From: a virus
Length of the DNA: 64,000 bases
Virus record (IMG/VR): IMGVR_UViG_3300033388_007730
Span: 155,189-219,188 of that record
Direction: 5' to 3' (one strand)
Shown: piece after piece, positions 1-64,000 of the stretch
How the letters are laid out: every line of letters starts with the position of its first letter
How positions within the stretch are numbered: the first letter of the stretch is position 1
Translations under genes and position numbers: made by a program
Notes under the pieces: model-generated
What the model was told of the DNA's origin: nothing
Seen by the model: the letters and a program-made list of their open reading frames with translations, nothing else
The model's database searches: none

Positions 1-558
1 TTAATTGGCAAAAAAACACCTTTAGTTTATAAGATTCCAGTAAAAAAAATTGTGGTAAACAAGAAAAATAAAAATACTTATGATATGCCAAGTATTGTAA
101 ATATCTTAAAAAAATATAAAGATGATAATGTGCTATTCTATATTGAGAGGCAATCTACAAGACCTGGTGAAGGAGCCGTTTCAGCAATGACTATTGGGAA
201 GGGATATGGACAACTTTTAGGAGTAGCGTATGCTTTTGCTTTTAATATTGTTATAGTTTCTCCTCGAACTTGGAAAAAATGTTTTCCAGAATTAACAACT
301 GATGAGATGTTAGACATTAAAGCGGGAATGAAGAAGTCGCGGCTGTTTGGCAAAACTTTAGAGGATAAAGACCAGAAAAAAGAGAATAAGAGGTATATTG
401 AAAAATTAGGTAGAAATTTTAAGTCTTTAGCCAAAAATGAGGCTAGAAAATTAGTTTCTACAAAATATCCTGGGCTTTCCGATTTATTCAAAAAAAAGAA
501 TTCAGATGGGTTAGCTGAATCTTTGTTGATTGCGATATATGGAAGATCACAGGATTAA
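1..558 (+). CDS. RuvC-like Holliday junction resolvase, 5' truncated by window edge
   Basis: The frame is open from base 1, so the true start lies upstream; GTG at 52 is only an internal valine candidate. The segment ERQSTRPGEG followed by IGKGYGQLLG and SPRTWKK matches the pattern of phage RuvC-like resolvases (acidic residue in YIERQ, then a conserved RPG...S...GxxYG block and a VxPxxWK strand). The C-terminal DGLAESLLIAIYG resembles the final D-x-x-[ED]-[SA] helix of the RuvC fold that supplies the last metal ligand. Such enzymes cut branched DNA during phage replication and packaging. The first acidic residue expected near the N-terminus is outside the window. Family call from motif pattern only. 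Confidence 0.7.
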   Translation, partial: LIGKKTPLVYKIPVKKIVVNKKNKNTYDMPSIVNILKKYKDDNVLFYIERQSTRPGEGAVSAMTIGKGYGQLLGVAYAFAFNIVIVSPRTWKKCFPELTTDEMLDIKAGMKKSRLFGKTLEDKDQKKENKRYIEKLGRNFKSLAKNEARKLVSTKYPGLSDLFKKKNSDGLAESLLIAIYGRSQD

Positions 559-591
559 CATTAATAGCCTTATACGGGAGAAAAAATCAAA

Positions 592-954
592 ATGAGTTGG
601 TATAAATATTCAAAAGATTTTGATAAGAGAAATATTATAAATCATAAAATAATGTATTTGGAAGAAGTCAAAGAAACATTGAAGAAACTAGCTAAATTAA
701 TCTTCCAAAGTGCTACTATGGCTAAGCAAAATAACGTGGATATTATGAGTTCTAAAAAGATGACATCGTATCCTATGTTGCATAATATTTTAATAGAGGC
801 TGATACAATAGCTCTAGATAGCCCCTGGAAGTTTGCATCGCTTTGCGAAGAGGCTGTTATGAGTATAAATAATCAGATAGAAACATTAAAATCTGAGAGA
901 AAAAAAATAACAAGTGTTGAAAATAAGAATGTTGTGGAGAAAGGCTGGGTTTAG
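592..954 (+). CDS. Hypothetical protein with MSWYK N-terminus
   Basis: A 120-residue protein I do not recognise. It is mainly charged and helical in appearance, with no Cys pairs, signal peptide or membrane segment. The start MSWYKYSK resembles the starts at 5281 (MNWFKES) and at the internal Met at 4083 (MSTSWYDK), suggesting a shared N-terminal element. The ATG follows GGGAGAAA at good spacing. The stop codon abuts the next ATG (954/955), so it is probably co-translated with the downstream DNA-binding-like protein. Confidence 0.6.
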   Translation: MSWYKYSKDFDKRNIINHKIMYLEEVKETLKKLAKLIFQSATMAKQNNVDIMSSKKMTSYPMLHNILIEADTIALDSPWKFASLCEEAVMSINNQIETLKSERKKITSVENKNVVEKGWV

Positions 955-1608
955 ATGGCTAAAAAAGAGATAACAGTTACGCAGAAAATTGATTCTAGTT
1001 TAAAAGTTCCATATGAATTTAATTCAGATAGAACAACTAGGAAGAATTGTAAATTATGTCAGTGTGAGTTCCGAGATGAAGTAGAAGGATGGTATGAAGA
1101 ACAAAGAAGAAAAAATTATAGCGCAATTAAAACTAAGTTAAATGAAGAAAAAGAATTGAAAATATCTGTTAATGCTATAAAGAATCATATGCTCTATCAT
1201 TATAAAGCAACAGAAAGAAAATCGACGTTAACAGAGTATATGACCGATGTGCAGAGTTGGGTTTTGATGCAGACTAATAAAGTAGCAGCATTAAAAACTA
1301 GAATTGCTATACTAGAAAGAGAAATGATGGTAATAGCTTCTGAGGGAGAAGATCTTGATCTTGCAGAAAGAAGAAAAAATGCTGAAACTATTAAAAAGAT
1401 TGCTGATACTCTTTTAACTTACGATGCTAAACTCAAAGAGTATGAAAAAGATATGGAACCTGTAAGAATAGTATTTAATCAATTAAAAGTTATTGTTAAA
1501 GATGAGATGGAAGGTATTGAGGATGTGAAAGCTAGAAATATTATCTATAATGTGATGGGTAGATTAAAAGATAATGTTGGTGATATGATTATTGAAAGCG
1601 GGAATTAA
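955..1608 (+). CDS. Zn/HTH phage protein, possibly small-terminase-like
   Basis: 217 residues. The N-terminus has a CxxCxC cluster (KLCQCEF) at about residues 33-38, then a predicted helix-turn-helix region around ISVNAIKNHMLYHY (residues 80-95), where a polar helix is followed by an I..H..YH pattern. The rest is long amphipathic helix. This order (Cys pair, HTH, helical oligomerisation region) is seen in phage proteins annotated as terminase small subunits or related DNA binders. No large terminase is visible in the window, so the assignment stays tentative. It directly follows the 592 gene with no gap. Confidence 0.45.
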   Translation: MAKKEITVTQKIDSSLKVPYEFNSDRTTRKNCKLCQCEFRDEVEGWYEEQRRKNYSAIKTKLNEEKELKISVNAIKNHMLYHYKATERKSTLTEYMTDVQSWVLMQTNKVAALKTRIAILEREMMVIASEGEDLDLAERRKNAETIKKIADTLLTYDAKLKEYEKDMEPVRIVFNQLKVIVKDEMEGIEDVKARNIIYNVMGRLKDNVGDMIIESGN

Positions 1609-1612
1609 TATT

Positions 1613-1762
1613 ATGAAAGAATATAAAAGCAAAAAATACATTAAGATGAATGCTAAAGTTGGCAGCTCTAAGAACAATAATATAAAGCCAATCAAAATAG
1701 AACCGAAAAAAACAAAGCGAGTTAAATCCAGTTGTGGTGGATGCTCTAGAAGGACAAGATAA
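1613..1762 (+). CDS. Small basic protein with C-terminal CGGC motif
   Basis: A 49-residue ORF starting at ATG 1613, very rich in Lys, Arg and Asn and ending SSCGGCSRRTR. It overlaps the start of the downstream nucleotidyltransferase in another frame. A CxxC plus a basic tail would suit a small nucleic-acid-binding peptide, but nothing identifies a family. Support is the start placement just after the previous stop and the overlap with the next gene. Confidence 0.35.
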   Translation: MKEYKSKKYIKMNAKVGSSKNNNIKPIKIEPKKTKRVKSSCGGCSRRTR

Positions 1763-4400
1763 ATTGGATAGACCTACTATAATCAAAATTTTATCTAAGT
1801 TTAGATATTTATTCCAAGATTTATCTTATGGAGAAGATGCGGTTATGCAAAAGATAACTAACTATCTTCCTTCTAATCATATGGTATTTCCATGCGATGT
1901 AATAGATTTGAGAAAAATACTTATAGATGAAGAAATAAAATTTGATGATTATATACCATTGTTCTCTAAAAGATTTGCTGAGAGTTTTTTAAAAAGATAT
2001 GCTCTGTTTCTGGTGATTGATATAAGAAAGATTGATAAGGATAGTTTTAAATATGGTGGTTTGTGTATTTTAAGAGACAATGAGTTAGATATTAGTGACT
2101 CTTTAATAAGGATAGTAGTTAACAAACAGGCAGCTAATAATACTTTTAATGTGGTGCAAAATATGATGCAAGAATTGAACAAATATGTAGAATGTGTGGT
2201 AGAGAATAGTGTTCCTGGAATGAGTTCTCCTGCCCCTATATTATCATCTAGGAAGATAGTATTTAAAGCAGCTCAGAATGTTGAGTCTGAATTGTCTTTA
2301 GACCCGAAAGAAAAAAATATATTTGATTTTCTTAGAAGGGTTAAAAAAGATTATAATCTTCCTGTTCAGATGAGAGTAGCTGGTGGATGGGTTAGAGATA
2401 AATTGCTTGGCAAAGAAAGTGATGATATAGACATAGCTGTTAATATGCCAGGTTATGATTTTGCTAAGATAGTAGCAGATGCTGCTGTTAAATATAATGT
2501 AACGCATGACCCTAAAGCATACAAGGTTAGTTTAGAAAAATCAAAAGATCCTAGTGAAAAGACTCCTAATGATAGTCTTTTAGTAGGTGCAGTTTATCTT
2601 TTCGGGCAGAAAATAGAATTTGTTCCTATGAGAACAGAACATTATCCTGATCCTGATAGCAGGCAACCAGAAATAACTAATACTAATGATCCTAGAGAAG
2701 ATGTTAAAAGAAGAGATTTAACTATAAATTCTCTTTACTACAATGTTGATACTGGCAAAGTAGAAGATTATGTTGGTGGAAGAAAAGATTTGGGAGTAGA
2801 CGGAAATGGAACTATACTTCTAAGGACTCCTGATGATGCTTATAAAACATTTCATGAAGATCCTTTGAGATTATTGAGAGTTTTGAGATTCCACAGCCGT
2901 TATCCTAATAGCGTAATAGATCCTTCAGTCGTAGAAGCTATGAAAAATCCAGAAGTGCAAGCTTCTTATGCTAGAAAAGTTTCTACAGAGAGAGCTGGAC
3001 CAGAATTGATAAAAATGTTATCAGGAGCAAATCCTGTAGATTCTTTAAGATTGTTATTTGAGAGTGGTTTATACAAACAGGTTTTTGATGTTCCTTCTAT
3101 GAAGAATATAAATGAAGAAGGAATAATGATGGATCAAAGAAGTCCTTATCATGAAAAAAGTTTGTCAGATCATACTCTAGACGTTGTGAAGTACTTGAAT
3201 GAGAAAATGAGTAATGAGGGTGAAAGTGATTTAATGAGAGGATTGATGAATTTTGCTGCTATGTTCCATGATTTTGGGAAAATGAGTAACAAGGTTGCAA
3301 GACCACATAAAAATCCAAGATTCGAAGGTCATACTACTTATGTAGGTCATGAAAATGAATCTGAAACTATGGCAGAAGAAATAATGAATTCTATAGGACT
3401 TAAGGATTATCAAAAAAAGATAGTTAAAGCAGTCGTTAAATCCCATATGTTCCCTCATAAGTTCACTGGTTGGGCTGATTCTTGGGCTAAGAAGAAAAAA
3501 ATATGGAAAGGCAATGAGGGTCCAGGTAAATTTATGGAGAATCTAAAATTAAAAGGTTTAGATCAAAAGACTAGAGGATTAGAAGAAGATGATGAAGAAG
3601 TTATAGATAAGTCTGCTGACCTTTGGAAGTATGTTCATTATCATGCTGAGGCTGATTCTAAGGCTGGTAAAACTGGGAAGCATGATGAAGGGGAAACAGA
3701 GAGAGGTAGACAGTGGTTTGAAAATTATTACAATGATCCAGCTATAGAATTCACCAGAACGAGAGGTTCTGTCATAGATGGCAATACGATAAAAAATCTT
3801 GTTGAAGAAATTAGTGGATTAGAACAGCAAAAAAGGGATCCTACTCGAACTAAATTGAAAGTTGAAATAACACCTAATGTTATATCATTTGTGCAAAAAA
3901 GAATAGCTGATATGCAATATAGGCGTTTGATACCTCTTGATTTCGCGGCTATGGAAGAGGGTCCAGAGAAAGAGTCGTCTTTAATAAATTCTCAAAATAG
4001 AGCTGCTAATCAAGCTAGGCAAATAATCAAAAGTAATTTAGATAAATATTTAAAAATAACTCCAATTGAAGGAGAGACTACAATGAGTACTAGTTGGTAT
4101 GATAAAATAAAAACATCTAATACGATATCTAAACCTTTGCCAGTTCCTCAGGAAGAAGATCCTGAAGTTCATAAGGGGCCACAACCCATGGAGGCAAAAT
4201 ATCAAAAAGGCATGAGGGTTAGAGATAGAAGAAAGGGTTTGGTAGTCCCTCAGGATTTTGGAGTTGTTTATTCTATTAATAATAATACTAATATTATGAT
4301 AATACTATGGAATCCTGATAATAAAGAAAAGAAAAGAGAAGAGAAATTTGATATGGTTGAAGATACCGAAAAGTTGTCATTGATAGTGGCGGAGGTTTAA
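1734..4400 (+). CDS. CCA-adding tRNA nucleotidyltransferase / HD-domain fusion
   Basis: 888 residues if started at GTG 1734. That codon has no Shine-Dalgarno; TTG 1764, nine bases after AGGA, is an alternative. Residues ~190-600 are a class II poly(A) polymerase/CCA-transferase: GGWVRDKLLG and DDIDIAV give the Pol-beta GG and DxD metal motifs, then RRDLTINSLYY and HEDPLRLLRVLRFHSR neck motifs. It is followed by an HD phosphohydrolase motif (HDFGK, then YVGHENES and later H...). The enzyme would restore CCA ends on tRNAs damaged during infection. The ~190-residue N-terminal part and the C-terminal ~105 residues are unrecognised. The latter begins at an internal ATG (4083) with its own ribosome-binding site. 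Confidence 0.85.
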   Translation: MVDALEGQDKLDRPTIIKILSKFRYLFQDLSYGEDAVMQKITNYLPSNHMVFPCDVIDLRKILIDEEIKFDDYIPLFSKRFAESFLKRYALFLVIDIRKIDKDSFKYGGLCILRDNELDISDSLIRIVVNKQAANNTFNVVQNMMQELNKYVECVVENSVPGMSSPAPILSSRKIVFKAAQNVESELSLDPKEKNIFDFLRRVKKDYNLPVQMRVAGGWVRDKLLGKESDDIDIAVNMPGYDFAKIVADAAVKYNVTHDPKAYKVSLEKSKDPSEKTPNDSLLVGAVYLFGQKIEFVPMRTEHYPDPDSRQPEITNTNDPREDVKRRDLTINSLYYNVDTGKVEDYVGGRKDLGVDGNGTILLRTPDDAYKTFHEDPLRLLRVLRFHSRYPNSVIDPSVVEAMKNPEVQASYARKVSTERAGPELIKMLSGANPVDSLRLLFESGLYKQVFDVPSMKNINEEGIMMDQRSPYHEKSLSDHTLDVVKYLNEKMSNEGESDLMRGLMNFAAMFHDFGKMSNKVARPHKNPRFEGHTTYVGHENESETMAEEIMNSIGLKDYQKKIVKAVVKSHMFPHKFTGWADSWAKKKKIWKGNEGPGKFMENLKLKGLDQKTRGLEEDDEEVIDKSADLWKYVHYHAEADSKAGKTGKHDEGETERGRQWFENYYNDPAIEFTRTRGSVIDGNTIKNLVEEISGLEQQKRDPTRTKLKVEITPNVISFVQKRIADMQYRRLIPLDFAAMEEGPEKESSLINSQNRAANQARQIIKSNLDKYLKITPIEGETTMSTSWYDKIKTSNTISKPLPVPQEEDPEVHKGPQPMEAKYQKGMRVRDRRKGLVVPQDFGVVYSINNNTNIMIILWNPDNKEKKREEKFDMVEDTEKLSLIVAEV
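4083..4400 (+). CDS. Possible internally initiated C-terminal product of the CCA-transferase gene
   Basis: ATG 4083 is in frame with the long nucleotidyltransferase and is preceded by GGAGAG at about six bases. The predicted N-terminus MSTSWYDKIK looks like the independent starts at 592 and 5281. It would give a 105-residue protein ending in a beta-rich region (KGMRVRDRRKGLVV...). Either a formerly separate gene has fused in frame to the CCA enzyme, or both long and short products are made. I cannot decide from sequence. Confidence 0.3.
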   Translation: MSTSWYDKIKTSNTISKPLPVPQEEDPEVHKGPQPMEAKYQKGMRVRDRRKGLVVPQDFGVVYSINNNTNIMIILWNPDNKEKKREEKFDMVEDTEKLSLIVAEV

Positions 4401-4401
4401 G

Positions 4402-5271
4402 ATGTATCAAGCTGCGTTAGGTGGATATGATTTAGTATTTACTGATGCCCCTGTTTATTACGAACCAGGATTTACTATTATGTATCCTTTGGAGTTAGAA
4501 GTTCCTCAGTGTGACATATATTACATTCTTATAAGAAAAAGAAGTGATAGTGGTGGAGTAATATTTGACACTTTATCTATTTCCAATATGAGTATAAGTG
4601 TTAAAGATGCTACTAACGGAGAAGATATACCTGCTTATTTGACAGCAACTTTGACTAATACTTTTTGGGATGATGATCCAGCTTTTACTCCAATAGTTTT
4701 GGTAGTGGAGAATAATCTCAGTGTTGGTAATGCCACAACAAGAGTAGTATCTTTAGATATATCTATATCAGATAATAATGATAATACTTTTATAAATTTA
4801 AGAACATCTATTGTAGATACTGGGAGGTTCTTTTATTTTATCCCTCTATCTACTAATGAGCTGAGCGGTAGAAATAAAAATACTGCTGTTGGCACACAAT
4901 ATTATTTATCGGTTGGAGCTAGTGGCGATAGATATTTATTATTCTCCCCTTATTCTTTTTTTAGTGAAGTTGAGAAAGGAAGCGATGGTATATCTTTCTC
5001 TTATCCAGTGGGATCTATTTTTTATAAAAGACAAAAATCTTACAATGATGAGGATTTTGATTTTAGTATATTATCTTCTAGTCATGCATTTGTGCCAGAT
5101 AACATTTCTTTAATTAATATTCCAGGTTATAGAAAGGTTGCAGCTTTGCACGTAGATGCTAATATGCACAGTGAGTTATCTCATATCACAACAAATGCTT
5201 TTGTTGATATAGAATCAGTTGGTACTTTAAGCGGTGTGACTGACACTTTTAGAGTTAATCTTACAAGGTAA
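4402..5271 (+). CDS. Hypothetical beta-rich protein, possibly virion-associated
   Basis: 289 residues with many alternating hydrophobic/polar stretches, few Lys/Arg, and frequent Ser/Thr/Asn/Asp, as in beta-sandwich phage structural proteins. There is no signal peptide, Cys pair or recognisable motif. It starts one base after the preceding stop. Function not recognised; the virion idea rests on composition and on neighbours (peptidase-like and Ser-rich proteins). Confidence 0.5.
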   Translation: MYQAALGGYDLVFTDAPVYYEPGFTIMYPLELEVPQCDIYYILIRKRSDSGGVIFDTLSISNMSISVKDATNGEDIPAYLTATLTNTFWDDDPAFTPIVLVVENNLSVGNATTRVVSLDISISDNNDNTFINLRTSIVDTGRFFYFIPLSTNELSGRNKNTAVGTQYYLSVGASGDRYLLFSPYSFFSEVEKGSDGISFSYPVGSIFYKRQKSYNDEDFDFSILSSSHAFVPDNISLINIPGYRKVAALHVDANMHSELSHITTNAFVDIESVGTLSGVTDTFRVNLTR

Positions 5272-5280
5272 TGGTGAAAA

Positions 5281-5799
5281 ATGAATTGGTTTAAAGAGTC
5301 AAGTAATAATGATTTCATAGTTAAAATTAAAAAAATTCTCAAAGCACATCCGTTTACTAAGGCTTTAACAGAATATTACAATATTTCACCATCTGATATA
5401 GATAGTCATTTAGAGATAGAGATAGCAGATTTAGATGGAAAATATGCTGAGGGGAATGGTAGGATTATAAGGTTAAATAAAAAAATGATAAATGAAGATT
5501 TTTTCACTGGTAATTTCCATTTTGTGATACATGAATTTTTTCATTGGCTAAAACGTAGATCTGAAGATAAGTTCTATTTTAATGATCCAGAAGAGATTCA
5601 AAGTTTCGTTCTTCAAATGGCGTGGGAAATTGTGTCTGGTAGAAGTGCTGAAGAAGTTAAGTGTAAGATGCATCCAGTTATAAAAAGTCATTTTAAGAAT
5701 AATGAACAAAAATTTAATATGGTTTTTAAGGAGATGTTAGAAAAAGCCATATATTTGGCTAACATTTATGAGAAAGAAAAGAATTTTTCAATGATATAA
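5281..5799 (+). CDS. Putative zinc metallopeptidase (HExxH)
   Basis: 172 residues starting MNWFKESS. Residues ~82-88 contain VIHEFFHWL, an HExxH zinc-binding motif in a hydrophobic helix, the hallmark of gluzincin-type peptidases. A downstream Glu-rich helix (DPEEIQSF) could supply the third ligand. Small HExxH proteins in phages may process virion proteins or cell-envelope targets. No signal peptide, so it acts in the cytoplasm or virion. The motif is clear; the substrate is unknown. Confidence 0.55.
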   Translation: MNWFKESSNNDFIVKIKKILKAHPFTKALTEYYNISPSDIDSHLEIEIADLDGKYAEGNGRIIRLNKKMINEDFFTGNFHFVIHEFFHWLKRRSEDKFYFNDPEEIQSFVLQMAWEIVSGRSAEEVKCKMHPVIKSHFKNNEQKFNMVFKEMLEKAIYLANIYEKEKNFSMI

Positions 5800-5824
5800 T
5801 TGAATTATTAATTTAGGAGATATT

Positions 5825-6526
5825 ATGAAGCGATTGAAGGTTACTCATTTCCGATCAGATCCTGCTTATTGTGTGGCAGGAGCTTGTTCGGTTGTTGCCA
5901 ACTATTATAATCCCGAAATAGATTATAATTTTGTAAAAAAAGAAGCATATAAAGTATCAAAAGATATAGCAGAAATAGGATTAGATAGTGGTCAAATGGG
6001 GTTACTTCTTAATAGATTAGGATTTTATAAGGTTACTTTAGTTTCTAGTGTTATGCATTGTTTCGATTATTCTTGGCGAAATTATGGGAAAAAAAGACTG
6101 TTAAGAGAACTAGAAACTGCGACAAAAAAGAAAAAAGACGCAGGAGCAAGAGCAGAAATAAGAAGTATTTATAAATGGTACAAACAAAGTGATTTTGATA
6201 ACAATATTATAATAAGTTATGATTTTGGCAAGTATATAAGGCAATATCTTAATAAAGGAAAACCACTTATTCTCACTTTTAATTGGACTATGTTTTTTAA
6301 ATTTGAAAAACAGAACAGCAAAGAAGAAGAAGATCCTATTAATGGTAATTATGAAGAACATGCCGTGGTAGCTAATGGTTATGATGATAAAGGAGTCTGG
6401 ATAGTAGATTCTCATCATCAATATTATAAGTACAAAAGAAAAAAGTATAGAAGAGGATTCTATAAAATTTCTTGGGAAAATTTAATGACAATAATGGGAG
6501 AAGGAGATCTCATTTTGCCAGAATAA
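5825..6526 (+). CDS. Papain-like / C39-like cysteine peptidase homologue
   Basis: 233 residues. The N-terminal Cys region (PAYCVAGACSVVANYY) and the C-terminal EEHAVVANGYDDKG followed by WIVDSHH match the Cys...His...Asp layout of C39-like peptidases, where the His sits before a GYDD turn. Either Cys15-like or Cys20-like could be the nucleophile. No transporter domains accompany it. A virion-protein or peptidoglycan-peptide cleaving role is possible. It has a good GGAGATATT ribosome-binding site. Confidence 0.55.
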   Translation: MKRLKVTHFRSDPAYCVAGACSVVANYYNPEIDYNFVKKEAYKVSKDIAEIGLDSGQMGLLLNRLGFYKVTLVSSVMHCFDYSWRNYGKKRLLRELETATKKKKDAGARAEIRSIYKWYKQSDFDNNIIISYDFGKYIRQYLNKGKPLILTFNWTMFFKFEKQNSKEEEDPINGNYEEHAVVANGYDDKGVWIVDSHHQYYKYKRKKYRRGFYKISWENLMTIMGEGDLILPE

Positions 6527-6547
6527 TATATTTAATAGAGAAAAATA

Positions 6548-8215
6548 ATGGTAGATCAATTTACAAATATAGTAGGCGGATTTGAACAGTGTGAGCCACC
6601 TTTTTGTTCGCAAGATTTTCAAGTAGATGTTACGCAATTTGAGTGTAGTGGTGATATAGTTTATGTGAGCTGGATAATTACAGATCAATACAACAGAGGT
6701 ATATCACCATCTTCAAATGTTGTTCAATATTCTTTGAATAGTAAAAATTTTAATAGTTCTCAACAAGTTGCTGTTAATAGTTTTAGTGGTAATTACTATA
6801 GTACTTATTTTGATAAACCAGGAGAAGGATTGCTTTATATAAAAATAAAAGCACAAATAAATTTTATTTTTATAGAAGGTTATCCTGAAAACCATATTCC
6901 TCTAAATATGGATACATGTGTAGATATAGCATCCGTAGCTGTGCCAGTTGGATTTTGTTCACAAACTCCATATGATGGTGTCCCTGTGTATATGGTAAAA
7001 AATATTTTGCCAACGATAACTGACGACCCTGCTACTACATTTTATTTTGCAAGAGGAAATTATTGTTGGTTTGTAGATAAAAATCTTTATGATACTGAAA
7101 TATCAATTGATGATATTGATTATCCTAATTTGGCTGTTCTATGGGATGCTACAACTTCTATAGAAATTAAAAATAGTTGTGAAGCGTGTGATTTAACACT
7201 ATCATGTCCATCACCAGTTTGGACACCTGATCCTCTGTATCCCGGTGATTCTGGAAAAGATCAAGCAGAAATTTATTTGGAGTATAGCACTTGGACTGAG
7301 CGTGATGAAGTTATAATTTATGGACCAGATCCACTTGGAGATTGTAGTAGAAATCAAATATGGAATTCTACTTGTGTAGGAACATGCAGAGGATATCAAG
7401 ACTCTAGACAAGATGATTGTGGTAATCCTGCTATTGATTGTGAAGATGGAGGAGAAGGACCAGGATTGTATTTAAGAAGACCGTCTCAATTTATAGTAAC
7501 TGGATGTGATGGTTTTCACGACTATTATAATGGCACAGATTTTTGTGTAAAACAACTTTGTATTACTTTAAGAAAAGAGCAGATACCTATATCTGTACAA
7601 GTTATAGGAAAATGCGATGACGCTAGTAGAACATATTGGTGTGCGTATGTAGAAGGACCTGATTTTACATATTGTAGATGTGGTAACGGAACTGATTGCG
7701 GAGCTATCATAGGTAGTTCTAGTAGTTCTAAGAGTTCAAGCTCAAGTTCTAAGAGTTCAAGCTCAAGTTCTTCTAAGAGTAGCTCAAGTTCTTCTAAGAT
7801 TAGCTCATCAAGTAGTTCTAAAAGCAGCAGTTCTAGCTCGAAAAGTTCTAGCAGCTCTAGCTCGAAAAGTTCTAGCAGTTCTAGTTCAAATAGTTCTAGC
7901 TCAAGCTCTTCTAAGAGTAGTTCTTCAAGTAGTTCAAAGAGTTCTAGTAGCTCATCAAAGAGTAGTTCTTCTAGCAGTTCAGAGAGTTCAAGCAGCGATG
8001 AATCAGGTTCTGCCGCTGCTTTTCTGATCAATGATATGACCAATAAAGAGATAGAAGATATAATTAGTAAATTTTATAATGATAATCCTGGGATATTTGA
8101 TGGTAAAACTCTTAGCGAAAAAGAAGATATTATTTTAGAATTTGTTGGGTCAGGTGAGATGATAGCGGAGGTGGCTCTTAGAATAGCGATTCGTGAGGGC
8201 ATAGAAATAGCATAG
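6548..8215 (+). CDS. Large Cys-containing protein with long Ser/Lys linker, virion/adhesin-like
   Basis: 555 residues. Residues 1-385 are beta-rich with many Cys (QCEPPFC, TYCRCGNGTDCG), suggesting disulphides or metal clusters. Residues ~390-485 are almost pure Ser punctuated by Lys, coded with varied AGT/TCT/AGC codons. The last ~65 residues are a compact helical acidic domain. Poly-Ser linkers tether surface domains and occur in proteins of Planctomycetota and relatives. I infer a virion surface or host-contact protein; no known receptor-binding family is recognised. Confidence 0.55.
   Translation: MVDQFTNIVGGFEQCEPPFCSQDFQVDVTQFECSGDIVYVSWIITDQYNRGISPSSNVVQYSLNSKNFNSSQQVAVNSFSGNYYSTYFDKPGEGLLYIKIKAQINFIFIEGYPENHIPLNMDTCVDIASVAVPVGFCSQTPYDGVPVYMVKNILPTITDDPATTFYFARGNYCWFVDKNLYDTEISIDDIDYPNLAVLWDATTSIEIKNSCEACDLTLSCPSPVWTPDPLYPGDSGKDQAEIYLEYSTWTERDEVIIYGPDPLGDCSRNQIWNSTCVGTCRGYQDSRQDDCGNPAIDCEDGGEGPGLYLRRPSQFIVTGCDGFHDYYNGTDFCVKQLCITLRKEQIPISVQVIGKCDDASRTYWCAYVEGPDFTYCRCGNGTDCGAIIGSSSSSKSSSSSSKSSSSSSSKSSSSSSKISSSSSSKSSSSSSKSSSSSSSKSSSSSSSNSSSSSSSKSSSSSSSKSSSSSSKSSSSSSSESSSSDESGSAAAFLINDMTNKEIEDIISKFYNDNPGIFDGKTLSEKEDIILEFVGSGEMIAEVALRIAIREGIEIA
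7714..7996 (+). repeat. Degenerate Ser-codon repeat encoding S(5-7)K units
   Basis: About 280 bp of imperfect repeats built from AGT, TCT, AGC, TCA and TCC codons with regularly spaced AAG/AAA Lys codons. Mixed codon use shows selection on the peptide rather than simple nucleotide slippage. The antisense frame is open only because of this composition. Confidence 0.9.
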
Positions 8216-8219
8216 AAAT

Positions 8220-9032
8220 ATGAATTTTACAGATAAAGTGTATAAAAGATATAGTGATGCTAACGATATGGAAAGATATAGTGGGAAGATATATCTTAAC
8301 TGTTGTGTTGGTGTTGAATATGATTTGGATTTATTAGAATACTCTATTAATTATTATAAAGAATTAGGAGTAGATGAATTTTTTATAATATTAAACACAG
8401 AAGATGAGAATAGTTTTAACCTCAAAAGAGCTATGAAAATATTAGACAAATATCCAGATATTCATAGGAGCATCTGGATAGGAGAGTATTATGGTTATAT
8501 TAAAGGGGAAAAAGAGAAAAGTGTTGTTGAAAAAGTTATGGGAGAGGATGATTGGATAATTACTACTGATGTTGATGAATTTTTTGATTTTCCCATAGAT
8601 TTAAGAAAATTAATTGCCATTTGTGAAGATCAGGAGTGTCAAGTGGTTTATGGAAAAATAGTAGATAGGATTTCTTCAGATTATAAATTAAAAAAAGTAG
8701 ATAAAACAAAATCTCTGTGGGAACAATTCCCGATAAATGCTAAAATATATAACCAATTAAAAAGTAAAATATTATTACGCAGAAAAAAAATAGATATATA
8801 TCATGGAGGTAAATCTGGAGGACATCATTCATTTGTTGATCCAATGAGTGTTAAGATATATCCAGATATTTTAAAAGTGTATCATTTTCACTGGACAAAT
8901 ACTTTATTAGGGAAACTAGAAGAGAGAGTAGAAGTATGGAAAAAATATGGTAGGAATGATTGGAAGAGCCTTCAAGAAGTAATAGATGATTATAAAAAAT
9001 ATGGAATGTTAGTAGAGTCACAAAAATATTAA
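8220..9032 (+). CDS. Glycosyltransferase, GT-A family 2-like
   Basis: 270 residues. The N-terminal strand (LNCCVGVEYDLDLLEYSI) and the DVDEFFDFP motif at ~residues 118-126 match the family 2-like glycosyltransferases in which a DxDE motif binds metal/nucleotide-sugar; a GGHHSF segment and an FHWTN segment follow. It sits in front of a second glycosyltransferase-like gene. Possible roles are glycosylation of phage DNA or virion, or modification of host surface glycans. Confidence 0.7.
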   Translation: MNFTDKVYKRYSDANDMERYSGKIYLNCCVGVEYDLDLLEYSINYYKELGVDEFFIILNTEDENSFNLKRAMKILDKYPDIHRSIWIGEYYGYIKGEKEKSVVEKVMGEDDWIITTDVDEFFDFPIDLRKLIAICEDQECQVVYGKIVDRISSDYKLKKVDKTKSLWEQFPINAKIYNQLKSKILLRRKKIDIYHGGKSGGHHSFVDPMSVKIYPDILKVYHFHWTNTLLGKLEERVEVWKKYGRNDWKSLQEVIDDYKKYGMLVESQKY

Positions 9033-9041
9033 AGGTTATTA

Positions 9042-9821
9042 ATTATTGATAATAGATATGATATTTTTTTTGTATTAAATTCAGGTTATATGGAGTTCGG
9101 CAAAATACTTTTAGGGTCTATTTTTGACAATTGCGATTTATCTAAAATAAATTGTATACATATTTCTGATACAGGATTAAAAGAATGCGATATAAGATAT
9201 ATTAAGAGTAAATATAATAAAGTAAAGATTGTTAAAACTAATGTTATAACAGAATTTGAAACTGGAGGTAGATGGGGAGGAGATTGGCAGAAAAACATTA
9301 ATAATAAAACAGAAGAATACTTAAAAGTTCTTGAATACAATATATACCCAGTAATTATGATTGATGCTGATTGTATGATTCTAAAGGATTTATATTGTTT
9401 AATAGATATTAATTATGATATTCAATTATGTGTAAGGTATTCCGATAGCAGAAAAATTCCAAATTGTTTAGCATCATTTTTTATATGTAATAATGCTAAA
9501 TCAGTAGAATTTATAAAGAAATGGAGAAAAATTTATAAGCATTTAACATTAGCTTATAATAATAATCCTGTAGAAAGTAAATCTTTAGAAATTGCGAGAG
9601 ATATATACTGTAAGAAGTATAAGTTTAAAAGTCATTGTGTCCAAGAAGTTGCTGGTGAACCGGATAATTATTTTGAAGATGAAGAATACCAAAAAAAAGT
9701 AAGTATTGTTCATTTTAAGGCTAGAGGCGGATTTAATTCAGGACTAAAAAATAAGAGGATTATATTTGAGACGAGAACGAAACATTTTAGAGACGATATC
9801 CAAAAGTATTTAAAGGACTAA
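9042..9821 (+). CDS. Glycosyltransferase-like protein, apparent ATT start
   Basis: The coding frame extends upstream of ATG 9090: codons from ATT 9042 read IIDNRYDIFFVLNSGYMEFG, a natural Rossmann/GT-A first strand. AAAGG sits six bases before ATT 9042, directly after the previous stop, and there is no ATG/GTG/TTG in this stretch. A MIDADCMIL segment (~residue 105) supplies a DxD-type motif. Starting at 9090 would delete the first strand, so I extend to 9042. An alternative is ATG 9059 plus one missing T in the T8 run. Confidence 0.6.
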   Translation: MIDNRYDIFFVLNSGYMEFGKILLGSIFDNCDLSKINCIHISDTGLKECDIRYIKSKYNKVKIVKTNVITEFETGGRWGGDWQKNINNKTEEYLKVLEYNIYPVIMIDADCMILKDLYCLIDINYDIQLCVRYSDSRKIPNCLASFFICNNAKSVEFIKKWRKIYKHLTLAYNNNPVESKSLEIARDIYCKKYKFKSHCVQEVAGEPDNYFEDEEYQKKVSIVHFKARGGFNSGLKNKRIIFETRTKHFRDDIQKYLKD

Positions 9822-9824
9822 TTA

Positions 9825-10217
9825 ATGAATTTTAAAGATATAATAAAAAAATATAGAGACAGGAATAAAAGCACAATATCTTCTGACAATGTGTCTCATG
9901 AGATGAATGCCATTGTGCTTTATTCAACGTCTAATGCTCTATTTGATTTTAATGGTGTTATGATTGATGATGTTATGTCTTATGGCAAATCTAAGGGATA
10001 CAACATAGATAAAATTGTTTTTCTTACCTCATATGATATAGAATTTACTGATGAGAATAAAGGTGTTAAAAAAGTAGACGATAATTCAATTAGGATTAGT
10101 CAGAATTATAGGATGAAAAGTGATGCCAAAATAAGTATTATAGAAGAAGATGGAAAAGTAATTGCCAGGGTTTTTATGGGATCTTATATTATTGTAGGTA
10201 AAATACGTGAAAAATAA
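9825..10217 (+). CDS. Hypothetical protein
   Basis: 130 residues, charged, beginning MNFKDIIKKYRDR and with a central alternating hydrophobic region ending MGSYIIVGKIREK. Its 3' end overlaps the GTG start of the histidine kinase by 11 bases, implying translational coupling. Not recognised. Confidence 0.5.
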   Translation: MNFKDIIKKYRDRNKSTISSDNVSHEMNAIVLYSTSNALFDFNGVMIDDVMSYGKSKGYNIDKIVFLTSYDIEFTDENKGVKKVDDNSIRISQNYRMKSDAKISIIEEDGKVIARVFMGSYIIVGKIREK

Positions 10218-11673
10218 AATATCAAAAAAACGGTGGTTTTCTGAGGTAGTTCTGTATAATATGCGGGAGTCTATAATAATTACGAATGTCGATGGAGTAA
10301 TAATTTATGTGAACAAAGCAACAGAAAAATTATTTGGTTATACTGAAAAAGAAATGATAAATCAGAAACCAATAATGGTTAATGCTGAACCTGATGCAGA
10401 GAAAATCCAGGAATCTATTTTAGAGGCTATGCTATGTGATGGGGAATGGAAAGGGCAGTTGCTTAATAGGAAAAAAAATGGTGATTTATTCACAGTTGAA
10501 TTAACAATATGTCTTCTAAAAGATCTATATGATAACTTAGTTGGTTTTATAGGATATCAAAAAGATGTGACAAAAGCACTTAAGGCATCCAAGAAGATAA
10601 AAGAGAGTGAAGAGAAGTTTAGAAAAATTTTTCAAAATTCTCCTATGGGTATGCACTTGTATCAATTAAACATGGATGATGAGTTAGTTTTAATAGACTC
10701 TAATCCTGCTGCTGATGATTTTACAGGTATTAACACTGTTGATTTTATCGGAAAAACTCTCGAAGAAGCTTTTCCAGTTTTAATCGGTACAGAGATTCAT
10801 GAAAGATACAAAATGGCAGCTTCTAAAGGTATCTCTTGGAATACATCTTCTTTTACATACAAAGATGAAAGAATAAATGGTATTTATGATATATGGGCAT
10901 ATCAAATTTCACGTAATCGTGTATTAGTACAGTTTGTTGAAGTAGTTAAGAGAGAACACGTTGAAGAGGAATTAAGAAATAGAAATCAAGAGTTAGAACA
11001 ATTCGCATATGTAGCTTCTCATGACCTACAAGAACCATTGAGAGTAGTATCTAATTATTGTGAGATGTTGAGTGATAAATGCAAAACTTGTCCAAGAAGA
11101 GATAAAGATACTGAAAAGTGGTTGGAATATATAACGGAAGCTATTGATAGAATGAAAAATTTAATAAGGGAGTTATTGGATTTTTCTAGGGTAGGAAGAA
11201 AAGATAAATCATTTGAGAGTTGTAATATAGGAGACATAATAGAAGATGTTAAAGATGATTTCAAGATATTGATAAAAGAGACTGATGCTGTTATAAAAGT
11301 AGAAGAGAACATGCCATCAATAAATTGTATCGAATTCAGAATTAGACAATTATTTTATAATTTGATAAGTAATGCTATAAAATTTAGGGGAAAGAAAAAA
11401 CCGCATATAGATATAAGCTTTTATAAAGAAGATGACGAATATGTATTTTGTGTTAAAGATAATGGGATAGGAATTTCACCAAAATATTTTGATAGAATCT
11501 TTGGAATATTTAAGAGATTGTATTCTAGAGAAGAATATCCTGGTACAGGAATAGGTCTTGCTTTATGTAAGAAAATAGTAGAAACTCATAATGGCAGAAT
11601 ATGGGTTGATTCTAAAGAGAATAAAGGGGCTTCTTTTTATTTTACCCTTTCTACAGTATTAGAAAGTGATTAA
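10207..11673 (+). CDS. PAS-PAS histidine kinase
   Basis: 488 residues from GTG 10207. Two PAS domains (~residues 15-125 and 135-245; IITNVDGVIIYVNKA is a typical PAS start) precede a HisKA dimerisation helix with phospho-acceptor His272 in ASHDLQEPLR. An HATPase_c domain follows (N box around NLISNAIKF, G1 DNGIGISP, G2 GTGIGLALCKK). There is no membrane segment, so it is a soluble sensor. The DLQEPLR HisKA type is common in phytochrome-like kinases. Two response regulators lie 2.3 kb downstream on the other strand. Complete kinases are unusual in phages. Confidence 0.92.
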   Translation: MKNKISKKRWFSEVVLYNMRESIIITNVDGVIIYVNKATEKLFGYTEKEMINQKPIMVNAEPDAEKIQESILEAMLCDGEWKGQLLNRKKNGDLFTVELTICLLKDLYDNLVGFIGYQKDVTKALKASKKIKESEEKFRKIFQNSPMGMHLYQLNMDDELVLIDSNPAADDFTGINTVDFIGKTLEEAFPVLIGTEIHERYKMAASKGISWNTSSFTYKDERINGIYDIWAYQISRNRVLVQFVEVVKREHVEEELRNRNQELEQFAYVASHDLQEPLRVVSNYCEMLSDKCKTCPRRDKDTEKWLEYITEAIDRMKNLIRELLDFSRVGRKDKSFESCNIGDIIEDVKDDFKILIKETDAVIKVEENMPSINCIEFRIRQLFYNLISNAIKFRGKKKPHIDISFYKEDDEYVFCVKDNGIGISPKYFDRIFGIFKRLYSREEYPGTGIGLALCKKIVETHNGRIWVDSKENKGASFYFTLSTVLESD

Positions 11674-11691
11674 AAAATATTATTTTTTTCT

Positions 11692-11719
11692 TTGAAAGTG
11701 ATTATGAATATGGTATATT
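11692..11719 (+). promoter_or_regulatory. Sigma-70-like promoter with GTGA extension
   Basis: TTGAAA at 11692, 16-bp spacer beginning GTGATT, and TATATT at 11714, about 100 bp before the 11816 gene. Confidence 0.75.
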
Positions 11720-11745
11720 AAAGATTAATTGCTTATTTTATCGAT

Positions 11746-11806
11746 AAGTTTAGTAGTGTAGAGTAGAGTTTAGTAAAGCAAAGTTTAGTAAAGTTTAGAG
11801 TTTAGG
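11746..11806 (+). repeat. AGTTTAG/TAAAG direct repeats in 5' leader
   Basis: The leader of the 11816 gene carries four to five copies of an AGTTTAG core (around 11746, 11767, 11781, 11791 and 11797), two extended by TAAAG. The last copy merges with the TTTAGGAG ribosome-binding site. This could be a regulator-binding array or an RNA element controlling translation. Confidence 0.6.
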
Positions 11807-11815
11807 AGATTCAAA

Positions 11816-12685
11816 ATGAGTTATGATCAAAAGATCAAGTCCGCGCGTCAAATCGTAGAAACCCACAATGAGAACGTAGATAATTTACATCAAGTGAATT
11901 TCGATCTGTTCATCGCGACATTGAAAGAAATGGGTGGCACTTCCGAAGAAACCCTTAAAGCTTGTAGCTGGGAAGACTTGCAGGAATGTGGAGTTCCAAA
12001 ACTTCTTGCAAGAAAATTCGCACATCTTTTCAGACAAGATAGCGACAAGGGTTTAACAAAGTCTGTTTATGTTTCTGATAAGAAAGCTAAGTCAATGACT
12101 ATCAGTGAATTATTGGAAAGATATAATCCAAGAGATATTAAAAATGCTGTTGGAAAAAGATTGGTAGATGTTTCTGATGGTAAGAGATGTATTGTTTTTG
12201 GTGACAATGGTAAAGTTAATGTAGCTGTTTCAGAAGGTCTTATCAATGATTCAATTGATGGTCACGATGAATTGACAAGTACATTCATCGATGGTATTCC
12301 AACTCCTGTTTACAAAGTTGGAGAACGTCCTGATTGTTACACTGATGAAAATCCACTTTATCCTACAAGAGCATTAAGGTCTGGTGAGAACTGTGATCAG
12401 ACTGGTCGCTCTTGGGATGGTATAGCTGTTGTTGTTCGTCAACTTCTTTATATAGCCAGGTCGCGAACAAATGAGTTGAAGATTAATTCTCTCGACGATG
12501 CTCATTCTGCTTTTGATAAAGCAGTGAGTGATAATGCTGAAAAGACAATCCGTCAGAGATATCCAAAAGCTTCATTGAAGTATGATGAATTATCATCAAT
12601 TGGCAAACTTCCTGTCTTAAAGTTGAAGATTGGCAAAGAGTGTAGTCAAGCGAATGCACCTTTTGGTAAAAACAGAACTTTTTAA
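11816..12685 (+). CDS. Hypothetical, probably well-expressed protein
   Basis: 289 residues, not recognised. It has its own promoter, a repeat-rich leader and a strong AGGAG site. Codon use in the first ~250 bp (GTCCGCGCG, ATCGCGACA, GAAACC) is visibly more GC-rich than the neighbours, suggesting high expression or recent transfer. The N-terminal ~90 residues look helical; the middle has TPVYKVGERPD and RSGENCDQTGRSWDG segments. No membrane or signal sequence. Confidence 0.6.
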   Translation: MSYDQKIKSARQIVETHNENVDNLHQVNFDLFIATLKEMGGTSEETLKACSWEDLQECGVPKLLARKFAHLFRQDSDKGLTKSVYVSDKKAKSMTISELLERYNPRDIKNAVGKRLVDVSDGKRCIVFGDNGKVNVAVSEGLINDSIDGHDELTSTFIDGIPTPVYKVGERPDCYTDENPLYPTRALRSGENCDQTGRSWDGIAVVVRQLLYIARSRTNELKINSLDDAHSAFDKAVSDNAEKTIRQRYPKASLKYDELSSIGKLPVLKLKIGKECSQANAPFGKNRTF

Positions 12686-12698
12686 TGATATTAACTGT

Positions 12699-12727
12699 AG
12701 AGTAGGCGGAGAAAATCCGTCTACTCT
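12699..12727 (+). terminator. Intercistronic hairpin (weak terminator or processing site)
   Basis: A 12-bp stem (AGAGTAGGCGGA / TCCGTCTACTCT with one G-U) and a five-base loop, followed by TTATCTTT rather than a clean T run. It lies between two co-directional genes. Confidence 0.6.
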
Positions 12728-12747
12728 TTATCTTTGGAGAAAACAAA

Positions 12748-13950
12748 ATGAGCACAATAATGTCAGTAAATAATTTAGAAATGGATTTGCGTATTGCCCC
12801 CAAGTTGAGTAAAGTTACAGATGCAGCTGGAGAAGAGGTTGCTCAAGGATTACCATTTGGAGTACAAACAAAGGTAAATGCTGTTGATGAGTATCCTGGT
12901 TGTCCTGATAATTGGATGAATGGCTCAAATATAGTTAGTAGCTATTTCCTTGGAGTGGAAGAAGAAAAAGGTATGTGGTTAAATTTTAATACTTGTACTT
13001 CTCACACTCACGATGTAGCAGTAATTGTCAGTGTTCAGGGTATCAATCCTGTAACTGGTCAAAAGATGGTTGGGGAAAATTCTTTGAGGCTAGAGAAGTA
13101 TCAGAGTAAATGTCCTATTCATGATATTGATTTTAAGCAGGACAGGTTCTGTGAAGAGTGTGGATACAAATGGCCTGCCCAGAATTATATAGCTACTACT
13201 GGGACTCCGTGGGGATTATTCTGGTTAGATGGATTTAGAAACTCAGATGGAGTTGTGAGACAATATATCTTTACAGAAGAAGAGATAAAAGGAGTTGCTT
13301 CTCAGATGATAGGAGATGATAGGGTATTCGCTATTGGAATTGCTTTTTATCTTAGTAAGGAACCTAAGCCTGTACCAGAGAGAAGAAGCATGATGAGAAG
13401 CATAATGAGAAGCAGTGATCCTTGTGGGCAGAGTATCAGCAACTATGCAGGTTCTCCACCAGCATATATGGGGTATATAGATGAATCTAATTTAACCCAA
13501 AAATGTTCAAAAATTGGTAGTCAAGTACCTGCAGTAAATTTTAGTTGTTCTGTCGGTGCTAGTGCTAATGATGATTTAGAACCCGTCGCTGGTAATCTTT
13601 GTTCTCTTCAAGGAGTTATTACTCCAGATGCTGCTGTTGAAGAACAAACAGCTGGAGATATCATAACTTCTAATCTTTATACTACTAATATAGATGTTGT
13701 TGAAGAAGTAGTAGCAGATGAATCAGTTGAACCTGTGATCCCTGTTAAGAAGTTAGAGGTTGGTGCTGGAGCAATGATTAATCAAAAGATTTATGTTGAT
13801 ACCAAAGAGATGGATCATTGGGAAGATAAACCTGCTGGAATGATTTATATGAATTACTGTGATAAAGAAATTTTGAAAAACATTTTGGCAAAAGGTAGAA
13901 GGAAAGAGAAAAAAGAAGGGTTCATGGAAGAGATTAAAGTTGGTAGTTAA
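12748..13950 (+). CDS. Hypothetical zinc-binding protein
   Basis: 400 residues. A Cys cluster KCPIHDIDF...RFCEECGYKWP (~residues 123-148) forms a probable CxxH...CxxCG zinc site in the middle of a conserved-looking TTGTPWGLFWLDGFR region. The C-terminal third is low complexity and acidic, then ends with a basic helix. I do not recognise the family. Strong GGAGAA site, and a bidirectional terminator follows. Paired with the preceding gene in expression. Confidence 0.6.
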   Translation: MSTIMSVNNLEMDLRIAPKLSKVTDAAGEEVAQGLPFGVQTKVNAVDEYPGCPDNWMNGSNIVSSYFLGVEEEKGMWLNFNTCTSHTHDVAVIVSVQGINPVTGQKMVGENSLRLEKYQSKCPIHDIDFKQDRFCEECGYKWPAQNYIATTGTPWGLFWLDGFRNSDGVVRQYIFTEEEIKGVASQMIGDDRVFAIGIAFYLSKEPKPVPERRSMMRSIMRSSDPCGQSISNYAGSPPAYMGYIDESNLTQKCSKIGSQVPAVNFSCSVGASANDDLEPVAGNLCSLQGVITPDAAVEEQTAGDIITSNLYTTNIDVVEEVVADESVEPVIPVKKLEVGAGAMINQKIYVDTKEMDHWEDKPAGMIYMNYCDKEILKNILAKGRRKEKKEGFMEEIKVGS

Positions 13951-13955
13951 TTATA

Positions 13956-13997
13956 ATATCCCCCAACATTCATTGTGATATTGGGGGATATTTTTTT
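13956..13997. terminator. Bidirectional rho-independent terminator
   Basis: Perfect 11-bp stem ATATCCCCCAA / TTGGGGGATAT at 13956-13966 and 13981-13991, followed by seven T on the + strand. It separates convergent genes 12748 (+) and 13996 (-). Confidence 0.92.
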
Positions 13998-14409
13998 ATA
14001 TAGCTTTAAGTGTTTTTACTCTTTTTCTGCCATAAGTGGCACATCTTATGGCTCTTGTTAAGTCTTCATGTTTAACTTCATCTTTGATAAGGAAATCTTT
14101 TATTCCTAATGAGAATGCTTTTATTCCTAGACTATAATCTTCTAATCCGGTAAGAATTATTATAGGTATTTTTTTATTTTTTTGTTCTAAGAATTTATTA
14201 ACTTCATTAATAGTATCTAATCCGTCTGTTTCAGGAAGGACTAAATCTAATATAATAACATCATATTCATTTTTTCCCAATTTTTCTAATGCTGCTTTTA
14301 AACAATCGCTTTCATCAGCAGTCATATCTGGAATTAGATTGGTTTGATTAATCCTTGTTATTGCTATATCTCTGTCTTCTTTACTATCATCTATAACTAG
14401 TACTTTCAT
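13996..14409 (-). CDS. Single-domain response regulator
   Basis: 137 residues, receiver domain only. MKVLVIDDSKEDRD gives the acidic pocket, Asp55 in IILDLVLPETDG is the phospho-acceptor, the conserved Thr is in IILTG, and a Lys follows in FLIKDE. No output domain, so it acts by protein contact or as a phosphate relay. It is downstream of a second receiver gene on the same strand, separated by 10 bp. Confidence 0.9.
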   Translation of the reverse strand: MKVLVIDDSKEDRDIAITRINQTNLIPDMTADESDCLKAALEKLGKNEYDVIILDLVLPETDGLDTINEVNKFLEQKNKKIPIIILTGLEDYSLGIKAFSLGIKDFLIKDEVKHEDLTRAIRCATYGRKRVKTLKAI

Positions 14410-14419
14410 TTTACTCTCA

Positions 14420-14893
14420 CTATTTTATGTTGTCATTTTTTATGATATATAAATTTCCAGCGTTTGGGAGAACGGATGTTTTAAGCCAATACTCACCCAT
14501 AGTTGCTATTTTTTCAAATAAGTTTTTAGTGCTAAAACTTTTTACTATGTATGAATTAGCATAAGCATCATATGATTTTTGGATATCTTCTTCTTCGCTA
14601 GAGTTACTGAACATTATAACTGGAATTACTTTATATTTTTTATCATTTTTTATTTTTTTTAATAGTTCATAACCGCCTATTTTTGGGAGATTTATATCTA
14701 GTATTATAAGATCAGGGGTTTTTGCTTCTTTAAATTTATTTTTCTTAAATATGTATTCTAGGGCAGTTTGTCCATTTGAAATGTTAGTTATCTCTAATTT
14801 TATATCAGGGATTCTGTGGAGAGCAGTATCTAATAAGGTGAAATCTGGCTCGTTATCTTCTATAGAAAGTATATTAAATGTAGTGTCTGTCAT
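14420..14893 (-). CDS. Rcp1-like response regulator
   Basis: 157 residues, receiver only. ILSIEDNEPDF gives the acidic pocket, Asp66 in LIILDINLPKIGG is the phospho-acceptor, followed by IPVIMFSNS, with SYDAYANSYIVKSFS near the end. This matches the Rcp1 type that partners phytochrome-class kinases, consistent with the DLQEPLR-type kinase at 10207. The Pro usually following the conserved Lys is replaced by Ser. Probably co-transcribed with the 13996 gene. Confidence 0.9.
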   Translation of the reverse strand: MTDTTFNILSIEDNEPDFTLLDTALHRIPDIKLEITNISNGQTALEYIFKKNKFKEAKTPDLIILDINLPKIGGYELLKKIKNDKKYKVIPVIMFSNSSEEEDIQKSYDAYANSYIVKSFSTKNLFEKIATMGEYWLKTSVLPNAGNLYIIKNDNIK

Positions 14894-14966
14894 TGTTTAT
14901 CCTTTATAGACGCAAAAAAAATAGCATTATATATATATATTATGAATTTATTTTCTATTTCCTTTG

Positions 14967-14995
14967 TGGAAAAGTGAAAAATAATATGGTAAAAT
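14967..14995 (+). promoter_or_regulatory. Promoter for thyX
   Basis: TGGAAA at 14967, 17-bp spacer starting AGTGA and ending TATGG, TAAAAT at 14990. The thyX ATG is 44 bp further with a GGAG site. Confidence 0.65.
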
Positions 14996-15038
14996 AGCGG
15001 TATGATTGTAAAAAGAGATTATTTTTGGAGAAAAGTAG

Positions 15039-15929
15039 ATGAAAGATGTTATTTTTGAGAAGTATGGGGCTTATGAGCCACAAATTGAATGTTTAGATAT
15101 GGGATTTGTAAAACTGTTAGATTGTATGCCAAGAGTATTGAGAGAAGAGGAAGATACTGCTGATTATGCGATAGGAGAAGCAGCCAGGCAAAGTTATAAA
15201 AGAGAGACAAAGACAGTAGCAGATGATAAGACACTAATAAGATATTTAATGAGGCATACTCACACAAGCCCATTGGAGATGATAGAGTTTAAGTTCCATT
15301 GTAAATTACCTATTTTTGTGGCGAGAGAAATGATACGTCATAGAACTGCTAATGTGAATGAGCTTAGTGGTAGATATTCTGAGATGCCAGAAGAATATTA
15401 TATTCCAGGGGAGCTTAGAGTACAATCTTTAATAAATACACAAGGCTCTGAAGGATCTATTAGTGAAGGTTCAGTAGAGATGACAAAGGGTTTTATGAGA
15501 TTACAATCTCAAGATGCTTTTAAATTCTATTATAGACTATTAGAGCAAGGTGTGGCAAGAGAACAGGCAAGAATAGTTTTGCCTCTTTCAACTTATACTG
15601 AGTGGTACTGGAAGATTGATTTACACAATTTACTTCATTTCCTTAATTTAAGATGTGATCACCATGCTCAACAGGAGATTAGAGTTTATGCTGATGCTAT
15701 TCTGGATCTAATTAAGCCTATAGTTCCTTGGACTGTATCAGCCTGGGAAGATTATAGTCCTTATCGCGGTGGAATGATATTAACCAGATTTGAGGTAGAG
15801 GCTATAAGGAAAAGGTGCTATAATACTAATACCATCGTTTCGGATATTGAGTCTTCAAATAAATTAGAACAGAGGGAATGGCAAGAAAAGGCTAAAAGAC
15901 TGGGATTGGATGATAATAGTCATCCATAG
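15039..15929 (+). CDS. thyX: Flavin-dependent thymidylate synthase ThyX
   Basis: 296 residues. The diagnostic ThyX motif RHRTANVNELSGRYS (consensus RHRxxSxNExSxRYS) is at ~residues 100-115, with EYYIP following. A second conserved block LRCDHHAQQEIR is near residue 205. The enzyme makes dTMP from dUMP using FAD and methylene-tetrahydrofolate, supporting phage DNA synthesis together with dCMP deaminase (25108). Length fits the phage/bacterial family. Confidence 0.97.
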   Translation: MKDVIFEKYGAYEPQIECLDMGFVKLLDCMPRVLREEEDTADYAIGEAARQSYKRETKTVADDKTLIRYLMRHTHTSPLEMIEFKFHCKLPIFVAREMIRHRTANVNELSGRYSEMPEEYYIPGELRVQSLINTQGSEGSISEGSVEMTKGFMRLQSQDAFKFYYRLLEQGVAREQARIVLPLSTYTEWYWKIDLHNLLHFLNLRCDHHAQQEIRVYADAILDLIKPIVPWTVSAWEDYSPYRGGMILTRFEVEAIRKRCYNTNTIVSDIESSNKLEQREWQEKAKRLGLDDNSHP

Positions 15930-15944
15930 TAAAGGCATAGTTAT

Positions 15945-17033
15945 ATGAAAATATTAGATTTTTCTAATAGTCGTAGAAGTTTTTTAATGTCCAAAAGAAT
16001 GCCTGCTAAAGATTATTTTTTCTTTTTAAACGGAGAGAAAATGAATTTTTTTAGAGAAAGGGAATCTCATGTTGAAGATATTAAATATTTTTGTCCAGAA
16101 ATCCTTAAGAACAAAATAAATACAATGAATGAAATAGAGAGACATTCTGATGCTGATATTTTGTTATTAAACGATATGACAATTATAAATAAAAAACATA
16201 GTAATGATATAGTTAATTTTTTAAATAAATTTAAAGGCAAAATAGTTGCTATAGGTTATTCTTGGGATTTTGTTATTGATTGCCCTCAAAATAATAATCA
16301 ACTAAAAAGAGAAATCGATGCTCTAGCCGTAGCTGGTCCATCTTCTTTATGTAAAGTGCAAGCATTTCCTTATAGCCAATCAGAATTAGATGTTCTGCAT
16401 AGAGATGTCAACAATGTTTTTGTAAATAAAAATGATGTTATAAAAAAATATAAATTGCCTAGTAATAAAAAATATGTATTAATAACAGTTGCATTTCAGA
16501 GAGAACATGAAAATTATCTTAAAGATCTTAGACTATTTGAAAAAAAAATAGTGAAATTCATTAAATATATAAAAAATTATGATAACATTTATACTATATG
16601 GAAGATAAAAGAAAAACAAAAAGATTTTGTTAAAATTGTAAAAATTATTTTAAAAAGTCAAAAATTTGATAATTTTTTTGTATTCTCAAATGTTTACGAT
16701 GACGGGTATGAAAGGTGGCATCGTCGTTTTATTTCTCCAATTAATGAATTATCTTCTGTGATATCTTGTCATATTAATTTATCTTCAATATCTTTTTCAC
16801 ATATAGAAATAGCAGTTGCTGGCATACCAACTTATTCTTTTAATGGAGATAATGTTGAAATGCCTTATAATCCAGAATGTATTAAAGACATGTTTAATAC
16901 ATTTTGGGATAAAAAGTCTATTAGCAATTGTTATGGAAATAAAGATATTTGTATAGATAGGTCTTTAATAATGCCTATTATTGATAGAAATTTTTTCACT
17001 GACAACCTAATAAAAAATCTATTGACATTATAG
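15945..17033 (+). CDS. Hypothetical, GT-B/glycerophosphotransferase-like
   Basis: 362 residues. The pattern of alternating short hydrophobic strands (ILLLNDMTI, KIVAIGYSWDF, KYVLITVAFQ, FFVFSNVY) and a late HINLSSISFSHIEIAVAGIPT segment resembles the GT-B fold, where an S-x-x-x-E helix contacts the nucleotide. No family-specific motif is certain. It is very AT-rich. The promoter for the next gene lies in its last codons. Confidence 0.45.
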   Translation: MKILDFSNSRRSFLMSKRMPAKDYFFFLNGEKMNFFRERESHVEDIKYFCPEILKNKINTMNEIERHSDADILLLNDMTIINKKHSNDIVNFLNKFKGKIVAIGYSWDFVIDCPQNNNQLKREIDALAVAGPSSLCKVQAFPYSQSELDVLHRDVNNVFVNKNDVIKKYKLPSNKKYVLITVAFQREHENYLKDLRLFEKKIVKFIKYIKNYDNIYTIWKIKEKQKDFVKIVKIILKSQKFDNFFVFSNVYDDGYERWHRRFISPINELSSVISCHINLSSISFSHIEIAVAGIPTYSFNGDNVEMPYNPECIKDMFNTFWDKKSISNCYGNKDICIDRSLIMPIIDRNFFTDNLIKNLLTL

Positions 17034-17049
17034 AAATATGTGGTATAAT
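17022..17049 (+). promoter_or_regulatory. Sigma-70-like promoter
   Basis: TTGACA at 17022, 16-bp spacer ending TGTGG, TATAAT at 17044. The ATG at 17057 is only seven bases beyond the -10 box, so transcripts may be leaderless. Confidence 0.85.
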
Positions 17050-17056
17050 ATCTGAT

Positions 17057-17383
17057 ATGAGTGATACGTATGGAATAAATGAAGGAATATCTCGTTTTGA
17101 GATAATGGATCTCTGGACTGATGAAGAAAGAGAAAAATTAGAGTCAGATAGAGAAGAAAAAAGAGAAAAGTTACAATCAGACAGAGAAGAAGCAGGTTGT
17201 TGCGAGTATTGTGGATCTAAAAATAACCCACATTGGGTTCCATCTATGACGAGATATCATTGGGATAAGTACAAAAAATTGGAAGATCCTAACAGAGACT
17301 TATTTTATTGTGATGAGTGTGAAGAGTATCATATGGAGTATTGGAATAACATGTGGGAAGAGTATAGTGCTTCGAGGTGGTGA
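17057..17383 (+). CDS. Zinc-ribbon protein with N-terminal RFEIMDL tag
   Basis: 108 residues. Residues 12-19 are SRFEIMDL, an N-terminal copy of the recurrent tag motif. A charged coiled-coil of EREKLESDREEKREKLQSDR type follows, then a zinc ribbon (CEYCGSK ... FYCDECEEY). Architecture matches the 17677 gene (tag, charged helix, zinc ribbon), so the two are likely paralogues. First gene after a strong promoter. Confidence 0.7.
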   Translation: MSDTYGINEGISRFEIMDLWTDEEREKLESDREEKREKLQSDREEAGCCEYCGSKNNPHWVPSMTRYHWDKYKKLEDPNRDLFYCDECEEYHMEYWNNMWEEYSASRW

Positions 17384-17384
17384 A

Positions 17385-17680
17385 ATGGATAAAATAATAG
17401 TTGTACATGATAAAAATTCAGAATATGATGCATCACCGTTTCATGATGTTCCATATGAGAAATTAAATTTTTCTGTTAAAATTAATGCTCATTTGATAGT
17501 ATATGTTTCTGAACAGAATCAAGAAGTGACTATAATTAAAAATAGATGGGGATCGAATGATGATCCTAAGATAATTAGTTTTTTGAAAATTTTTACGAGA
17601 TAGAAAATTCTCCTCCGATTGAAGAAGAGATAGAACCAGAAATTCCAGTTAATAGATTTGAGATGATGGATTTTGAATGA
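17385..17680 (+). CDS. Small protein with C-terminal RFEMMDFE tag reached by -1 shift
   Basis: ATG 17385 opens a frame that stops at 17603 after FLKIFTR. The -1 frame downstream reads FENFYEIENS... and ends NRFEMMDFE at stop 17678-17680, which overlaps the next ATG as the neighbouring genes do. The switch point is a T TTT TTG heptamer at 17579-17585 in the correct phase. Either a programmed -1 frameshift adds the tag, or one T is missing from the run. The full product would be about 98 residues. No known domain. Confidence 0.6.
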
Positions 17681-18039
17681 GTAAACATAATGAACAATTT
17701 AGATTTGATATAATAGATTTTGGAGATGATATAGAAAATGCTTATCAGGCAAAATTAGAGAGAGAAGAGAAAAAGAGAGTAGAGAAAGTTGTTAGATTAG
17801 CAACGGATTGTAAACGCAAGGTAGAAGAAAAAGGAGTTTGTGAGGGTTGTGGCGGGAAAGAGAAATTGAGATGGGTTTGTAACGAAGAAGCCTACTTATG
17901 TTATGATTGTTATTATAAAGGTATGCGACAGTGGGAAGATCTTTGTTGCTCTCATGGTCGTAGCGCCGAAGATATTCCTGGTTTTATATATGATGATGAA
18001 TGGGAGTATCTTTGGGAAAAAGAGCAAAAAAAAACTTAA
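17677..18039 (+). CDS. Zinc-ribbon protein with N-terminal RFDIIDF tag
   Basis: 120 residues. FRFDIIDFGDD sits at residues 8-18, then a charged helix, then a zinc ribbon (CEGCGGKEK ... YLCYDCYYK). Paralogue-like to the 17057 protein. Its ATG overlaps the stop of the frame-shifted upstream gene, indicating coupled translation in the 17.0-18.0 kb cluster. Confidence 0.7.
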   Translation: MSKHNEQFRFDIIDFGDDIENAYQAKLEREEKKRVEKVVRLATDCKRKVEEKGVCEGCGGKEKLRWVCNEEAYLCYDCYYKGMRQWEDLCCSHGRSAEDIPGFIYDDEWEYLWEKEQKKT

Positions 18040-18092
18040 AAAGAGTTAAGTATACTTGACGCATTTGAAGTATTTGAAAAGGATCTAGGAAT

Positions 18093-18323
18093 ATGAGTAA
18101 AATAGAAGAAATAGAAAAAGAGAATGTAGCTTTAAGAGGATGTATAGATTCTGCTTTAATGACATTAGCAGATTATGATGGATACAGAGAAGCAGAAGGT
18201 TTGATGGGACTTATAGATGATGTTGTTGAGACTTTACAATCTGGTTGTTCAAATAGAATAGTAGATTTTGAGAGCAGGAAAGTTTGTCCTTTGTGTTTTC
18301 AAAGATTAAAGAAAGAAGAGTAA
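18093..18323 (+). CDS. Small helical protein with CPLC motif
   Basis: 76 residues. Begins with a Glu/Lys-rich helix (SKIEEIEKENVALRG) and ends with SRKVCPLCFQRLKKEE, a single CxxC that could bind zinc in a dimer. Not recognised. Followed one base later by the HNH-RNA ligase gene. Confidence 0.55.
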   Translation: MSKIEEIEKENVALRGCIDSALMTLADYDGYREAEGLMGLIDDVVETLQSGCSNRIVDFESRKVCPLCFQRLKKEE

Positions 18324-18324
18324 A

Positions 18325-19371
18325 ATGTTACTTACAAGAGAACAATTTAGAAATGGAGTACTTGAGAGAGATAACAATCAGTGTGTTATCTGCGGAAGCT
18401 CTACAGATCTTGTGGCACATCACATTATGGAGAGAAGATTATTTGAAGATGGTGGATACTACATTTCAAATGGTAGCACACTCTGCGAAGAACATCATAT
18501 TCTTGCTGAGCAAACTGTTTTGTCTTGTGAAGAGATTAGAGAAGCAGCAGGAATTACAGATATTGTTTTACCTCCTCATCTGTATCAAGATACTAAGTAT
18601 GAAAAATGGAGTAACATCATACTCTCTGATGGTCGTAGGTTAAAAGGTGAGTTGTTCTTTGATGAGTCTGTTCAGAAGATACTTAAAGCAGGCGATGTAT
18701 TAAAGCATTTTTGCAAATATGTCAAATATCCAAGAACCTGGCATCTCTCACACAGTCATAAGGTTCATCGTAATGATATGCAGTTAGATTCTAATAAACA
18801 GTTTAATGGCAAGAAAGTAGTAGTCACTATTAAGATGGATGGTGAAAACACCACAATGTATAATAACTATCTTCATGCTCGTTCAGTTGATAGTGCTAAT
18901 CACCCTACAAGAGGTTGGGTTAAAAGAATACATGCTGAGATGGGATGGAATATTCCTGAAGGTTGGAGAGTCTGTGCTGAGAATATGTATGCTAAACACA
19001 CTGTTGAATATGAGAACCTTGAATCTTATCTTCTTGTTTTTTCTATATGGAATGAAAAGAATGAGTGTTTGTCATGGGATGATACTATTGAATGGGCAGA
19101 ACTGTTAGAACTTTCTATGACTCCTGTTCTTTATGTGGGAGAATGGGATGAAAAAAAGATTCATTCTTTATGCCCAAAAGAATATAATGGAGATAAAGTT
19201 GAAGGATATGTGGTCCGTTTATTTGAATCTTTTACATATGGGGATTTCAGAAAATCAGTAGCCAAATATGTGAAGCCAGAATTTGCAGATCAACTCGGAA
19301 CTGGGAGCAGCCACTGGAAGTATAAAAAGATAATTCCCAACAAATTACAAAAGAAAGTTGTTGAAAAGTGA
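18325..19371 (+). CDS. HNH nuclease-RNA ligase fusion
   Basis: 348 residues. Residues ~1-65 form an HNH module: CVICGSSTDLVAHHIMER, then TLCEEHH. From ~150 it is a nucleotidyltransferase: TIKMDGENT is ligase motif I with the catalytic Lys, CAENMYAKH is motif III-like, VEGYVVRLF is motif IV and AKYVKP motif V. The fold is that of RNA ligases of the Rnl2-like/DRB0094-like group. HNH domains cut nucleic acid, so fusing cutting and sealing in one chain suggests an RNA-processing or repair enzyme. Both motif sets appear intact. Confidence 0.85.
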   Translation: MLLTREQFRNGVLERDNNQCVICGSSTDLVAHHIMERRLFEDGGYYISNGSTLCEEHHILAEQTVLSCEEIREAAGITDIVLPPHLYQDTKYEKWSNIILSDGRRLKGELFFDESVQKILKAGDVLKHFCKYVKYPRTWHLSHSHKVHRNDMQLDSNKQFNGKKVVVTIKMDGENTTMYNNYLHARSVDSANHPTRGWVKRIHAEMGWNIPEGWRVCAENMYAKHTVEYENLESYLLVFSIWNEKNECLSWDDTIEWAELLELSMTPVLYVGEWDEKKIHSLCPKEYNGDKVEGYVVRLFESFTYGDFRKSVAKYVKPEFADQLGTGSSHWKYKKIIPNKLQKKVVEK

Positions 19372-19625
19372 TTAAAGCTATGTTAGAATTAGAGCTAGTG
19401 TATCCTTATAACAGGTCAATGGGTACTTTAGCTGACTTTTGTGGTTTATGGGATTGTGGCATACTTGGTGGCGGGACTAATAGTGTAAAAGCTTTAATAT
19501 CCATGCCTTCTTTTCATTTTAAAAAGATATTTGGTACAAATCCAAGAGTTGGAAATTATGGTATCCCTAGTGGAATGGAAAAATTTATAGCAGGTGTGAA
19601 AGTTAAAGAAATAATAACAATTTAA
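19368..19625 (+). CDS. Hypothetical small protein
   Basis: 85 residues from GTG 19368, overlapping the ligase stop by four bases (GTGA). Composition is mixed with a glycine-rich centre (CGILGGGTNSVKA) and a basic C-terminus. Not recognised. Confidence 0.5.
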   Translation: MIKAMLELELVYPYNRSMGTLADFCGLWDCGILGGGTNSVKALISMPSFHFKKIFGTNPRVGNYGIPSGMEKFIAGVKVKEIITI

Positions 19626-19636
19626 GAGAGAAAGAA

Positions 19637-20242
19637 ATGATTAAGATTAAAGATCCAAAAAGAATTATTACAGCAAAGAGAAAAAAGAACATAATCTGTT
19701 GGCTCGATTTGGATGGCGTAATTTGCTATTGGTTAAAATCAGCTGCAAACACTCTGGGAATAGATTTGAGAAGGTCTGATATTAGACAACAGCTTAAAGA
19801 TGGAAAGAGAATGGAAAGTTTTGTAGGTGGTGATTCTAAAATGTGGACTAAGATTGATGCTGAAGGCGAAGCCTGGTGGGAAAATATAGAAAAACTTCCT
19901 TGGGCTGATGACTTAATTAATCTTCTTAAGAAAGAAACAAAAGATTTATCATTTCTAAGTTCTCCTTCTAATAGTCCTACTTGTTATTCCGGAAAAATAA
20001 AATGGGTACAAAAGAATTACCCAAAGATGGATAGAGATGTATTTATTGGATGTAAAAAATATAGATGTGCTAGTTCTGATTCTCTTCTTATTGATGATAC
20101 CGCAAAAGAGTGTAAGAAGTTTAGAGAAAATGGTGGGCATGTTTTTGAGTGGCCTAATGTTCTATCTATTATTGATGGAGAAATTAAGATAGAAGATGTA
20201 TTAAGTGATTTGGCTAATGAAATAAATAAAATAAGATTATAA
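19637..20242 (+). CDS. HAD-superfamily phosphatase, 5'(3')-nucleotidase-like
   Basis: 201 residues. CWLDLDGVICYW gives the DxDGV nucleophile motif; LSSPSN is the motif II Ser region; a Lys in KKYRC and SLLIDDTAKECKKF give motifs III and IV with paired Asp. The arrangement matches small phage deoxyribonucleotidase-like HAD proteins that dephosphorylate nucleotides. Consistent with other nucleotide-metabolism genes here. Confidence 0.8.
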   Translation: MIKIKDPKRIITAKRKKNIICWLDLDGVICYWLKSAANTLGIDLRRSDIRQQLKDGKRMESFVGGDSKMWTKIDAEGEAWWENIEKLPWADDLINLLKKETKDLSFLSSPSNSPTCYSGKIKWVQKNYPKMDRDVFIGCKKYRCASSDSLLIDDTAKECKKFRENGGHVFEWPNVLSIIDGEIKIEDVLSDLANEINKIRL

Positions 20243-20253
20243 GGGATGGATTT

Positions 20254-20568
20254 ATGAAGTATGTATTAGCTGGAAAATCAGAAACTTTTAATTTGTATTG
20301 TCATATAAATAAACAGCAACCTGATAAAGATGTAATATATGCGAAAACAGAGAAAATATTTAATGACACAACTGACATTGATACGATAGTATTATTGTCT
20401 GGATGGTGGGGAAAAAGTTGGGCTAAAAAGGCTCTTAAAGGTATTCTTGAAGTATATCCTTGTATAGATATAGAGTATTTGGATGGGCAATTTGGAGAGA
20501 AAGAGAGAGAGGGTATTTCTGCTCAGAAGAGTACACTTACCCGATTTGATTTAATAGATTTGGAGTAA
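20254..20568 (+). CDS. Small protein with C-terminal TRFDLIDLE tag
   Basis: 104 residues ending LTRFDLIDLE. The body (LAGKSETFNLY, IVLLSGWWGKSWAKKAL) suggests a small alpha/beta domain but no known family. It has a good GGGAT ribosome-binding site. Confidence 0.65.
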   Translation: MKYVLAGKSETFNLYCHINKQQPDKDVIYAKTEKIFNDTTDIDTIVLLSGWWGKSWAKKALKGILEVYPCIDIEYLDGQFGEKEREGISAQKSTLTRFDLIDLE

Positions 20569-20612
20569 AAGTAGTGAAGAAATAGTTATGATAGCTGCTG
20601 AGGAGAATAGTG

Positions 20613-20945
20613 ATGAAAAGTAAATTGATTGAGTTGACAGATGAGAATTTTGAGGAAGAAGTTATAAATAGTTCCATTCCTGTAATGGTAGATTTTTATG
20701 CCGATTGGTGTGGGCCTTGCAGATCTATGACTCCAGCATTAGAAGATTTATCTGGGGAGATGGAAGGTAGTTTAAAGATTGGTAAAGTTAATATAGAAAC
20801 AACATCTTTAGCTACAAAATATTCTGTTTCTAGCATTCCCTCCCTTTTTATGTTTAAAAATGGAGAGATAACAGAGAGAAAAACAGGACTACAAAACAAA
20901 AAGGCATTGATTAAGTTGGCATCTGGGGAGAATAACGATGAGTAG
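20613..20945 (+). CDS. trxA: Thioredoxin
   Basis: 110 residues from ATG 20613 (AGGAG seven bases upstream; GTG 20610 is poorer). VDFYADWCGPCRSM contains the WCGPC redox site (Cys33/Cys36), with the cis-Pro in VSSIPSLFMFKNG and TGLQNKKAL at the end. Full-length thioredoxin fold. Likely electron donor for phage ribonucleotide reductase (not in this window), or a host-redox or polymerase cofactor. Confidence 0.95.
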   Translation: MKSKLIELTDENFEEEVINSSIPVMVDFYADWCGPCRSMTPALEDLSGEMEGSLKIGKVNIETTSLATKYSVSSIPSLFMFKNGEITERKTGLQNKKALIKLASGENNDE

Positions 20946-21264
20946 TTCCGAAGATAAATTTATTGAAGTTTGCAGAGTGAAGATGGCAGCAGAACTTGAG
21001 ATGCCACCTGATAACATTGATATGGTATCTATAATATCTTGTTGTAAAAGAGCAATTATAGAGGAATGTGGTAGAGATGATCAAAAAGGAATTATCATTA
21101 ATCCACTAACGGAAGAGGAGAAAAAAGCTGTTTTTAGTGAATATGGCCCTATTGCTATCAGCAAGATATTTGCTAAGGAAGAGCCTTTTTGTGAGTGGGC
21201 TGATAAATTTGAAGAAGATTATGTAAGAATATTCTTGGAAAAAATAAATAAAAGAGAAGATTAA
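20938..21264 (+). CDS. Hypothetical protein
   Basis: 108 residues, acidic and helical, overlapping the thioredoxin gene by eight bases. Contains a Cys pair (IISCCKRA), with no recognised motif. Convergent with the HNH gene downstream, overlapping it by four bases. Confidence 0.5.
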   Translation: MSSSEDKFIEVCRVKMAAELEMPPDNIDMVSIISCCKRAIIEECGRDDQKGIIINPLTEEEKKAVFSEYGPIAISKIFAKEEPFCEWADKFEEDYVRIFLEKINKRED

Positions 21265-21533
21265 ATAAATTGTTCTTCTCCATTTTCATCTATATAGAGT
21301 AATAATTTTCCAGCAGATGAGTCGAACCATCCTTTTATAGATATTAATCCAGAATGATGGCTTCTGTGACACTTAGTACAGATACAGACACAATTAGAGT
21401 TATTATATTTTCCACCTGCAAAAATTCTATGAACATCGAGGAGTTCATATTTTTCTTCCCCGCAAATGCGACAAGATCTATGTCTTCTTTTGAAGGCTTT
21501 TTTGCTAACAAATGGAGTTTTAAAATTTTTCAT
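21261..21533 (-). CDS. HNH endonuclease
   Basis: 90 residues. CRICGEEKYELLDVHRI ... CICTKCHRSHHSGLI is a complete HNH/zinc-ribbon pattern (CxxC...His...CxxCHxxxH). The C-terminal SSAGKLLLYIDENG resembles a small group of phage HNH proteins. It is a lone minus-strand gene amid + strand genes, as expected for a mobile or accessory nuclease. It faces the ssb promoter. Confidence 0.8.
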   Translation of the reverse strand: MKNFKTPFVSKKAFKRRHRSCRICGEEKYELLDVHRIFAGGKYNNSNCVCICTKCHRSHHSGLISIKGWFDSSAGKLLLYIDENGEEQFI

Positions 21534-21541
21534 TTTGTACT

Positions 21542-21569
21542 TTCAAAGTGAAAGATAATTATGTATAAT
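21542..21569 (+). promoter_or_regulatory. Promoter for ssb
   Basis: TTCAAA at 21542 followed by GTGA, 16-bp spacer, TATAAT at 21564. The ssb ATG is 40 bp downstream with AGGAGAA. Confidence 0.8.
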
Positions 21570-21609
21570 TATCGTAATAAATGTTATTTTTTAATTAGGA
21601 GAACTTAGT

Positions 21610-22083
21610 ATGATGAATTACAATCGGGTTATGTTGATGGGCAGACTCACTGCCAATCCAATTCTCAGGGTTTTTGATGACGGTAATAAAGTTGTGAACT
21701 TTTCTATCGCTACTAATAGAACTTGGAAGGGTGCTGATAACCAAAGAAGAGAAGAAACGTGTTTTGTGGCTTGCAAGGCTTTTGGAACAAGAGCACAGGC
21801 AATTAACGACTATTTCTCAAAGGGAAGACCTTTATTTATTGAGGGTCATCTTTACCAGGAAAAGTGGGTAAATAAGGATACTCAAAAAAATATGACTAAG
21901 TTGCGTGTAGTAGTCGATAATTTTGAATTTCTTGATAAGAAGAGTTCAACAGAAGATGGAATTCCAGCATCTGCTGGTAATTCGTTTATGTCTGGTTCCG
22001 CAGATGATTTTGATGCTGTTGTAGATGATGCTGTTACTACAGAAGTTACTTCTACTAACAAAGATGTTGCTGACAGGAGTTAA
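21610..22083 (+). CDS. ssb: Single-stranded DNA-binding protein
   Basis: 157 residues. NRVMLMGRLTANPILR, VNFSIATNRTW, and later LFIEGHLYQEKW form the bacterial-type OB fold. The C-terminus ends TSTNKDVADRS and lacks the usual acidic D-D-D-I-P-F tip that recruits partner proteins. Own promoter and strong ribosome-binding site. Confidence 0.95.
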   Translation: MMNYNRVMLMGRLTANPILRVFDDGNKVVNFSIATNRTWKGADNQRREETCFVACKAFGTRAQAINDYFSKGRPLFIEGHLYQEKWVNKDTQKNMTKLRVVVDNFEFLDKKSSTEDGIPASAGNSFMSGSADDFDAVVDDAVTTEVTSTNKDVADRS

Positions 22084-22085
22084 TT

Positions 22086-23083
22086 GTGATAAAGCTCAAA
22101 AGTATTAAATTACGCAACTATTGTGGTTATAGAGATTTTGAGCTTGATTTGTCTGAGGGAGATGGAGTGAAAAAGTGGCAGATGTTCTACGGTCCTAATG
22201 GTAGTTTTAAATCTACTTTTTTAAGGGCTGTAGAACTGTTGTCATCTCCTAGGATGATTCTGGGTAGAGTTAGTGCTAAGTTGTTTTTACGCAGATTAAC
22301 TTATCATTCTAATTATCAGCCTAGTTATATCGGCTTTGATAAATTAAGAACAAATTTGTATATGGAAGCTACTTTTTTAACTGATGATGGTGATAAAAGA
22401 ATAGTGTTGGAAAATAATTGGGATGATAAAGTTGGGTTGACCACAAATGAGTTGCCATTAGATATAATATCGGCTGCTTCTTTTATCGATGCAGATAATC
22501 CTAATAATATGTATAGTTTTCAGATACGTGATACCAATGAAGAAAGTTTTTTGGATATGGCGGAATCTGTTTACAATCTAAAATGTTATTTACCTGAAGA
22601 GTCATTAGTGAAAGAAAAAGATATATCTAATGGAAAAGATATTTTGCTTTATACAGATTTTGTTATTATTAAATATGGAGATACATTGGTCCATTATAAG
22701 AGTTTTTCTGATGGAGAGAAGAAAATAGCAACTCTTCTTTCTGCTCTTTTTAGAAGAAGTAGAGAAGCCGATATTTTGCTTATTGATAATATTGCGCAAC
22801 ATATATATTTTAAGAGGCATATGGATCTTATATCTAAAATAGATAGGTTTTTTCCATCGACTCAAATTTTAGCTACTACACATTCTTCGACGATAATAAG
22901 TGGGATGAATGAAAAATATCTGGTAGATATGGAAAAAAATATTTTATAAATTTTTATGGAGGAAATGGAGGAAATGGAGGAAATGGAGGAAATGGAGGAA
23001 ATGGAGGAAATGGAGGAGCATCAGAATGTGCTGCTGATTTTGAAACTTTGATAAGATTCGTGGAAAGACAAAAAGATGAGTAA
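22086..23083 (+). CDS. ABC/AAA-type ATPase with Gly-Asn repeat tail in the -1 frame
   Basis: The 0 frame (22086-22949, 287 residues) has Walker A FYGPNGSFKST, signature SFSDGEKKIAT, Walker B ILLIDNIAQ and the switch His in LATTHSS, like RecF/SMC-type or AAA15 proteins; the coiled-coil insert is short. At 22934-22940 an A AAA AAT heptamer precedes the stop. In the -1 frame the protein would continue KYFINFY, seven GGN units, then SECAADFETLIRFVER to 23083. The continuation looks protein-like, so the tail is probably real through frameshifting, or through a missing A. Confidence 0.75.
22956..23018 (+). repeat. Seven tandem copies of ATGGAGGAA
   Basis: Six perfect and one near-perfect 9-bp units. 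In the frame following the ATPase -1 shift they encode GGN repeats; in the ATG frame they encode MEE repeats. Each unit carries both a Shine-Dalgarno-like GGAGG and an ATG. Confidence 0.95.
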
Positions 23084-23124
23084 AATTAAGAATGTAAATT
23101 AAAAATTAATATAGGAGAAAAAAA

Positions 23125-23373
23125 ATGACAGCTACAGAAACAAGATTAAAAAACACAAGAATGAAATTGGATATTGAAGAAGCAAAAATAAGAGGTAAAA
23201 GAGCTAAGCTTGAATTGGATAAAGTAAAAGCTGAAATTGAAAAGATTAAAGCAGATACAGAGAGAAGCAAATTAGATTCTTTAAAAATGGAAATGGCAAA
23301 AGAAAAAATGGAATTGGAAACAGAATTTATGAGACTTCAGATTCAGAAACTGGAGGCAGAAGTTGATAAATAA
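23125..23373 (+). CDS. Small coiled-coil protein
   Basis: 82 residues, almost entirely Lys/Glu-rich heptads (IEEAKIRGKRAKLELDKVKA and onwards), so one continuous coiled coil. Good AGGAGAA site. No domain. It may be a spacer, scaffold or adaptor protein. Confidence 0.6.
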   Translation: MTATETRLKNTRMKLDIEEAKIRGKRAKLELDKVKAEIEKIKADTERSKLDSLKMEMAKEKMELETEFMRLQIQKLEAEVDK

Positions 23374-23449
23374 GAAGAGTTTGCCTTATGGGTGGTCCAT
23401 GTTCAGGATTCATGTTAAAGTATTTGATTTTTAGGGAGGTATAGGATAT

Positions 23450-23662
23450 AAGAAAATTAGTGATATAAGGATAGCACGATCAGTATTGACAGATACAATT
23501 TATGCTGGATTTATTGATAAAGATGGAGAATCGTGGATTGATAAAGTAGATGTTACGAAAGATTTTTGGAAAGCTGTAATAGAGACATTTGTTGATGATT
23601 CCAGAATAATAACTTCTTCGAATGAAGAAAAATTTGAAGTAATCGTTAGAAAAGTGAAATAA
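23450..23662 (+). CDS. Small DUF7446-like phage protein lacking a normal start
   Basis: A 70-codon frame reading KISDIRIARSVLTDTIYAG ... DVTKDFWKAVIETF ... ends FEVIVRKVK. This resembles small phage proteins of the S-x-LT-x-TI-x-AG type (DUF7446-like). GGGAGGT precedes it, but no ATG/GTG/TTG exists between the in-frame stop at 23432 and the conserved residues; AAG occupies the expected ATG position at 23450. Either a start-loss mutation or non-standard initiation (ATA 23441, ATT 23456). Confidence 0.5.
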   Translation, partial: KKISDIRIARSVLTDTIYAGFIDKDGESWIDKVDVTKDFWKAVIETFVDDSRIITSSNEEKFEVIVRKVK

Positions 23663-23737
23663 ATTAATTTTTTAGTAGTTGTATGAAGGGAAGATATAGA
23701 ATATAAGTTATAATGATATTTTTAATAGGAGAATATT

Positions 23738-24571
23738 ATGATTTATAGTAGAATATGCCCTCAGTGTAAAAAAGAAATAAAATATAAACACAAGGGGACT
23801 TGGAAGAGATTAGAGAAAAAGGGGTCTTTTTGTTTTAATTGTACTCGTAAAAATTTATGTAAGACAGATGAACAAAAAAAACAGATGGCTTCTCATTTTG
23901 GAGAACCTCGTAGAGGAAGGGATAATCCTTTTTATGGGAAAAAGCATTCTGATAAAACTAAGGCTATTTTAGCGAAAAAGTGCAGGAGGGTCGGGAAAGA
24001 GTGCGGGATGTATGGTAGATCTTTTTATGATATTTGGTTGGAAAAATATGGTAAAAAAGAAGCTAATAAAAAGATGGTTGAATTTAAAAAGAAACAGTCA
24101 ATACTTCATTCTGGTAAAAATAATCCTATGTATGGCAAACCTTCTCCTCAAGGATCTGGGAACGGTTGGAGTGGATGGTATAAAGGATGGTACTTTAGGA
24201 GTTTGAGAGAATTATCTTATGTCATAAATTATTTAGAAAAGAATAATTTAGAATGGATATCTGCTGAGAAGAAAAAGTTTTCAATACCATACAAAGATTA
24301 TGATGGAACAGAGAGAACTTACCGTCCTGATTTTTTTGTTGAAAATAGCATATTAGTAGAAATTAAACCCAACAGATTAAAAAAAGCTGTAACAAATAAT
24401 TTAAAAAAAGCGGCAGCAGAAAAATTTTGTAAAAAAAATAATTATAAATATGAAGTGGTAGAACCTAAGAGAATGAAAGATAAGCAAATAGCCGATTTGT
24501 ATAAGAAAAAGAAGATAAAATTTTTAGATAGATATGAGAAAAAATTTAAAGAAAGATATTTAAATGAGTAA
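23738..24571 (+). CDS. NUMOD3/PD-(D/E)xK homing endonuclease
   Basis: 277 residues. N-terminal zinc ribbon (CPQCKKE ... FCFNCTR), then NUMOD3-type DNA-binding repeats (NPFYGKKHSDKTKA, NNPMYGKPSPQGSG). A nuclease domain follows, FRSLRELSYV ... YRPDFFVENSILVEIKP, whose PD...ExK arrangement gives the catalytic residues. A close relative lies at 47939, between the halves of the split AAA+ gene. Free-standing mobile gene overlapping the start of the downstream kinase by eight bases. Confidence 0.85.
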   Translation: MIYSRICPQCKKEIKYKHKGTWKRLEKKGSFCFNCTRKNLCKTDEQKKQMASHFGEPRRGRDNPFYGKKHSDKTKAILAKKCRRVGKECGMYGRSFYDIWLEKYGKKEANKKMVEFKKKQSILHSGKNNPMYGKPSPQGSGNGWSGWYKGWYFRSLRELSYVINYLEKNNLEWISAEKKKFSIPYKDYDGTERTYRPDFFVENSILVEIKPNRLKKAVTNNLKKAAAEKFCKKNNYKYEVVEPKRMKDKQIADLYKKKKIKFLDRYEKKFKERYLNE

Positions 24572-25118
24572 GAGGATAAGACGCATAAATTTAATTTCTG
24601 GTCCTGGAAGTGGAAAAAGTATTACTGCTACTAACATAAGAGCACAACTTGGTTTTAGAGGTTATGACATTGAGCTTGTTAATGAGGTGATTAAGGATTG
24701 GACATATATTCCGAGAATACCTACTAGTTGTGATGGTTTTTTTCTTCAGGCTTCTCAAGTAGAAAAAGAAGATATAAGATTGAGGGCGGGAGTCGAACTC
24801 ATTGTTAGCGACTCCCCTTTGATGCTCCAATATTTCTATGCTAAATGGCATAATGCTCCGTTACAAAAGCCTATGCTTCAAGCAGCTTTAGAGTTTGAGA
24901 AAATGTATCCTTCTATCCATATTTCTATGCAGCGTAATGATGAATTTTATTCAGAAGTAGGAAGATATGAAAAATTAGAAGAAGCTAAAGAGATTGATAA
25001 AGCTATTGAACAGGTTTTATTTAATAATGGTATAGACTATATTCCTTTTTCGTGCCTAGATCAAGATGGACTTATCAATGCTATAGTTTCAATAATAGGA
25101 GATAAAAATGTTGTTTGA
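24564..25118 (+). CDS. P-loop ATPase/kinase, AAA_28-like
   Basis: 184 residues. INLISGPGSGKSITATN is Walker A; VELIVSDSPLMLQYFY is a Walker B-like strand with DS; LVNEVIKDW follows as in NadR-like and phage nucleoside-kinase-like ATPases. A nucleotide or nucleoside kinase role fits the neighbouring dCMP deaminase. The homing endonuclease sits immediately upstream. Confidence 0.7.
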   Translation: MSKRIRRINLISGPGSGKSITATNIRAQLGFRGYDIELVNEVIKDWTYIPRIPTSCDGFFLQASQVEKEDIRLRAGVELIVSDSPLMLQYFYAKWHNAPLQKPMLQAALEFEKMYPSIHISMQRNDEFYSEVGRYEKLEEAKEIDKAIEQVLFNNGIDYIPFSCLDQDGLINAIVSIIGDKNVV

Positions 25119-25683
25119 TGAATTTGGAATAGATGAGTTGGGAAGACTGAGAAAAGAGACAGCATTTATGGAGATTTGTTTTGTATTAAGTAAATTATCA
25201 ATGGATAACTCTTCAAAGTGTGGTTGTCTCGCAGTGCATGATGATGGAGCATTATTATCAGGAGGATATAACAATCCTGTTAGAGGATCTGATGATAAGA
25301 ATGTACCAATAGATGTGAGACCTGACAAATATTATTTCATGGAACATTCTGAAAGAAATGCAGTGTATAATGCAAGTAGACATGGTATTAAATTATTTGG
25401 TTGTACATTTTATGTTACTGGATTTCCATGTGTGGATTGTTTGAGAGCAATGTTGCAATCAGGAGCAAAAAAGATTATATATGGTCCGAATCAAACCAGG
25501 ATGTCTTTACCTATAGATGTATATGCTCAGATGCTTAAAAATCAACCTGTTGTTATAGAGAGATTCAAACATGATAAAGAGTTGTATAAACAACAACCAA
25601 AAATCGAAGAAGAAATGAATAAAAAACTTCGAAATGGTATTGAAGATATTAACTTTGAATGGAATGTTAGAGAAGATGGTTAG
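25108..25683 (+). CDS. dCMP/cytidine deaminase family protein
   Basis: 191 residues. EHSERNAVYNA supplies the zinc-ligand His and catalytic Glu (HxE) and GFPCVDCLRAM the PCxxC zinc ligands. The arrangement fits phage deoxycytidylate deaminases that supply dUMP to ThyX. Overlaps the upstream kinase gene by 11 bases. Confidence 0.9.
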   Translation: MLFDEFGIDELGRLRKETAFMEICFVLSKLSMDNSSKCGCLAVHDDGALLSGGYNNPVRGSDDKNVPIDVRPDKYYFMEHSERNAVYNASRHGIKLFGCTFYVTGFPCVDCLRAMLQSGAKKIIYGPNQTRMSLPIDVYAQMLKNQPVVIERFKHDKELYKQQPKIEEEMNKKLRNGIEDINFEWNVREDG

Positions 25684-25755
25684 GCATAGAAATAAATAAA
25701 GGATTTTATACCATTTATTTTTAATATAAAAGTTAATAATTAACCTAAAAATGAG

Positions 25756-25787
25756 ATTTGCTCAGGAATGGCCTGGGCAAATTTTTT
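25756..25787 (+). terminator. Rho-independent terminator
   Basis: ATTTGCTCAGG / CCTGGGCAAAT, 11-bp stem with one G-U, five-base loop, then TTTTT. An apparent ORF beginning at 25751 crosses this hairpin and its first residues are therefore spurious. Confidence 0.85.
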
Positions 25788-25822
25788 CTATTTACAATGT
25801 GCCATCATTGAAAGAAAAAAAT

Positions 25823-25960
25823 ATGAGTATTCTAAAAAAGTTTTTTGTGTTCCGTTGGTTATATAATTTGAAAGTAGCTCGTAATGAAAAAAAACAAAGA
25901 GAGAGAATACGATATTCTGAAAAAAGGTGGGAAATGAAATTAAGAGGATTAAAAAGGTAA
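25823..25960 (+). CDS. Small basic protein, doubtful
   Basis: 45 residues from ATG 25823, very Lys/Arg rich with a short hydrophobic patch (FFVFRWLYNL). The upstream site is weak (GAAAG). Could be a real short basic peptide or noise. Confidence 0.3.
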   Translation: MSILKKFFVFRWLYNLKVARNEKKQRERIRYSEKRWEMKLRGLKR

Positions 25961-26007
25961 TATATGGAACATAAAGTAAAGAGAATTATTAAATATAAAG
26001 AGCAACT

Positions 26008-28380
26008 ATGGAAGATATAAATATCAAATCATTATTACAAGGTGGAATTCGTAAAGATCCAGAAGATGATAGAGATTTTATTTTTACAACACCACATATT
26101 CCTGATCATACTGTCTTGGGAAGTGCTGATTCTATTCCATTAAAAATAGATCATTCTAATAAGATGGGTTCGGTTAAGTTTCAAGGTGCGTTAGGATGCC
26201 ATGATATTAGAACAGAAATACTTACAGAAAAAGGTTGGAAACTATTTAAAGATTTGGATAAAGAAGAAAAAGTAGCTACCGTTAATCCTAATACCCATGA
26301 AATTGAATATCAAGAGCCAATTAATTATTTAGAATATGATTATGAAGGAGATATGTATTATTTTCACCATAAAAGTGGATTAGATGCTATGGTTACTCCT
26401 AATCATAAGATGTATGTCAAGAAATGGGATAATAAAAATATGACATTAAAAGAAGAATTTGAATTCATTGAAGCACAAAATATGGGTTGGTATTCTGGAT
26501 TGTTGACAAAAATTGATTGGGATGGGATCTCTCCCAAAACAATGAAAATGCCAGATGTTGAGATAGGACAAAGAAATGGAAGCAAAAAACAATCTATAAG
26601 AATAGGTAAAGAAATTGATACTACTAATTTCATTACATTTTTGGGATTATATTTAGCAGAGGGCTGTTGTTATCGTCCTGAGGGTAGTGGATCTTACAGA
26701 ATTGAGATCGCCGCTAGTGACAATAATGATAGGAAAAATGAAGTTATTGAAATTATTGATGATTTGCCGTATAAATATACTATTTATCATGATAGGATAA
26801 CAATATGGAATAAATCTTTATATACATTTCTTAAGCCTTTTGGGAATGTTTATACTAAGTCAGTACCAAGATTTGTTATGGATTTGAATAAAAAGGATAT
26901 CGCTGCATTTATGTATGGTTATTATTTAGGAGATGGATCTTTTCATGATAATGGGGCAAGGACAGGGTATTCGGTATCTGAACATTTAATTGATGATCTT
27001 CAAGAACTATCTTTGAAAATAGGGGTATATAGTAGGAAAAAAAGTAGATCACCTAGAATTGCATATATTAAAGGTAGAAAAATTTTTGGTAAAGAAAGTT
27101 ATGAACTTCATGAAAGACAAATAGATACGAAGTTGTCGATAGATAGAAATAAATATTCATCCAAAGTTCCATATAATAATAAAGTATATTGTGTAGAAGT
27201 CCCTAATCACATACTTATTACTAGAAGGGGTGGTTGTATTCTAATTTCTGGCAATTCGTGCGTAGCGTTTGCAGCTTGTGCTTTAAAAGAGTGGCAAGAA
27301 ACAATAGAACATGAAAAGGAAGTTTTGGCAGGGAAAAAAGATCATAGAGAAGGTAAAGAATATAATTTGTCTGAACAGTGGATTTATTGGAATTGTAAAA
27401 AAATAGATCCATGGCCTAATTCTGAAGGAACAAATCTGAGATCAGCTATGAGAGTATTAAATAAGATTGGAGTTCCTACCGAACAAGCTTGGGGTTACAC
27501 TGATGATAAGGTGAACATTGGTGAACCTGAAAGCTGGGCATATATGATAGCAAGGTGGAATTTAATAGGGTCTTATTGGAGAATATCAGGATTAGATCAA
27601 ATTAAAAAAGCATTGATCGAGAGTCCTATTATTATTGGGATGGCTTGTTTTAGAGAAATGTATGGTAATTTAGAACATGGTTTAATACCTTATCCTGCTA
27701 ATCCTGGAGAAGTAATGTCTCATCATGCTGTTTGTGTTGTTGGTTATGATGAAGAGAAAAAACTCTTAAAATTTAAAAATAGTTGGTCTAAGTTCTGGGG
27801 AGATGTTGGTTATGGATATATACCTTATGATTATGTAAGAGATTTTGTATGGGATGCGTGGATTGCTAGAGATATTAGTGTAACTCATGAAATGCTTGAA
27901 GGTACTAGATTATTGGTAGGTGCAGATGTACCAACAGTAATAGAGATAGCTGAGACACCACTTATACAAAAAGATACAGAAGAGAATTTTTCTTTTGTAG
28001 GATTTAAGTATCCTTCTCTTTTAGATACTTTTTCTATTATTAAAGATATTTTTGGAGTTCCAGAAATAGAGATATTTAGAGCTTCTAAAAAGGTGGGAGT
28101 TAAATTAGAAGATTCTTCATCTATTAACTTATTCTGTAAAAAATATTTTGCTGAGTTTAGAAAAGAATCTGTAAAGAAATATGGATTTGAAGTCGATGTT
28201 ATTAAAGTGGATGATGAATATCCAATTATTGGTATTTGTTTGTGTGAAAAAGAAATTAGTGATAAATTTGATGAAAATCAGATAAAGATAGAAGATGTAA
28301 TGAAAAAAGTGGTTGGCATGAGAGATATATTGGCTCTTGGCAAAGATATAATAATTTACAATGGTGTGAGAAAATATTAA
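26008..28380 (+). CDS. Papain-like (C1) peptidase interrupted by a LAGLIDADG intein
   Basis: 790 residues. Extein 1-63 and 417-790 join as FQGALG + SCVAFAACALKEW, giving the papain QGxxGSC active-site motif. The catalytic His is in MSHHAVCVVGYD and Asn in FKNSWSKFWGDVGYG. A C-terminal ~150-residue region is unrecognised. The intein occupies residues 64-416. No signal peptide. Possible roles are prohead-type processing or attack on host proteins. Activity requires intein removal, since the intein separates the nucleophile from its preceding Gly. Confidence 0.9.
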   Translation: MEDINIKSLLQGGIRKDPEDDRDFIFTTPHIPDHTVLGSADSIPLKIDHSNKMGSVKFQGALGCHDIRTEILTEKGWKLFKDLDKEEKVATVNPNTHEIEYQEPINYLEYDYEGDMYYFHHKSGLDAMVTPNHKMYVKKWDNKNMTLKEEFEFIEAQNMGWYSGLLTKIDWDGISPKTMKMPDVEIGQRNGSKKQSIRIGKEIDTTNFITFLGLYLAEGCCYRPEGSGSYRIEIAASDNNDRKNEVIEIIDDLPYKYTIYHDRITIWNKSLYTFLKPFGNVYTKSVPRFVMDLNKKDIAAFMYGYYLGDGSFHDNGARTGYSVSEHLIDDLQELSLKIGVYSRKKSRSPRIAYIKGRKIFGKESYELHERQIDTKLSIDRNKYSSKVPYNNKVYCVEVPNHILITRRGGCILISGNSCVAFAACALKEWQETIEHEKEVLAGKKDHREGKEYNLSEQWIYWNCKKIDPWPNSEGTNLRSAMRVLNKIGVPTEQAWGYTDDKVNIGEPESWAYMIARWNLIGSYWRISGLDQIKKALIESPIIIGMACFREMYGNLEHGLIPYPANPGEVMSHHAVCVVGYDEEKKLLKFKNSWSKFWGDVGYGYIPYDYVRDFVWDAWIARDISVTHEMLEGTRLLVGADVPTVIEIAETPLIQKDTEENFSFVGFKYPSLLDTFSIIKDIFGVPEIEIFRASKKVGVKLEDSSSINLFCKKYFAEFRKESVKKYGFEVDVIKVDDEYPIIGICLCEKEISDKFDENQIKIEDVMKKVVGMRDILALGKDIIIYNGVRKY
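26197..27255 (+). mobile_element. Full-length intein with LAGLIDADG endonuclease
   Basis: 353 residues. Begins Cys (CHDIRTEILTEKGW, block A), block B around DAMVTPNHKMYV, endonuclease motifs FLGLYLAEGC and YGYYLGDGS, then block F/G CVEVPNHILITRRGG ending SGN before Ser+1. The usual penultimate His is Gly. Inserted directly before the peptidase nucleophile Cys. Confidence 0.92.
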
Positions 28381-28388
28381 AAAAAGTG

Positions 28389-28416
28389 TTGATATTTGTA
28401 TTTTTTCTGCTATAAT
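28389..28416 (+). promoter_or_regulatory. Promoter for tmRNA
   Basis: TTGATA at 28389, 16-bp spacer, TATAAT at 28411, located directly after the peptidase stop and 26 bp before the tmRNA 5' end. Confidence 0.85.
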
Positions 28417-28441
28417 ACGATAGTTCTTATAAAATTAAATA

Positions 28442-28823
28442 GGGGACGACAGGATTGACTGGATAGGTAGAAAATTGAATTGCATGTCAGAGATGGTAGT
28501 TGGCTCTGTAAAAAATCTACTAAAAAGTTTAATTGCAAACAGTTACGCAATGGCTGCTTAAGCAGCAGGAGGGTGGCATAGCCTACCTTCCACCGATGTC
28601 TGTAAGGGAGTTTCCTGCTGGAACTTACAGGCTAATTTAGGCAGGATAGCCGAGAAACATTTTCTCATGGTGTGATTGGCGACAAGTCCCGATAAGGGGA
28701 TGAGATAGCGAAAGTTAGGGTTAGTCCGTTGTTCCTAACATAGTGAAAAAAAAACAACGGACTATACATGTAGATGTTTGATTTGAAATATCACAGGACG
28801 AGGCTTCAATGCCTCCGTCTCCA
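28442..28823 (+). ncRNA. ssrA: tmRNA (ssrA)
   Basis: The 5' GGGGACG pairs with 3' CGTCTCC to form a 7-bp acceptor stem (one G-U). The T-arm GAGGC-TTCAAT-GCCTC lies just before it. The internal frame at 28535-28561 reads ANSYAMAA then TAA, a tmRNA tag shorter than the common ANDNYALAA type but with the same AxAA-like end. Downstream GC-rich hairpins and GTTAGGG/GTCCGTTGTT complements suit pseudoknots. CCA is not encoded. tmRNA rescues stalled ribosomes; phage copies are known in some mycobacteriophages. Confidence 0.93.
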
Positions 28824-28853
28824 TTATGATGAAGTTTTTTTAAGGATGTAATA

Positions 28854-29204
28854 ATGAGTAGAGTAGGATTATTAGTAATATTGTTTTTGACTTCTTTTCT
28901 CTTTTGTGGTTGTGATAAACCAGAACCAAGACCAAGACCGAAATTCGGTAAAGGTCAAAAAGTTATTCATAGAGCTACAAGTAAAGAGTGTTATGTAATT
29001 AACTCTACTTATGATTATACCGAATCAGTTGGATGGACTTGTGCTGTATATTCTTATATGACATAAGAAGAGATTGAGACATTGGAAAAGTCTGTTACTG
29101 GTATTACTAAAAAATGTAATGTTGAAGCTGGACAAATACAATTGTGTGAACATGTTTATAAAAGTATGTTAGAACCTACAGAAGATGATTATAGAAAGGA
29201 TTAA
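28854..29204 (+). CDS. Small lipoprotein-like gene interrupted by in-frame TAA
   Basis: ATG 28854 starts a hydrophobic signal (LLVILFLTSFLFCGC) with a plausible lipobox Cys, then a small domain KFGKGQKVIHRATSKECYVI. The frame stops at TAA 29064-29066 after SYMT, but continues without interruption in the same frame for 45 codons (EEIETLEKSVTGITKKC...) to 29204. A C-to-T change (CAA to TAA) or stop readthrough would explain this. The exported short form is the certain product. Confidence 0.5.
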
Positions 29205-29206
29205 AA

Positions 29207-29377
29207 ATGAAAGCATATGGACGTAAAAATCCTATAAGGGATGGAGCAAGGAAGAATAGAAAACATTCTCGTAGAGGGAATGTTTGTTCTGTATGTAATA
29301 ACACTAAAATTAGTAAAGGAAGTGCTAGGCAGAAAATGAAAAATATATTAGCAAATGGAGATATCGATTTCCTGTGA
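29207..29377 (+). CDS. Small basic zinc-knuckle protein
   Basis: 56 residues, starting KAYGRKNPIRDGARKNRKHS, with a CSVCNNT CxxC motif. Strongly basic and likely nucleic-acid binding. It begins two bases after the upstream stop, within an operon-like string. Confidence 0.5.
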   Translation: MKAYGRKNPIRDGARKNRKHSRRGNVCSVCNNTKISKGSARQKMKNILANGDIDFL

Positions 29378-29406
29378 TTTACTAACTAATTTATAGGAGA
29401 CTGATA

Positions 29407-29778
29407 ATGAGTAGAACGTATCGAAGAGATGCAGTTGTATTAGACTGTAATTGTGGCGCACCTGTAGGATCTCATTGGAGATTTTTTTGGAGACCAGGAT
29501 CTATTACTCCTAATAGGGAAATAGATATAGAACTTAGAAGATCTCGTAGTAGAGGATTACCACCAGATAGAATGTGTCATTGTTGGACTAATAAACAATA
29601 TGATTTTTATTCTAAAAGAAATTACAAGAGAGATCATAAATCTTGGCGTAAATGTAACAGAACTTGGAAAAAGATTTATCAAAAGAAACGTAGAGCCAGG
29701 ATTAGAGCAGCAATGAGTCATAAGGATTATGAGAATATTCCTAAATTCAGAAAGGAAAATGACTGGAATTGGATTTAA
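29407..29778 (+). CDS. Basic Cys/His-containing hypothetical protein
   Basis: 123 residues, with LDCNCGAPVGSHW near the N-terminus and MCHCW later (two CxC pairs that could bind metal), followed by a long Arg/Lys-rich helix (KKIYQKKRRARIRAAM). Probably nucleic-acid binding. Terminated by a strong hairpin. Confidence 0.5.
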   Translation: MSRTYRRDAVVLDCNCGAPVGSHWRFFWRPGSITPNREIDIELRRSRSRGLPPDRMCHCWTNKQYDFYSKRNYKRDHKSWRKCNRTWKKIYQKKRRARIRAAMSHKDYENIPKFRKENDWNWI

Positions 29779-29800
29779 TTTTCACCCTTCTCTAGTCCCC

Positions 29801-29835
29801 TGCCTCTCATCTCTTGTAGATGGGAGGCATTTTTT
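29801..29835 (+). terminator. Rho-independent terminator
   Basis: TGCCTCTCATCT / AGATGGGAGGCA 12-bp stem with one G-U, five-base loop, then TTTTTT. Confidence 0.93.
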
Positions 29836-29859
29836 ATTTATAAATTTTATGTTTTTTAG

Positions 29860-29888
29860 TTGAAAGTGATTATTTTTTATGGTATAAT
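29860..29888 (+). promoter_or_regulatory. Promoter for sigma-like genes
   Basis: TTGAAAGTGA at 29860, 17-bp spacer ending TATGG, TATAAT at 29883. The ATG at 29895 coincides with the expected transcription start, suggesting a leaderless transcript. Confidence 0.88.
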
Positions 29889-29894
29889 ATCGTT

Positions 29895-30512
29895 ATGAAA
29901 GATGGAATAAAAAATGAAGAAGTTCTTTCAGAAGAACAACAAAAACTCATATCTAAAAATATGGGACTTTTAGATGCTTTTTACAAGACTGAGATAGGAA
30001 AAGGGTATATCCCTGATCAAAAAAAAGATGATTTTTTCAGTAATCTTCAACAGAGATTTTGTAATGCTGCTCTTAAATATAATGAAGATGCTGGGTTTAA
30101 GTTTAGTACTTTTGCTTATGGTAGTTTTATTTTTTGTGCAGCAGAAATGAAAAAAAAGCTTTTCAGAGACAGAAAAGTTTTTACTGGTAATGATAAGAAA
30201 TTTGTTTCATATGGAAAAAAATCTGTTTGGAATTCTATAAATGGATGGGATGTTGATTCTGTTATCAATTATGAAAAGGTAGTTAATCTTGTAAATAAAG
30301 TTCCTTTATCTGAAAAAGAAAGAACAGTAATTAATTTTTATTATTTTGAGGGTCTTACTCTTTTAGAAACAGGAAAAAAATTGGGACTCTCCAGACAAAG
30401 AATAAAACAAATAACATTAGAAGCTATTTATAAAATTAAGAGATTTGCTGATAGAAGAGATTATAGAATAGGAGATTTTGTTAAGTATGGTGAAGGGTTT
30501 GTAAATGGCTAG
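29895..30512 (+). CDS. Sigma-70-family factor A
   Basis: 205 residues. Region 2-like segment YNEDAGFKFSTFAYGSFIFC, then region 4 helix-turn-helix LSEKERTVINFYYFEGLTLL ... LGLSRQRIKQITLEAIYKIK. Length and content suit a phage or SigF/SigB-type alternative sigma factor. Overlaps the next sigma-like gene by eight bases. Likely redirects host RNA polymerase to phage promoters such as the GTGA-containing elements in this window. Confidence 0.85.
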   Translation: MKDGIKNEEVLSEEQQKLISKNMGLLDAFYKTEIGKGYIPDQKKDDFFSNLQQRFCNAALKYNEDAGFKFSTFAYGSFIFCAAEMKKKLFRDRKVFTGNDKKFVSYGKKSVWNSINGWDVDSVINYEKVVNLVNKVPLSEKERTVINFYYFEGLTLLETGKKLGLSRQRIKQITLEAIYKIKRFADRRDYRIGDFVKYGEGFVNG

Positions 30513-31110
30513 ACCTTATGGAGGACACTATTTAACAGAAGAGCAGAAGAAATTAGCAGGAGATAATCTCCCTCTTGTCTGGTGGTTCATAAGTAAGTAT
30601 GCATTGACAAAAGGAGTTATTCAAGTTCATGAAATAGATGAATGTTCTGGTTATTTGATTTGGCATCTGTGTATGTCTGCTGAAGCTTATGATCCTGATA
30701 GAGGCGTTAAATTTAGTAGCTATGCTGTGAAAGGAATGTGGAGCGGATTACATATTTATTTAAATCTTAGAAATAAGCGTATTAATAGATTTATATCAAC
30801 TGACTGGACTATGCAGGGCAATGACGGAGCCATGTCTAATGAACCAGAATATAAGTCTAAAGCAGAGAGGACCATTAAGTGGAAAGATATTAAATCTTTA
30901 TTTGATATCATAACCATGAGTCCATTAGAAGAGCAAATTGTTTTCTTCACTTATGAGAAAAAATATTCTGCTAAACGGGTAGGAGACATTGTAGGTTTAA
31001 CAGGAGAACGTATCAGACAGCTTAAAGTAATAATAATTGATAAAATAAAAATTGCTGTTAAGGAAAATAATGTTTCGATAGAAGATTTTATTATGGATGA
31101 TAAGGAATAG
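30505..31110 (+). CDS. Sigma-70-family factor B
   Basis: 201 residues. AYDPDRGVKFSSYAVKGMW is a clear sigma region 2 signature, and SPLEEQIVFFTYEKKYSAKR ... GLTGERIRQLKVIII is region 4. Tandem with factor A and similar in layout, so a duplication or a pair with different promoter preferences. The N-terminal LTEEQKKLAGDNLPLVWWFI aligns by pattern with factor A's LSEEQQKLISKNMGLLDAF. Confidence 0.85.
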   Translation: MARPYGGHYLTEEQKKLAGDNLPLVWWFISKYALTKGVIQVHEIDECSGYLIWHLCMSAEAYDPDRGVKFSSYAVKGMWSGLHIYLNLRNKRINRFISTDWTMQGNDGAMSNEPEYKSKAERTIKWKDIKSLFDIITMSPLEEQIVFFTYEKKYSAKRVGDIVGLTGERIRQLKVIIIDKIKIAVKENNVSIEDFIMDDKE

Positions 31111-31111
31111 T

Positions 31112-31843
31112 ATGGTTAAAGGAAGTCCATTAATACATAAAGGTGTTAAAACAAAAATTGATACTATAGGAGAATTGATATATTCTTATAGGATAGCAAA
31201 GGGATTAACTCAGGTAGATTTAGGAAAAGCTATAGGAACATATATAAGAGTATATAAATTTGAAGAGTTTAGTCCAATGATACTTAAATATGAAAAAGGG
31301 TATGCCTTGCCAGGTTGTCACAATATTTATATGTTATCAGAAGTTCTTGGCATAGAAAAAGAACCTTTTTTTAATATGGTTCTTAAAGAACATTATAATA
31401 GATTTATCGAAAAACATCATGAGAAATTTTTTCAAGTTATTAGGATGATGGAAAAGGGAAAAGAGCTATCATCTATTGATACACTATGTAGATATGTTTT
31501 CTGCCATGAAGGAAAATTGAAACATAATTTTTCTAAATCTTCTAAGATATTAAAAAATGCTTTTTGGAAAAAAAAGATTACTGATAAGATTACTTATAAG
31601 TCAATGGCTATTGAATTGAATAGTCGTGATGGGACGCGATATTATGATTACCGCGATCTTTGTAATATAATGCATGGCAGAAGATTACTTAGTTTAAGAG
31701 TCTTATTTGAAATATGCGATTATTTAGAAATAGAATCATTTAAATTACATAAAACAATAGTAGAAGAAAGAGCATTTGCTCATGCGGTAAATATGATGGA
31801 ACAATGGGAAATTTGTAAACAAGAAAGAAAAAATAATGGATAA
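31112..31843 (+). CDS. HTH (Xre-like) regulator
   Basis: 243 residues from ATG 31112 (AAGGAAT upstream). IGELIYSYRIAKGLTQVDLG is the first part of an Xre-type helix-turn-helix, with ILKYEKGYALPGCHNIYMLS completing it. The rest is helical, with a second possible DNA-binding region near MHGRRLLSLRVLFEICDYL. Lies between sigma and Nudix genes and is probably a transcription regulator. Confidence 0.7.
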   Translation: MVKGSPLIHKGVKTKIDTIGELIYSYRIAKGLTQVDLGKAIGTYIRVYKFEEFSPMILKYEKGYALPGCHNIYMLSEVLGIEKEPFFNMVLKEHYNRFIEKHHEKFFQVIRMMEKGKELSSIDTLCRYVFCHEGKLKHNFSKSSKILKNAFWKKKITDKITYKSMAIELNSRDGTRYYDYRDLCNIMHGRRLLSLRVLFEICDYLEIESFKLHKTIVEERAFAHAVNMMEQWEICKQERKNNG

Positions 31844-32414
31844 AAAAATTACAATAATAAAAAAATTAACAGATTTCAAGTGGATTAATTTATTTAATGT
31901 GAAGTATACCAACGCTAAAGGTAATTTAGTAGATTGGGTCTTTGCTTCTCGAAAAAAAGATCCACTGGATTATGATGGTGTTGATGCTGTAGTTATTGTG
32001 CCATTAATAGATACTCCTGAAGGCAGAAAAGTAGTTATTATTAAGGAGTATAGAGTTGCGATAAGTGGTTATGAATATGGGTTTCCAGCAGGATTGGTGG
32101 AGGATGGATTCAGTGTTGAAGAAACAGCAAGAAAAGAGTTGAGAGAGGAAACTGGATTTGTGATAAGAGATCTTATTAGTAGAACTAATAAGATATATAC
32201 TTCTCCTGGTCTTAGCGATGAATCTTGTGTTATAGTTTTTGCAGAAGTAGTAGGAAATTTTAGTACAGATTATCAGGAAGCTACTGAAGATATAGAATCT
32301 ATGTTAATGGGAGTTGAAGAAGTAAGAGATCTCCTTGATGATCCTGATAAGAAGATAGGATCTAAAGCTTGGGGAGTTCTTTACTATTATTCTCAAATAG
32401 GAGAGATTAAATAA
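31836..32414 (+). CDS. Nudix hydrolase, ADP-ribose pyrophosphatase-like
   Basis: 192 residues. Complete Nudix box GLVEDGFSVEETARKELREE-TGF (GX5EX7REUXEEXGU). The preceding VIIKEYRVAISGYEYGFPAG fits ADP-ribose/NDP-sugar hydrolases (EYR...EFPAG). Could cleave ADP-ribose released during NAD-based host defence, or other NDP compounds. Its stop overlaps the original ATG of the interrupted fmdB gene (TAATG). Confidence 0.88.
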   Translation: MDKKITIIKKLTDFKWINLFNVKYTNAKGNLVDWVFASRKKDPLDYDGVDAVVIVPLIDTPEGRKVVIIKEYRVAISGYEYGFPAGLVEDGFSVEETARKELREETGFVIRDLISRTNKIYTSPGLSDESCVIVFAEVVGNFSTDYQEATEDIESMLMGVEEVRDLLDDPDKKIGSKAWGVLYYYSQIGEIK

Positions 32415-32425
32415 TGCCTCATTAT
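32414..32425 (+). pseudogene. Severed 5' end of fmdB-like gene
   Basis: ATGCCTCATTAT at 32414, coupled to the Nudix stop, encodes MPHY, the usual start of FmdB-family zinc ribbons. The reading frame then diverges. The rest of that gene resumes at 33373, where CCTCATTAT is repeated. Confidence 0.6.
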
Positions 32426-33228
32426 AATAAGGTTATATTATATTTTCTATCCAGATGAATTGTGCTATTTTGATAGAGCCAATTCGTGAGTTTGTGGCAT
32501 TGTTTATTGCCACCAATAGTTAATCCTTTAGCTTTGCCTTTATTTTGAAGTTTTTTATATTTTATATTTAGTTCTTTGAAAAATAAATACTGTAGAGAAT
32601 TAAGAAATTTTTCTGTTCCGACAATAGTGATTTGAAGGTTTCTGCGATTTCCATTTTTTCGGTAGCATATACAGCCATCTCCATCGATATAACCTCTGAT
32701 AAAGTGATGTTGAAGATTATAATCTATATTGGGGAATTTTAGGGTGAGGCTTTTTCTTGGAGTGCAACCTAATTTTATGAGATCGTTGCATAGTTTATTA
32801 GAATAATATCTTACATAAACTGAGTCCTCTGTGTTCCCATAATGTAAATTTAGTTTAGATTTTATATGATTTTGAAATTTTTTAAGATGTTGGTCATCTT
32901 TAGTTGCTAATTTGATATTCAATGACATTGAGCCAGCGGTTGTGTCGCATATGGAACCATCTGCGAAAATAAAACCTAACCAGTATGCTTTTTTTTGAGT
33001 ATTTATTTTTTCGAAAAAATTATGATTAAATTTTAGTAAATATCTATTTATTCCTTCTTCTTTAAGTATTTTATGGATAATACCTCGATTGATTTGAAGT
33101 TGGGAGGCTATCTCAATAATAGTTTTGTTTATTTCTTTTTTACATATGGATATAATTTTTTGTTTTTCTACCGTTTTTATAATTTTTGTTTCTATAAAAA
33201 AAGAGTAAAATCTAATTTCTAAATCCGA
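32422..33228 (-). CDS. LAGLIDADG homing endonuclease, no standard start codon
   Basis: The frame is open on the minus strand from 33228 to the stop at 32422 (about 268 codons), though the first ATG is only at 32928. Upstream codons encode a helix-turn-helix (TIIEIASQLQINRGIIHKIL), then KAYWLGFIFADGSI (LAGLIDADG motif 1). Later comes HHFIRGYIDGDGCICY (motif 2). Starting at 32928 would lose motif 1, so the gene is longer but has no ATG, GTG or TTG. Degenerating, or uses a non-standard start. Related to the 55942 gene (shared AYWLGFI.ADG). Confidence 0.65.
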   Translation of the reverse strand, partial: SDLEIRFYSFFIETKIIKTVEKQKIISICKKEINKTIIEIASQLQINRGIIHKILKEEGINRYLLKFNHNFFEKINTQKKAYWLGFIFADGSICDTTAGSMSLNIKLATKDDQHLKKFQNHIKSKLNLHYGNTEDSVYVRYYSNKLCNDLIKLGCTPRKSLTLKFPNIDYNLQHHFIRGYIDGDGCICYRKNGNRRNLQITIVGTEKFLNSLQYLFFKELNIKYKKLQNKGKAKGLTIGGNKQCHKLTNWLYQNSTIHLDRKYNITLL

Positions 33229-33384
33229 CTAAAGAAACCGATAATACTCTCATAATATTATTTATATGTTAGAATGCTTTACTGTCGGATTTAAGCGTTC
33301 TGATATATTAATATTTCGAGATTATTTGATAAAACCTTTTAAAAATTAAAAAATATTTTAGGAGATAGAAAAATCCCTCATTAT
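32426..33384 (-). mobile_element. 959-bp insertion carrying a homing endonuclease, flanked by 9-bp direct repeat
   Basis: CCTCATTAT occurs at 32417-32425 and again at 33376-33384; the sequence between separates MPHY from DYKCLGCGYKF of an fmdB-like gene. The insert contains a minus-strand LAGLIDADG ORF and a long imperfect palindrome. No group I intron terminal G or other intron core was recognised. Confidence 0.6.
33220..33293. repeat. Imperfect palindrome inside the homing insertion
   Basis: TAAATCCGAC-TAAAG (33220-33234) pairs with CTTTA-CT-GTCGGATTTA (33277-33293) with a two-base bulge and a ~42-base AT-rich loop. It sits at the start side of the minus-strand endonuclease; could be a transcription terminator, regulatory hairpin or element end. 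Confidence 0.6.
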
Positions 33385-33609
33385 GATTACAAATGCTTAG
33401 GTTGTGGATATAAATTTGAAAAATTTCAAAGTATGAGTAGTGGTTCACTGAGAAAATGTCCAGAATGTAAAGAACTCAAGTTAAAAAGACTTATAGGTGC
33501 TGGTGGAGGAATTATTTTTAAGGGTCCAGGGTTCTATGCTACTGACTATGCTGAAAAGAAACCAGAGAAGAAGGTGGAGAAACCAAAATTTAAGAAGGGA
33601 CCAGCTTAG
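33373..33609 (+). CDS. FmdB-family zinc-ribbon protein, ATC in place of ATG
   Basis: 78 codons reading PHYDYKCLGCGYKFEKFQSM ... LRKCPECKEL ... IGAGGGIIFKGPGFYATDY, the standard FmdB/'regulatory protein' zinc ribbon with two CxxC pairs and GxGFYxTDY. AGGAG lies upstream, but the expected ATG is ATC at 33373. The original ATG seems to be at 32414, cut off by the insertion. Function of the family is unclear (putative regulator). Confidence 0.75.
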   Translation: MPHYDYKCLGCGYKFEKFQSMSSGSLRKCPECKELKLKRLIGAGGGIIFKGPGFYATDYAEKKPEKKVEKPKFKKGPA

Positions 33610-33639
33610 AAACTAATTGAAAAATAAATGGAGGTAATT

Positions 33640-33795
33640 ATGTGTTGGGAAGATGATAGAGATCCATTAATGAAAAGTCAAATGAAACAGAAAGATGTAG
33701 AAATAACTAATTTGAAGAAAAAGATTGAAGATCTTAAAAAAGAATTAGATGGTGCATGGTATACAATAAGAGCAATGGAAAGAGAACGAGAATGA
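33640..33795 (+). CDS. Small coiled-coil protein
   Basis: 51 residues from ATG 33640 with GGAGGTAATT upstream. MCWEDDRDPLMKSQMK then a Lys/Glu/Leu coiled coil. Ends in GAATGA, sharing ATGA with the radical SAM start, so the two are translationally coupled. Confidence 0.6.
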   Translation: MCWEDDRDPLMKSQMKQKDVEITNLKKKIEDLKKELDGAWYTIRAMERERE

Positions 33796-34658
33796 AATTT
33801 CCCTGGGATAAATATGAAGAGGTAGAAACAACAAAGAGAAATACTCTACAAATCTTCCTCACAAATAAATGTAACTTAAAGTGTGATGGTTGTTTCGCAA
33901 GGAATGTAATAAGTGGAGATGATAAACATATCTCTATAGAAGAGTATCATAGTGTCATATGTGATTTTATCGATAAGGGAGGGGAGAAAATTAATATGTT
34001 GGGTGGGGAGCCATTACTCCATCCAGAGCTTAAAAGACTGTTAAAACTCAATAAAACAAGAGGATTAAAATCTACTGTTTATACAAATGGCACATATCTT
34101 GAGAGATATGAGGAAAGAAATTTTTATGGTGCTAAGGTAAGAGTATCTGTTTATAACGTTAGTGAGGGTAAATACAAAAGCATTTTGGATCTACCTATTG
34201 TGAAATATCCTATTGAATTTTGTTATATGGTGTCTAAAGAAACTGAAGTTGTTGAATTATTAAGAGCAGCTGAGTATATAAGCAATAACTATAATTGTCA
34301 TACCTTTTTCATATCAAGTATCAGAGAATTAGATAATGATAGAAAAGAGTTTTTTGATGATACTAATATGACGATGCCTTTGATTGAGTATAAAGAATTG
34401 GTTCACAATTTTTTGAATGAGTATGATGGAGATATGGAAATTCATATTTCTAAAAGAGGAGTATTTGAGAGCACTAAAAACATAGCCGTGAATAAGTGTA
34501 AATTTGTAAATTATTTTATTGGCGGAAAAATAATTCAATGTCCTTATGATATAGTTAATGAAAAATATCAATCAGATTATGAGCTTGGTGAGAGAAACTG
34601 TCAACAAAATAATACTTGTTTAATGAGTAAAATAATAGTAAAGAGGAAAATAGTTTAA
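33792..34658 (+). CDS. Radical SAM protein
   Basis: 288 residues from ATG 33792, coupled to the upstream stop; a longer frame from 33756 is less likely. LTNKCNLKCDGCFARN contains the CxxxCxxC [4Fe-4S]/SAM motif, INMLGGEPLLHPEL the GGEP motif. The C-terminus has extra Cys (NKCKFVNYF, IQCPYD, RNCQQNNTCLM) that could bind an auxiliary cluster, as in SPASM/twitch peptide-modifying enzymes. No precursor peptide is obvious; the 51-residue ORF upstream is one candidate. Substrate unknown. Confidence 0.85.
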   Translation: MKFPWDKYEEVETTKRNTLQIFLTNKCNLKCDGCFARNVISGDDKHISIEEYHSVICDFIDKGGEKINMLGGEPLLHPELKRLLKLNKTRGLKSTVYTNGTYLERYEERNFYGAKVRVSVYNVSEGKYKSILDLPIVKYPIEFCYMVSKETEVVELLRAAEYISNNYNCHTFFISSIRELDNDRKEFFDDTNMTMPLIEYKELVHNFLNEYDGDMEIHISKRGVFESTKNIAVNKCKFVNYFIGGKIIQCPYDIVNEKYQSDYELGERNCQQNNTCLMSKIIVKRKIV

Positions 34659-34668
34659 GGAGTGTAAA

Positions 34669-35670
34669 ATGAAATTGTTATTTGTAGTATTGATTAGCAT
34701 GTTATTCTGCGTATCTCTTAATGCGGCAGATATTGAACTAAGTGATATTAGTGGTGGTTCTGAGGAATTATTCAATTTTAGAAAGGTAGATGAAGGAGAA
34801 AGATTCTCTTTTACGCTTCGGCACAGTACAGGAGAAGTATTTGCTAAGAATATGCCTTTTGGAGCAAGGTTAACGAGTGTAGGGGAAGGAACCTGGGAAT
34901 TTGATTGGATACCTGCTGATGAACAGAGTGGAGAGTATACTATTGGATTCTATACCCACGATTCAAATAATTTAGTTTATAAAAACGTTAGAGTGCTGGT
35001 TGCTGATACTAAATTTATGATCACAGCACAGGAAGAATTCTCTTATCTGTTTACAGCAACTGATCCAGATGAAGATGATGTTGAGCTAACTATTACTAAT
35101 CTTCCAACTGGAGCTATATTTGTTGGGAGTCGTTTTAATCCTAAGATATTTTCTTGGACTCCCACTGAAGATCAGGTAGGTATTCATACTATGACATTAA
35201 TAGCTACAGATAATCCTTCAAGTGGGACTCCTAAACAGGATGTTAGTATAATAGAAATGAATGTTACGTTGCTTTCAAAAGCCTCTATGCCGTTTGATTT
35301 TAATAGAGATGGGATAATTAATATGATAGATTATGCGATTTTCTCTGAGCATTGGTTAAGGGGTAGTATTAGATCTGATGCTGTGGTTCCTATTACTATT
35401 GTGCCAACTGTTAGCGTAGTCACTACTGAATTAACTGAGGAAGAGAAACTAAATGCTGTGGTTGTGTATAAAGTAGCGTCTGGAACAGAGTATCATAAAG
35501 TAGATTGTATCTATTCAGTAGGTCGTTCAATACGAGGTACGATAGGAGAGTATAAGGCAGATGGATTGGAACCTTGTACTCGTTGTCAGCCAGATGATGT
35601 TAATTATGTGTTTTATTCTAAAAAATCAATAGGTGAAATTCTAAGAGATGCTTTACCTGGAGTTGAGTGA
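34669..35670 (+). CDS. Secreted protein with Ig-like, dockerin-like and YHxxxC domains
   Basis: 333 residues. Signal peptide KLLFVVLISMLFCVSLNAA with cleavage near residue 20. Residues ~20-200 look like two Ig/cadherin-like repeats (ITNLPTGAIFVGSRFNP, FSWTPTEDQVG). FDFNRDGIINMIDYAIFSEH (~205-225) is a dockerin type I-like EF-hand half typical of Planctomycetota secreted proteins. The end has EYHKVDCIY ... GLEPCTRCQPDD, a small Cys/His metal-binding domain. Very unusual cargo for a phage. Confidence 0.75.
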   Translation: MKLLFVVLISMLFCVSLNAADIELSDISGGSEELFNFRKVDEGERFSFTLRHSTGEVFAKNMPFGARLTSVGEGTWEFDWIPADEQSGEYTIGFYTHDSNNLVYKNVRVLVADTKFMITAQEEFSYLFTATDPDEDDVELTITNLPTGAIFVGSRFNPKIFSWTPTEDQVGIHTMTLIATDNPSSGTPKQDVSIIEMNVTLLSKASMPFDFNRDGIINMIDYAIFSEHWLRGSIRSDAVVPITIVPTVSVVTTELTEEEKLNAVVVYKVASGTEYHKVDCIYSVGRSIRGTIGEYKADGLEPCTRCQPDDVNYVFYSKKSIGEILRDALPGVE

Positions 35671-35674
35671 TATT

Positions 35675-35997
35675 ATGCCTATACCACAATATTTAAGAGG
35701 TCTGGTTGATACTGATTTGTTAGTAGTAACTAATAATTTGTTTCGTTATATAAATGCAGAATTACGCGATCATGCAGCTGATTTTGTTGTGTATGGAGAA
35801 ATATCGGTAGATATCCGAGAGATGGATAATCATGAAGGATATTTTGATTTAGATTTTTTGAGAGGAAAATTTGGGATATTGAATCTAATGAAGAAGATTA
35901 TGGTTTAGTATTTACGGAAAAAGGGAAAAATAAGGTAATAGCAAGTGATGATGATGACAGTATAACAAGAAGTGAATTAATAGATTTAGAGGAATAA
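35675..35997 (+). CDS. Small protein with C-terminal TRSELIDLE tag reached by -1 shift
   Basis: From ATG 35675 the 0 frame stops at 35908 (LMKKIMV). The -1 frame after the T TTT TTG heptamer at 35854-35860 continues FERKIWDIESNEEDYG and ends SITRSELIDLEE at 35997, directly before the next ATG. Same heptamer, phase and outcome as the 17385 gene. Full length ~107 residues; no known domain. Confidence 0.6.
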
Positions 35998-36942
35998 ATG
36001 GAAAGTATGTTTTCAGATATAAAAGTATTAGTTGTTGGGGATGTTGCTCTTGATAGTTATATCTATGGAGATACAGATAGAATTTCTGGTGAAGCTCCTG
36101 TGGTGATTGTTGATATAAATAAAAGAGTTAATTCTCCTGGCTGTGCTGCTAATGTTGCTGTTAATATTGCCAATTTAGGAGCTAAGTGTTCTTTGATAGG
36201 GAGAATTGGTTATGACTCAAATGGCACTACACTTTCTCAACTAATTTGGAATCAAGGTATTAATTTTCAACCTATAAAAACACTTGGTAGTCCAACGATA
36301 ACTAAGACAAGAGTGATATCTAAACATCAACAGTTATTGAGATTTGATGAAGAAGATATAATCTCTGTAGATGATGTTAATGAAATATTGTTGTGTAAGG
36401 AGATCGAAAGGGTTGCCAGAGATTGTGATATTATTATTATTTCTGATTATGGAAAAGGATTTTGCTCAGATGATATATGTAAAACAACTATAAGAGTAGC
36501 AAAAGAGAATAGAATAAAAGTTCTGGTAGATCCAAAAGGGATACAGTGGGAAAAATACAAAGGTGCTTATTTGATTTCTCCAAATGTAAAAGAATTAGCA
36601 CAGATATGTGAATGCACAGTTAATAATGATGACGATGAAGATGTTATTGAAGTAGGCAGAGGAGTTTATGATGATTATAATATGGACTATCTGTTAGTTA
36701 CTCGTTCTGAGAGAGGTGCTACTTTAATAAATGAAGAAATAGAACATCATATCCCTGCTGTATCAAAAGAAATTTTTGATGTATCAGGAGCAGGAGATAC
36801 TATGATAGGAGTGCTTGCTGTATGTTTGGCTAGAGGAGGTATTATTAGGAAAGCAATAGATATTGCTATAAAAGCTGCTGGTATTGTTATTGGAAAAGTT
36901 GGAACAACTCCAATTACTTATGAAGAATTATTTAAGGAGTAG
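35998..36942 (+). CDS. PfkB-family sugar kinase, HldE/RfaE N-domain-like
   Basis: 314 residues. VLVVGDVALDSYIYGDTDRI, SGEAPVVIV, CAANVAVNIANLGA and RFDEED match D-glycero-D-manno-heptose-7-phosphate kinases; DVSGAGDT is the PfkB anion-hole/catalytic Asp motif. The nucleotidyltransferase half of HldE is absent. In bacteria this step feeds ADP-heptose for LPS; in a phage it could modify surface sugars or feed DNA/virion glycosylation. Starts immediately after the tagged gene. Confidence 0.85.
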   Translation: MESMFSDIKVLVVGDVALDSYIYGDTDRISGEAPVVIVDINKRVNSPGCAANVAVNIANLGAKCSLIGRIGYDSNGTTLSQLIWNQGINFQPIKTLGSPTITKTRVISKHQQLLRFDEEDIISVDDVNEILLCKEIERVARDCDIIIISDYGKGFCSDDICKTTIRVAKENRIKVLVDPKGIQWEKYKGAYLISPNVKELAQICECTVNNDDDEDVIEVGRGVYDDYNMDYLLVTRSERGATLINEEIEHHIPAVSKEIFDVSGAGDTMIGVLAVCLARGGIIRKAIDIAIKAAGIVIGKVGTTPITYEELFKE

Positions 36943-36945
36943 AAA

Positions 36946-37548
36946 ATGTTATTAATTATAGATTTAGAAGCCACTTGCTGGGATAGAATTGAGAACAGAC
37001 AGAGAGAAGATATGGAAGTTATTGAAATTGGTGGTGCTCTGCTAATGGATGGACAAATTAAGCCAGAATCAAGAGATGATTATATCCCTACATTTTCAAT
37101 CTTTGTGAAGCCTAAAAAGAACCCGATTTTATCCGATTTTTGTAAGAATTTAACCTCTATTAAACAAGAGGATGTTGATGGTGCTAATCTCTTTCCAGAG
37201 GCTCTAGGATCGTTTCTATTAAACGTTGGCGTTTATTTGGGGGCAGAGTCCATAAGTAATATAATATGGGGTTCCTGGGGCAGATATGACCATAATCAGG
37301 TATCACAGGATTGTGCTCTTCATGGTCTTAAATATCCTTTTGGGAAGCATTGGAACATAAAAAGAGCTTATTCTGAGAGCAGAGGAGTTAAAAAAGGATT
37401 TGGATTAGCTAAAGCATTGAAGCAACTGGACTTACGATTTGAGGGCACTCATCATAGAGGAATTGATGATGCTATTATGATTTCTAAAGTAACTAGACAA
37501 GTTTTAGGTGAAAGTTATATGAGGTTTAAAAATGACCACTCGTTATGA
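36946..37548 (+). CDS. DEDDh 3'-5' exonuclease, Eri1-like
   Basis: 200 residues. LLIIDLEATCW is ExoI (DxE), IIWGSWGRYDHNQ carries ExoII Asp, and THHRGIDDA is ExoIII (H...D) as in Eri1/RNase T-type exonucleases. Eri1-like enzymes trim structured RNA 3' ends, in keeping with other RNA-processing genes here. Overlaps the next gene by 17 bases. Confidence 0.85.
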   Translation: MLLIIDLEATCWDRIENRQREDMEVIEIGGALLMDGQIKPESRDDYIPTFSIFVKPKKNPILSDFCKNLTSIKQEDVDGANLFPEALGSFLLNVGVYLGAESISNIIWGSWGRYDHNQVSQDCALHGLKYPFGKHWNIKRAYSESRGVKKGFGLAKALKQLDLRFEGTHHRGIDDAIMISKVTRQVLGESYMRFKNDHSL

Positions 37549-37882
37549 TGATATGATTAGACGAGAAGAACGTGAAAGACTGTATTGGGCTAGACTAAAT
37601 GAACGTGATCTGAATTACAGGAATGAATACGAATGTCATCCTATTCCTTCACCTTCTACTAACGATATGGCTGCTGAACATATTCGTTATCTTGAGACAA
37701 AAATTGAAGAGTTGCAGAGACATATTTCAGAATTAGCAAATGTGAATTCTCAAACTATTTGGAAGAGAGATGCATGTAAAACAGCGGCGAAAGAACTGAA
37801 GGAGGAGAATGAAAAATTAAAAGAACAAATAAAGAAGTTAAATGAATATGATAAATTTGATATTATGGATTTAGAATTATGA
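37532..37882 (+). CDS. Coiled-coil protein with C-terminal KFDIMDLEL tag
   Basis: 116 residues. N-terminal charged region (RREERERLYWARLNERD), a coiled coil of EHIRYLETKIEELQRHI and KELKEENEKLKEQIKKLNEY type, and the final EYDKFDIMDLEL tag. Translationally coupled to the next tagged gene (ATTATGA overlap). Confidence 0.65.
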   Translation: MTTRYDDMIRREERERLYWARLNERDLNYRNEYECHPIPSPSTNDMAAEHIRYLETKIEELQRHISELANVNSQTIWKRDACKTAAKELKEENEKLKEQIKKLNEYDKFDIMDLEL

Positions 37883-38451
37883 TTAGATTTGGAAGTGAAA
37901 TAAAAATAATGAATGCAGCATCAAAAAGAAAGTGGGTTGTACAACCAGTTGGTCCAGTTTCTTTATTTTATCAATATTTTAGAGATGTAGATCTTGAGTA
38001 TGAACCACCAGGAGCTTTACATATTCCTAAATTTGGAGATGTTAATTTTAAGATTTTAACAAAGTATTATTATAGAATTGATAAAGATGAGAATGATCCT
38101 AACTCTTTTTCTAGAAGAGTAGCTGCTTTTGTTGTTGATACTACAGAATATGGTCAAAAAGATCTTGAAATATTTTTATTTCCAATTAGTGTATATGGTC
38201 AGATAGTAGATGCTCCTGGTGCTGCTGGAGAATTTTCCTGGGAGATTACAAAAACAGGTAAGGCGATGCAAACTAGATACCATTCCCATCAGATGCCAAG
38301 AATACCGATTTCAGAAAAAGAGCAAAAAGTTATTGACAGTACTATGGAAGAGGTATCCGTATTAGATGTTATGACTCGTAGAATGAAAGTTTATACTACT
38401 AAGAGTTACACCACTTTTGATAGATTTGATATTTTGGATTTAGACGATTGA
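37879..38451 (+). CDS. Hypothetical protein with C-terminal DRFDILDLDD tag
   Basis: 190 residues with an unrecognised beta-rich body (KWVVQPVGPVSLFYQYF, VAAFVVDTTEYGQKDLEIFL) and the tag at the extreme C-terminus after a Thr-rich linker (YTTKSYTTF). The body looks like an independent folded domain, so the tag is an appended element. Confidence 0.6.
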   Translation: MIRFGSEIKIMNAASKRKWVVQPVGPVSLFYQYFRDVDLEYEPPGALHIPKFGDVNFKILTKYYYRIDKDENDPNSFSRRVAAFVVDTTEYGQKDLEIFLFPISVYGQIVDAPGAAGEFSWEITKTGKAMQTRYHSHQMPRIPISEKEQKVIDSTMEEVSVLDVMTRRMKVYTTKSYTTFDRFDILDLDD

Positions 38452-38526
38452 GTTCTGATGATTTCAATAGAGTGAACTACCTCGAAAAATAAGTTTAATA
38501 GATTTGAAGTTATGGAGATAGAGTAG
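38452..38526 (+). pseudogene. Remnant of another tagged gene (NRFEVMEIE)
   Basis: In the same frame after the 38451 stop come short segments split by TGA, then TTSKNKFNRFEVMEIE and TAG at 38524. The tag motif without a gene body indicates a decayed gene. It contains the 12-mer GTGAACTACCTC (38472-38483) that recurs beside the TnpB remnant at 45498. Confidence 0.5.
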
Positions 38527-38969
38527 TGGCGATTACAAGAGAAGAGGCTAGAGATGAATATCTGAAAAGAGTCTATAAGATTTTTTTGGAATGTGAAAAA
38601 TTTATAGATACAGCTCTAGTTAATAATTTCAATAAGTTAAAAGAAAGTGGTACATTAAATATAAGTGAAAAAAGAATAATGGGCTATAGCACAGATTTTG
38701 AATTTCAAGATAGATATAGAAAACAATTAGTCTCCCTTATATTAGAAAAATATTCTGATTGGAAGGTAGTTTATGATAATGGAATGGCTACATTTTCTTT
38801 TCATTATAAAGAAGAAAAAGAAGAAAATTTAATTTCTCTACTTACTAATTTAGAAGAGAGATTTAAGGGAATGGATATTGATGAAGATGATGATGAAGAG
38901 GATGATGAAGAAATATTAGATGATAGTTTTTTTGATGAAGGATATTCTAATGAAGATGTTCCTTTTTAA
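38526..38969 (+). CDS. Hypothetical protein with acidic SSB-like C-terminal tip
   Basis: 147 residues from GTG 38526 (GGAG upstream). The last 35 residues are highly acidic (DEDDDEEDDEEILDDSFF) and end SNEDVPF, resembling the D-D-I-P-F tip of bacterial SSB. The body is helical and unrecognised (FQDRYRKQLVSLILEKY). Confidence 0.55.
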   Translation: MAITREEARDEYLKRVYKIFLECEKFIDTALVNNFNKLKESGTLNISEKRIMGYSTDFEFQDRYRKQLVSLILEKYSDWKVVYDNGMATFSFHYKEEKEENLISLLTNLEERFKGMDIDEDDDEEDDEEILDDSFFDEGYSNEDVPF

Positions 38970-39005
38970 GAGGCAGAATAATGGATTAGGATAGCAGGTG
39001 ATCCG

Positions 39006-39479
39006 ATGGATGTAATAATATGTAAAAATTGTGGTAGGAATAGTTATTATAGTTATTATGGATTTTGTAATATCTTCTGCTGTGCTGATTTTGCCCATAA
39101 ACATAATCTCTCTGTTAAGGAAGCGACAGACGACATAAGAGGCGAGAGAATCGAAGAGTTGGAATTAGATCTAAAATGTATGGAAAGTGATAGAAATTAT
39201 TATGAGGATATGGCGTATGAGTGTCGTCGTTATGAAGCAATGTATGATGAGGTAAAAGGAGATATGAAGCTCCTAAAAAAGTTTGAACATGCTGAAAAAA
39301 CCTTAAAAGTACATAAAGATATGGAATCTATTAAAAGTAGATTATGTTTAAGAGAAAAAAAGATTAATGAATTAAGAGACAAAATAGATAAATTAGAAGA
39401 AATCTGTCAGAAGCTAAGAGCAGAGAATAAGATTCTTAATAGCAAATATACTCGTTATGAGATAATAGAGTTATTTTAA
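39006..39479 (+). CDS. Zinc-finger coiled-coil protein with C-terminal TRYEIIELF tag
   Basis: 157 residues. N-terminal CKNCGRNS ... GFCNIFCC zinc-binding segment, long coiled coil (residues ~45-145, e.g. REKKINELRDKIDKLEEICQ), ending KYTRYEIIELF, a variant of the tag. Confidence 0.6.
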   Translation: MDVIICKNCGRNSYYSYYGFCNIFCCADFAHKHNLSVKEATDDIRGERIEELELDLKCMESDRNYYEDMAYECRRYEAMYDEVKGDMKLLKKFEHAEKTLKVHKDMESIKSRLCLREKKINELRDKIDKLEEICQKLRAENKILNSKYTRYEIIELF

Positions 39480-39496
39480 AAAATATTATTTTACAC

Positions 39497-39524
39497 TTGA
39501 CTTTGGCAAAGAATATGATATAAT
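39497..39524 (+). promoter_or_regulatory. Sigma-70-like promoter
   Basis: TTGACT at 39497, 16-bp spacer, TATAAT at 39519; the 39562 ATG is 38 bp downstream. Confidence 0.82.
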
Positions 39525-39561
39525 TACTTCTGTAAAATGATTTAATTTTGAGAAAGAAACA

Positions 39562-39878
39562 ATGAATATTAAAATGAAAAAAAAGTTGTTGATTTTATCA
39601 GAACCGTAGCTACTTCTGGAATAAATCTAATTATATGTAATAATGCTCTGGATCTGTTATTAGAGATAGGAGATGTGAGTACAAGTATTAGTGGAATTAG
39701 TGTGTCTCCTGTCTATTACAGGAATATTATTAAAGAGATTAAGAATGAGAAAAAGATCATGGCTATTAAGATCTTAAGAGAGGCATCTGGATTAGGATTA
39801 AAAGAGTCTAAAGATGCAATTGATAAGTGGATAGAAGATAATCTCCCAAAAGAAAAAGATAACTCTCCTGAATGGTAA
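39562..39878 (+). CDS. L7/L12 C-domain-like small protein, frame broken at A AAA AAG
   Basis: ATG 39562 reads MNIKMKKK then stops at 39609 in the 0 frame. A -1 shift at A AAA AAG (39579-39585) opens a frame to 39878: VVDFIRTVATSGINLIICNN ... IMAIKILREASGLGLKESKD. The latter closely resembles the C-terminal domain of ribosomal protein L7/L12 (KxxVIKxVRxxTGLGLKEAK), a fold used for factor docking. The downstream part has no better start (GTG 39675 lacks spacing). A recoded gene or a missing A. Confidence 0.6.
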
Positions 39879-39885
39879 AATAAAG

Positions 39886-40284
39886 ATGGTAATAAATAAT
39901 TTAAAAGGATTACGTAAATATGGAATACTAAAAGAGGGAGACATAGTTGTATTTTATATTGATGGCAAAAAGATAAAATATTCAGTGAATGTTGCTGAAA
40001 ATACCGAGTACGGGTGGGTTTATTTGAACTGTACTGGTGATTTTAATCGTCTTATCTTCAAAATTTTAGGATTAGATGCTGAAAAAATATGTAAGGAAGA
40101 ATATGGGTATGCTCTAGAAAGAGAAGCTGATTGGCCTGCTGATTGGCCTGCTGATTGGCCTTGGGCTAAACGTAATGATTTTGAAGTAGTAACAAGAGTA
40201 GTTGAAAGATTATATAAAGAGATGGGACAAATATGTGAGGATGAAGTAGAGACAGATAGGTTCTCTCTTATAGATTTTGATTAA
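39886..40284 (+). CDS. Small protein with ADWP repeats and C-terminal DRFSLIDFD tag
   Basis: 132 residues. N-terminal SH3-like start (ILKEGDIVVFYIDGKKIKY), central triple ADWP repeat (12-bp unit GCTGATTGGCCT at ~40129-40160), then ETDRFSLIDFD at the C-terminus. Not recognised otherwise. Confidence 0.6.
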   Translation: MVINNLKGLRKYGILKEGDIVVFYIDGKKIKYSVNVAENTEYGWVYLNCTGDFNRLIFKILGLDAEKICKEEYGYALEREADWPADWPADWPWAKRNDFEVVTRVVERLYKEMGQICEDEVETDRFSLIDFD

Positions 40285-40296
40285 AAGGATGGAAAA

Positions 40297-41097
40297 ATGA
40301 GTAGTAGTTTAATTATACAAGTTAGTGAAATTAAAGACGTAAGAAATCATCCAAATGCTGATAGACTTGATATTATCTCTATTAAAGGTAAAGGATGGGA
40401 GACAATTGTTAAGAGAGATGAGTATAAGGTAGGAGATGTAGTTATTTATATTCCCACAGATGTTATTCTTCCTCTTGAATTGGTAGAGAAGCTTGGGATT
40501 GCGAATTACTTAGCTGGAAAGCAGAAGAATAGAGTTAAGTGCGCAAGACTCCGTGGTGAGATGTCTTATGGTTTGGTTATTCCTAATGAAAAGAATTGGG
40601 AAGTAGGACGAGATGTTGCGGCAGAATTGGGTATTGTAAAATACGAGCCTCCTGTCAGAGCTATGGCTGGTGACGCTGCTCCAGAGGATTCAACTTTTCA
40701 TCGTTATACTGATATTGAGAATATCAATAACTTTCCTGATATTTTCAAAGATGGTGAGATGGTTGTTGCTACAGAAAAAATTGATGGATGTTTTAGATAT
40801 GATCAAAAGGTTTCTCTTGTCAACGGAGAGCAAATTTCTATCTCAGAAGTTGAGATTGGAGATATGGTTCTTTCTTATGATGAAAAAGAGGGCGAATTTG
40901 TGGCATCTAAAGTTGAGGATGTTATTATTCAAAATGTCTCTAAACAATGGGTAGAATTATCGTTTGATAATGGAAAAGAAATTGTTTGTACTGCTGATCA
41001 TTTATTCTTAACTAAGAACAGAAGATGGGTAGAGGCTGGTGATCTGGAAGAAGAAGATGAATTAGTTACGATGGATGAAGAATTTGAAAATAAATAA
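40297..41097 (+). CDS. DRB0094-type RNA ligase, N-terminal half plus N-intein
   Basis: 266 residues. N-extein 1-164: OB-like domain (VSEIKDVRNHPNADRLDIIS, VGDVVIYIPTD) as in DRB0094/Rnl5 ligases, ending ATEKIDG, the first four residues of motif I (KxDG). Residue 165 is Cys, beginning a 102-residue N-intein (block A CFRYDQKVSLVNGE, block B VCTADHLFLTKN) that stops at 41097. The C-half is encoded at 41243. Protein trans-splicing would yield KIDG-SNNRVGF, a perfect motif I. Confidence 0.9.
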   Translation: MSSSLIIQVSEIKDVRNHPNADRLDIISIKGKGWETIVKRDEYKVGDVVIYIPTDVILPLELVEKLGIANYLAGKQKNRVKCARLRGEMSYGLVIPNEKNWEVGRDVAAELGIVKYEPPVRAMAGDAAPEDSTFHRYTDIENINNFPDIFKDGEMVVATEKIDGCFRYDQKVSLVNGEQISISEVEIGDMVLSYDEKEGEFVASKVEDVIIQNVSKQWVELSFDNGKEIVCTADHLFLTKNRRWVEAGDLEEEDELVTMDEEFENK

Positions 41098-41100
41098 GAG

Positions 41101-41156
41101 AATAATCTCTACTGGTTAGAATATATATAGAAAGAGTTAAGCCAGTGGAGATTATT
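41101..41156 (+). repeat. Stem-loop between split-intein halves
   Basis: AATAATCTCTACTGGTT (41101-41117) pairs with AAGCCAGTGGAGATTATT (41139-41156), about 17 bp in RNA with two G-U pairs, starting four bases after the N-half stop. No T run follows, so not a terminator. A 34-codon frame (41179-41283, ending EIDKKKAARTKL) lies after it and overlaps the C-half; it may be residue of a lost insert. Confidence 0.75.
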
Positions 41157-41242
41157 ATGGTAAAAAACAATTAAATCTATGTTTAGAATATGGGAAAAAG
41201 ATATAAAAAAAGATTTAATGTCACAGATCGAAAGGATTAGAA

Positions 41243-41971
41243 GTGAAATTGATAAGAAAAAGGCTGCTCGAACAAAGTTATAAGTGCTGGGATCTAATTA
41301 TTGAAGGAGATCATCATAATTATTTAGTGGAGGGTGCGGTTGTTCATAACAGCAATAATAGGGTAGGTTTTGAGATTTCAGAGCCAGATCAGGATGGAAG
41401 TGTTTATGTTGAAATGAAAGCTGGTTCTAATAAGTTGAAGAGAAAACGTCCTCCAACAGAAAAAATGGCAGAGAATATTTATTGGTTTTCTCAATCTCTT
41501 GACTCTGTGAAGGGGTTACTCAATCATCTTGCTGAAGATGTTGGAGTTAAAAAGACTGTCGTTCTTTATGGTGAGGTTTATGGCAGAGTTCGTGGTGGTC
41601 ATAAGTCTCTTCATTATGGAAAGCCTGGAACTTTGAACTTTGCAGCATTTAGTTTGAAGATTGATGGTAAGTATGTTTCTTGGGATGTTTTTAAACGTCT
41701 GTGTGAGATTTTTGATGTACCTACTGTCCCTGTTGTTGGTATTTTTCCATTTAGCATGGAAAGAGCAAGAGAGTTAGCAACTGGTGATTCTCTTCTTGCA
41801 GCTAAGAATGGCACAAAGCATATGAGAGAAGGAATTGTTCTTTGTGCTTTTGAAGAGAGAGATGAAATGAAGACCAGGAGAGCTATTTTAAAGATGCTTA
41901 ATCCTGATTACCTTATCCTTAAAAATAAGAGTTATGCTAAGGGTGAGGCTACTGATTTTACAGATATGTAA
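41243..41971 (+). CDS. DRB0094-type RNA ligase, C-intein plus C-terminal half
   Basis: 242 residues from GTG 41243 (AAAGGA six bases upstream). Residues 1-36 are a C-intein: CWDLIIEGDHHNYLVEGAVV then HN (blocks F/G). Ser37 begins the C-extein SNNRVGFEI, followed by ligase motifs GEVYG (III), REGIVLCAF (IV) and LILKNKS (V). The break matches canonical split-intein geometry. The spliced enzyme would seal RNA ends in tRNA/RNA repair. A terminator follows. Confidence 0.9.
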   Translation: MKLIRKRLLEQSYKCWDLIIEGDHHNYLVEGAVVHNSNNRVGFEISEPDQDGSVYVEMKAGSNKLKRKRPPTEKMAENIYWFSQSLDSVKGLLNHLAEDVGVKKTVVLYGEVYGRVRGGHKSLHYGKPGTLNFAAFSLKIDGKYVSWDVFKRLCEIFDVPTVPVVGIFPFSMERARELATGDSLLAAKNGTKHMREGIVLCAFEERDEMKTRRAILKMLNPDYLILKNKSYAKGEATDFTDM

Positions 41972-41975
41972 TATG

Positions 41976-42013
41976 ATGTTCAGCCTTTGGAGGGGGAGGC
42001 TGAGCATTTTTTT
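41976..42013 (+). terminator. Rho-independent terminator
   Basis: ATGTTCAGCCT / AGGCTGAGCAT stem (one mismatch), nine-base loop, then TTTTTTT. Confidence 0.9.
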
Positions 42014-42029
42014 ATTTGAGAGGTAAGCT

Positions 42030-42434
42030 ATGTTGGTATATTGGGTTGTTGGATGTGTGTTAGAGTATCTACTTATTGGGTTAGTTACAGGCGGTATCCT
42101 ATTAAAAAGCGAAAGGAAATGTCTAGACAAAATTGAGATAGGAGAAGACATTTTTATTCCGATGTTTCTTTGGCCTATTTTTGTTATATTTTGTATTTGT
42201 GATGGGGCTAGTTGGGTAGTAAAAAACATTTTTAGGTTCATAGCTCTTTATATATTTAAAATTCCAGCAACAACTCTACTCGCTAGTCAACCTGATGATG
42301 GAGGTTTTGTACAGGGCACATCAGGTGGAGGTAGTAATCCACCGCCTTCTACTCCTAAACCAAATATAACTCCACCATCGCAAAAAAAGGATGAAGTGCC
42401 AACTTCAAGAGCTAGTCTCATAGATATAGATTAA
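42030..42434 (+). CDS. Membrane protein with C-terminal SRASLIDID tag
   Basis: 134 residues. Two to three hydrophobic segments (VVGCVLEYLLIGLVTGGILL, FIPMFLWPIFVIFCICDG, FRFIALYIF), then a Gly/Pro-rich flexible tail (GGGSNPPPSTPKPN) ending TSRASLIDID. The tag at the end of a flexible tail on a membrane anchor suggests it is displayed to a cytoplasmic partner. Confidence 0.65.
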   Translation: MLVYWVVGCVLEYLLIGLVTGGILLKSERKCLDKIEIGEDIFIPMFLWPIFVIFCICDGASWVVKNIFRFIALYIFKIPATTLLASQPDDGGFVQGTSGGGSNPPPSTPKPNITPPSQKKDEVPTSRASLIDID

Positions 42435-42436
42435 TT

Positions 42437-42616
42437 ATGGTTGAATCCTTATTAGTATTTTTGATTATAGCGATAGCATCTTGTTACGGATGGATATATC
42501 TTGTGAAAACATTTATCTTATTGAGGAAATGGGATTTAGAGATAGCAGAGGAAGAGGCAGAAGAGTTATTGCGTGAAAATAATTTTTTGTGTAAAAGAAT
42601 TCAGGACTTGATATGA
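42437..42616 (+). CDS. Small single-pass membrane protein
   Basis: 59 residues from ATG 42437. An N-terminal hydrophobic helix (LLVFLIIAIASCYGWIYLV) is followed by an acidic coiled segment (EIAEEEAEELL). Overlaps the HPRT ATG by four bases (ATGA). Confidence 0.6.
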   Translation: MVESLLVFLIIAIASCYGWIYLVKTFILLRKWDLEIAEEEAEELLRENNFLCKRIQDLI

Positions 42617-43455
42617 AAAAATTAAATATAATAGATGAGGTCGTTTTTACTTATGATGATATTAGTACAGGAGTTAGATTAGTTGGTCGTAAGATATATG
42701 ATTATTATACTAGAGAAATAAAAACTGAAGAAGTGAATGTCTTTGTTATGTTACAAGGTGGAGCAATTTTTGCTGCTGATCTTTTTTCAGAAAAAGAACT
42801 TGGTTTTGAGAGTTCAAAAGTTAAATTCAAAATACATTACATCAATGCTAATAGTTATTATGGGGCGACAGAACCTTCTGGCAATGTGCTGGTAGATCTT
42901 TGTAGGGTTATTCCAGAAGATAATATTAAAAATAAAGATATATTGATAGTAGATGATATTTATGACAGAGGTAACACATTATCAGAAGTCGTAGAAAGAT
43001 TGAAAAAATATAATCCTAAATCTTTGGAATGTTGTGTTTTATTAAATAGAGAAATAGAAAAGGAAAAAGAAGTAGACGTTAAATTTATAGCTTTAAAAAC
43101 TGAGAGAACAGAATTTTTTATTGGGTATGGATTAGACTATGCTGGCAAATATAGAGAGCTACCACATATCGTTACATTTAATGGGGATATTGAAACTGGT
43201 GAACCATTTGAACAGATTTTGTGTAATTGCTGTGGTGAGAGTTGTGAAATAAAGATTCATGATGATAAATGTAGGTTTGGATTGATAAATGCTAAAGTCA
43301 AAGGAGGATATTTTTCTCCGGTCTTAGATGATTTAATGGTATACAGATTTGATATCTGTGAAGGATGTTTAAAGAAGATGTTCGAACAATTTAAAATACC
43401 TGTAACTATGGCAGAGTATGATGTTTGGACAGTAAAAGATGATTGTAATATTTAA
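42613..43455 (+). CDS. Hypoxanthine phosphoribosyltransferase with C-terminal zinc domain
   Basis: 280 residues. Residues 1-185 are a purine PRTase: VFVMLQGGAIFAADL, ILIVDDIYDRGNTL (PRPP-binding motif) and the flexible-loop region HYINANSYYG. Residues ~200-280 form an extra Cys-rich module (LCNCCGESCEI, ICEGCLKKMF) not in normal HPRT. Converts hypoxanthine/guanine plus PRPP to IMP/GMP. Adjacent GMP reductase makes a purine-salvage pair. Confidence 0.88.
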   Translation: MKKLNIIDEVVFTYDDISTGVRLVGRKIYDYYTREIKTEEVNVFVMLQGGAIFAADLFSEKELGFESSKVKFKIHYINANSYYGATEPSGNVLVDLCRVIPEDNIKNKDILIVDDIYDRGNTLSEVVERLKKYNPKSLECCVLLNREIEKEKEVDVKFIALKTERTEFFIGYGLDYAGKYRELPHIVTFNGDIETGEPFEQILCNCCGESCEIKIHDDKCRFGLINAKVKGGYFSPVLDDLMVYRFDICEGCLKKMFEQFKIPVTMAEYDVWTVKDDCNI

Positions 43456-43466
43456 GAGGTAGAATA

Positions 43467-43673
43467 ATGGATAAGCAAATACACAAGGCGATAAAAACTC
43501 TGAATAAGATAGGAGATGCTATTCAAGGTATAAGAGAAATAGGATTTGATGTTGAGAATCTTTCTAAGAAATTAAGGAATGCTGAACTTGAGATTTTACT
43601 TGCCATTGATTCTATGAAAGGTAAAGAAGAAGAAGACAGAGGAAAAACTAAAATCATGAAGAGGGAGATGTAA
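43467..43673 (+). CDS. Small helical protein
   Basis: 68 residues, coiled-coil-like (AIKTLNKIGDAIQGIREIG ... LSKKLRNAELEILLAI). Lies between the HPRT and GMP reductase genes and abuts the latter (43673/43674). Confidence 0.55.
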   Translation: MDKQIHKAIKTLNKIGDAIQGIREIGFDVENLSKKLRNAELEILLAIDSMKGKEEEDRGKTKIMKREM

Positions 43674-44621
43674 ATGAGACAATTAGCATATAATGATATT
43701 TCACTGAAACCTCAAAAGTGTGTTGTAGATAGTAGGAATTTATGTGGTACATCTATCATTTTTGGTGGGCGAGAGTTTCATATGCCAGTTTATCCATCAA
43801 ATATGAAAAGTGTTGTTGATATAGAAACTTGTAAATATATGGCTAATCAGGGGTGGTTCTATACTATGCATCGTTTTGATATAGATGTATTAGATTTTGT
43901 TAAAAGTATGAATAATGCAAATGTATACATCTCTATCAGCATTGGTATTAATACTGATTCTTATGAAACACTACAACAAATTTATCAAGAACCTTTATTT
44001 ATTGATTACATAACGATAGATGTTGCAAATGCTTGGTCAGAAAAAACTCATCAAATGGTTGCTTTTATTAAAGATAAATTCCCGCATGCTTTTTTGATAG
44101 TCGGCAATGTGGCAACTGGTGAAGCGGTAAGGGAAATAGAAGAATGGGGAGCAAATGCTATTAAGGTTGGCATTGCTGGTGGAAGTGTATGTATCACTAA
44201 AAATAAAACTTCGGTCCATCGCCCAATGGTTTCGACCATCCAGGATTGCGTATCAGCGAGAAAAAAAGTTTTTATTGTAGCTGATGGTGGAGTGGTTGAA
44301 CACGGAGATATAGCAAAAGCACTTGCTCTAGGTGCTGATATGGTTATGGCAGGATCACTTTTCGCAGGGTATGATCAATCATCTGGAAATATTATAGAAA
44401 TTGATGACTCTGGGACGAGATATAAAGAATATTATGGAAGTGCTTCTAAACATAACAAAGAGGAAGCGAAAAATATAGAAGGAAAGAAAATTCTAATAAA
44501 GTATAAAGGCAATATGGAACATCTTCTGAGAGAATTGACAGAAGATTTACAGAGTTCCATATCATATGTGGGGGCAAAAGATTTATCAGGATTAAGGGGA
44601 AGTGAAATATACTATATATAG
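43674..44621 (+). CDS. guaC: GMP reductase / IMPDH-family enzyme
   Basis: 315 residues, no CBS domains. LAYNDISLKPQKC start, AFLIVGNVATGEAVREIEEW, GIAGGSVCITK with the catalytic Cys (IMPDH/GMPR loop GxGxGSxCxT), ADGGVVEHGDIAKALALGAD and MAGSLFAGYDQ. The length and lack of CBS favour GMP reductase (GMP to IMP). With HPRT it would rebalance purines during infection. Confidence 0.88.
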   Translation: MRQLAYNDISLKPQKCVVDSRNLCGTSIIFGGREFHMPVYPSNMKSVVDIETCKYMANQGWFYTMHRFDIDVLDFVKSMNNANVYISISIGINTDSYETLQQIYQEPLFIDYITIDVANAWSEKTHQMVAFIKDKFPHAFLIVGNVATGEAVREIEEWGANAIKVGIAGGSVCITKNKTSVHRPMVSTIQDCVSARKKVFIVADGGVVEHGDIAKALALGADMVMAGSLFAGYDQSSGNIIEIDDSGTRYKEYYGSASKHNKEEAKNIEGKKILIKYKGNMEHLLRELTEDLQSSISYVGAKDLSGLRGSEIYYI

Positions 44622-44630
44622 GAGATGGAA

Positions 44631-44825
44631 ATGGGACATTATGATGATGGCATGAGTTGAGAAAGGGAGAAACATGAAAAGAAGATGAAGAAGGAGTATA
44701 CGAGTTGGATTATAGAAGAACTCGAAAGTAAAACAAGTGCAGAATTAAGAGATATTCATACACTTGTAAAAAGTATAAGTGAGGTAAGAGGTGCGATGAA
44801 ATTAGTAAAAGAGTTAACAAAGTAA
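44631..44825 (+). CDS. Small coiled protein interrupted by TGA
   Basis: ATG 44631 (AGGAGA upstream) reads MGHYDDGMS, stops at TGA 44658-44660, and continues in frame EREKHEKKMKKEYTSWIIEE to 44825. TGG to TGA would explain it. ATG 44685 could start the distal 46-residue helical peptide independently. Confidence 0.4.
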
Positions 44826-44848
44826 ATAATTTTTTAATAGGAGAAAAT

Positions 44849-45148
44849 ATGAATATTAAGTTGTTAAAGTTAATCACAGGTGAAGAAGTTATATGCGAAC
44901 TTAAAGATGAAGGAGATGATGTGGTTATGAAAAATCCTATCATTATGATGCCACAAAGAACAGAGGATGGGAAAGCTGATATAGCTATGGTAATGAAGTG
45001 GATGCCATCATCTGTAGACGAGTCTTTCAAAATAAGTAAACAGCATGTTATGTATATATCAGAACCACATATAGAGTTAGCTAATTATTATAGTGAGACA
45101 TTTGGAAGTGGGATTGTACTTCCTGAGAAAGGTTCTATTCAAATATAA
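44849..45148 (+). CDS. LSM-like conserved phage protein
   Basis: 99 residues. LLKLITGEEVICELKDEGDD ... VVMKNPIIMM resembles small phage proteins with an Sm-like beta barrel ('LxxGExVIxxV...xNPxxI'). AGGAGAA upstream. May bind RNA or assemble as a ring; unproven. Confidence 0.55.
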   Translation: MNIKLLKLITGEEVICELKDEGDDVVMKNPIIMMPQRTEDGKADIAMVMKWMPSSVDESFKISKQHVMYISEPHIELANYYSETFGSGIVLPEKGSIQI

Positions 45149-45149
45149 A

Positions 45150-45497
45150 ATGATAGGTAAATTAATAAAATTTATTATTGCTTGGTTTAGAATACCTAGA
45201 GGACCATACTGTTACACGATTAAAGAGGTAATTAGAGACCCTTCAGGTAATGCTCCTTCAATGATTCGCTCTAAAGTTTGTCCTTACTGGGGGATTAGGA
45301 AAGATTTGCCAGCACAGGCTAATGGATATTGTAGGTATTTAAGAGTCACAGATGTAGATCAGAATAATGATCCAGAATCAGAGTTCGTCTGCACTGTAAA
45401 GGAGACAGGTGAGAAGAGTGTTCTTAAAGCTCCAGATATACCATTTGGTACAAGTCGTTTGTGGGATCAATGTAAAGAGTGTGGAATAAAGGAATAG
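45150..45497 (+). CDS. Hypothetical protein, four Cys
   Basis: 115 residues from ATG 45150 just after the preceding stop. N-terminal hydrophobic amphipathic helix (KLIKFIIAWFRIPRG), then a beta-rich domain with paired Cys (YCYTIKEV, VCPYWGIRKD, FVCTVKE, WDQCKECGIKE). The final CxxC may bind zinc. It ends just before the TnpB-element end. Confidence 0.55.
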   Translation: MIGKLIKFIIAWFRIPRGPYCYTIKEVIRDPSGNAPSMIRSKVCPYWGIRKDLPAQANGYCRYLRVTDVDQNNDPESEFVCTVKETGEKSVLKAPDIPFGTSRLWDQCKECGIKE

Positions 45498-45535
45498 GTG
45501 AACTACCTCCTCCATAAAGGGGAGGCTTTTTAGAT
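45498..45535. repeat. Hairpin at TnpB-remnant end
   Basis: GTGAACTACCTCC, then TCCATAAA, then GGGGAGG and CTTTTT: a short hairpin that may be the subterminal end of an IS200/IS605-type element and also terminates the 45150 gene. The first 12 bases recur at 38472. Confidence 0.45.
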
Positions 45536-45544
45536 CTTTTACAA

Positions 45545-45970
45545 CTGAATAATGACTAGATTGAGCCAGCTGTGCTTTTCTACAGTTACTTACATCAACT
45601 ATATTTTCTAAAGTAGAAAATATAGTTGATACAGAGGTTTCTGTATCCCTAAGCATTGTATTTCTACGTTCCGTAGAAATTAAAGTTTTTAATCCTTCAG
45701 TTTCGATACATTGAGCACTTTTCAAGTCTCTATCTTCTGTATAGCCACAAGAACAGTTATAAGTTCTCTGCCATACAGGTAGTTTATTTTTAGCTTTACA
45801 GACAGGGCAAAGTTGAGTAGAGGGAAAGAACTTATCAACCATTACAGATGTATGTGCTTTTTTCTTTAAAGCACTAATTATTCCACCTATAGCAGTATTT
45901 TGAATTTTCTTTCCGTGTCTCCCAGCTTTCCAGGCTTTGATGCTCTCATCCTGAAAGATGATATATTCAA
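45545..45970 (-). pseudogene. TnpB (IS200/IS605-type) C-terminal remnant
   Basis: About 140 recognisable residues: IIFQDESIKAWKAGR, SALKKKAHTSVMVDKFFPST, then the zinc finger CPVCKAKNKL ... YNCSCGYTEDRDLKSAQCIE typical of TnpB/OrfB, including the RuvC-III Asp in DRDLKSA. The N-terminal two thirds are missing and the expected RuvC-II Glu (ExD) reads Gln in FQDES, so inactive. It replaced the 5' part of the tagged gene ending at 46140. Confidence 0.8.
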
Positions 45971-46017
45971 GGTTGATTTCGGATTGTGGAGGGATTTGGA
46001 TAAGAAGGACTCGTAAC

Positions 46018-46140
46018 GTTACAGTAGATAAAGATGATGCTAAACTTATCCATGAGTTTAGTAGGAATAGAGTTAAGAGGTTGAGAATGATGAGCAAATC
46101 AAATCCAGTATCTAGAGAAGAGTTAATAGATTTAGATTAG
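46018..46140 (+). pseudogene. 3' remnant of a tagged gene (SREELIDLD)
   Basis: About 40 codons reading TVDKDDAKLIHEFSRNRVKR ... SNPVSREELIDLD. The upstream codons in this frame are antisense to the TnpB remnant, so the gene lost its 5' part by insertion or deletion. The C-terminal motif is a clear copy of the recurring tag. Confidence 0.6.
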
Positions 46141-46769
46141 GTTCCTGTAGTTTCATTCATTGCTTTGACTATTAGGTAATATCTGAAACTCATTCTTCCT
46201 ACTTGGAGAGGTATACCACCAATCATAACTTCAACAAATTCATTTAGATCTGCATACGGAAGTCCAGTATCTTTTACTAATAGCTCATTATATCTGTTAG
46301 TAGCCATCGGCATACCTTTGAAATATATTTGTTTTGAAGGATCTACAGTTTTTGTTGATTCTACTATACTCATATAATTTAAATTAGCTATTTTTGCAGT
46401 AGCTAATCTATTGCCATTTAATACAAAATTAACATTATCATTGAGAGAATAAGCAGTATCTAGTGGATTAGGATTTTTTATAATATCTAAAGCATAGTAT
46501 GTTCCAATGATATCAGTAGAATTAGGTTCATTATTAACATCATTATCGGTGAAGCTAGAATCGTAAAATGGCGTTACAGAAAGAGGTATTCCACCTATAA
46601 CTAATTCAGATGAGTATTGCATGTCTGTAATAGGTCTTGCATAGTCGCCAGCATAAACTATTCTTAATGTGGCTGCTCCACCTGCTCTTTGTCCATTACT
46701 TTCGACAGCGAGTGTTGCTGTACCTACTGTGATGTCTGATATATCTGAATTACGCATTTTTGTAGTCAT
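46137..46769 (-). CDS. Hypothetical beta-rich protein
   Basis: 210 residues on the minus strand, rich in Thr/Asn/Gly with two internal copies of an IGGIPL motif (ELVIGGIPLSV, EVMIGGIPLQV), hinting at a duplicated domain. No signal or membrane segment. Composition is like phage structural proteins. Divergent from the 46896 gene. Confidence 0.55.
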   Translation of the reverse strand: MTTKMRNSDISDITVGTATLAVESNGQRAGGAATLRIVYAGDYARPITDMQYSSELVIGGIPLSVTPFYDSSFTDNDVNNEPNSTDIIGTYYALDIIKNPNPLDTAYSLNDNVNFVLNGNRLATAKIANLNYMSIVESTKTVDPSKQIYFKGMPMATNRYNELLVKDTGLPYADLNEFVEVMIGGIPLQVGRMSFRYYLIVKAMNETTGT

Positions 46770-46826
46770 TTTGTATTCCTTAAAAATATTATCTACTTAT
46801 ATTTCGATATTTTTATAGAAAATCCT

Positions 46827-46854
46827 TTGAAAGTGATTGTATATTTGGTATCAT
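46827..46854 (+). promoter_or_regulatory. Promoter for split AAA+ gene
   Basis: TTGAAAGTGA at 46827, 16-bp spacer ending TTTGG, TATCAT at 46849, then 41 bp to ATG 46896 with a GGAGAAA site. Confidence 0.8.
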
Positions 46855-46895
46855 ATTTATTATAAATAATAATTAAAATTTGTGGAGAAAAATTT

Positions 46896-47894
46896 ATGAA
46901 TACAGTTTATAGAGTATCGAGTAACGGGGGAGCACCAGCAAGGGCATCAGTACATAAAGTGTTAGATGGTAGTTCTGGAACACCAATACTCACTTCACCT
47001 GTTGAGAGAAAGAGTGTTGGAGTGGGAGCTTTAAAAGAAGCAGAAAAAATCTGTGATTATCACGATGATGGTGGTGATGAGGATGAGGATTGTTATGCTA
47101 ATCCAACTGGAATTGAAGATAGTTGTTTAAATGAAGATAATGATGTTGCTACTGTGAAGTTTGCGGAAGAGATAAAAGTAGATTTCATTCCGACCGTGGA
47201 TTTTAGAATAATGTGTAGATTTCTTGAAGCTAGTTCTGTTAATGATATTAAAAATCACCCATTCTCTGCCCCACCACTCATAACATTAATCCTCATGGAG
47301 GCATTACCTGGATATATGAAATCAAAAGATTATTCTTTTGCAGGAGAATTAAATTTTGATTGTCATGGTAATTCTATTCCACCAGAAAAAAATCCATGGA
47401 TAGTAGATGGGAAAGAGACAGCATTCACGATTCAAGGATTTTTGTATTTTGAATCTAATAGTGGCAAAAAAGAAGACAATGTTTGTTTCTTCTTATTCGC
47501 AGATTTAGAAAGAGGTGGTGCAGCCATAACATGTTATACTAGAGATGTTTTTAAATCTAAAACTGTTATAGGAGAGTTGCAGGAATATTCAAAGAGTCAT
47601 AATTGCTTGAGAGGTGCTAAGCTTAAAGATGTTAATATGTTCACTGCCTCTTTTACTGAGGTTGATAATTGCCCATCATATAACTGGGAAAATTATTATT
47701 ATCCAAAAAGTATAATTAATTTGTTTGACTTAGAAGTTTTTGAGTTTGTTAAAAACTCTGAGAGATATAATGAGTGTGGCATAACAAAGCGTGGTCTCAT
47801 TATGCATGGTAAACCAGGTTGTGTTTTGTCAGATACAAAAATAAAAATTAGAAAAAAGAAAAAAGAAGGAAAACATAATATTATTATAGAATAA
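46896..47894 (+). CDS. AAA+ ATPase N-terminal half plus short N-intein
   Basis: 332 residues. Residues 1-308 are the N-extein, including a beta-rich domain and KRGLIMHGKPG, the first part of Walker A. Then a 24-residue N-intein starts CVLSDTKIKIRKKKK (block A) and stops. The C-half at 48837 begins with a C-intein and then TGKTTIGN. Trans-splicing gives HGKPGTGKTT, a complete GxPGTGKT. Short N-inteins of about 25 residues are known from atypically split phage inteins (AceL-TerL type). Confidence 0.9.
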   Translation: MNTVYRVSSNGGAPARASVHKVLDGSSGTPILTSPVERKSVGVGALKEAEKICDYHDDGGDEDEDCYANPTGIEDSCLNEDNDVATVKFAEEIKVDFIPTVDFRIMCRFLEASSVNDIKNHPFSAPPLITLILMEALPGYMKSKDYSFAGELNFDCHGNSIPPEKNPWIVDGKETAFTIQGFLYFESNSGKKEDNVCFFLFADLERGGAAITCYTRDVFKSKTVIGELQEYSKSHNCLRGAKLKDVNMFTASFTEVDNCPSYNWENYYYPKSIINLFDLEVFEFVKNSERYNECGITKRGLIMHGKPGCVLSDTKIKIRKKKKEGKHNIIIE

Positions 47895-47938
47895 TAGTAT
47901 AGTCCAATTACGGGTAATCCACAAAGGAGAATGCTATT

Positions 47939-48853
47939 ATGAAAAAAGAAATGTTTTTGAGAAATTGTCCTAAATGTGGCAAAGAATTAAGTTATACAAA
48001 TAAGAAAAATAGAAATACCGCTATTAAAAAGAAGAGGCTTTGTGGATCTTGTGCTTCGGTGGAGAGGAATCAGAAATATGGTAACAATAAAAAATTTATA
48101 GAAACATATGGGGTAAAAGGGAAGTGGATAGGTAAAAAAAATCCTTTCTATGGGAAACATCATTCTGAAGAATCTCTTGCAAAAATGCAAAAAAATAAAG
48201 ATTTTAGCACTTTTAAAAGTAAAAAGTTTAAAGATAAGATGTCCAAAATATCTTCTGGTAAAAATAATCCTATGTATGGGAAAAATTATTATGATATATG
48301 GGTAGAAAAATACGGGGAGAAAGAAGCCAATAAAAAAATGGCGATACTTAGGAAAGAGAAATCTATTCAGACTTCCGGCAAAAATAATCCTATGTATGGG
48401 AAACCAGCACCACAAGGGTCAGGAAATGGATGGAGTGGGTGGTATAAAGGATGGTTCTTCAGAAGCATTAAAGAATTGTCTTATATGGTAAATGTTATTG
48501 AAGTGAATGGATTTCAGTGGAGAACAGGAGAAACAAAAGATTTATGTATAAAGTATACTAGCTATGATGGGACGGAAAGAACTTATAGGGCAGATTTTTT
48601 AGTCGAGGAGAAAAAGTTAGTTGAAGTGAAACCTATAAAATTGTTTAATACCCCAAAAAATTTATTAAAAAAACAAGCAGCTGTTAAATTTTGTAAAAAA
48701 AATGGTTATGATTATGAGGTAGTTGATGTAAGATTGTTAGATTTTGAAAAAATGGAGAGTCTTTATAATCAAAAAAAGATTAGATTTACGAAAAAATATA
48801 AAAAAAAATATGAGCAATACATAAATAGGAGAAAAAATGATGGAGATAAGTGA
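47939..48853 (+). CDS. NUMOD3/PD-(D/E)xK homing endonuclease between split-gene halves
   Basis: 304 residues. Zinc ribbon (CPKCGKELSY ... LCGSCASVE), NUMOD3-like repeats (NPFYGKHHSEESLAKMQ, NNPMYGKNYYDIW, NNPMYGKPAPQGSGNG), then FRSIKELSYM ... YRADFLVEEKKLVEVKP nuclease core. Paralogous along its length to the 23738 protein, but PD is AD here, so activity needs testing. Position inside a fractured gene matches the known split-intein/endonuclease arrangement. Overlaps the C-half by 17 bases. Confidence 0.88.
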   Translation: MKKEMFLRNCPKCGKELSYTNKKNRNTAIKKKRLCGSCASVERNQKYGNNKKFIETYGVKGKWIGKKNPFYGKHHSEESLAKMQKNKDFSTFKSKKFKDKMSKISSGKNNPMYGKNYYDIWVEKYGEKEANKKMAILRKEKSIQTSGKNNPMYGKPAPQGSGNGWSGWYKGWFFRSIKELSYMVNVIEVNGFQWRTGETKDLCIKYTSYDGTERTYRADFLVEEKKLVEVKPIKLFNTPKNLLKKQAAVKFCKKNGYDYEVVDVRLLDFEKMESLYNQKKIRFTKKYKKKYEQYINRRKNDGDK

Positions 48854-49853
48854 ACAAAAAGTTGTAGCTATTAGTGATTTTTTTAATCTTGTAGAGGACG
48901 AAGGTGGGATTTATGAAGTAGAAACTCCTCAAGGATGGGTAGAAATAGGAGATTTAGTCAAAAAGTCTAATAAAGAATGTTATGCTTTATTAACTGATAA
49001 TTATAATGAAATTAGAGGATCTAATGATCATTATGTGGAGACTAAAAGAGGGTGGGTAAAATTAGAAGATATAGATGTTAAGAATGATATTGTTTATACC
49101 GATGAAGGAGAAGAATTAGTAGTCTCTTTAGAAAGTATTGGAGTTCATGATACATTTGATTTAGAAGTTTTAAATGATGAGCATAAATACTATGCCAATG
49201 GAATTGTTAGCCATAATACAGGAAAAACAACAATTGGTAATATCATTTGTAATATGATACCAGATCATACCGTTATATGGATAACTCCTGAAATTTTAGC
49301 GGAGAATATGCATCGTGCTTTTAATTCTATTAAGTCATTATATAAATTGGCAGATTTTGTTTCTCCTTGTGTTATTATACTTGAGGATTTAGATTTATTT
49401 GGCAATGATCGAGACAAAGGTGGAGATATATTATCTCTTGGTGCTTTGATGAATGTTTTAGATGGTGTCAATTCTATTAAAAACGCTGTTACAATAGGAA
49501 CTACTAATAGATTAAGTTCCATTGAATCAGCTTTGAAGAATAGACCAGGAAGGTTTGACAGAGTTATAGAAATACCAGCACTTCCGAAAGAATTGAGAAA
49601 GAAGATGTTCAGAGATAGATTAAAAGGATGGACTGTTGAAAAGGGTGCATTGGATTATATCGTTGAGAACACTAATAAATGGACTGGAGCAGAAGCACAA
49701 GAATTTATCAATAGTTTGAATTTGAAACATATTGGCAGTAATAAGAAAAAGAAGAAAGTTACTATAGTGTGGGCAGAAGAGATTATCAAAACTATGAATA
49801 AATTTGGAGTGGGAGAAGCAAGTAGTTCATTCGGATTCGGTGCTGATAAATGA
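48837..49853 (+). CDS. AAA+ ATPase C-terminal half with long C-intein
   Basis: 338 residues. Residues 1-127 are the C-intein: YEVETPQGWVEIGDL, SNDHYVETKRGWVKL (block B), then HDTFDLEVLNDEHKYYANGI ending SHN. Thr128 begins the C-extein TGKTTIGNIICNM, with Walker B VIILEDLDL, sensor 1 VTIGTTNR, arginine finger region KNRPGRFDRVIEIP, then the lid domain. BCS1/FtsH-like AAA+ pattern. The intact ATPase needs splicing of both chains. The N-terminal domain of the other half is unrecognised, so the target is unknown. Confidence 0.92.
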   Translation: MMEISEQKVVAISDFFNLVEDEGGIYEVETPQGWVEIGDLVKKSNKECYALLTDNYNEIRGSNDHYVETKRGWVKLEDIDVKNDIVYTDEGEELVVSLESIGVHDTFDLEVLNDEHKYYANGIVSHNTGKTTIGNIICNMIPDHTVIWITPEILAENMHRAFNSIKSLYKLADFVSPCVIILEDLDLFGNDRDKGGDILSLGALMNVLDGVNSIKNAVTIGTTNRLSSIESALKNRPGRFDRVIEIPALPKELRKKMFRDRLKGWTVEKGALDYIVENTNKWTGAEAQEFINSLNLKHIGSNKKKKKVTIVWAEEIIKTMNKFGVGEASSSFGFGADK

Positions 49854-49956
49854 AGTAGCGATAAGGACTTATAAAAAAATTTAAGAAAAAAAAAGGATTT
49901 TGTCTTTTTTCATAGTATGTGTATTCAATATTTTTTAATATTTTTTGAAAAAAGTA

Positions 49957-49984
49957 TTGACATTTTGGAATAATATGTTATAAT
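49957..49984 (+). promoter_or_regulatory. Promoter for Ro60 gene
   Basis: TTGACA at 49957, 16-bp spacer, TATAAT at 49979; 75-base leader with GGGAGGA before ATG 50060. The rest of 49854-50059 shows no gene and no obvious Y RNA. Confidence 0.9.
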
Positions 49985-50059
49985 ACTTGAATAACATATT
50001 GTAAAGTTGTTATAAAGTATCTAAATTTTTAATTAGGTTGATTTTAGGGAGGATCAAAA

Positions 50060-51799
50060 ATGAGTAAGTATGCAAGTAATGTAACAAATCCACGTACACC
50101 ACAAAGCAAAAAAGCTAAGAGTAGTCAAGTTAAGAATAATGCTGGAGGATATGTATTCCAGGTTGATGATTGGACTCGTCTTAATCGTTTCCTTATTCTT
50201 GGTAATGAGGGAGGATCTTATTACGCTTCAGAGAATGAGATGTCTAATGATAACTATGATGTCATTAAGAGGTGTATGGCATTGGATAGTAAGAGAACAG
50301 TTGACACTATTGTTCAAATCAGTGATGAGGGTAGAGGTATCAAAAATGCCCCAGCTGTATTTGCTCTTGCTGTTTGTAGCGTATTCGGAGATCAGCAAAC
50401 AAGGTCTTATGCTAATAAGGTGATGCCAAAAGTAGCTAGGTATTCTACCGATCTATTCTCATGGGTAGATGCAGTTAATATTCTTAAAGAAGGACGTAAG
50501 GGTAAAGGAATGCTTCGAGCTATCGGAAGATGGTATACAGAGAAAGATGCTAATAATCTGGCATATCAAATCTGTAAATATCCATCACGTTCTATCGGTG
50601 GTCATAAGTGGGGTCACGCTGACCTGCTTCGTCTAGCTAGAATTTCTCCACCTGCTGCTAATGGTAAACCAGCTAAAGGTGGAAAGGCTTTAACTCTTCC
50701 ATCTGATGATCATGGTATTCTTTTGAAGTACGCTGTACATGGAGTTACATCTCCTCAAGAAATTGATGAGAGAGCTAAGTTAGCAGAGTCTACTGGTAAG
50801 GCACAAGAGAAAGCTGGTATTACTTCTGAGCAACTGGATGGGTTGAAGGATACCCCTTTGAAATATGTATATGCTCATGAGATGTGTAAGAAGGCTAATA
50901 CAGCAAATAAGGTAGTTGCGGTTATTAAGAAATATAAAGTTTCTAGAGAGTCTGTTGCTCCAAATCTAAGGAACGATAAAAAAGTTCAAAGGGCTTTATT
51001 GCCAAGTATGCCTATGACAGCTTTAATTAGGAACCTTGGTGGAATGACTGCTTCTGGTTTGTTGAAGCCATTGTCAGATGAGACTGCGATTGTTATTGAC
51101 AAGATTAGTAATAAAGAGAATCTTAAGAAAGGTCGTATTCATCCTATGAGCGTTTTGCTTGCTATGAAAGTTTATGAGCAAGGACATGGAATGAGAACTA
51201 GTTGGGAGCCAGTTCCACAAATCATAGATGCTCTTGAGAATAGTTTTTACGCAGCATTTAATTACGTAGAGCCAACAGGTAAGAAGTATTTACTTGGCAT
51301 TGATGTTAGTGGGTCTATGGATTGGGACAAGTTGTCTGAGAAAGTTCCAATGACTTCTGCTCAGTGTGCTGCTGCGGTAGCAATGACAATCGCTAGAACA
51401 GAGAAGAATTATCAAATGATGGCTTTTACTAGTATTTTCAAGAAATTGAATATCACAGCAAAAGACAGATTGGGAACAGTTCTTCGCAAGACTAGTGGTA
51501 TGGCTTTCGGCAGTACAGATTGTTCATTGCCAATGCAATATGCTAGCAAGCACGAACTTGATGTTGATGCTTTTGTTGTTCTTACAGATAGTGAGACTTG
51601 GTTTGGTGGAGTCCATCCATTTCAGGCTCTGAAGAGCTACAGGAGAAAGTTCAACAAAAATGCTAAGCTTATTGTTCTAGCATTCGAGGCAAATAGATTT
51701 AGTATTGCTGATCCAAGTGATGCTGGCATGATGGATATTGTAGGTATGGATAGTAATGTACCACGGATTCTATCAGAATTTGTCTCAGGGAAGCTTTAA
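50060..51799 (+). CDS. Ro60 / TROVE-domain RNA-binding protein
   Basis: 579 residues. TROVE features: FLILGNEGGSYYASENEMS near the N-terminus, then HEAT-like helices (APAVFALAVCSVFGDQ, GKGMLRAIGRWY, WGHADLLRLARI). The C-terminal vWA-like domain has YLLGIDVSGSMDWDK (DxSxS MIDAS) and DAFVVLTDSETW. Ro60 binds Y RNAs and misfolded RNAs and works with PNPase in bacteria; phage copies exist in some mycobacteriophages. Strong promoter, leader and richer codon use suggest high expression. Confidence 0.95.
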   Translation: MSKYASNVTNPRTPQSKKAKSSQVKNNAGGYVFQVDDWTRLNRFLILGNEGGSYYASENEMSNDNYDVIKRCMALDSKRTVDTIVQISDEGRGIKNAPAVFALAVCSVFGDQQTRSYANKVMPKVARYSTDLFSWVDAVNILKEGRKGKGMLRAIGRWYTEKDANNLAYQICKYPSRSIGGHKWGHADLLRLARISPPAANGKPAKGGKALTLPSDDHGILLKYAVHGVTSPQEIDERAKLAESTGKAQEKAGITSEQLDGLKDTPLKYVYAHEMCKKANTANKVVAVIKKYKVSRESVAPNLRNDKKVQRALLPSMPMTALIRNLGGMTASGLLKPLSDETAIVIDKISNKENLKKGRIHPMSVLLAMKVYEQGHGMRTSWEPVPQIIDALENSFYAAFNYVEPTGKKYLLGIDVSGSMDWDKLSEKVPMTSAQCAAAVAMTIARTEKNYQMMAFTSIFKKLNITAKDRLGTVLRKTSGMAFGSTDCSLPMQYASKHELDVDAFVVLTDSETWFGGVHPFQALKSYRRKFNKNAKLIVLAFEANRFSIADPSDAGMMDIVGMDSNVPRILSEFVSGKL

Positions 51800-51823
51800 T
51801 CTGTATTTTTTTAACAAATAGGG

Positions 51824-51852
51824 GGGTGGTAGCTGTGCTATCACCCTTTTTT
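51824..51852 (+). terminator. Rho-independent terminator
   Basis: GGGTGGTAG / CTATCACCC stem (one G-U), five-base loop, TTTTTT. Confidence 0.92.
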
Positions 51853-51853
51853 C

Positions 51854-51886
51854 AATTCCGCCAGAGTGAAAAAATTATTAACTTAT
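51854..51886 (+). promoter_or_regulatory. TTCCGCCAGAGTGA promoter-like element, copy 1
   Basis: AATTCCGCCAGAGTGA, 13 bp, then TTATAG, 41 bp before the MT-A70 start. One of four copies in the window. Confidence 0.6.
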
Positions 51887-51894
51887 AGGAATAT

Positions 51895-52452
51895 ATGAAA
51901 GAATATAAAACAATTTATCTTGACCCACCCTGGAATGAGTATGGTGGTGGAAAAGTTAAAAGAGGAGCAGATAGACACTATCCTCTTATGAAGACAAAAG
52001 ATATTATCAATATGAAAGATTTTATTGAAAGTATCTCTGAGAATAACAGCCATTTGTATATGTGGGTGACTAATAATTTTTTACCAGATGGTCTAAAAGT
52101 TTTAGATGCTTGGGGATTTAGATATATCACAAAAATAGATTGGTTCAAAGAGGGGAAGATAGGACTAGGACAATACTATAGAGGTATTACTGAGTCTTGT
52201 TTATTTGGGGTGAAAGGAAAATTGCCTTATAAGGTAATCAATGGCAATCGGCAACAAGGTATAACAGGCTTCACTGCTCCAAGAGGGAGACACTCGCAGA
52301 AACCAGAGTTCATGAGGGAACAGATAGAAAGAGTCTCTTATCCTCCTTTTGTTGAGATATTTGCTAGACCACAAGATAATGACATATTTGTGGATTCTGA
52401 TAAAGTTAAATGGGACTATATGGGAAATGAGGCAGATGGGACAAATTTCTAA
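51895..52452 (+). CDS. MT-A70-type adenine-N6 methyltransferase
   Basis: 185 residues. IYLDPPWNEYGGG is the DPPW catalytic motif; SHLYMWVTNNFLPDG and RGRHSQKPEFM follow as in phage/bacterial MT-A70 enzymes. Modifies adenine in DNA (or RNA), probably for evasion of restriction or regulation. Full-length for the short phage type. Confidence 0.92.
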   Translation: MKEYKTIYLDPPWNEYGGGKVKRGADRHYPLMKTKDIINMKDFIESISENNSHLYMWVTNNFLPDGLKVLDAWGFRYITKIDWFKEGKIGLGQYYRGITESCLFGVKGKLPYKVINGNRQQGITGFTAPRGRHSQKPEFMREQIERVSYPPFVEIFARPQDNDIFVDSDKVKWDYMGNEADGTNF

Positions 52453-52490
52453 ATTCCGCCAGAGTGAAAAAAATTATAATTAGTATGTTG
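52452..52490 (+). promoter_or_regulatory. TTCCGCCAGAGTGA promoter-like element, copy 2
   Basis: AATTCCGCCAGAGTGA, 13 bp, TAGTAT, overlapping the methylase stop and preceding the ankyrin gene. Confidence 0.6.
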
Positions 52491-52532
52491 TGATACTAAA
52501 TAATAGTTGTTGTAATGAGAAAGGGAATACTA

Positions 52533-53120
52533 ATGTCGGTAGCTGAAAGAAACAGATATTTACAGATTCTTTATAAGAATGGTGCTAATAGAAAACAAGT
52601 TTCTATTATCATGAAAGACATTGATGAGAGTAATATTTTTGCCGAAGAAGATATCATCGATATTTATGATGAAGATGATGATTTCAACCGTGTAGCAGAA
52701 ATTCTTTTCAGCAAAACTGCAACAAAAGAAGAAAAAATGGAGGCTGAGAAGTCTTTGAATGAGGAAAAATTAGGGAATAAGATTAGTAAAAAAGGAAAGT
52801 TAAAAGTAACCGAAGCAATGATACTAAAAAAGCAAAGAGAATACATTGCTGCTAATCTTGTTTTAGAAGATGATGAGGATGAAGAGCAAGAAGATTTTGG
52901 CTCTATTGATGAACAAGATGCAAGGTTAGAGGCTCACGCCAGATATGGGCGTAGTCCATTACATGAAGCGATAGCTTATAGAGAGATAGAGTATGTTAAG
53001 AAGTGCATAAAAGAAGGAAAATATCTTGATGCTATCGACAACAATGGACATACTCCTAGAGAAATGGCTTTTTATGATGGCTGGATGGATGCAGTTAAAT
53101 TGTTTAGTGAGGTTTGTTAA
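52533..53120 (+). CDS. Ankyrin-repeat protein
   Basis: 195 residues from ATG 52533 (AAGGGA six bases upstream; ATG 52515 lacks a site). The N-terminal half is helical and acidic. The C-terminal ~60 residues hold two ankyrin-like repeats (RYGRSPLHEAIAYREIEYV, NNGHTPREMAFYDGWMDAV). Ankyrin proteins mediate protein contacts, e.g. with host targets. Confidence 0.75.
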   Translation: MSVAERNRYLQILYKNGANRKQVSIIMKDIDESNIFAEEDIIDIYDEDDDFNRVAEILFSKTATKEEKMEAEKSLNEEKLGNKISKKGKLKVTEAMILKKQREYIAANLVLEDDEDEEQEDFGSIDEQDARLEAHARYGRSPLHEAIAYREIEYVKKCIKEGKYLDAIDNNGHTPREMAFYDGWMDAVKLFSEVC

Positions 53121-53143
53121 TTTTTTTTAGAAGGAGATGTAGT

Positions 53144-53578
53144 ATGAGATTTTTGGTAAATGGTAGAGTTTATGATATAAGGTTCGGAAAGCAGTATCGT
53201 ATTGATCATTTTGGCAGGGCATTGTTCCCTCTTGAGGACACCAGATGTACGATCAGTACAGTAGATGAAAGCATTCAGGGTCCTGAGAAGTATGAATGTG
53301 TTGGTGAAGGAATGGCTTATCTTAGCCATAACGATGAACAGGATTACGACAAGTGGGTAGGCAGGAAGTTGGCATTTGGAAGAGCTTTGCATCGGTTTGG
53401 TAAAGAGGATCGTGCCGAGTTTTGGAGAATATATAAAGATCGTTTTCCAGGACGTAAATTTGAGGTTGCAGTATCTATGGATGGTTGCAAAGAAGCGAAT
53501 ACTATCGCATTTTGTATCAGGAACATTGAGGATTTGCCTCAACCAGAGCGGGCTACAACAGTTGGGGAATCCGTATAG
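53144..53578 (+). CDS. Conserved hypothetical phage protein
   Basis: 144 residues from ATG 53144 (GAAGGAGAT site). Shows DTRCTISTVDES, DEQDYDKWVGRKLAFGRALH and KEDRAEFWRIYKDRF, a pattern I associate with a widespread small phage protein (GRKLALxRAL) of unknown function. No metal motif or signal. Confidence 0.6.
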   Translation: MRFLVNGRVYDIRFGKQYRIDHFGRALFPLEDTRCTISTVDESIQGPEKYECVGEGMAYLSHNDEQDYDKWVGRKLAFGRALHRFGKEDRAEFWRIYKDRFPGRKFEVAVSMDGCKEANTIAFCIRNIEDLPQPERATTVGESV

Positions 53579-53609
53579 GATTCTAAGTTAAAAGCATAGT
53601 TATTTAAGT

Positions 53610-53644
53610 AGGATGTTGGGATTGTTTCTCAACATCCTGTTTTA
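53610..53644 (+). terminator. Hairpin, probable terminator
   Basis: AGGATGTTG / CAACATCCT stem at 53610-53618 and 53630-53638, followed by GTTTTA. Confidence 0.65.
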
Positions 53645-53869
53645 CTAATTAGTGGGAAAAGAAAAGGTGATGGCCCAAACAAAATAACAAATAATAATAC
53701 ACGGGTAGTAGGAATAAGCGGGTTTAAAGCTATTAAATTTTATAAATTAATTAAAGATTTAGAAATTCCTAAAATGGAAAGTAAATGGGATGTTTTTGAG
53801 AATGAGATTAATGATAAAGGTGAATATTTTTATTTAGAGGATTTAAGTAAAAATCGAAAGAGAGGAAAA
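53645..53869 (+). pseudogene. Startless in-frame leader, possible homing endonuclease remnant
   Basis: An open frame continuous with the ligase gene reads GPNKITNNNTRVVGISGFKA, then IKFYKLIKDLEIPKMESKWD. It resembles the C-terminal end of LAGLIDADG-type endonucleases (IxGxKAxKFxxxI). No start codon upstream except ATG 53774. The ligase proper probably starts at 53870, so this looks like debris of an invading gene. Confidence 0.35.
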
Positions 53870-55069
53870 ATGGAAAATTTTGTAAAAATGCTTAAAGATT
53901 GTAGTAAACAACATCCAGCTAGAGTTATGAATTTTGATGATTTAGTTACAGGATTGTTCTATGAGGTTGATTCTGGTAACATAAATGTTAATTATCATCC
54001 ATTATATCCCCAGTTGGCTATATTCAAATATACTCAAAATTGTGTTGTAGAAAGAAATTGGAATCAGTTTACTCTTGTTGCAAGGGGTCTTATACTTGAT
54101 CTTGAAGATGAGAAGGTTATTGCTACACCTTTCATAAAATTTCATAATTATAATGAAATTATAGAGTCTAAAAATTTCATAGAAGCTAAGTTTGTAGCTA
54201 CAGAAAAAGTTGATGGGTCTATGGGTATAATCTTCCATTACGATGAGAGATGGATGGTAGCAACTTGTGGTTCTTTTATATCTGAACAAGCACAGTGGGC
54301 AAGAGAGTGGTTGTACAAGAATGTTGTTGTACAAGATATGGATGTTACAAATACTTATCTGGTAGAAATAATATATCCAGAGAATAAGATTGTAGTGTCT
54401 TATGACTTCTCAGGTTTAGTCTTGCTTGCGGTTTACGATAAGTTTGGCTTGGAATATACTCAAGAGTTATTACAAGCAGAGTCTTCTTATCTTAAACTTA
54501 GAAAAGTGAAAGAATATGATTTCAGGAACATTGATCAAATTCTTAAACTTGCTAAGAAGCTTGATCATAATCAAGAAGGATTTGTTATCAGATTTGGTAG
54601 CGGTGTTAGGCTTAAAGTAAAGGGTGATGAGTATGTACGTATTCATCGTCTTATATCAAAGGTTACACCTATAGCAATTTGGGAAGCACTGCTTCATGGT
54701 GATGATTTAGCTGAGGTAAAGAAGGATCTTCCAGAAGAATTAGAGAAAGATTTCAATGCTATTATTGCTCTTTTGGAAGAGAAGTTGTCTATCTTCATAC
54801 AAGAAGTAGAGACAATGTGTGAGAACACAAAGAGTATGTCTGATAGAGAACTTGGTATGTATATGCAACAACGGCCAGAGGCATTTGCTGGTGGAGAATT
54901 CCCAGAAAGTAAGAGATATATCTTCATGATGAGAAAAGGGAAGTTTTATCAGGCTTTAGATGATACTGATTCTAAAGGGCGTAGGCAGTTGTTCAAAGTA
55001 TTTAAGCCTAAGTCTAATGTTCTTGATGGATATCGTCCATCTTCTGTTGTAAATCGTTTCATACAGTAA
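53870..55069 (+). CDS. T4 Rnl1-like RNA ligase
   Basis: 399 residues from ATG 53870 (GAGAGGAAAA upstream; ATG 53774 would add the remnant leader). FTLVARGLILDLED, ATEKVDGSMGIIFHY (motif I, catalytic Lys), TYLVEIIYPENKIV (motif III), QEGFVIRFGSG (motif IV) and VRLKVKGDEYV (motif V) define a T4 RNA ligase 1-like enzyme. Such ligases reseal tRNAs cut by host anticodon nucleases. Third RNA ligase in the window, of a different subfamily from those at 18325 and 40297/41243. Confidence 0.92.
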   Translation: MENFVKMLKDCSKQHPARVMNFDDLVTGLFYEVDSGNINVNYHPLYPQLAIFKYTQNCVVERNWNQFTLVARGLILDLEDEKVIATPFIKFHNYNEIIESKNFIEAKFVATEKVDGSMGIIFHYDERWMVATCGSFISEQAQWAREWLYKNVVVQDMDVTNTYLVEIIYPENKIVVSYDFSGLVLLAVYDKFGLEYTQELLQAESSYLKLRKVKEYDFRNIDQILKLAKKLDHNQEGFVIRFGSGVRLKVKGDEYVRIHRLISKVTPIAIWEALLHGDDLAEVKKDLPEELEKDFNAIIALLEEKLSIFIQEVETMCENTKSMSDRELGMYMQQRPEAFAGGEFPESKRYIFMMRKGKFYQALDDTDSKGRRQLFKVFKPKSNVLDGYRPSSVVNRFIQ

Positions 55070-55080
55070 AATGGTGGGAT

Positions 55081-55103
55081 AGGTGAAATTTTTTCACCTT
55101 TTC
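55081..55103 (+). terminator. Terminator-like hairpin
   Basis: AGGTGAAA / TTTCACCT 8-bp stem, three-base loop, TTTT. Confidence 0.6.
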
Positions 55104-55115
55104 CCCATTTTTTGG

Positions 55116-55143
55116 TTGAAAGTGAATAAGAAAAGAGTATAAT
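55116..55143 (+). promoter_or_regulatory. Sigma-70-like promoter with GTGA extension
   Basis: TTGAAAGTGA at 55116, 16-bp spacer, TATAAT at 55138; ATG 55179 follows 36 bp downstream with GGAG. Confidence 0.85.
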
Positions 55144-55178
55144 TGAAATAGTTATATTACTTATACTATGGAGATTAT

Positions 55179-55622
55179 ATGAATACACAAAAAAAGAAGT
55201 ATGTACCAGTGTCATGTTATGTTGATGAAAATTGGATGGATATTGGAGGTAACATATATCCTAAAGAGGGGTTAGTCACATCTAAAGAATTTACAGATGA
55301 CATAAATATACAATTTGGTTTGTATGGTATTCTTTGGGGACAGACTGATTATCTACTTTATGAAAAAACTAAGAATAGTAATTGGGTAGTTGTCAAGGTG
55401 GAACTTGATAACAATTTTATTGTTGTAGATAAGTTCCACAATAGAGTAAAGTTCAAAGATGGGATGATACTTTGTTCTGGAAGTATTCGGAAAACAGGAA
55501 GATTCTTATGGAATAATAGAAATGTTTCTTCACAATATTTTTGTGATCCACCAAAAGATATTAAAGAAGAAGAAATAGTAGGTACTAGTTCGTGGATGAA
55601 AGAATTTAGAGGTAAAAACTAA
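55179..55622 (+). CDS. Hypothetical protein
   Basis: 147 residues, beta-rich appearance (KYVPVSCYVDENWMDIGGNI, WVVVKVELDNNFIVVDKF). No recognised motif. First gene after a promoter. Confidence 0.5.
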   Translation: MNTQKKKYVPVSCYVDENWMDIGGNIYPKEGLVTSKEFTDDINIQFGLYGILWGQTDYLLYEKTKNSNWVVVKVELDNNFIVVDKFHNRVKFKDGMILCSGSIRKTGRFLWNNRNVSSQYFCDPPKDIKEEEIVGTSSWMKEFRGKN

Positions 55623-55659
55623 TGATCTTCATTGGTGATGTTAATTTAAGGAGTTTAAA

Positions 55660-55839
55660 ATGGGAATAATTTTAATTGGACTTTATGTTTTTGTTTGTAT
55701 GATGTGGGGAATTTTTGCTATTCGGATGCAGATAATAACTTATCCTGAGAAAAGAAGTAGATTACGATTACTATGTGTTTTTGCGGTGAATTTTATATTA
55801 TGCCCATTTTTAATCTTGGTGGCAACCGTTAAGCTGTGA
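55660..55839 (+). CDS. Small two-helix membrane protein
   Basis: 59 residues from ATG 55660 (AAGGAG upstream). Two hydrophobic segments (GIILIGLYVFVCMMWGIFAI and LCVFAVNFILCPFLILVATV) separated by a basic loop (PEKRSRLR). Could be a holin- or superinfection-type membrane peptide; no proof. Confidence 0.6.
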   Translation: MGIILIGLYVFVCMMWGIFAIRMQIITYPEKRSRLRLLCVFAVNFILCPFLILVATVKL

Positions 55840-55941
55840 AGAGTAAAATATTTTTTATAGTATATTTTACATGGAAAATTAAAGGAGTTTTTAATTAAAA
55901 TCCGAATAAGTATAATAGATATAATTTTTAGGAGATCTATT

Positions 55942-56850
55942 ATGCTTGTTGAATGCGAAAATTGTGGTGAATTAGTTAAAAAATCACCAAGCCACGTTAA
56001 AACACTAAAACATATTTTTTGTGGTAAAAAATGTAGAACAGAATATCGTTTTCTGAATAAAAAAAATAGTAAGTTCTTTGAAAATATAAATACTGAAGAG
56101 AAAGCCTATTGGTTGGGTTTTATTTGTGCTGATGGATGGATGTGTAATAGAGATCCATCTTTTGGGGTAGGATTATCATCGGTAGATAAAATTCATCTGA
56201 TGAAATTTGCCAGATTATTTGATGCTAAAATAATAGAAAATACCAGAGTAGTCCATGGAAAAATATATTATAGAGTTCAAATTCAAGTGTATAATCCTTT
56301 TTTGTATGAGCAATTATTGAGCAAAGGTGTAGTTCCTAATAAAAGTTTAATAAATCGTTTAGATGTTTTTAAATATGTTCCTAAATATTTAAGTTCTCAT
56401 TTCGTAAGAGGGTGGTTCGATGGAGATGGAAGCATATATATAAATAAAGTTAAATGTGCGAATACTTTTTCTATCTGTGGAACTAAGGGTAATTTGAGGA
56501 AAATACAAAGTATGATATTAAATGGTGTTGAAAATTTACGAGTTACAAAAATAAAATCTACTAAAGGTATTTTTGCTTTAGAATGGGGAGGAAGTCATCA
56601 GGCAATTGCTATTAGGAATTGGCTCTACAATGATGCTACTGTTTTTTTATCTCGTAAGAAAGAAAAATTTAATAAGGTTGTAAGAAAAATAGGGAAAAAG
56701 ACTTCTGATTATAGGGGAGTTCATTGGAACAAAGAAAATGAAAAATGGATAGCTCAAATTACTTACAATAAAAAAGTTCATTATTTAGGATCTTTTAGAG
56801 AAGAAGAAATGGCAGCTTTAGCATATACTAAAGCTTTGATAAATGTTTAG
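55942..56850 (+). CDS. LAGLIDADG homing endonuclease with AP2 domain
   Basis: 302 residues. N-terminal zinc finger (CENCGELVKKS ... FCGKKC), LAGLIDADG motifs AYWLGFICADGWM and HFVRGWFDGDGSI, then at residues ~255-300 an AP2 DNA-binding domain (DYRGVHWNKENEKWIAQI ... YLGSFREEEMAALAY). Free-standing, placed at the very start of the metallophosphoesterase gene, whose ATG is missing. Related to the 32422 minus-strand gene. Confidence 0.9.
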   Translation: MLVECENCGELVKKSPSHVKTLKHIFCGKKCRTEYRFLNKKNSKFFENINTEEKAYWLGFICADGWMCNRDPSFGVGLSSVDKIHLMKFARLFDAKIIENTRVVHGKIYYRVQIQVYNPFLYEQLLSKGVVPNKSLINRLDVFKYVPKYLSSHFVRGWFDGDGSIYINKVKCANTFSICGTKGNLRKIQSMILNGVENLRVTKIKSTKGIFALEWGGSHQAIAIRNWLYNDATVFLSRKKEKFNKVVRKIGKKTSDYRGVHWNKENEKWIAQITYNKKVHYLGSFREEEMAALAYTKALINV

Positions 56851-56880
56851 ATTAAAAATAAAATAGATTAAGAGAGGTGT

Positions 56881-57561
56881 ATTACGTATTTTTTAGGCGA
56901 CTGTCATGGCAGTTTTAAGACTTATCATTATATCCTTTTTAACATGCAGCATAAAGGAGATAGGAAAGGTGTAGACTGTTCTTTTCAAGTTGGAGATATG
57001 GGGATAGGTTTTCCTGGGAAAGAATTTCCGTATCATAGAGATGGGAAAACTTGGTTTCCACCTATTGATAAAAATCATAAATTCATAAGGGGAAATCATG
57101 ATGATCCTGTAATGTGCAGTGAGCATCCTAATTGTGTTGATGACTGGGGTCATTTCCCTACTCCAGATATTTTTTGGATAAGTGGTGGTTTCTCTGTAGA
57201 TTATATGTACAGAACCCCTGACATTGACTTATGGGAATATGAGGAGTTAGAGGAGCATCAGTTTGAGCAAGCTATGGAACTTTATAAAAAAGTGAAACCT
57301 AGGATAATGGTTTCTCATGAAGGTCCACTTGTTATAAAATATGACGTTATAACTAACCCGATAAAGGAAGTAATTATTACTCGTACTGAGAGACATCTTC
57401 AAAAGATGTTTGAGGTTCATCAGCCAGAGTTTTGGATTTTTGGACATCATCACATAAGGAAAAATATTTGGGTTCAAGGAACTCAATTTGTTGCTCTTGG
57501 AGAGTTTAAGTTCGGAAAGATAAGTGATAGTATTTATGAGATGCCAAATTTAAAATGGTAG
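56881..57561 (+). CDS. Metallophosphoesterase, ATT in place of ATG
   Basis: The frame from ATT 56881 reads TYFLGDCHGSFKTYHY, the calcineurin-like GDxHG motif, then FQVGDMGIG (GDxxD-like), FIRGNHDDP (GNHD), MVSHEGP and FGHHHIR. Motif 1 lies before the first ATG (56944), so translation must begin upstream, yet no ATG/GTG/TTG is available. GAGAGG precedes ATT. Full-length ~226 residues. Probably a phosphodiesterase or phosphatase on nucleotides or RNA. Confidence 0.8.
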   Translation: MTYFLGDCHGSFKTYHYILFNMQHKGDRKGVDCSFQVGDMGIGFPGKEFPYHRDGKTWFPPIDKNHKFIRGNHDDPVMCSEHPNCVDDWGHFPTPDIFWISGGFSVDYMYRTPDIDLWEYEELEEHQFEQAMELYKKVKPRIMVSHEGPLVIKYDVITNPIKEVIITRTERHLQKMFEVHQPEFWIFGHHHIRKNIWVQGTQFVALGEFKFGKISDSIYEMPNLKW

Positions 57562-57573
57562 AAGGAAAGATGT

Positions 57574-58350
57574 ATGTTAGGTTCAATAATTGGTGATGTA
57601 ATTAGTTCTGTGTATGAGTGTAGCAAGACAAAAGAAATTGATTTTCTTTTGTTCAGCGAAAAGACAAAGTTTACAGATGATACTGTCTTAACTATAGCTA
57701 CTGCTTATGCTATAATAAAGAAAACAAATTTTGGATCTACATATAAAATATTTGTAAATGATTATCCAGACAGAGGTTATGGTGGGAAATTCCGTCAGTG
57801 GATGAAATCTGCTAGTCTCGAACCATACGATAGTTGGAGTAATGGCTCAGCTATGAGAGTTGGTTCTATTGGATTTGCTTTTAATAGTATAGAAGAGGTA
57901 TTGGCAGAAGCAAAGAGAAGTGTTGCTTGTACTCATAACCATCCAGAGGGCATTAAAGGTGCGCAAGCTATAGCTTTGGTTATATATCTTGCCCGTATGA
58001 GATATGGAAAGCTTGATATAAAGAAGATGATAACACATAATTTTGGTTATGATCTTGATAGAACAATAGATGAAATTAGACCAGATTATGCATTTAATGG
58101 ATCTTGTCAAGAGACAGTACCAGAAGCTATTATTGCTTTTTTAGATTCAACTGATTTTGAAAGTACTATTAGGTTGGCAATTTCTTTGGGTGGAGACAGT
58201 GATACTTTAGCTTGTATTGTTGGTGGAATTGCTGAAGCATATTATAATTTAATACCGATGAATATATCAGAGCCAGTAGTAGCTCTCTTATCAGATGAAT
58301 TTCAGCAAGTGATAGTTGATTTTTATAAATATTTGGGGGAGAAAAATTAA
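57574..58350 (+). CDS. ADP-ribosylglycohydrolase
   Basis: 258 residues. LGSIIGDVISSVYE, KFTDDTVLTIATAYA, SNGSAMRVGSIGFAF, THNHPEGIKGAQA and GGDSDTLACIVGGIAEAYY are all hallmark DraG/ARH segments; the Asp/Thr metal-binding residues appear intact. Would remove ADP-ribose from protein or nucleic acid, a plausible counter to host ADP-ribosylating toxins, or reverse phage-made modification. With the Nudix enzyme (31836) it could clear ADP-ribose. Confidence 0.93.
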   Translation: MLGSIIGDVISSVYECSKTKEIDFLLFSEKTKFTDDTVLTIATAYAIIKKTNFGSTYKIFVNDYPDRGYGGKFRQWMKSASLEPYDSWSNGSAMRVGSIGFAFNSIEEVLAEAKRSVACTHNHPEGIKGAQAIALVIYLARMRYGKLDIKKMITHNFGYDLDRTIDEIRPDYAFNGSCQETVPEAIIAFLDSTDFESTIRLAISLGGDSDTLACIVGGIAEAYYNLIPMNISEPVVALLSDEFQQVIVDFYKYLGEKN

Positions 58351-58355
58351 GAGAA

Positions 58356-58679
58356 ATGAGATTAGAATATGCTGAAATGGGGCTGCATAATTTTCATATA
58401 GCATTAGGAACAACTTTAAGTGTTTTAGAACTTTATAATATTGAACGTTTTAGCAATAAGATGTATAGAAAAATTATTTATGGGACTACAGATCCTTTAG
58501 AAATAAGTGTATTGTCAGAAGTTTATGATAAACAATATAAAATGATATTTGATAAAGTTGATAAATTAGATTATATTATTATGAATATATGTAATGGAGA
58601 TGGATGGGAAAAATTATGTTCCTTTTTAGGGGATGACATTCCATCTGCTGAATTTCCACATTTGGGAAAAAGAAAATAA
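58356..58679 (+). CDS. Hypothetical protein
   Basis: 107 residues, helical. Pattern not recognised. Overlaps the next ATG by one base (TAATG), so coupled to the 58679 gene. Confidence 0.5.
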   Translation: MRLEYAEMGLHNFHIALGTTLSVLELYNIERFSNKMYRKIIYGTTDPLEISVLSEVYDKQYKMIFDKVDKLDYIIMNICNGDGWEKLCSFLGDDIPSAEFPHLGKRK

Positions 58680-59194
58680 TGAATAATGAAGAAAAATTAA
58701 AATTACAGATGTCATCTGATAGAGAATGGGCTAGAATGAGAGATCATCAAGCTGCTTTATTAAGTATATTGACTATGAGAAAGCCTTCCGAATTAGATGT
58801 TCTTTGGAGCATGGGGTGTATAGGATTAATTTATGGTGATTTAATGCTCTACAAAGAAAATTTTGGGGAAGAAAGCATTAAGAAAGAATTAGATCATATT
58901 AATAAAAATCCCAAGGGTAAATTAGAAAGTTTTTCAGAGGATATAGATGCTTTCTCTAAGTTATTTGATGTAGATGTCAGCGTGGAAGATAAACAAAGTG
59001 TTATGGAGAAGATGCGCAAAAGATTATGGATTGGTGTAATAGGTGAAGAAAGTAGACTAAATTATCTTGTTAATAATTTTGGTGATGTCAGAGATGAAAT
59101 GGATATAATGTTTATTTATAAATGCGTTGCTCTGGTGTGTTTTGAATTAAAGATAAGAGAGATAGAGATTAAGATACTAGAGGGAGATTTCTAA
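58679..59194 (+). CDS. Helical hypothetical protein, paralogue of 60521
   Basis: 171 residues, all helical, ending CVALVCFELKIREIEIKILE-GDF. The same length and the similar end of the 60521 protein (CVCVAYIESNFRKREIHFLE) suggest an ancient duplication. Function unknown. Confidence 0.55.
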   Translation: MNNEEKLKLQMSSDREWARMRDHQAALLSILTMRKPSELDVLWSMGCIGLIYGDLMLYKENFGEESIKKELDHINKNPKGKLESFSEDIDAFSKLFDVDVSVEDKQSVMEKMRKRLWIGVIGEESRLNYLVNNFGDVRDEMDIMFIYKCVALVCFELKIREIEIKILEGDF

Positions 59195-59232
59195 TTCCAC
59201 CAGAGTGAATTTTTTTAAAACTTATATATTGA
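59193..59232 (+). promoter_or_regulatory. TTCCACCAGAGTGA promoter-like element, copy 3
   Basis: AATTCCACCAGAGTGA, 13 bp, TTATAT, 70 bp before ATG 59263. Confidence 0.6.
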
Positions 59233-59262
59233 GAATATGTTTATTTGAAAGGCTTTTAGAGT

Positions 59263-59664
59263 ATGGATGTTAAAGAGTATAACAAGCACAAAGACGCATT
59301 TAAAGAATATTACACAGATTTAGAGAAAGCTGTTAAAGTATTACAGGAAAAATATTCTCCAGGTTATGATGATGGTACAAAAATAGAAAGTTTTGATTTT
59401 GACGCAGAAATAGTGCATGTGCAGTATGAGCGACATCCTAATTGTGGCTGTTGTGGCAGCGATTATGATGGAGATGAATTGCCTATAGATATTGCTACAC
59501 CAGAAGGACTTGAAAGGTATATTAAGGAAAGAGATGAAGAAATAAAAAGATATAAGGAGAATGAAAAAGCAAGAAAAAGGAGAGAGGAAAGGCAGAAAAA
59601 AATTGCTGCTGAAGAGGCGAGAAGAAAAACATACGAAGAATTAAAGGCGGAATTTGATGATTAA
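59263..59664 (+). CDS. Hypothetical protein with Cys cluster and basic helix
   Basis: 133 residues. Middle segment HPNCGCCGSDYDGDE could bind metal. The C-terminal ~50 residues are a long Lys/Arg/Glu helix (KENEKARKRREERQKKIAAE). Overlaps the DUF6166-like gene by eight bases. Confidence 0.55.
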   Translation: MDVKEYNKHKDAFKEYYTDLEKAVKVLQEKYSPGYDDGTKIESFDFDAEIVHVQYERHPNCGCCGSDYDGDELPIDIATPEGLERYIKERDEEIKRYKENEKARKRREERQKKIAAEEARRKTYEELKAEFDD

Positions 59665-60052
59665 ATATGAATATCATGGAACGAAAGAACAAGGACAGTT
59701 AGACAATATTACTGTCGCTGTAAAAGAAGCTCATCATTATGGTGCTAGTATCAATTGTGATTTAACACATGTTGAGAGACATAGCCCAGATGGGTTCCAA
59801 TGGGGATATGGGGGAAGTGGTCCTGCTGATCTGGCATTATCTATCTTAATTCATTTTTGTAAAAAAAGAGATTTATTACCAGAAGTTGCTGAGAAATACT
59901 ATCAAGAGTTTAAAGCTGCTTTTATTGTCCCTGCTGACAATGAACTAAAAATAACATGTAAGGATATAGCTAGATGGCTAGCTGATAAAGATCCTCAATT
60001 GGAAGATGTATTGTTTGAAGAAAGAAAGGATGATTATGAACAGAAGGCATAA
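59657..60052 (+). CDS. DUF6166-like protein
   Basis: 131 residues from ATG 59657. SPDGFQWGYGGSGPADLALS matches the conserved core of small DUF6166 proteins (GFxWGYGGSGPxxLALAIL), followed by YYQEFKAAF. Family function unknown; common in phages and plasmids. Confidence 0.8.
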   Translation: MIKYEYHGTKEQGQLDNITVAVKEAHHYGASINCDLTHVERHSPDGFQWGYGGSGPADLALSILIHFCKKRDLLPEVAEKYYQEFKAAFIVPADNELKITCKDIARWLADKDPQLEDVLFEERKDDYEQKA

Positions 60053-60506
60053 GGGAAAAATGGATATAGAGATAGATGGATTTGTGATATTCTTAATAGG
60101 GGTATTTGTTGTACTCCCTCTTGCAAGAACCGTCATAAATAAATTTCCAGGTGGAAGTGAATCTCCAGTATCAGAGGTAAGAGATGGAGAAACACCTGTA
60201 GAAGTTATTGCTGATGAGCTTGTCTCTACAACTTCTTCGGCTGTATTTGCTAAGTTTAAGTCAATAGATTTATCTAGTGGAGAGAAAGTTGCTAATATCA
60301 ATGAAGGTGTTAGATTTAATGTAGAAGATGATGTAGTAAAAGTGACTTCTAAATCTCCTAGCGGAGAAGAAGGAAAATTAGAGATTAAAAAGTATTTAAG
60401 GAATAGGTATGTTGGTGCTGTCTTTAATGAAGAAGGAACGTGGGAAATTACGTTTTACGACAAAGATGGTTTTGCATTAAATTGGCATAAAATAAGTGTT
60501 TATTAA
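60036..60506 (+). CDS. Membrane-anchored hypothetical protein
   Basis: 156 residues from ATG 60036 (GAAAGAAAGG upstream). One hydrophobic segment near the N-terminus (GFVIFLIGVFVVLPLARTVI), then a soluble beta-rich domain (KLEIKKYLRNRYVGAVFNEE). Probably anchored in the inner membrane. Confidence 0.6.
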   Translation: MNRRHKGKMDIEIDGFVIFLIGVFVVLPLARTVINKFPGGSESPVSEVRDGETPVEVIADELVSTTSSAVFAKFKSIDLSSGEKVANINEGVRFNVEDDVVKVTSKSPSGEEGKLEIKKYLRNRYVGAVFNEEGTWEITFYDKDGFALNWHKISVY

Positions 60507-60520
60507 GGAGGAGTGTTATA

Positions 60521-61036
60521 ATGCAAAATAATGATCCTTATATGCAACATATGATAGCTACAACTGATCGTTTGTGGATAGAGTTAAGAGAATATAACAA
60601 AGATATTGTTGATTATTTGAGTGGTGATGACAATATTGATTTTGAAGTTATTAACAAGATATTGCATATCTCACTTAGACTAATCATCTCTGAATTATTG
60701 GTTAATAAAGAAGAGTATGAGAAATATCCAGTGAAAAATTTGGATATTGATGAATTCATTCAATTGACTATTGTAGATTCTGGTAAAAAGAAGTTTGATT
60801 ATAATAACCAGGAAGAATGTGAAAAGTTTATGGAGGAGATTAGAGCAATAATATGGGGGTATATCAAACAGTATTATGAGGAATTAAGTGATATTATTAT
60901 TGCTGTAATCGGAGATAAGAGTAGGCAACTAACACAGAGTAATTATGATCGTTTAACGGAGTGTGTCTGTGTAGCGTATATTGAATCTAATTTTAGAAAA
61001 AGAGAAATACACTTTTTAGAAAGAGAATTTGAGTAA
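60521..61036 (+). CDS. Helical hypothetical protein, paralogue of 58679
   Basis: 171 residues. Helical and acidic, with the same length and C-terminal pattern as the 58679 protein. GGAGGAG site. Its final A is the first base of the next ATG (TAATG). Confidence 0.55.
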   Translation: MQNNDPYMQHMIATTDRLWIELREYNKDIVDYLSGDDNIDFEVINKILHISLRLIISELLVNKEEYEKYPVKNLDIDEFIQLTIVDSGKKKFDYNNQEECEKFMEEIRAIIWGYIKQYYEELSDIIIAVIGDKSRQLTQSNYDRLTECVCVAYIESNFRKREIHFLEREFE

Positions 61037-61524
61037 TGCAGGAAAATGGTGATGAATTTCGTTTAAATCCGGAGTGGGAATCAATTGCAAATGAGAAAAA
61101 TGTTTTTGGTATGGCTACTGCTCTGTATTCAGATTTAAAGCAACATATGTTTAGTGGAGCATTTATTCCTCAAGAGTCAATCAGTCAGTTGATGCTTGTT
61201 GTGCAAAAAGTTTTGTATAATGATTTTGGGTGGAATGAGGGAGAGTTAAAAGCTTTAGATGATAAATTCGAGGAGTTAAACCAATATTATCTAGATAAAA
61301 TAGAGGGGTCTCATTCTCTACCACCTGCGGCGTTGATGGTTGCTCCTAATTCAATATCGACTGAAATGATGCCAGGAACAACTCATATTCATATGGAAAT
61401 TGTTAAGAATAGGAAGAACAGGAGTAAAATGTCATTTGTTAAAGACACTGTTATAGTGTTTTTTGAGATTGCAGTTTGTTGTTTGGCAATAATTGGATTG
61501 ATGGCTTTGATAGGACTTATATAG
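61036..61524 (+). CDS. C-tail-anchored membrane protein
   Basis: 162 residues. A soluble helical region, a His-containing linker (GTTHIHMEIVKNRKNR), then a C-terminal hydrophobic helix (VIVFFEIAVCCLAIIGLMAL). Tail-anchored topology. Ends overlapping GTG 61524. Confidence 0.6.
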   Translation: MQENGDEFRLNPEWESIANEKNVFGMATALYSDLKQHMFSGAFIPQESISQLMLVVQKVLYNDFGWNEGELKALDDKFEELNQYYLDKIEGSHSLPPAALMVAPNSISTEMMPGTTHIHMEIVKNRKNRSKMSFVKDTVIVFFEIAVCCLAIIGLMALIGLI

Positions 61525-61784
61525 TGGATGAAGAGAAAAAAACTCTAAAAAAAGTAATGCCTTATGAATTTGACTCTTGCTCTTATGATGACACAAGAGC
61601 ATATAAGATGAAAGATGTTCTTGTTGGTGAAGAGCATTGTTCATTATTTGATCAGGATGAATATCAGCCATGGCCTGGGACTCATAAAAATGTGTATTTT
61701 TGGGTAGAGTTAGAGAATGGATATTCTGTAGGTTGGAATGAAAATCCTGCGAGAGGGTGGAGCTTTCCAGTTATAAAATCATAA
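61524..61784 (+). CDS. Hypothetical protein
   Basis: 86 residues from GTG 61524, overlapping the previous stop; an upstream-extended version is antisense-like noise. VYFWVELENGYSVGWNENPA and RGWSFPVIKS suggest a compact beta domain. Not recognised. Confidence 0.5.
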   Translation: MDEEKKTLKKVMPYEFDSCSYDDTRAYKMKDVLVGEEHCSLFDQDEYQPWPGTHKNVYFWVELENGYSVGWNENPARGWSFPVIKS

Positions 61785-61800
61785 TAAATACTTTATTTGA

Positions 61801-61840
61801 GGGGTAATATGGTGTTTTTTACAGCTATAGCCCCTTTTTT
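61801..61840 (+). terminator. Rho-independent terminator
   Basis: GGGGTAATA pairs with TATAGCCCC (one mismatch, one G-U) and is followed by TTTTTT; the promoter-like element copy 4 starts at the next base. Confidence 0.65.
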
Positions 61841-61880
61841 AATTCCGCCAGAGTGAAAAAAATTATAACTAATATATTGT
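61841..61880 (+). promoter_or_regulatory. TTCCGCCAGAGTGA promoter-like element, copy 4
   Basis: AATTCCGCCAGAGTGA, 13 bp, TAATAT, 68 bp before the methylase ATG. Confidence 0.6.
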
Positions 61881-61908
61881 AAATGATAATTTTTGAAAAG
61901 GAATGTAA

Positions 61909-63447
61909 ATGGCAGTTAAGAAAAAAAGAAAAATAAATCTGGTAAAAGCTTTATCAAGAGCAGTTGTTGAGAAAGATGTAGAAAATGCCTACAGAAATGC
62001 CTTTGAAAGTGAATTCCCAGGATACATTTCCTCTCCTTTTGGAAGTGATGGTATTTTGAGAAATCATGTCGTTACTTCGACATTAGAATTTAAATATGAT
62101 TTGAATATGAGAAATTCATTTCAACAAGCTGGAGTTATTCTCCAATCAGTGTATTACTTGAAGAAAATAGAAACAAGTGGAGAAGCATTGCCGAAAGCAG
62201 TATTTGTAGGTGATGTTAATGAGTGTTTTGTGGTTCCTGTTGCTTCAGTTTCTAAATATCTTAAGTATAAGGTAAATTGGGATATAGCACCTTCATCTGC
62301 GGCAAAAAAGAACTCAGATTTGGTGAAAGAAATTGCTCAAAATAAAGATATTGAACCTTTTATCTATGATATAGATAAGAATTTTGATTTCTTATCTGTC
62401 GTGGAGAAAATGAAAAATATTTCTCTTGATAAACCTTATGCCGTTACAATCACAAAGAATAATATTCTGGAGATATTTAAGCGTTTTGAAAAAGACGTAG
62501 TAAAAGATAAGTATTATACGACAAAAACAATTTTTGATGAAGATAAAAGAATATCGGAGTTAGCGGATCTGTTTTTTACTTGTTTAACTGCTCCGAAAGA
62601 AGTGTTTTTACATCCTAACAAGAAAAATAAAATGATTGTTAGGGGAAAAGAGATTAGAGTTAATTCCAAAAATTATAGGATATTCTTTTCTCAGTTTAGA
62701 CAAGAATACACTCCTGTTGAGTTAGAAGCAATAACAGCTAATAAAGATAGGATATTGGAAGATACTCATCGTCGTAGAACTGGAGCATTTTTTACTCCTG
62801 ATATTTGGGTAGCAGAAGCACATAAAATGATAGCAGAGCAGTTTGGTGAAAATTGGAAAGAAGAGTATGTTGTATGGGATTGTGCTTGTGGGACTGCTAA
62901 TCTTACAAGGGGGTATAAATTCAAAGAACTCTATATCTCTACAATAGATCAGAGTGATATAAATACAATAGGGGATTGTGGGTATAATCCAGAAGCAACT
63001 GTGTTTCAGTATGACTTTCTTGATGAGATAGGTGTTGATAGAGTTCCTGATGGTTTGAGAAAAGCATTTGAAGATGGGAAGAAAGTGTTGTTTCTTATCA
63101 ATCCACCGTATGGAGCAGGTGGAGAAGTTGGGGGCAATTCTAAAAAAGATATAGGAAAAAGTCTTATAAATTCCATAATGTTGGAAGATAATATGAGATT
63201 TGCTTCAAAACAACTATATACTCAATTTATATATAAAATTACTAAATTGAAAGAAAAATATAACTGCAAAATAGCGAATACAATTTTTGCTCCACCTTTA
63301 TTCATGACTGGTTCGGATTTCTCTAATTTTAGAGAAGTATTTTATAATAATTTTGAGTTTAGGAATGGTATGCTTTTTAAAGCAAGTCATTTTGCTGATG
63401 TAAAATCTCAATGGGGAATATCTTTTACAATTTGGGAGAGTAAATAA
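61909..63447 (+). CDS. N6-adenine DNA methyltransferase, N-terminal part
   Basis: 512 residues. RRRTGAFFTPDIWVAEAHKM then VVWDCACGTANLTRGY (SAM-binding motif I, DxAxGxxN) and VLFLINPPYGAGGE (NPPY catalytic motif). The N-terminal ~270 residues are a nuclease/recognition-like region of the kind seen in type IIG or Eco57I-like enzymes; no PD-ExK motif is certain. The stop overlaps the next ATG (TAATG), and the downstream frame appears to be the rest of the same enzyme. Confidence 0.88.
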   Translation: MAVKKKRKINLVKALSRAVVEKDVENAYRNAFESEFPGYISSPFGSDGILRNHVVTSTLEFKYDLNMRNSFQQAGVILQSVYYLKKIETSGEALPKAVFVGDVNECFVVPVASVSKYLKYKVNWDIAPSSAAKKNSDLVKEIAQNKDIEPFIYDIDKNFDFLSVVEKMKNISLDKPYAVTITKNNILEIFKRFEKDVVKDKYYTTKTIFDEDKRISELADLFFTCLTAPKEVFLHPNKKNKMIVRGKEIRVNSKNYRIFFSQFRQEYTPVELEAITANKDRILEDTHRRRTGAFFTPDIWVAEAHKMIAEQFGENWKEEYVVWDCACGTANLTRGYKFKELYISTIDQSDINTIGDCGYNPEATVFQYDFLDEIGVDRVPDGLRKAFEDGKKVLFLINPPYGAGGEVGGNSKKDIGKSLINSIMLEDNMRFASKQLYTQFIYKITKLKEKYNCKIANTIFAPPLFMTGSDFSNFREVFYNNFEFRNGMLFKASHFADVKSQWGISFTIWESK

Positions 63448-64000
63448 TGGAAAAAATTAAATTGAAAAAAGTGTTATTTATAAAAGACATTGATACTAAC
63501 ACTTATGCAGTTGAAATTATTGGGACAAAAGAGATGTATAGTTCTAATGGTAATAGTTCTTCTAAATGGATCAGAGAAGAAGTAAAAGGTATTGCTAAAA
63601 GCGAATGTGTAGTATTGACAAATGCTGTAAATATAAAAAATAAAAAGTTGGTTAAAAATCCTACAATGATTAAAAATGCACTCGGATTTTTTCATAATAA
63701 TGCTAATGCGGTTTATCATAATACTAGTTTTGTGGGAATTTACTCGTCCCCGATAGATACAAGTAATGGTCTTTCTATCGTCCCCGAAAATTATAAAAAG
63801 GTAATAGCTCTTTTCACTGCAAGAAAAAGTATCAAACTTGACTGGATTAACTGTAAGGATGAATACCTTGTCCCCAACACTGAGCATTCAGATTATGAGC
63901 AATGGAATAATGACTGCATAATCTATAGTCTCTTCAATAATTCTTCTCAACAAAGTAGTTTGAGAGATATAGACTATAAAGATAAGAAGTGGGACATTAT
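63447..64000 (+). CDS. C-terminal part of the DNA methyltransferase, truncated by window edge
   Basis: From ATG 63447 the frame runs off the window. VEIIGTKEMYSSNGNSSSKW, FFHNNANAVYHNTSFVGIYS, TARKSIKLDWINCKDEYLVP and DCIIYSLFNNSSQQSSLRDI look like the distal target-recognition region of Eco57I-type methylases, normally on the same chain as NPPY. Coupled translation or a -1 frame break separates the halves. Confidence 0.65.
   Translation, partial: MEKIKLKKVLFIKDIDTNTYAVEIIGTKEMYSSNGNSSSKWIREEVKGIAKSECVVLTNAVNIKNKKLVKNPTMIKNALGFFHNNANAVYHNTSFVGIYSSPIDTSNGLSIVPENYKKVIALFTARKSIKLDWINCKDEYLVPNTEHSDYEQWNNDCIIYSLFNNSSQQSSLRDIDYKDKKWDI

Follow-up and report, generated by a model that had tools for sequence, protein, structure and literature searches.

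Why do dozens of otherwise unrelated small proteins in a little-known clade of giant phages end in a common tail of 7-10 amino acids? To our knowledge it is cells, not viruses, that group unrelated proteins by the dozen under a linear address tag. The question arises from a window of 64,000 nucleotides, the whole stretch of DNA analysed here, which is part of a 219-kb phage record (G000). A preliminary description of this window had listed twelve copies of the peptide and had proposed that it docks its carriers onto one partner. We compare G000 with three relatives (G001, G005 and G008).

A common tail on unrelated proteins

All twelve copies lie where they had been described (Table 1). Eight are in intact ORFs, two near the N-terminus and six at the C-terminus. 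The copy ending at position 38,526 had been called a remnant, rightly so since no body precedes it.

Table 1. Copies of the tag and the ORFs that carry them; positions are those of the window unless marked "genome".
Feature	Position	Strand	Tag	Context and relatives
108-aa zinc-ribbon-like protein	17057..17383	+	near N-terminus, ISRFEIMDLW at 17093-17113	orthologues in G001, G005, G008: [ND]R[FI][DE]LL[IL]FE[DT]A near N-terminus
RFEMMDFE-stop	17654..17680	+		other frame than ORF 17310-17603 directly upstream
120-aa zinc-ribbon-like protein	17677..18039	+	near N-terminus, FRFDIIDF at 17701-17721	G001 homologue starts MADSYNDRFELLIFEDA
104-aa protein	20254..20568	+	TRFDLIDLE at 20542-20568	tagged orthologue in 3/3 large relatives
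RSELIDLEE-stop	35968..35997	+		other frame than ORF 35648-35908 directly upstream
116-aa coiled-coil-like protein	37532..37882	+	KFDIMDLEL at 37853-37882	
190-aa single-strand DNA-binding protein homologue	37879..38451	+	DRFDILDLDD at 38422-38451	tag replaces acidic tip of phage single-strand DNA-binding protein (genome 72820-73497); tagged homologue G001:21748
NRFEVMEIE-stop, remnant	38500..38526	+		tag without body in front
157-aa zinc-ribbon plus coiled-coil-like protein	39006..39479	+	TRYEIIELF at 39453-39479	orthologues: DRF[KQ]L[LI][DE][LF] ~10 residues before end
132-aa protein	39886..40284	+	DRFSLIDFD at 40258-40284	
134-aa membrane-protein-like ORF	42030..42434	+	SRASLIDID at 42408-42434	
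60-aa ORF, remnant	45958..46140	+	SREELIDLD at 46114-46140	overlaps antisense TnpB-looking ORF (45378-46097)

The whole G000 record holds about 28 copies, and the relatives of 298, 351 and 548 kb hold roughly 30, 38 and 64, where chance predicts about one per genome. The consensus is [D/T/S]-R-F-[D/E]-L-[M/I]-D-L-(D/E) in G000 and I-x-[N/D/S]-R-F-[D/E]-I-L-D-L-COOH in the relatives. Position 1 is R, rarely K, and position 5 is L, M or I. Nearly all copies are C-terminal, with 1-4 extra residues after the motif in 33 of 161 tagged proteins. The N-terminal-proximal form occurs in two related genes and is kept in their orthologues. The earlier claim of unrelated bodies is borne out for almost every copy; the exception is the N-terminal pair, which look like related zinc-ribbon genes.

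The tag had been predicted to be commoner at termini than in a shuffled null. In the whole genome and its relatives the enrichment is far above chance. In G000, 16 of 313 non-overlapping ORFs reach a C-terminal score of at least 12 bits (0.02 expected from shuffled proteins), with a profile trained on the same motifs that it scored. Hence independent tests, in relatives and in motif-free pairs, weigh more. The four genomes have 19, 34, 27 and 56 C-tagged ORFs, compared to 0.6, 0.9, 1.0 and 1.5 in shuffles. A strict DNA pattern matches 26, 17 and 51 times in relatives outside the motif definition (the last set counts several loci twice, where two stop codons adjoin), and its reverse never. Without any motif, 21, 368, 246 and 498 pairs of non-homologous proteins in the four genomes share at least 6 identical residues among their last 9, compared to one pair in Bacillus phage G (200 kb) and none in Moorella phage MTATph1 (50 kb). 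The shuffle controls and the motif-free pairs lead us to reject a chance origin.

With tags trimmed, BLAST sorts the 161 tagged ORFs into 104 families, 79 of them singletons; across the genomes more than 100 body families carry the tag. All are small proteins, with median lengths of 98-110 aa and a maximum of 371 aa, and zinc ribbons and short beta domains are among their bodies. Pfam and PHROG give almost no matches to the bodies; the sole clear Pfam match is to DUF4116 repeats in G001:136685. Among tagged proteins the one at genome 62897-63703 is best conserved; it has a zincin-like HExxH...E core. A sequence search against the PDB finds no match for it, and by fold it matches no more than IrrE and thermolysin, both weakly (E about 1 or more), so we claim no function.

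The tag is confined to this clade. Its coding DNA pattern has no match in 257 Gb of prokaryote genomes (GTDB), and its matches in IMG/VR fall in this phage clade only. The D-ending pattern of the G000 type has no match in IMG/VR, in scans that may exclude the window's own genome records. No INPHARED record has homologues of two conserved tagged proteins, and no tag-like peptide turned up when solved structures were searched. Our literature search found neither a description of such a tag nor a matching system.

Selection and dialects

Poor conservation in orthologues would speak against a functional signal. We find the opposite: tag identity across 38 orthologue pairs is 81% and similarity 96%, compared to 33% identity in the linker. 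Of the identical tag residues 39% are encoded by a different codon. Judging by these codons, the tag is under purifying selection at the level of the peptide.

The tag also has dialects. Position 5 is M or I in G000 and L in G001, G005 and G008 (Fisher p = 3e-11). The same split separates the genomes by I at -3 (p = 4e-6) and by a hydrophobic residue at -2 (p = 1e-5). Each dialect belongs to a lineage and is common to all copies within one genome, as expected if all copies have one co-evolving partner.

A proposed docking peptide and its candidate hub

We tentatively favour reading the tag as a docking peptide peculiar to this clade, which would bring about 28-65 small proteins per phage to one phage-encoded hub, with the sliding clamp as first candidate. 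A disordered tail would dock unrelated small accessory proteins onto this common hub, which would be a single partner that co-evolves with the tag. The proposal of a docking signal for one partner fits the unrelated bodies, the tolerance of both termini, the selection and the dialect; the partner itself is a candidate. It also fits the tail of one tagged metalloprotease-like protein, which is disordered in the model (pLDDT < 50).

With less certainty, the hub may belong to the replication phase, since a promoter-like element, B, is common to the tagged genes and the replication-class ones (clamp, single-strand-binding protein, polymerase and others). Among small genes beneath element B 50 of 400 are tagged, compared to 0 of 205 beneath a second element, A; genes under either occur in blocks, so that a Fisher p for this contrast overstates independence. 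Element A precedes other small genes, which look like typical early genes.

The first candidate for the hub would be the phage's own beta-type clamp, or something travelling with it. The gene lies at genome 151558-152823, between DnaX-like and delta-like genes. Its top matches in a fold search are without exception beta clamps of bacteria, the best at E 3e-7 with probability 1.00, on a model of low overall confidence; Pfam PF02767 gives no match, and the AlphaFold model is poor past domain I. By its excess divergence along the split between dialects the clamp stands fourth among 125 core genes, at a p of only about 0.03 picked up while scanning many genes.

Bacterial beta clamps bind the motif QLxLF or QL[S/D]LF, in Pol III QADMF. 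The tag resembles it in its order of polar, hydrophobic, acidic, aliphatic and hydrophobic residues, and R-F-[D/E]-[I/L]-[L/M] overlays Q-L-[S/D]-L-F. However, the tag has no Q, its last position is L/M/I instead of F, and a strictly kept D-L follows. Scans that permit Q at position 1 find no Q-type tag, and the clamp-motif consensus does not fit.

The analogy behind the clamp is with T4, where interchangeable hydrophobic-acidic C-termini of gp43, gp55 and gp33 bind the gp45 clamp (PMC2988020). In T4 the three known carriers are all polymerase or transcription factors, whereas here they are small proteins, and neither the core replication enzymes, polymerase included, nor the sigma-like factors read here have a tag. 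The clamp as partner has some support from its presence, the common promoter element and its divergence with the dialect. Against it, Pol III alpha keeps canonical C-termini (xxD[ILM]F; GADIFG, TIDIFG, TVDLFA, SVDMF...) and the delta subunit its E[ILV]SCF clamp motif in all members, and neither xxD[ILM]F nor ExSCF occurs in any tag. In addition, it would be unusual for 20-65 proteins to compete for a single clamp pocket.

Alternative explanations

The strongest rival, which we consider rather unlikely, is a capsid-targeting signal like the T4 CTS, with cargo packed in the prohead and delivered with the DNA to the next host. In T4 (IPI, IPII, IPIII and Alt) the CTS is a terminal peptide of about 10 residues on divergent small bodies, and the set varies among related phages (PMC9026906). 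Our tagged proteins are likewise small, diverse and fast-evolving, and a short terminal peptide sits on unrelated bodies in both cases. However, the CTS is N-terminal, on a handful of proteins, and cut off by the prohead protease, whereas the tag is mainly C-terminal, differs in sequence and occurs on 28-65 proteins. The promoter-like element that tagged genes have in common with replication genes is also not that of the structural block, whose 17 gaps hold no A and one B element. No prohead protease or scaffold is recognised among the tested structural genes, because these match no known structural family.

Less likely still is an address for a new kind of replication compartment or condensate, with a shell or scaffold protein as hub in place of the clamp. 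A single label on many unrelated clients, its separate dialect in each genome and the regulation of tagged genes together with replication genes would fit. Such a hub could hide among the 123 core genes common to the four genomes, since most tested ones outside replication have no known homologues. Chimalliviridae also sort their own proteins, yet no conserved signal sequence was found for nuclear import (PicA), which recognises surface patches instead of a linear tag like ours (PMC11087766). Furthermore, phage tubulin (PhuZ; PF00091) is found in 0 of 4 genomes. That the core replication enzymes themselves are untagged also speaks against a compartment.

Small phage proteins that interact with the host often bind such hubs as RNA polymerase, the ribosome or a chaperone, and tagged zinc ribbons and short beta domains would suit such a role. 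We nevertheless find it improbable that the tag targets a host protein of this kind: the dialect varies between phages and not between proteins of one phage, the early-looking small genes under element A are never tagged, and the pattern is absent from prokaryote genomes.

A degron or chaperone-handling signal for a protease or AAA+ machine is more doubtful again. The usual C-terminal position would agree with it, as would a strongly conserved AAA+ ATPase (62-65% identity) among the clade-core genes. However, ssrA-type tails require a free C-terminus, whereas the tag has N-terminal forms and tolerates extra C-terminal residues, and the genomes have no ClpP.

We give virtually no credence to chance or to an element that acts in DNA or RNA. 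At some tags the end (GATTTATGA) runs into the next gene's start codon, but synonymous variation at conserved tag positions rejects a DNA-level element, all C-terminal copies are in frame with the stop, and reversed-pattern controls are zero.

What the tag may mean

The tag could also be read more broadly. It is possible, if somewhat speculative, that it forms a protein-sorting code: an exchangeable peptide, with a dialect for each lineage, that assigns dozens of proteins to an undescribed compartment built by the phage, a cargo hold or a replication hub. The tag would give more than 150 unknown proteins one common destination at once. It could also mark and find members of this giant-phage clade. 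At 7-10 residues it would be a handle on its partner, for a pull-down with one peptide. Both partner and dialect are open to direct and cheap testing.

Distribution of the tag

Twelve copies of a short RF[D/E]-type peptide, carried at the termini of unrelated small proteins, had been named in the preliminary description. All 12 were recovered within the window, which spans positions 155189-219188 of its virus record, when we scanned the whole 219,188-base record in all reading frames. Another 16 copies lie outside the window, chiefly at 47-50, 63-69 and 85-92 kb of the genome. The tag is enriched at C-termini: 16 of 313 genome ORFs reach a C-terminal profile score of at least 12 bits versus 0.02 expected in shuffled proteins. 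Since this profile was trained on the very motifs being scored, the relatives provide a fairer test.

A protein search with PolIII alpha led to a relative of 351 kb (G001) and two smaller ones (G002 and G003), and the DNA pattern of the tag brought further records, including G005 (298 kb) and G008 (548 kb). Strict tag patterns match 26 times in G001, 17 times in G005 and 51 times in G008 (the last including a few loci counted twice); the reversed patterns do not match in these three genomes. Thirteen tagged ORFs of G001 fall within ten kilobases upstream of the polymerase. A motif-free test, counting non-homologous protein pairs with at least 6 identical residues among the last 9, yields 21, 368, 246 and 498 pairs in the four large genomes and 1 in phage G. 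The tag is absent from the 200 kb of phage G and the 50 kb of Moorella phage MTATph1 that we tested. A longer tag-coding pattern is unmatched in 257 Gb of genomes from bacteria and archaea; its IMG/VR matches are confined to this clade of giant phages. The tag is a clade-wide system, larger than the one first seen in the window.

Tagged proteins

G001, G005 and G008 share the consensus P-I-x-[N/S/D]-R-F-[E/D]-I-L-D-L, mostly ending right at the stop. In the genome containing the window (G000) it is [hydrophobic]-[D/T/S]-R-F-[D/E]-[L/I]-[M/I]-[D/E]-[L/I/F], often with one extra acidic residue. Tagged proteins have median sizes of 98-110 aa (maximum 371). BLAST with tags trimmed sorts 161 tagged ORFs into 104 families, of which 79 have a single member; one family has 16 members with the N-terminal start MKYKVGDKVRIKTW. 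The bodies include zinc ribbons, short membrane proteins, DUF4116 repeats and an HExxH metalloprotease-like protein, whose tag-carrying tail is predicted to be disordered in a structure model. In the large genomes, homologues of the window 17057 and 17677 genes have the motif close to their N-terminus (in relatives as [ND]RF[DE]LL[IL]FE[DT]A). Hence a free carboxyl end is probably not needed.

At two window loci a tag follows an untagged ORF in a different frame, through a frameshift, a slippage site or an assembly error. These loci and other genes that we noticed are listed in the table.

Features noted in the window, its genome and relatives (the last five rows are readings of the sequence)
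Feature	Location	Remarks
Tagged gene array	G008:136469-153110, minus strand	~40 small genes in a row, almost all with a tag; paralogue runs
Tagged SSB paralogue	window 37879-38451; G001:21748-22257	tag stands where SSB has its acidic aromatic tip
Out-of-frame tags	window 17580-17680; 35890-35997	tag immediately after ORF
IF-3 (translation initiation factor)	genome 55136-55648 (L003:16136-16645)	phage core gene; both Pfam domains above cut-off
Ro-like RNA-binding protein	window 50060-51799	phage core
AAA+ ATPase	genome 55688-57346, and orthologues	clade identity 62-65%; usual ending [KR][DE]LD[LI]
DnaX-like gene	genome 146942-149647	intein-like insertion
UvrD-like gene	genome 78969-81962	intein-like insertion
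PolIII gene	genome 68674-71152	intein-like insertion
Cysteine-peptidase-like gene	window 26008-28380	read from the sequence
RNA-ligase-like gene	window 40297-41971	read from the sequence

Selection and dialects

We compared 38 reciprocal-best orthologue pairs with both members tagged. Tag identity is 81% (similarity 96%), against 33% for the linker (ungapped), and different codons encode 39% of the identical tag residues. Both observations show that selection acts on the tag peptide. In G002 the two most widespread tagged families are still tagged, with tryptophan or tyrosine replacing phenylalanine.

Tags on unrelated proteins of G000 differ from those of the other three genomes at positions 5, 4, -2 and -3 (Fisher p from 1e-5 to 3e-11). 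Because tags on unrelated bodies shifted in concert within one genome, the simplest reading is that one shared, co-evolving partner binds them all. The earlier proposal of a docking signal is well supported as far as one shared partner is concerned; the sliding clamp, also proposed, is a candidate for that partner.

Promoter-like elements

Two intergenic elements, A (TTCCAGACAA) and B (TTGAAAGTGAAAG), are strongly over-represented; downstream of each lies an AT-rich -10-like stretch. The elements occur at 285-350 kb of G001, at 157-187 kb of G008 and in other intergenic gaps. A third over-represented element is GTCGATATAT. A sits 5' of untagged small genes and B 5' of replication genes (clamp, SSB, AAA+ ATPase, Ro and polymerase) and several tagged operons, including the G008 array. 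When small genes are assigned to the nearest upstream element, 0 of 205 are tagged under A and 50 of 400 under B (Fisher p = 6e-10, which is optimistic because genes come in blocks). In 17 gaps at structural genes we find no A and one B. A may be an early and B a middle element.

Candidate partners

Phages of the clade encode a replisome of their own, comprising PolIII alpha, delta, a DnaX-like loader and a clamp with a predicted fold that matches bacterial beta clamps. In all members compared, PolIII alpha has the C-terminus xxD[ILM]F and delta contains E[ILV]SCF, close to the E. coli clamp motifs QADMF and QAMSLF (PMC13254535, PMC2705854). The tag is unlike these phage motifs. It can be aligned onto the clamp motif QL[S/D]LF, but has neither the Q nor the final F. 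Ranked by excess divergence along the dialect split, the clamp comes 4th among 125 core genes, a result that is no more than suggestive. One precedent is the T4 clamp, bound by interchangeable hydrophobic-acidic C-termini (PMC2988020). Tentatively, and at somewhat less than even chances, we propose that the tag would dock its carriers in the replication phase, with the phage clamp as first candidate.

A second T4 precedent, the capsid targeting sequence borne by diverse small internal proteins (PMC9026906), is a model for a tag that would direct cargo into the capsid, a role that we consider less likely. The tag as a degron or as a signal of the known phage nucleus has become less probable, because neither ClpP nor tubulin was found; moreover, protein sorting in nucleus-forming phages uses no linear signal (PMC11087766), whereas proteins of this clade bear a linear tag.

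The tag matches none of the described families. It would group with the shared terminal targeting peptides of phages, among which its scale is unusual.

What the first reader, a model, noticed from the sequence alone, without database searches (positions are those of the whole stretch)
46896..49853. AAA+ ATPase broken inside Walker A by an atypically split intein with a homing endonuclease between the halves
The N-half ends HGKPG plus a 24-residue N-intein; the C-half starts with a 127-residue C-intein followed by TGKTTIGN. Splicing recreates GKPGTGKTT. The endonuclease gene lies in the gap. This is the 'fractured gene' layout described by Dassa and colleagues (2009), with the rare short-N-intein geometry of AceL-TerL. 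ATPase activity would depend wholly on trans-splicing.
Basis: partly seen in the sequence, partly recalled or inferred. Interest (0 to 1): 0.8.

Follow-up and report, generated by a model that had tools for sequence, protein, structure and literature searches.

The report
Phage ATPase split by mobile intein
A large phage makes one of its motor proteins as two separate pieces, cut through the ATP-binding loop, that a split self-splicing element should join after translation, and the DNA-cutting gene that probably spreads this element sits between them; relatives of that cutting gene turn up beside ATP-binding-loop genes again and again, with different ways of keeping the target gene working.

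Summary
Confirmed. Window 46896-49853 encodes an AAA ATPase in two ORFs broken inside Walker A (HGKPG | 24-aa IntN, then 127-aa IntC | TGKTTIGN), with a homing-endonuclease gene between them. A 297-kb relative (L005) has the same gene uninterrupted (HGRPG|CGKTTIGN): an exact empty site. No unsplit copy exists in the 219-kb record.

By sequence and fold the intein belongs with VidaL (6vgv), not AceL-TerL, and short-IntN splits proved common in phage contigs. The endonuclease is a NUMOD3 + TnsA-like PD-(D/E)XK enzyme, apparently not the Vsr-like family I recall for fractured genes. The element occurs in five other AAA genes at the same Walker A codon: IntC 46-60% identical, exteins only 20-27%, so it moved between non-orthologous genes. 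Empty, split with nuclease, split with nuclease relic, and re-fused stages all occur.

The nuclease family sits beside Walker A genes (23 of 25 within 400 nt; 1.7% of control positions). Beside kinases it accompanies a hairpin plus in-frame stop or shift inside Walker A, absent from 76 of 76 nuclease-free homologues: a candidate natural ribosomal stop-hop. Trans-splicing and hopping are inferred, not shown.

The parts
46896..47819 (+). N-extein of the AAA ATPase (308 aa), ends ...LIMHGKPG
   Evidence: translation; 54% identical to the matching part of the uninterrupted L005 protein
47820..47891 (+). IntN, 24 aa, CVLSDTKIKIRKKKKEGKHNIIIE; ORF ends with stop at 47892-47894
   Evidence: pattern C-V-x(3)-T-K-I-(K/R)-(I/V)-(R/K)-K shared by L050-L054 at the same site, 50-70% identical
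47891..47940 (+). RNA hairpin that would hide the ribosome-binding site and AUG of the nuclease gene
   Evidence: fold z -3.7 here, -4.8 in L009, -3.4 in L053; same AAUAAU...AUUAUG arm design in all three
47939..48853 (+). putative homing endonuclease, 304 aa: zinc ribbon, three NUMOD3 repeats, TnsA-like PD-(D/E)XK nuclease domain
   Evidence: Pfam NUMOD3 2.3e-15, Tn7_TnsA-like_N 5.7e-6; D219, E229, K231 invariant in 17 relatives; AF2 pLDDT 82, best PDB fold TnsA 1t0f
48837..49217 (+). IntC, 127 aa, ends ...YYANGIVSHN; its start overlaps the end of the nuclease gene by 17 nt
   Evidence: VidaL 6vgv by sequence E 2.4e-9 and fold TM 0.80; H65, H126, N127 invariant in the subfamily
49218..49850 (+). 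C-extein of the AAA ATPase (211 aa), begins TGKTTIGN (Thr at +1); stop 49851-49853
   Evidence: Pfam AAA 2.5e-16; 69% identical to L005

Best explanation
A phage AAA ATPase gene has been invaded, exactly at the Walker A codons G-x-P-G | (T/C)-G-K, by a mobile unit made of a VidaL-type split intein and a free-standing TnsA-like/NUMOD3 homing endonuclease. The two halves are translated separately; the intein halves associate, Cys1 and Thr+1 drive trans-splicing, and GKPG-TGKTT is restored. The endonuclease, whose start is held in an RNA hairpin, cuts intein-free Walker A coding DNA, and repair copies the unit in. Shown here: anatomy, intact catalytic residues, empty site, recurrence at the same codon in unrelated AAA genes, nuclease decay series, association of the nuclease family with Walker A genes. 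Inferred: splicing, ATPase dependence on splicing, DNA target and cleavage.
For: Exact empty site in L005, with the same downstream TROVE gene. All intein motifs intact: Cys1, S-x-D-H, penultimate His, Asn, Thr+1. VidaL is the top match by sequence and structure. Same site in L050, L051/L009, L052, L053, L054; IntC 46-60% identical to the window's while exteins are 20-27%, which points to transfer of the element rather than descent with the gene. Nuclease present in window, L009 and L053; relics in L050 (E 5e-18), L052 (E 7e-10) and fused inside L054 (about 2e-6). Selection still acts: dN 0.29 against saturated dS for IntC, 0.22 against 1.63 for the C-extein. Nuclease-gene hairpin in three loci.
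Against: No splicing was measured. The record is a virus contig of unknown completeness. The IntN tail (about 7 residues past VidaL's IntN end) has no counterpart in VidaL. IntN is too short for family statistics. The nuclease target is inferred from position only.
Confidence: 0.9

Rival explanations
1. The gap is a group I intron carrying the nuclease, so the intein is whole after RNA splicing and only cis-splices.
For: A TATAGTCC motif after the IntN stop resembles the 3' part of phage introns; NUMOD3 nucleases are often intron-borne (general knowledge).
Against: No Rfam intron match in the window even at E 10 or at gathering level in L009 and other nuclease loci. The motif is the 5' arm of a hairpin over the nuclease start. 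The IntN tail is conserved as protein in six loci. L050 and L052 keep split halves after losing most of the gap.
Confidence: 0.03
2. A dead, decaying insertion: the halves no longer splice and the ATPase is lost.
For: No experimental splicing; split genes can be relics.
Against: All catalytic residues kept; dN far below dS for exteins, IntC and nuclease; AAA, Walker B and RPGRFD motifs intact; the nuclease ORF is intact and start-controlled.
Confidence: 0.05
3. The intein is an AceL-TerL relative (S2 split) rather than VidaL-type (S1).
For: 24-aa IntN is close to AceL's 25 aa; a TerL locus (L079) is found by the same profile.
Against: IntC starts where VidaL's starts and VidaL is the best sequence and fold match; L079 is only 29% identical, E 4e-5.
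Confidence: 0.1

Closest known systems
VidaL split intein (PDB 6vgv)
   Same: Fold and sequence of IntC, short IntN, IntC start position, insertion in a Walker A motif (VidaL-type sequences L055-L078 sit in UvsX-like genes at GESG | SGKS)
   Different: IntN 24 against 16 aa, Thr/Cys rather than Ser at +1, AAA rather than UvsX host gene, TnsA-like nuclease instead of a roughly 360-420-aa nuclease-like ORF of another type
Fractured genes (Dassa et al. 2009, NAR; paper not held, cited from memory and from reference lists)
   Same: Enzyme gene broken by a split intein with a free-standing nuclease gene in the gap, control element brought in with the nuclease, phage setting
   Different: Nuclease is NUMOD3 + TnsA-like PD-(D/E)XK; AAA ATPase host genes; relic and re-fused stages seen
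AceL-TerL / GOS-TerL atypical split inteins
   Same: Short IntN, P-loop host gene
   Different: Split site (S2), insertion at GK|S/T of terminase, lower similarity
I-Bth0305I (EDxHD / Vsr-like homing endonuclease, 3r3p)
   Same: Same broad nuclease fold class; next-best fold match after TnsA
   Different: TnsA is the better fold match; motif here is D-x(9)-E-x-K with NUMOD3 repeats and a zinc ribbon
T4 gene 60 / homing-endonuclease bypass arrangement (PMC5009743)
   Same: For the kinase relatives only: nuclease next to an insert with a stop after the take-off codon and an RNA hairpin
   Different: Gap of 2-4 nt instead of 50, Walker A target, many loci

Membership tests
Split intein (trans-splicing) | IntN and IntC on separate ORFs flanking the two parts of one conserved protein | tested here: met
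Split intein (trans-splicing) | Catalytic residues Cys1, block B His, terminal His-Asn, nucleophile at +1 | tested here: met
Split intein (trans-splicing) | HINT fold | tested here: met
   AF2 model of C-ORF, best PDB hit VidaL TM 0.80
Split intein (trans-splicing) | Splicing activity | not testable with these tools
   needs co-expression
VidaL-type atypical split intein | S1 split: IntC begins right after the first two strands | tested here: met
   IntC residue 6 aligns with VidaL residue 22; IntN has a tail of about 7 extra residues
VidaL-type atypical split intein | Groups with VidaL in a tree of inteins | not tested
   ranking by phmmer and Foldseek only
Fractured gene (Dassa 2009) | Nuclease ORF between the two split-intein halves | tested here: met
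   window, L009, L053
Fractured gene (Dassa 2009) | Vsr-related (EDxHD) nuclease, in about half of the published loci (from memory; not required of all) | tested here: not met
   TnsA-like PD-(D/E)XK + NUMOD3
Homing endonuclease | Nuclease domain with intact catalytic residues and DNA-binding motifs | tested here: met
Homing endonuclease | Insertion-free alleles at the same site | tested here: met
   L005 empty AAA site; 76 of 76 nuclease-free kinase loci intact
Homing endonuclease | Cuts the empty site | not testable with these tools
   needs protein
AceL-TerL-type split intein | S2 split after the first helix, terminase host | tested here: not met

The most novel reading that the evidence does not exclude
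One nuclease family specialises in Walker A coding DNA of many P-loop genes, and its insertions are tolerated by at least two unrelated tricks: protein trans-splicing in AAA genes (this window) and ribosomes hopping over a stop codon in kinase genes. In the kinases the peptidyl-tRNA on CCN would re-pair 2-4 nt downstream, just before GGN, restoring RGVP-GSGK; this would be the first natural in-frame stop hop.
Probability: 0.5. Interest if true: 0.9.

Novelty: new variant of a known kind. Interest (0 to 1): 0.68.

Why it matters
The layout is known, but here one can see the homing cycle in one family (empty, split with nuclease, nuclease relic, re-fused) and a mobile element that jumped between unrelated AAA genes because they share the same few Walker A codons. 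It offers new short-IntN split inteins for protein labelling, a nuclease family with an apparently motif-level target, and, through the kinase relatives, a testable candidate for natural stop-hopping: the 2016 recoding review states that no natural in-frame case is known (PMC5009743).

Tried and rejected
Group I intron in the gap: Rfam negative, motif explained by a hairpin. IntC hits L002-L004/L006-L008 (33%, residues 20-85): short local matches with no intein end, set aside. Isolate phages: no match for the N-extein or nuclease; C-extein finds only distant AAA/FtsH-like genes. Bacterial and archaeal genomes: no relative of this IntC subfamily. Pfam gives nothing for the N-extein or for the nuclease-like ORFs of the VidaL-type loci, so 'Vsr-like' for those rests on eye only. 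Stop readthrough for the kinase loci: would leave two extra residues in the P-loop and cannot fix the out-of-frame cases L010, L037, L038, L040. Dead kinases: median dN/dS 0.20 against 0.175 for intact ones.

Full report
OBSERVATION. The window is bases 155189-219188 of a 219,188-base virus record. The three ORFs are as described. N-ORF 46896-47894: 308-aa extein ending MHGKPG, then the 24-aa IntN CVLSDTKIKIRKKKKEGKHNIIIE and a double stop. Nuclease ORF 47939-48853. C-ORF 48837-49853: 127-aa IntC ending SHN, then TGKTTIGN and a Pfam AAA domain (E 2.5e-16). In the frame of the halves the gap holds 21 stops.

EMPTY SITE. A search with the N-extein found one close relative, L005, on a 297,710-base virus contig. 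There the gene is one 535-aa ORF, HGRPG|CGKTTIGN, 60% identical over the joined exteins, with nothing missing or added at the junction. The next gene downstream, a TROVE/Ro60-vWA protein, is also the same. In the window's own record no unsplit copy exists: the L005 protein finds only the two halves and one distant AAA at 23% identity.

THE INTEIN. The best solved relative of IntC is VidaL (6vgv), by sequence (E 2.4e-9) and by an AlphaFold model of the C-ORF (TM 0.80 on the target, 1.4 A; the model as a whole is moderate, mean pLDDT 69, but about 70-95 over the intein). IntC residue 6 pairs with VidaL residue 22, so IntC starts at about VidaL residue 17, the S1 split; VidaL's IntN is 16 aa and AceL-TerL's 25 aa with an S2 split (PMC13014065). 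The 24-aa IntN here corresponds to VidaL's IntN plus a tail of about 7 residues. A profile search found 23 VidaL-type loci at Walker A of UvsX-like genes and one in a helicase-like gene; a wider profile showed that 39 of 43 phage IntC loci examined open only 85-148 aa before the splice site, so short-IntN splits are common in phages.

THE SAME ELEMENT ELSEWHERE. Five other AAA loci carry the close subfamily at the same codon. L009/L051 and L053 have split halves with the nuclease gene between them. L050 and L052 have split halves with only 123-144 nt between them, which encode the C-terminal end of the same nuclease in a broken state (blastp E 5e-18 and 7e-10). L054 has one continuous ORF in which IntN runs into a piece of the nuclease active site (YSPDFIVDGKVLVEVKPK) and then IntC. 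IntC identity to the window is 46-60%, but the host ATPases are only 20-27% identical to the window's in both exteins, and only L005, which lacks the intein, is orthologous (54% and 69%). The simplest reading is transfer of the element between non-orthologous AAA genes that share the Walker A codons. DNA at the junctions is of the form GGN-NNN-CCN-GGN | (ACA/TGY)-GGN-AAR.

THE NUCLEASE. Pfam gives NUMOD3 repeats and Tn7_TnsA-like_N. In 17 relatives the D, E and K of a PD-(D/E)XK site are invariant and two CxxC pairs are nearly so. The AlphaFold model (pLDDT 82) matches TnsA best (Foldseek probability 1.00, though E only 0.018) and the homing endonuclease I-Bth0305I next (0.87). Its start codon and ribosome-binding site lie in a hairpin with z scores of -3.7, -4.8 and -3.4 in the three loci that keep the gene, as expected for a gene whose expression is delayed or limited. 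The IntC start codon overlaps the nuclease end by 17 nt.

WALKER A PREFERENCE OF THE NUCLEASE FAMILY. Of 25 nuclease loci checked, 19 have a P-loop coding sequence within 150 nt of a nuclease-gene end and 23 within 400 nt, against 0.7% and 1.7% of control positions. The window carries a second member at 23738-24571, whose end overlaps the start of a P-loop kinase gene (24564-25118), and L005's genome has the same pair. Loci were found by nuclease similarity and many are related, so they are not 25 independent events.

KINASE RELATIVES. In most other loci the nuclease lies next to a small P-loop kinase whose Walker A reads ...RGVP, stop, one codon, GSGK (TGA, TAA or TAG), preceded by a hairpin. 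Gaps of 2 or 4 nt occur in L010, L037, L038 and L040. In 80 kinase homologues, 76 had no nuclease nearby and all 76 are intact at this point; the 4 with the nuclease are all interrupted. The hairpin has 90% of cells paired; percentage paired and covariation score exceed all 500 shuffles, cells with two-sided change exceed 499, and every slid control scores lower (the sequences are related and partly coding, so this is not a probability, and only 3 pairs have two-sided changes). The interrupted kinases still evolve under constraint (median dN/dS 0.20 against 0.175 for intact ones). A hop from the CCN codon to the codon before GGN restores RGVP-GSGK in every case; readthrough does not. The 2016 recoding review says no natural in-frame stop hop is known and ties the T4 gene 60 bypass to a homing endonuclease (PMC5009743). 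This is inference from sequence and needs a reporter test.

MECHANISM. Shown: anatomy, motifs, empty site, recurrence, decay series, association with Walker A genes. Inferred: the halves trans-splice; each half alone lacks a complete P-loop and so should not work as an ATPase; the nuclease cuts empty Walker A DNA and repair installs the unit; the unit protects its own site by interrupting it.

VERDICT. A real fractured gene, a new variant of a known kind: VidaL-type split intein paired with a TnsA-like/NUMOD3 nuclease in AAA ATPases. I searched the held library for prior description of this pairing and found none, but the 2009 paper itself and most subscription literature are not held.

Noticed in passing
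L015-L045, L010, L037 (kinase next to nuclease), e.g. L036 3860-3930 minus strand: Kinase Walker A interrupted by a stop or shift after CCN, with a covarying hairpin just upstream; absent from 76 of 76 nuclease-free homologues. Candidate natural ribosomal stop-hop cassette.
   Followed up: partly
window 23738-25118: Second nuclease of the same family (50% identical) whose end overlaps the start of a P-loop kinase gene (AAA_28); same pair in L005's genome.
   Followed up: partly
window 40297-41971: RNA ligase split by a second, canonically split intein at its KIDG|S active-site motif (about 100-aa IntN, about 36-aa IntC); the 145-nt gap has an AATAAT...ATTATTATG hairpin like that of the AAA locus but no nuclease.
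   Followed up: partly
window 26008-28380: Papain-like cysteine peptidase interrupted by a contiguous intein with a LAGLIDADG domain next to the catalytic Cys.
   Followed up: no
L051, L052, L054 C-exteins: A second intein at Walker B (APC...HNC-ILWxDE) in the same AAA genes; in L054 only its start is on the contig.
   Followed up: no
L163 (LR756500.1): Huge-phage PhoH-like gene fractured at Walker A (GKAG | TGKT) by a related IntC, with a different nuclease-like ORF in the gap.
   Followed up: partly
L046 3655-4700: Start fragment MKLIIIEDGDRVE* before the nuclease and intact MKLIVIEGGDRLGKST after it: the target kinase seems to have been given a second start.
   Followed up: no
window 46896-51799 and L005 5938-9722: AAA ATPase followed by a TROVE/Ro60-vWA gene in both genomes; an AAA plus vWA pair recalls RavA-ViaA-like partnerships (from memory).
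   Followed up: no
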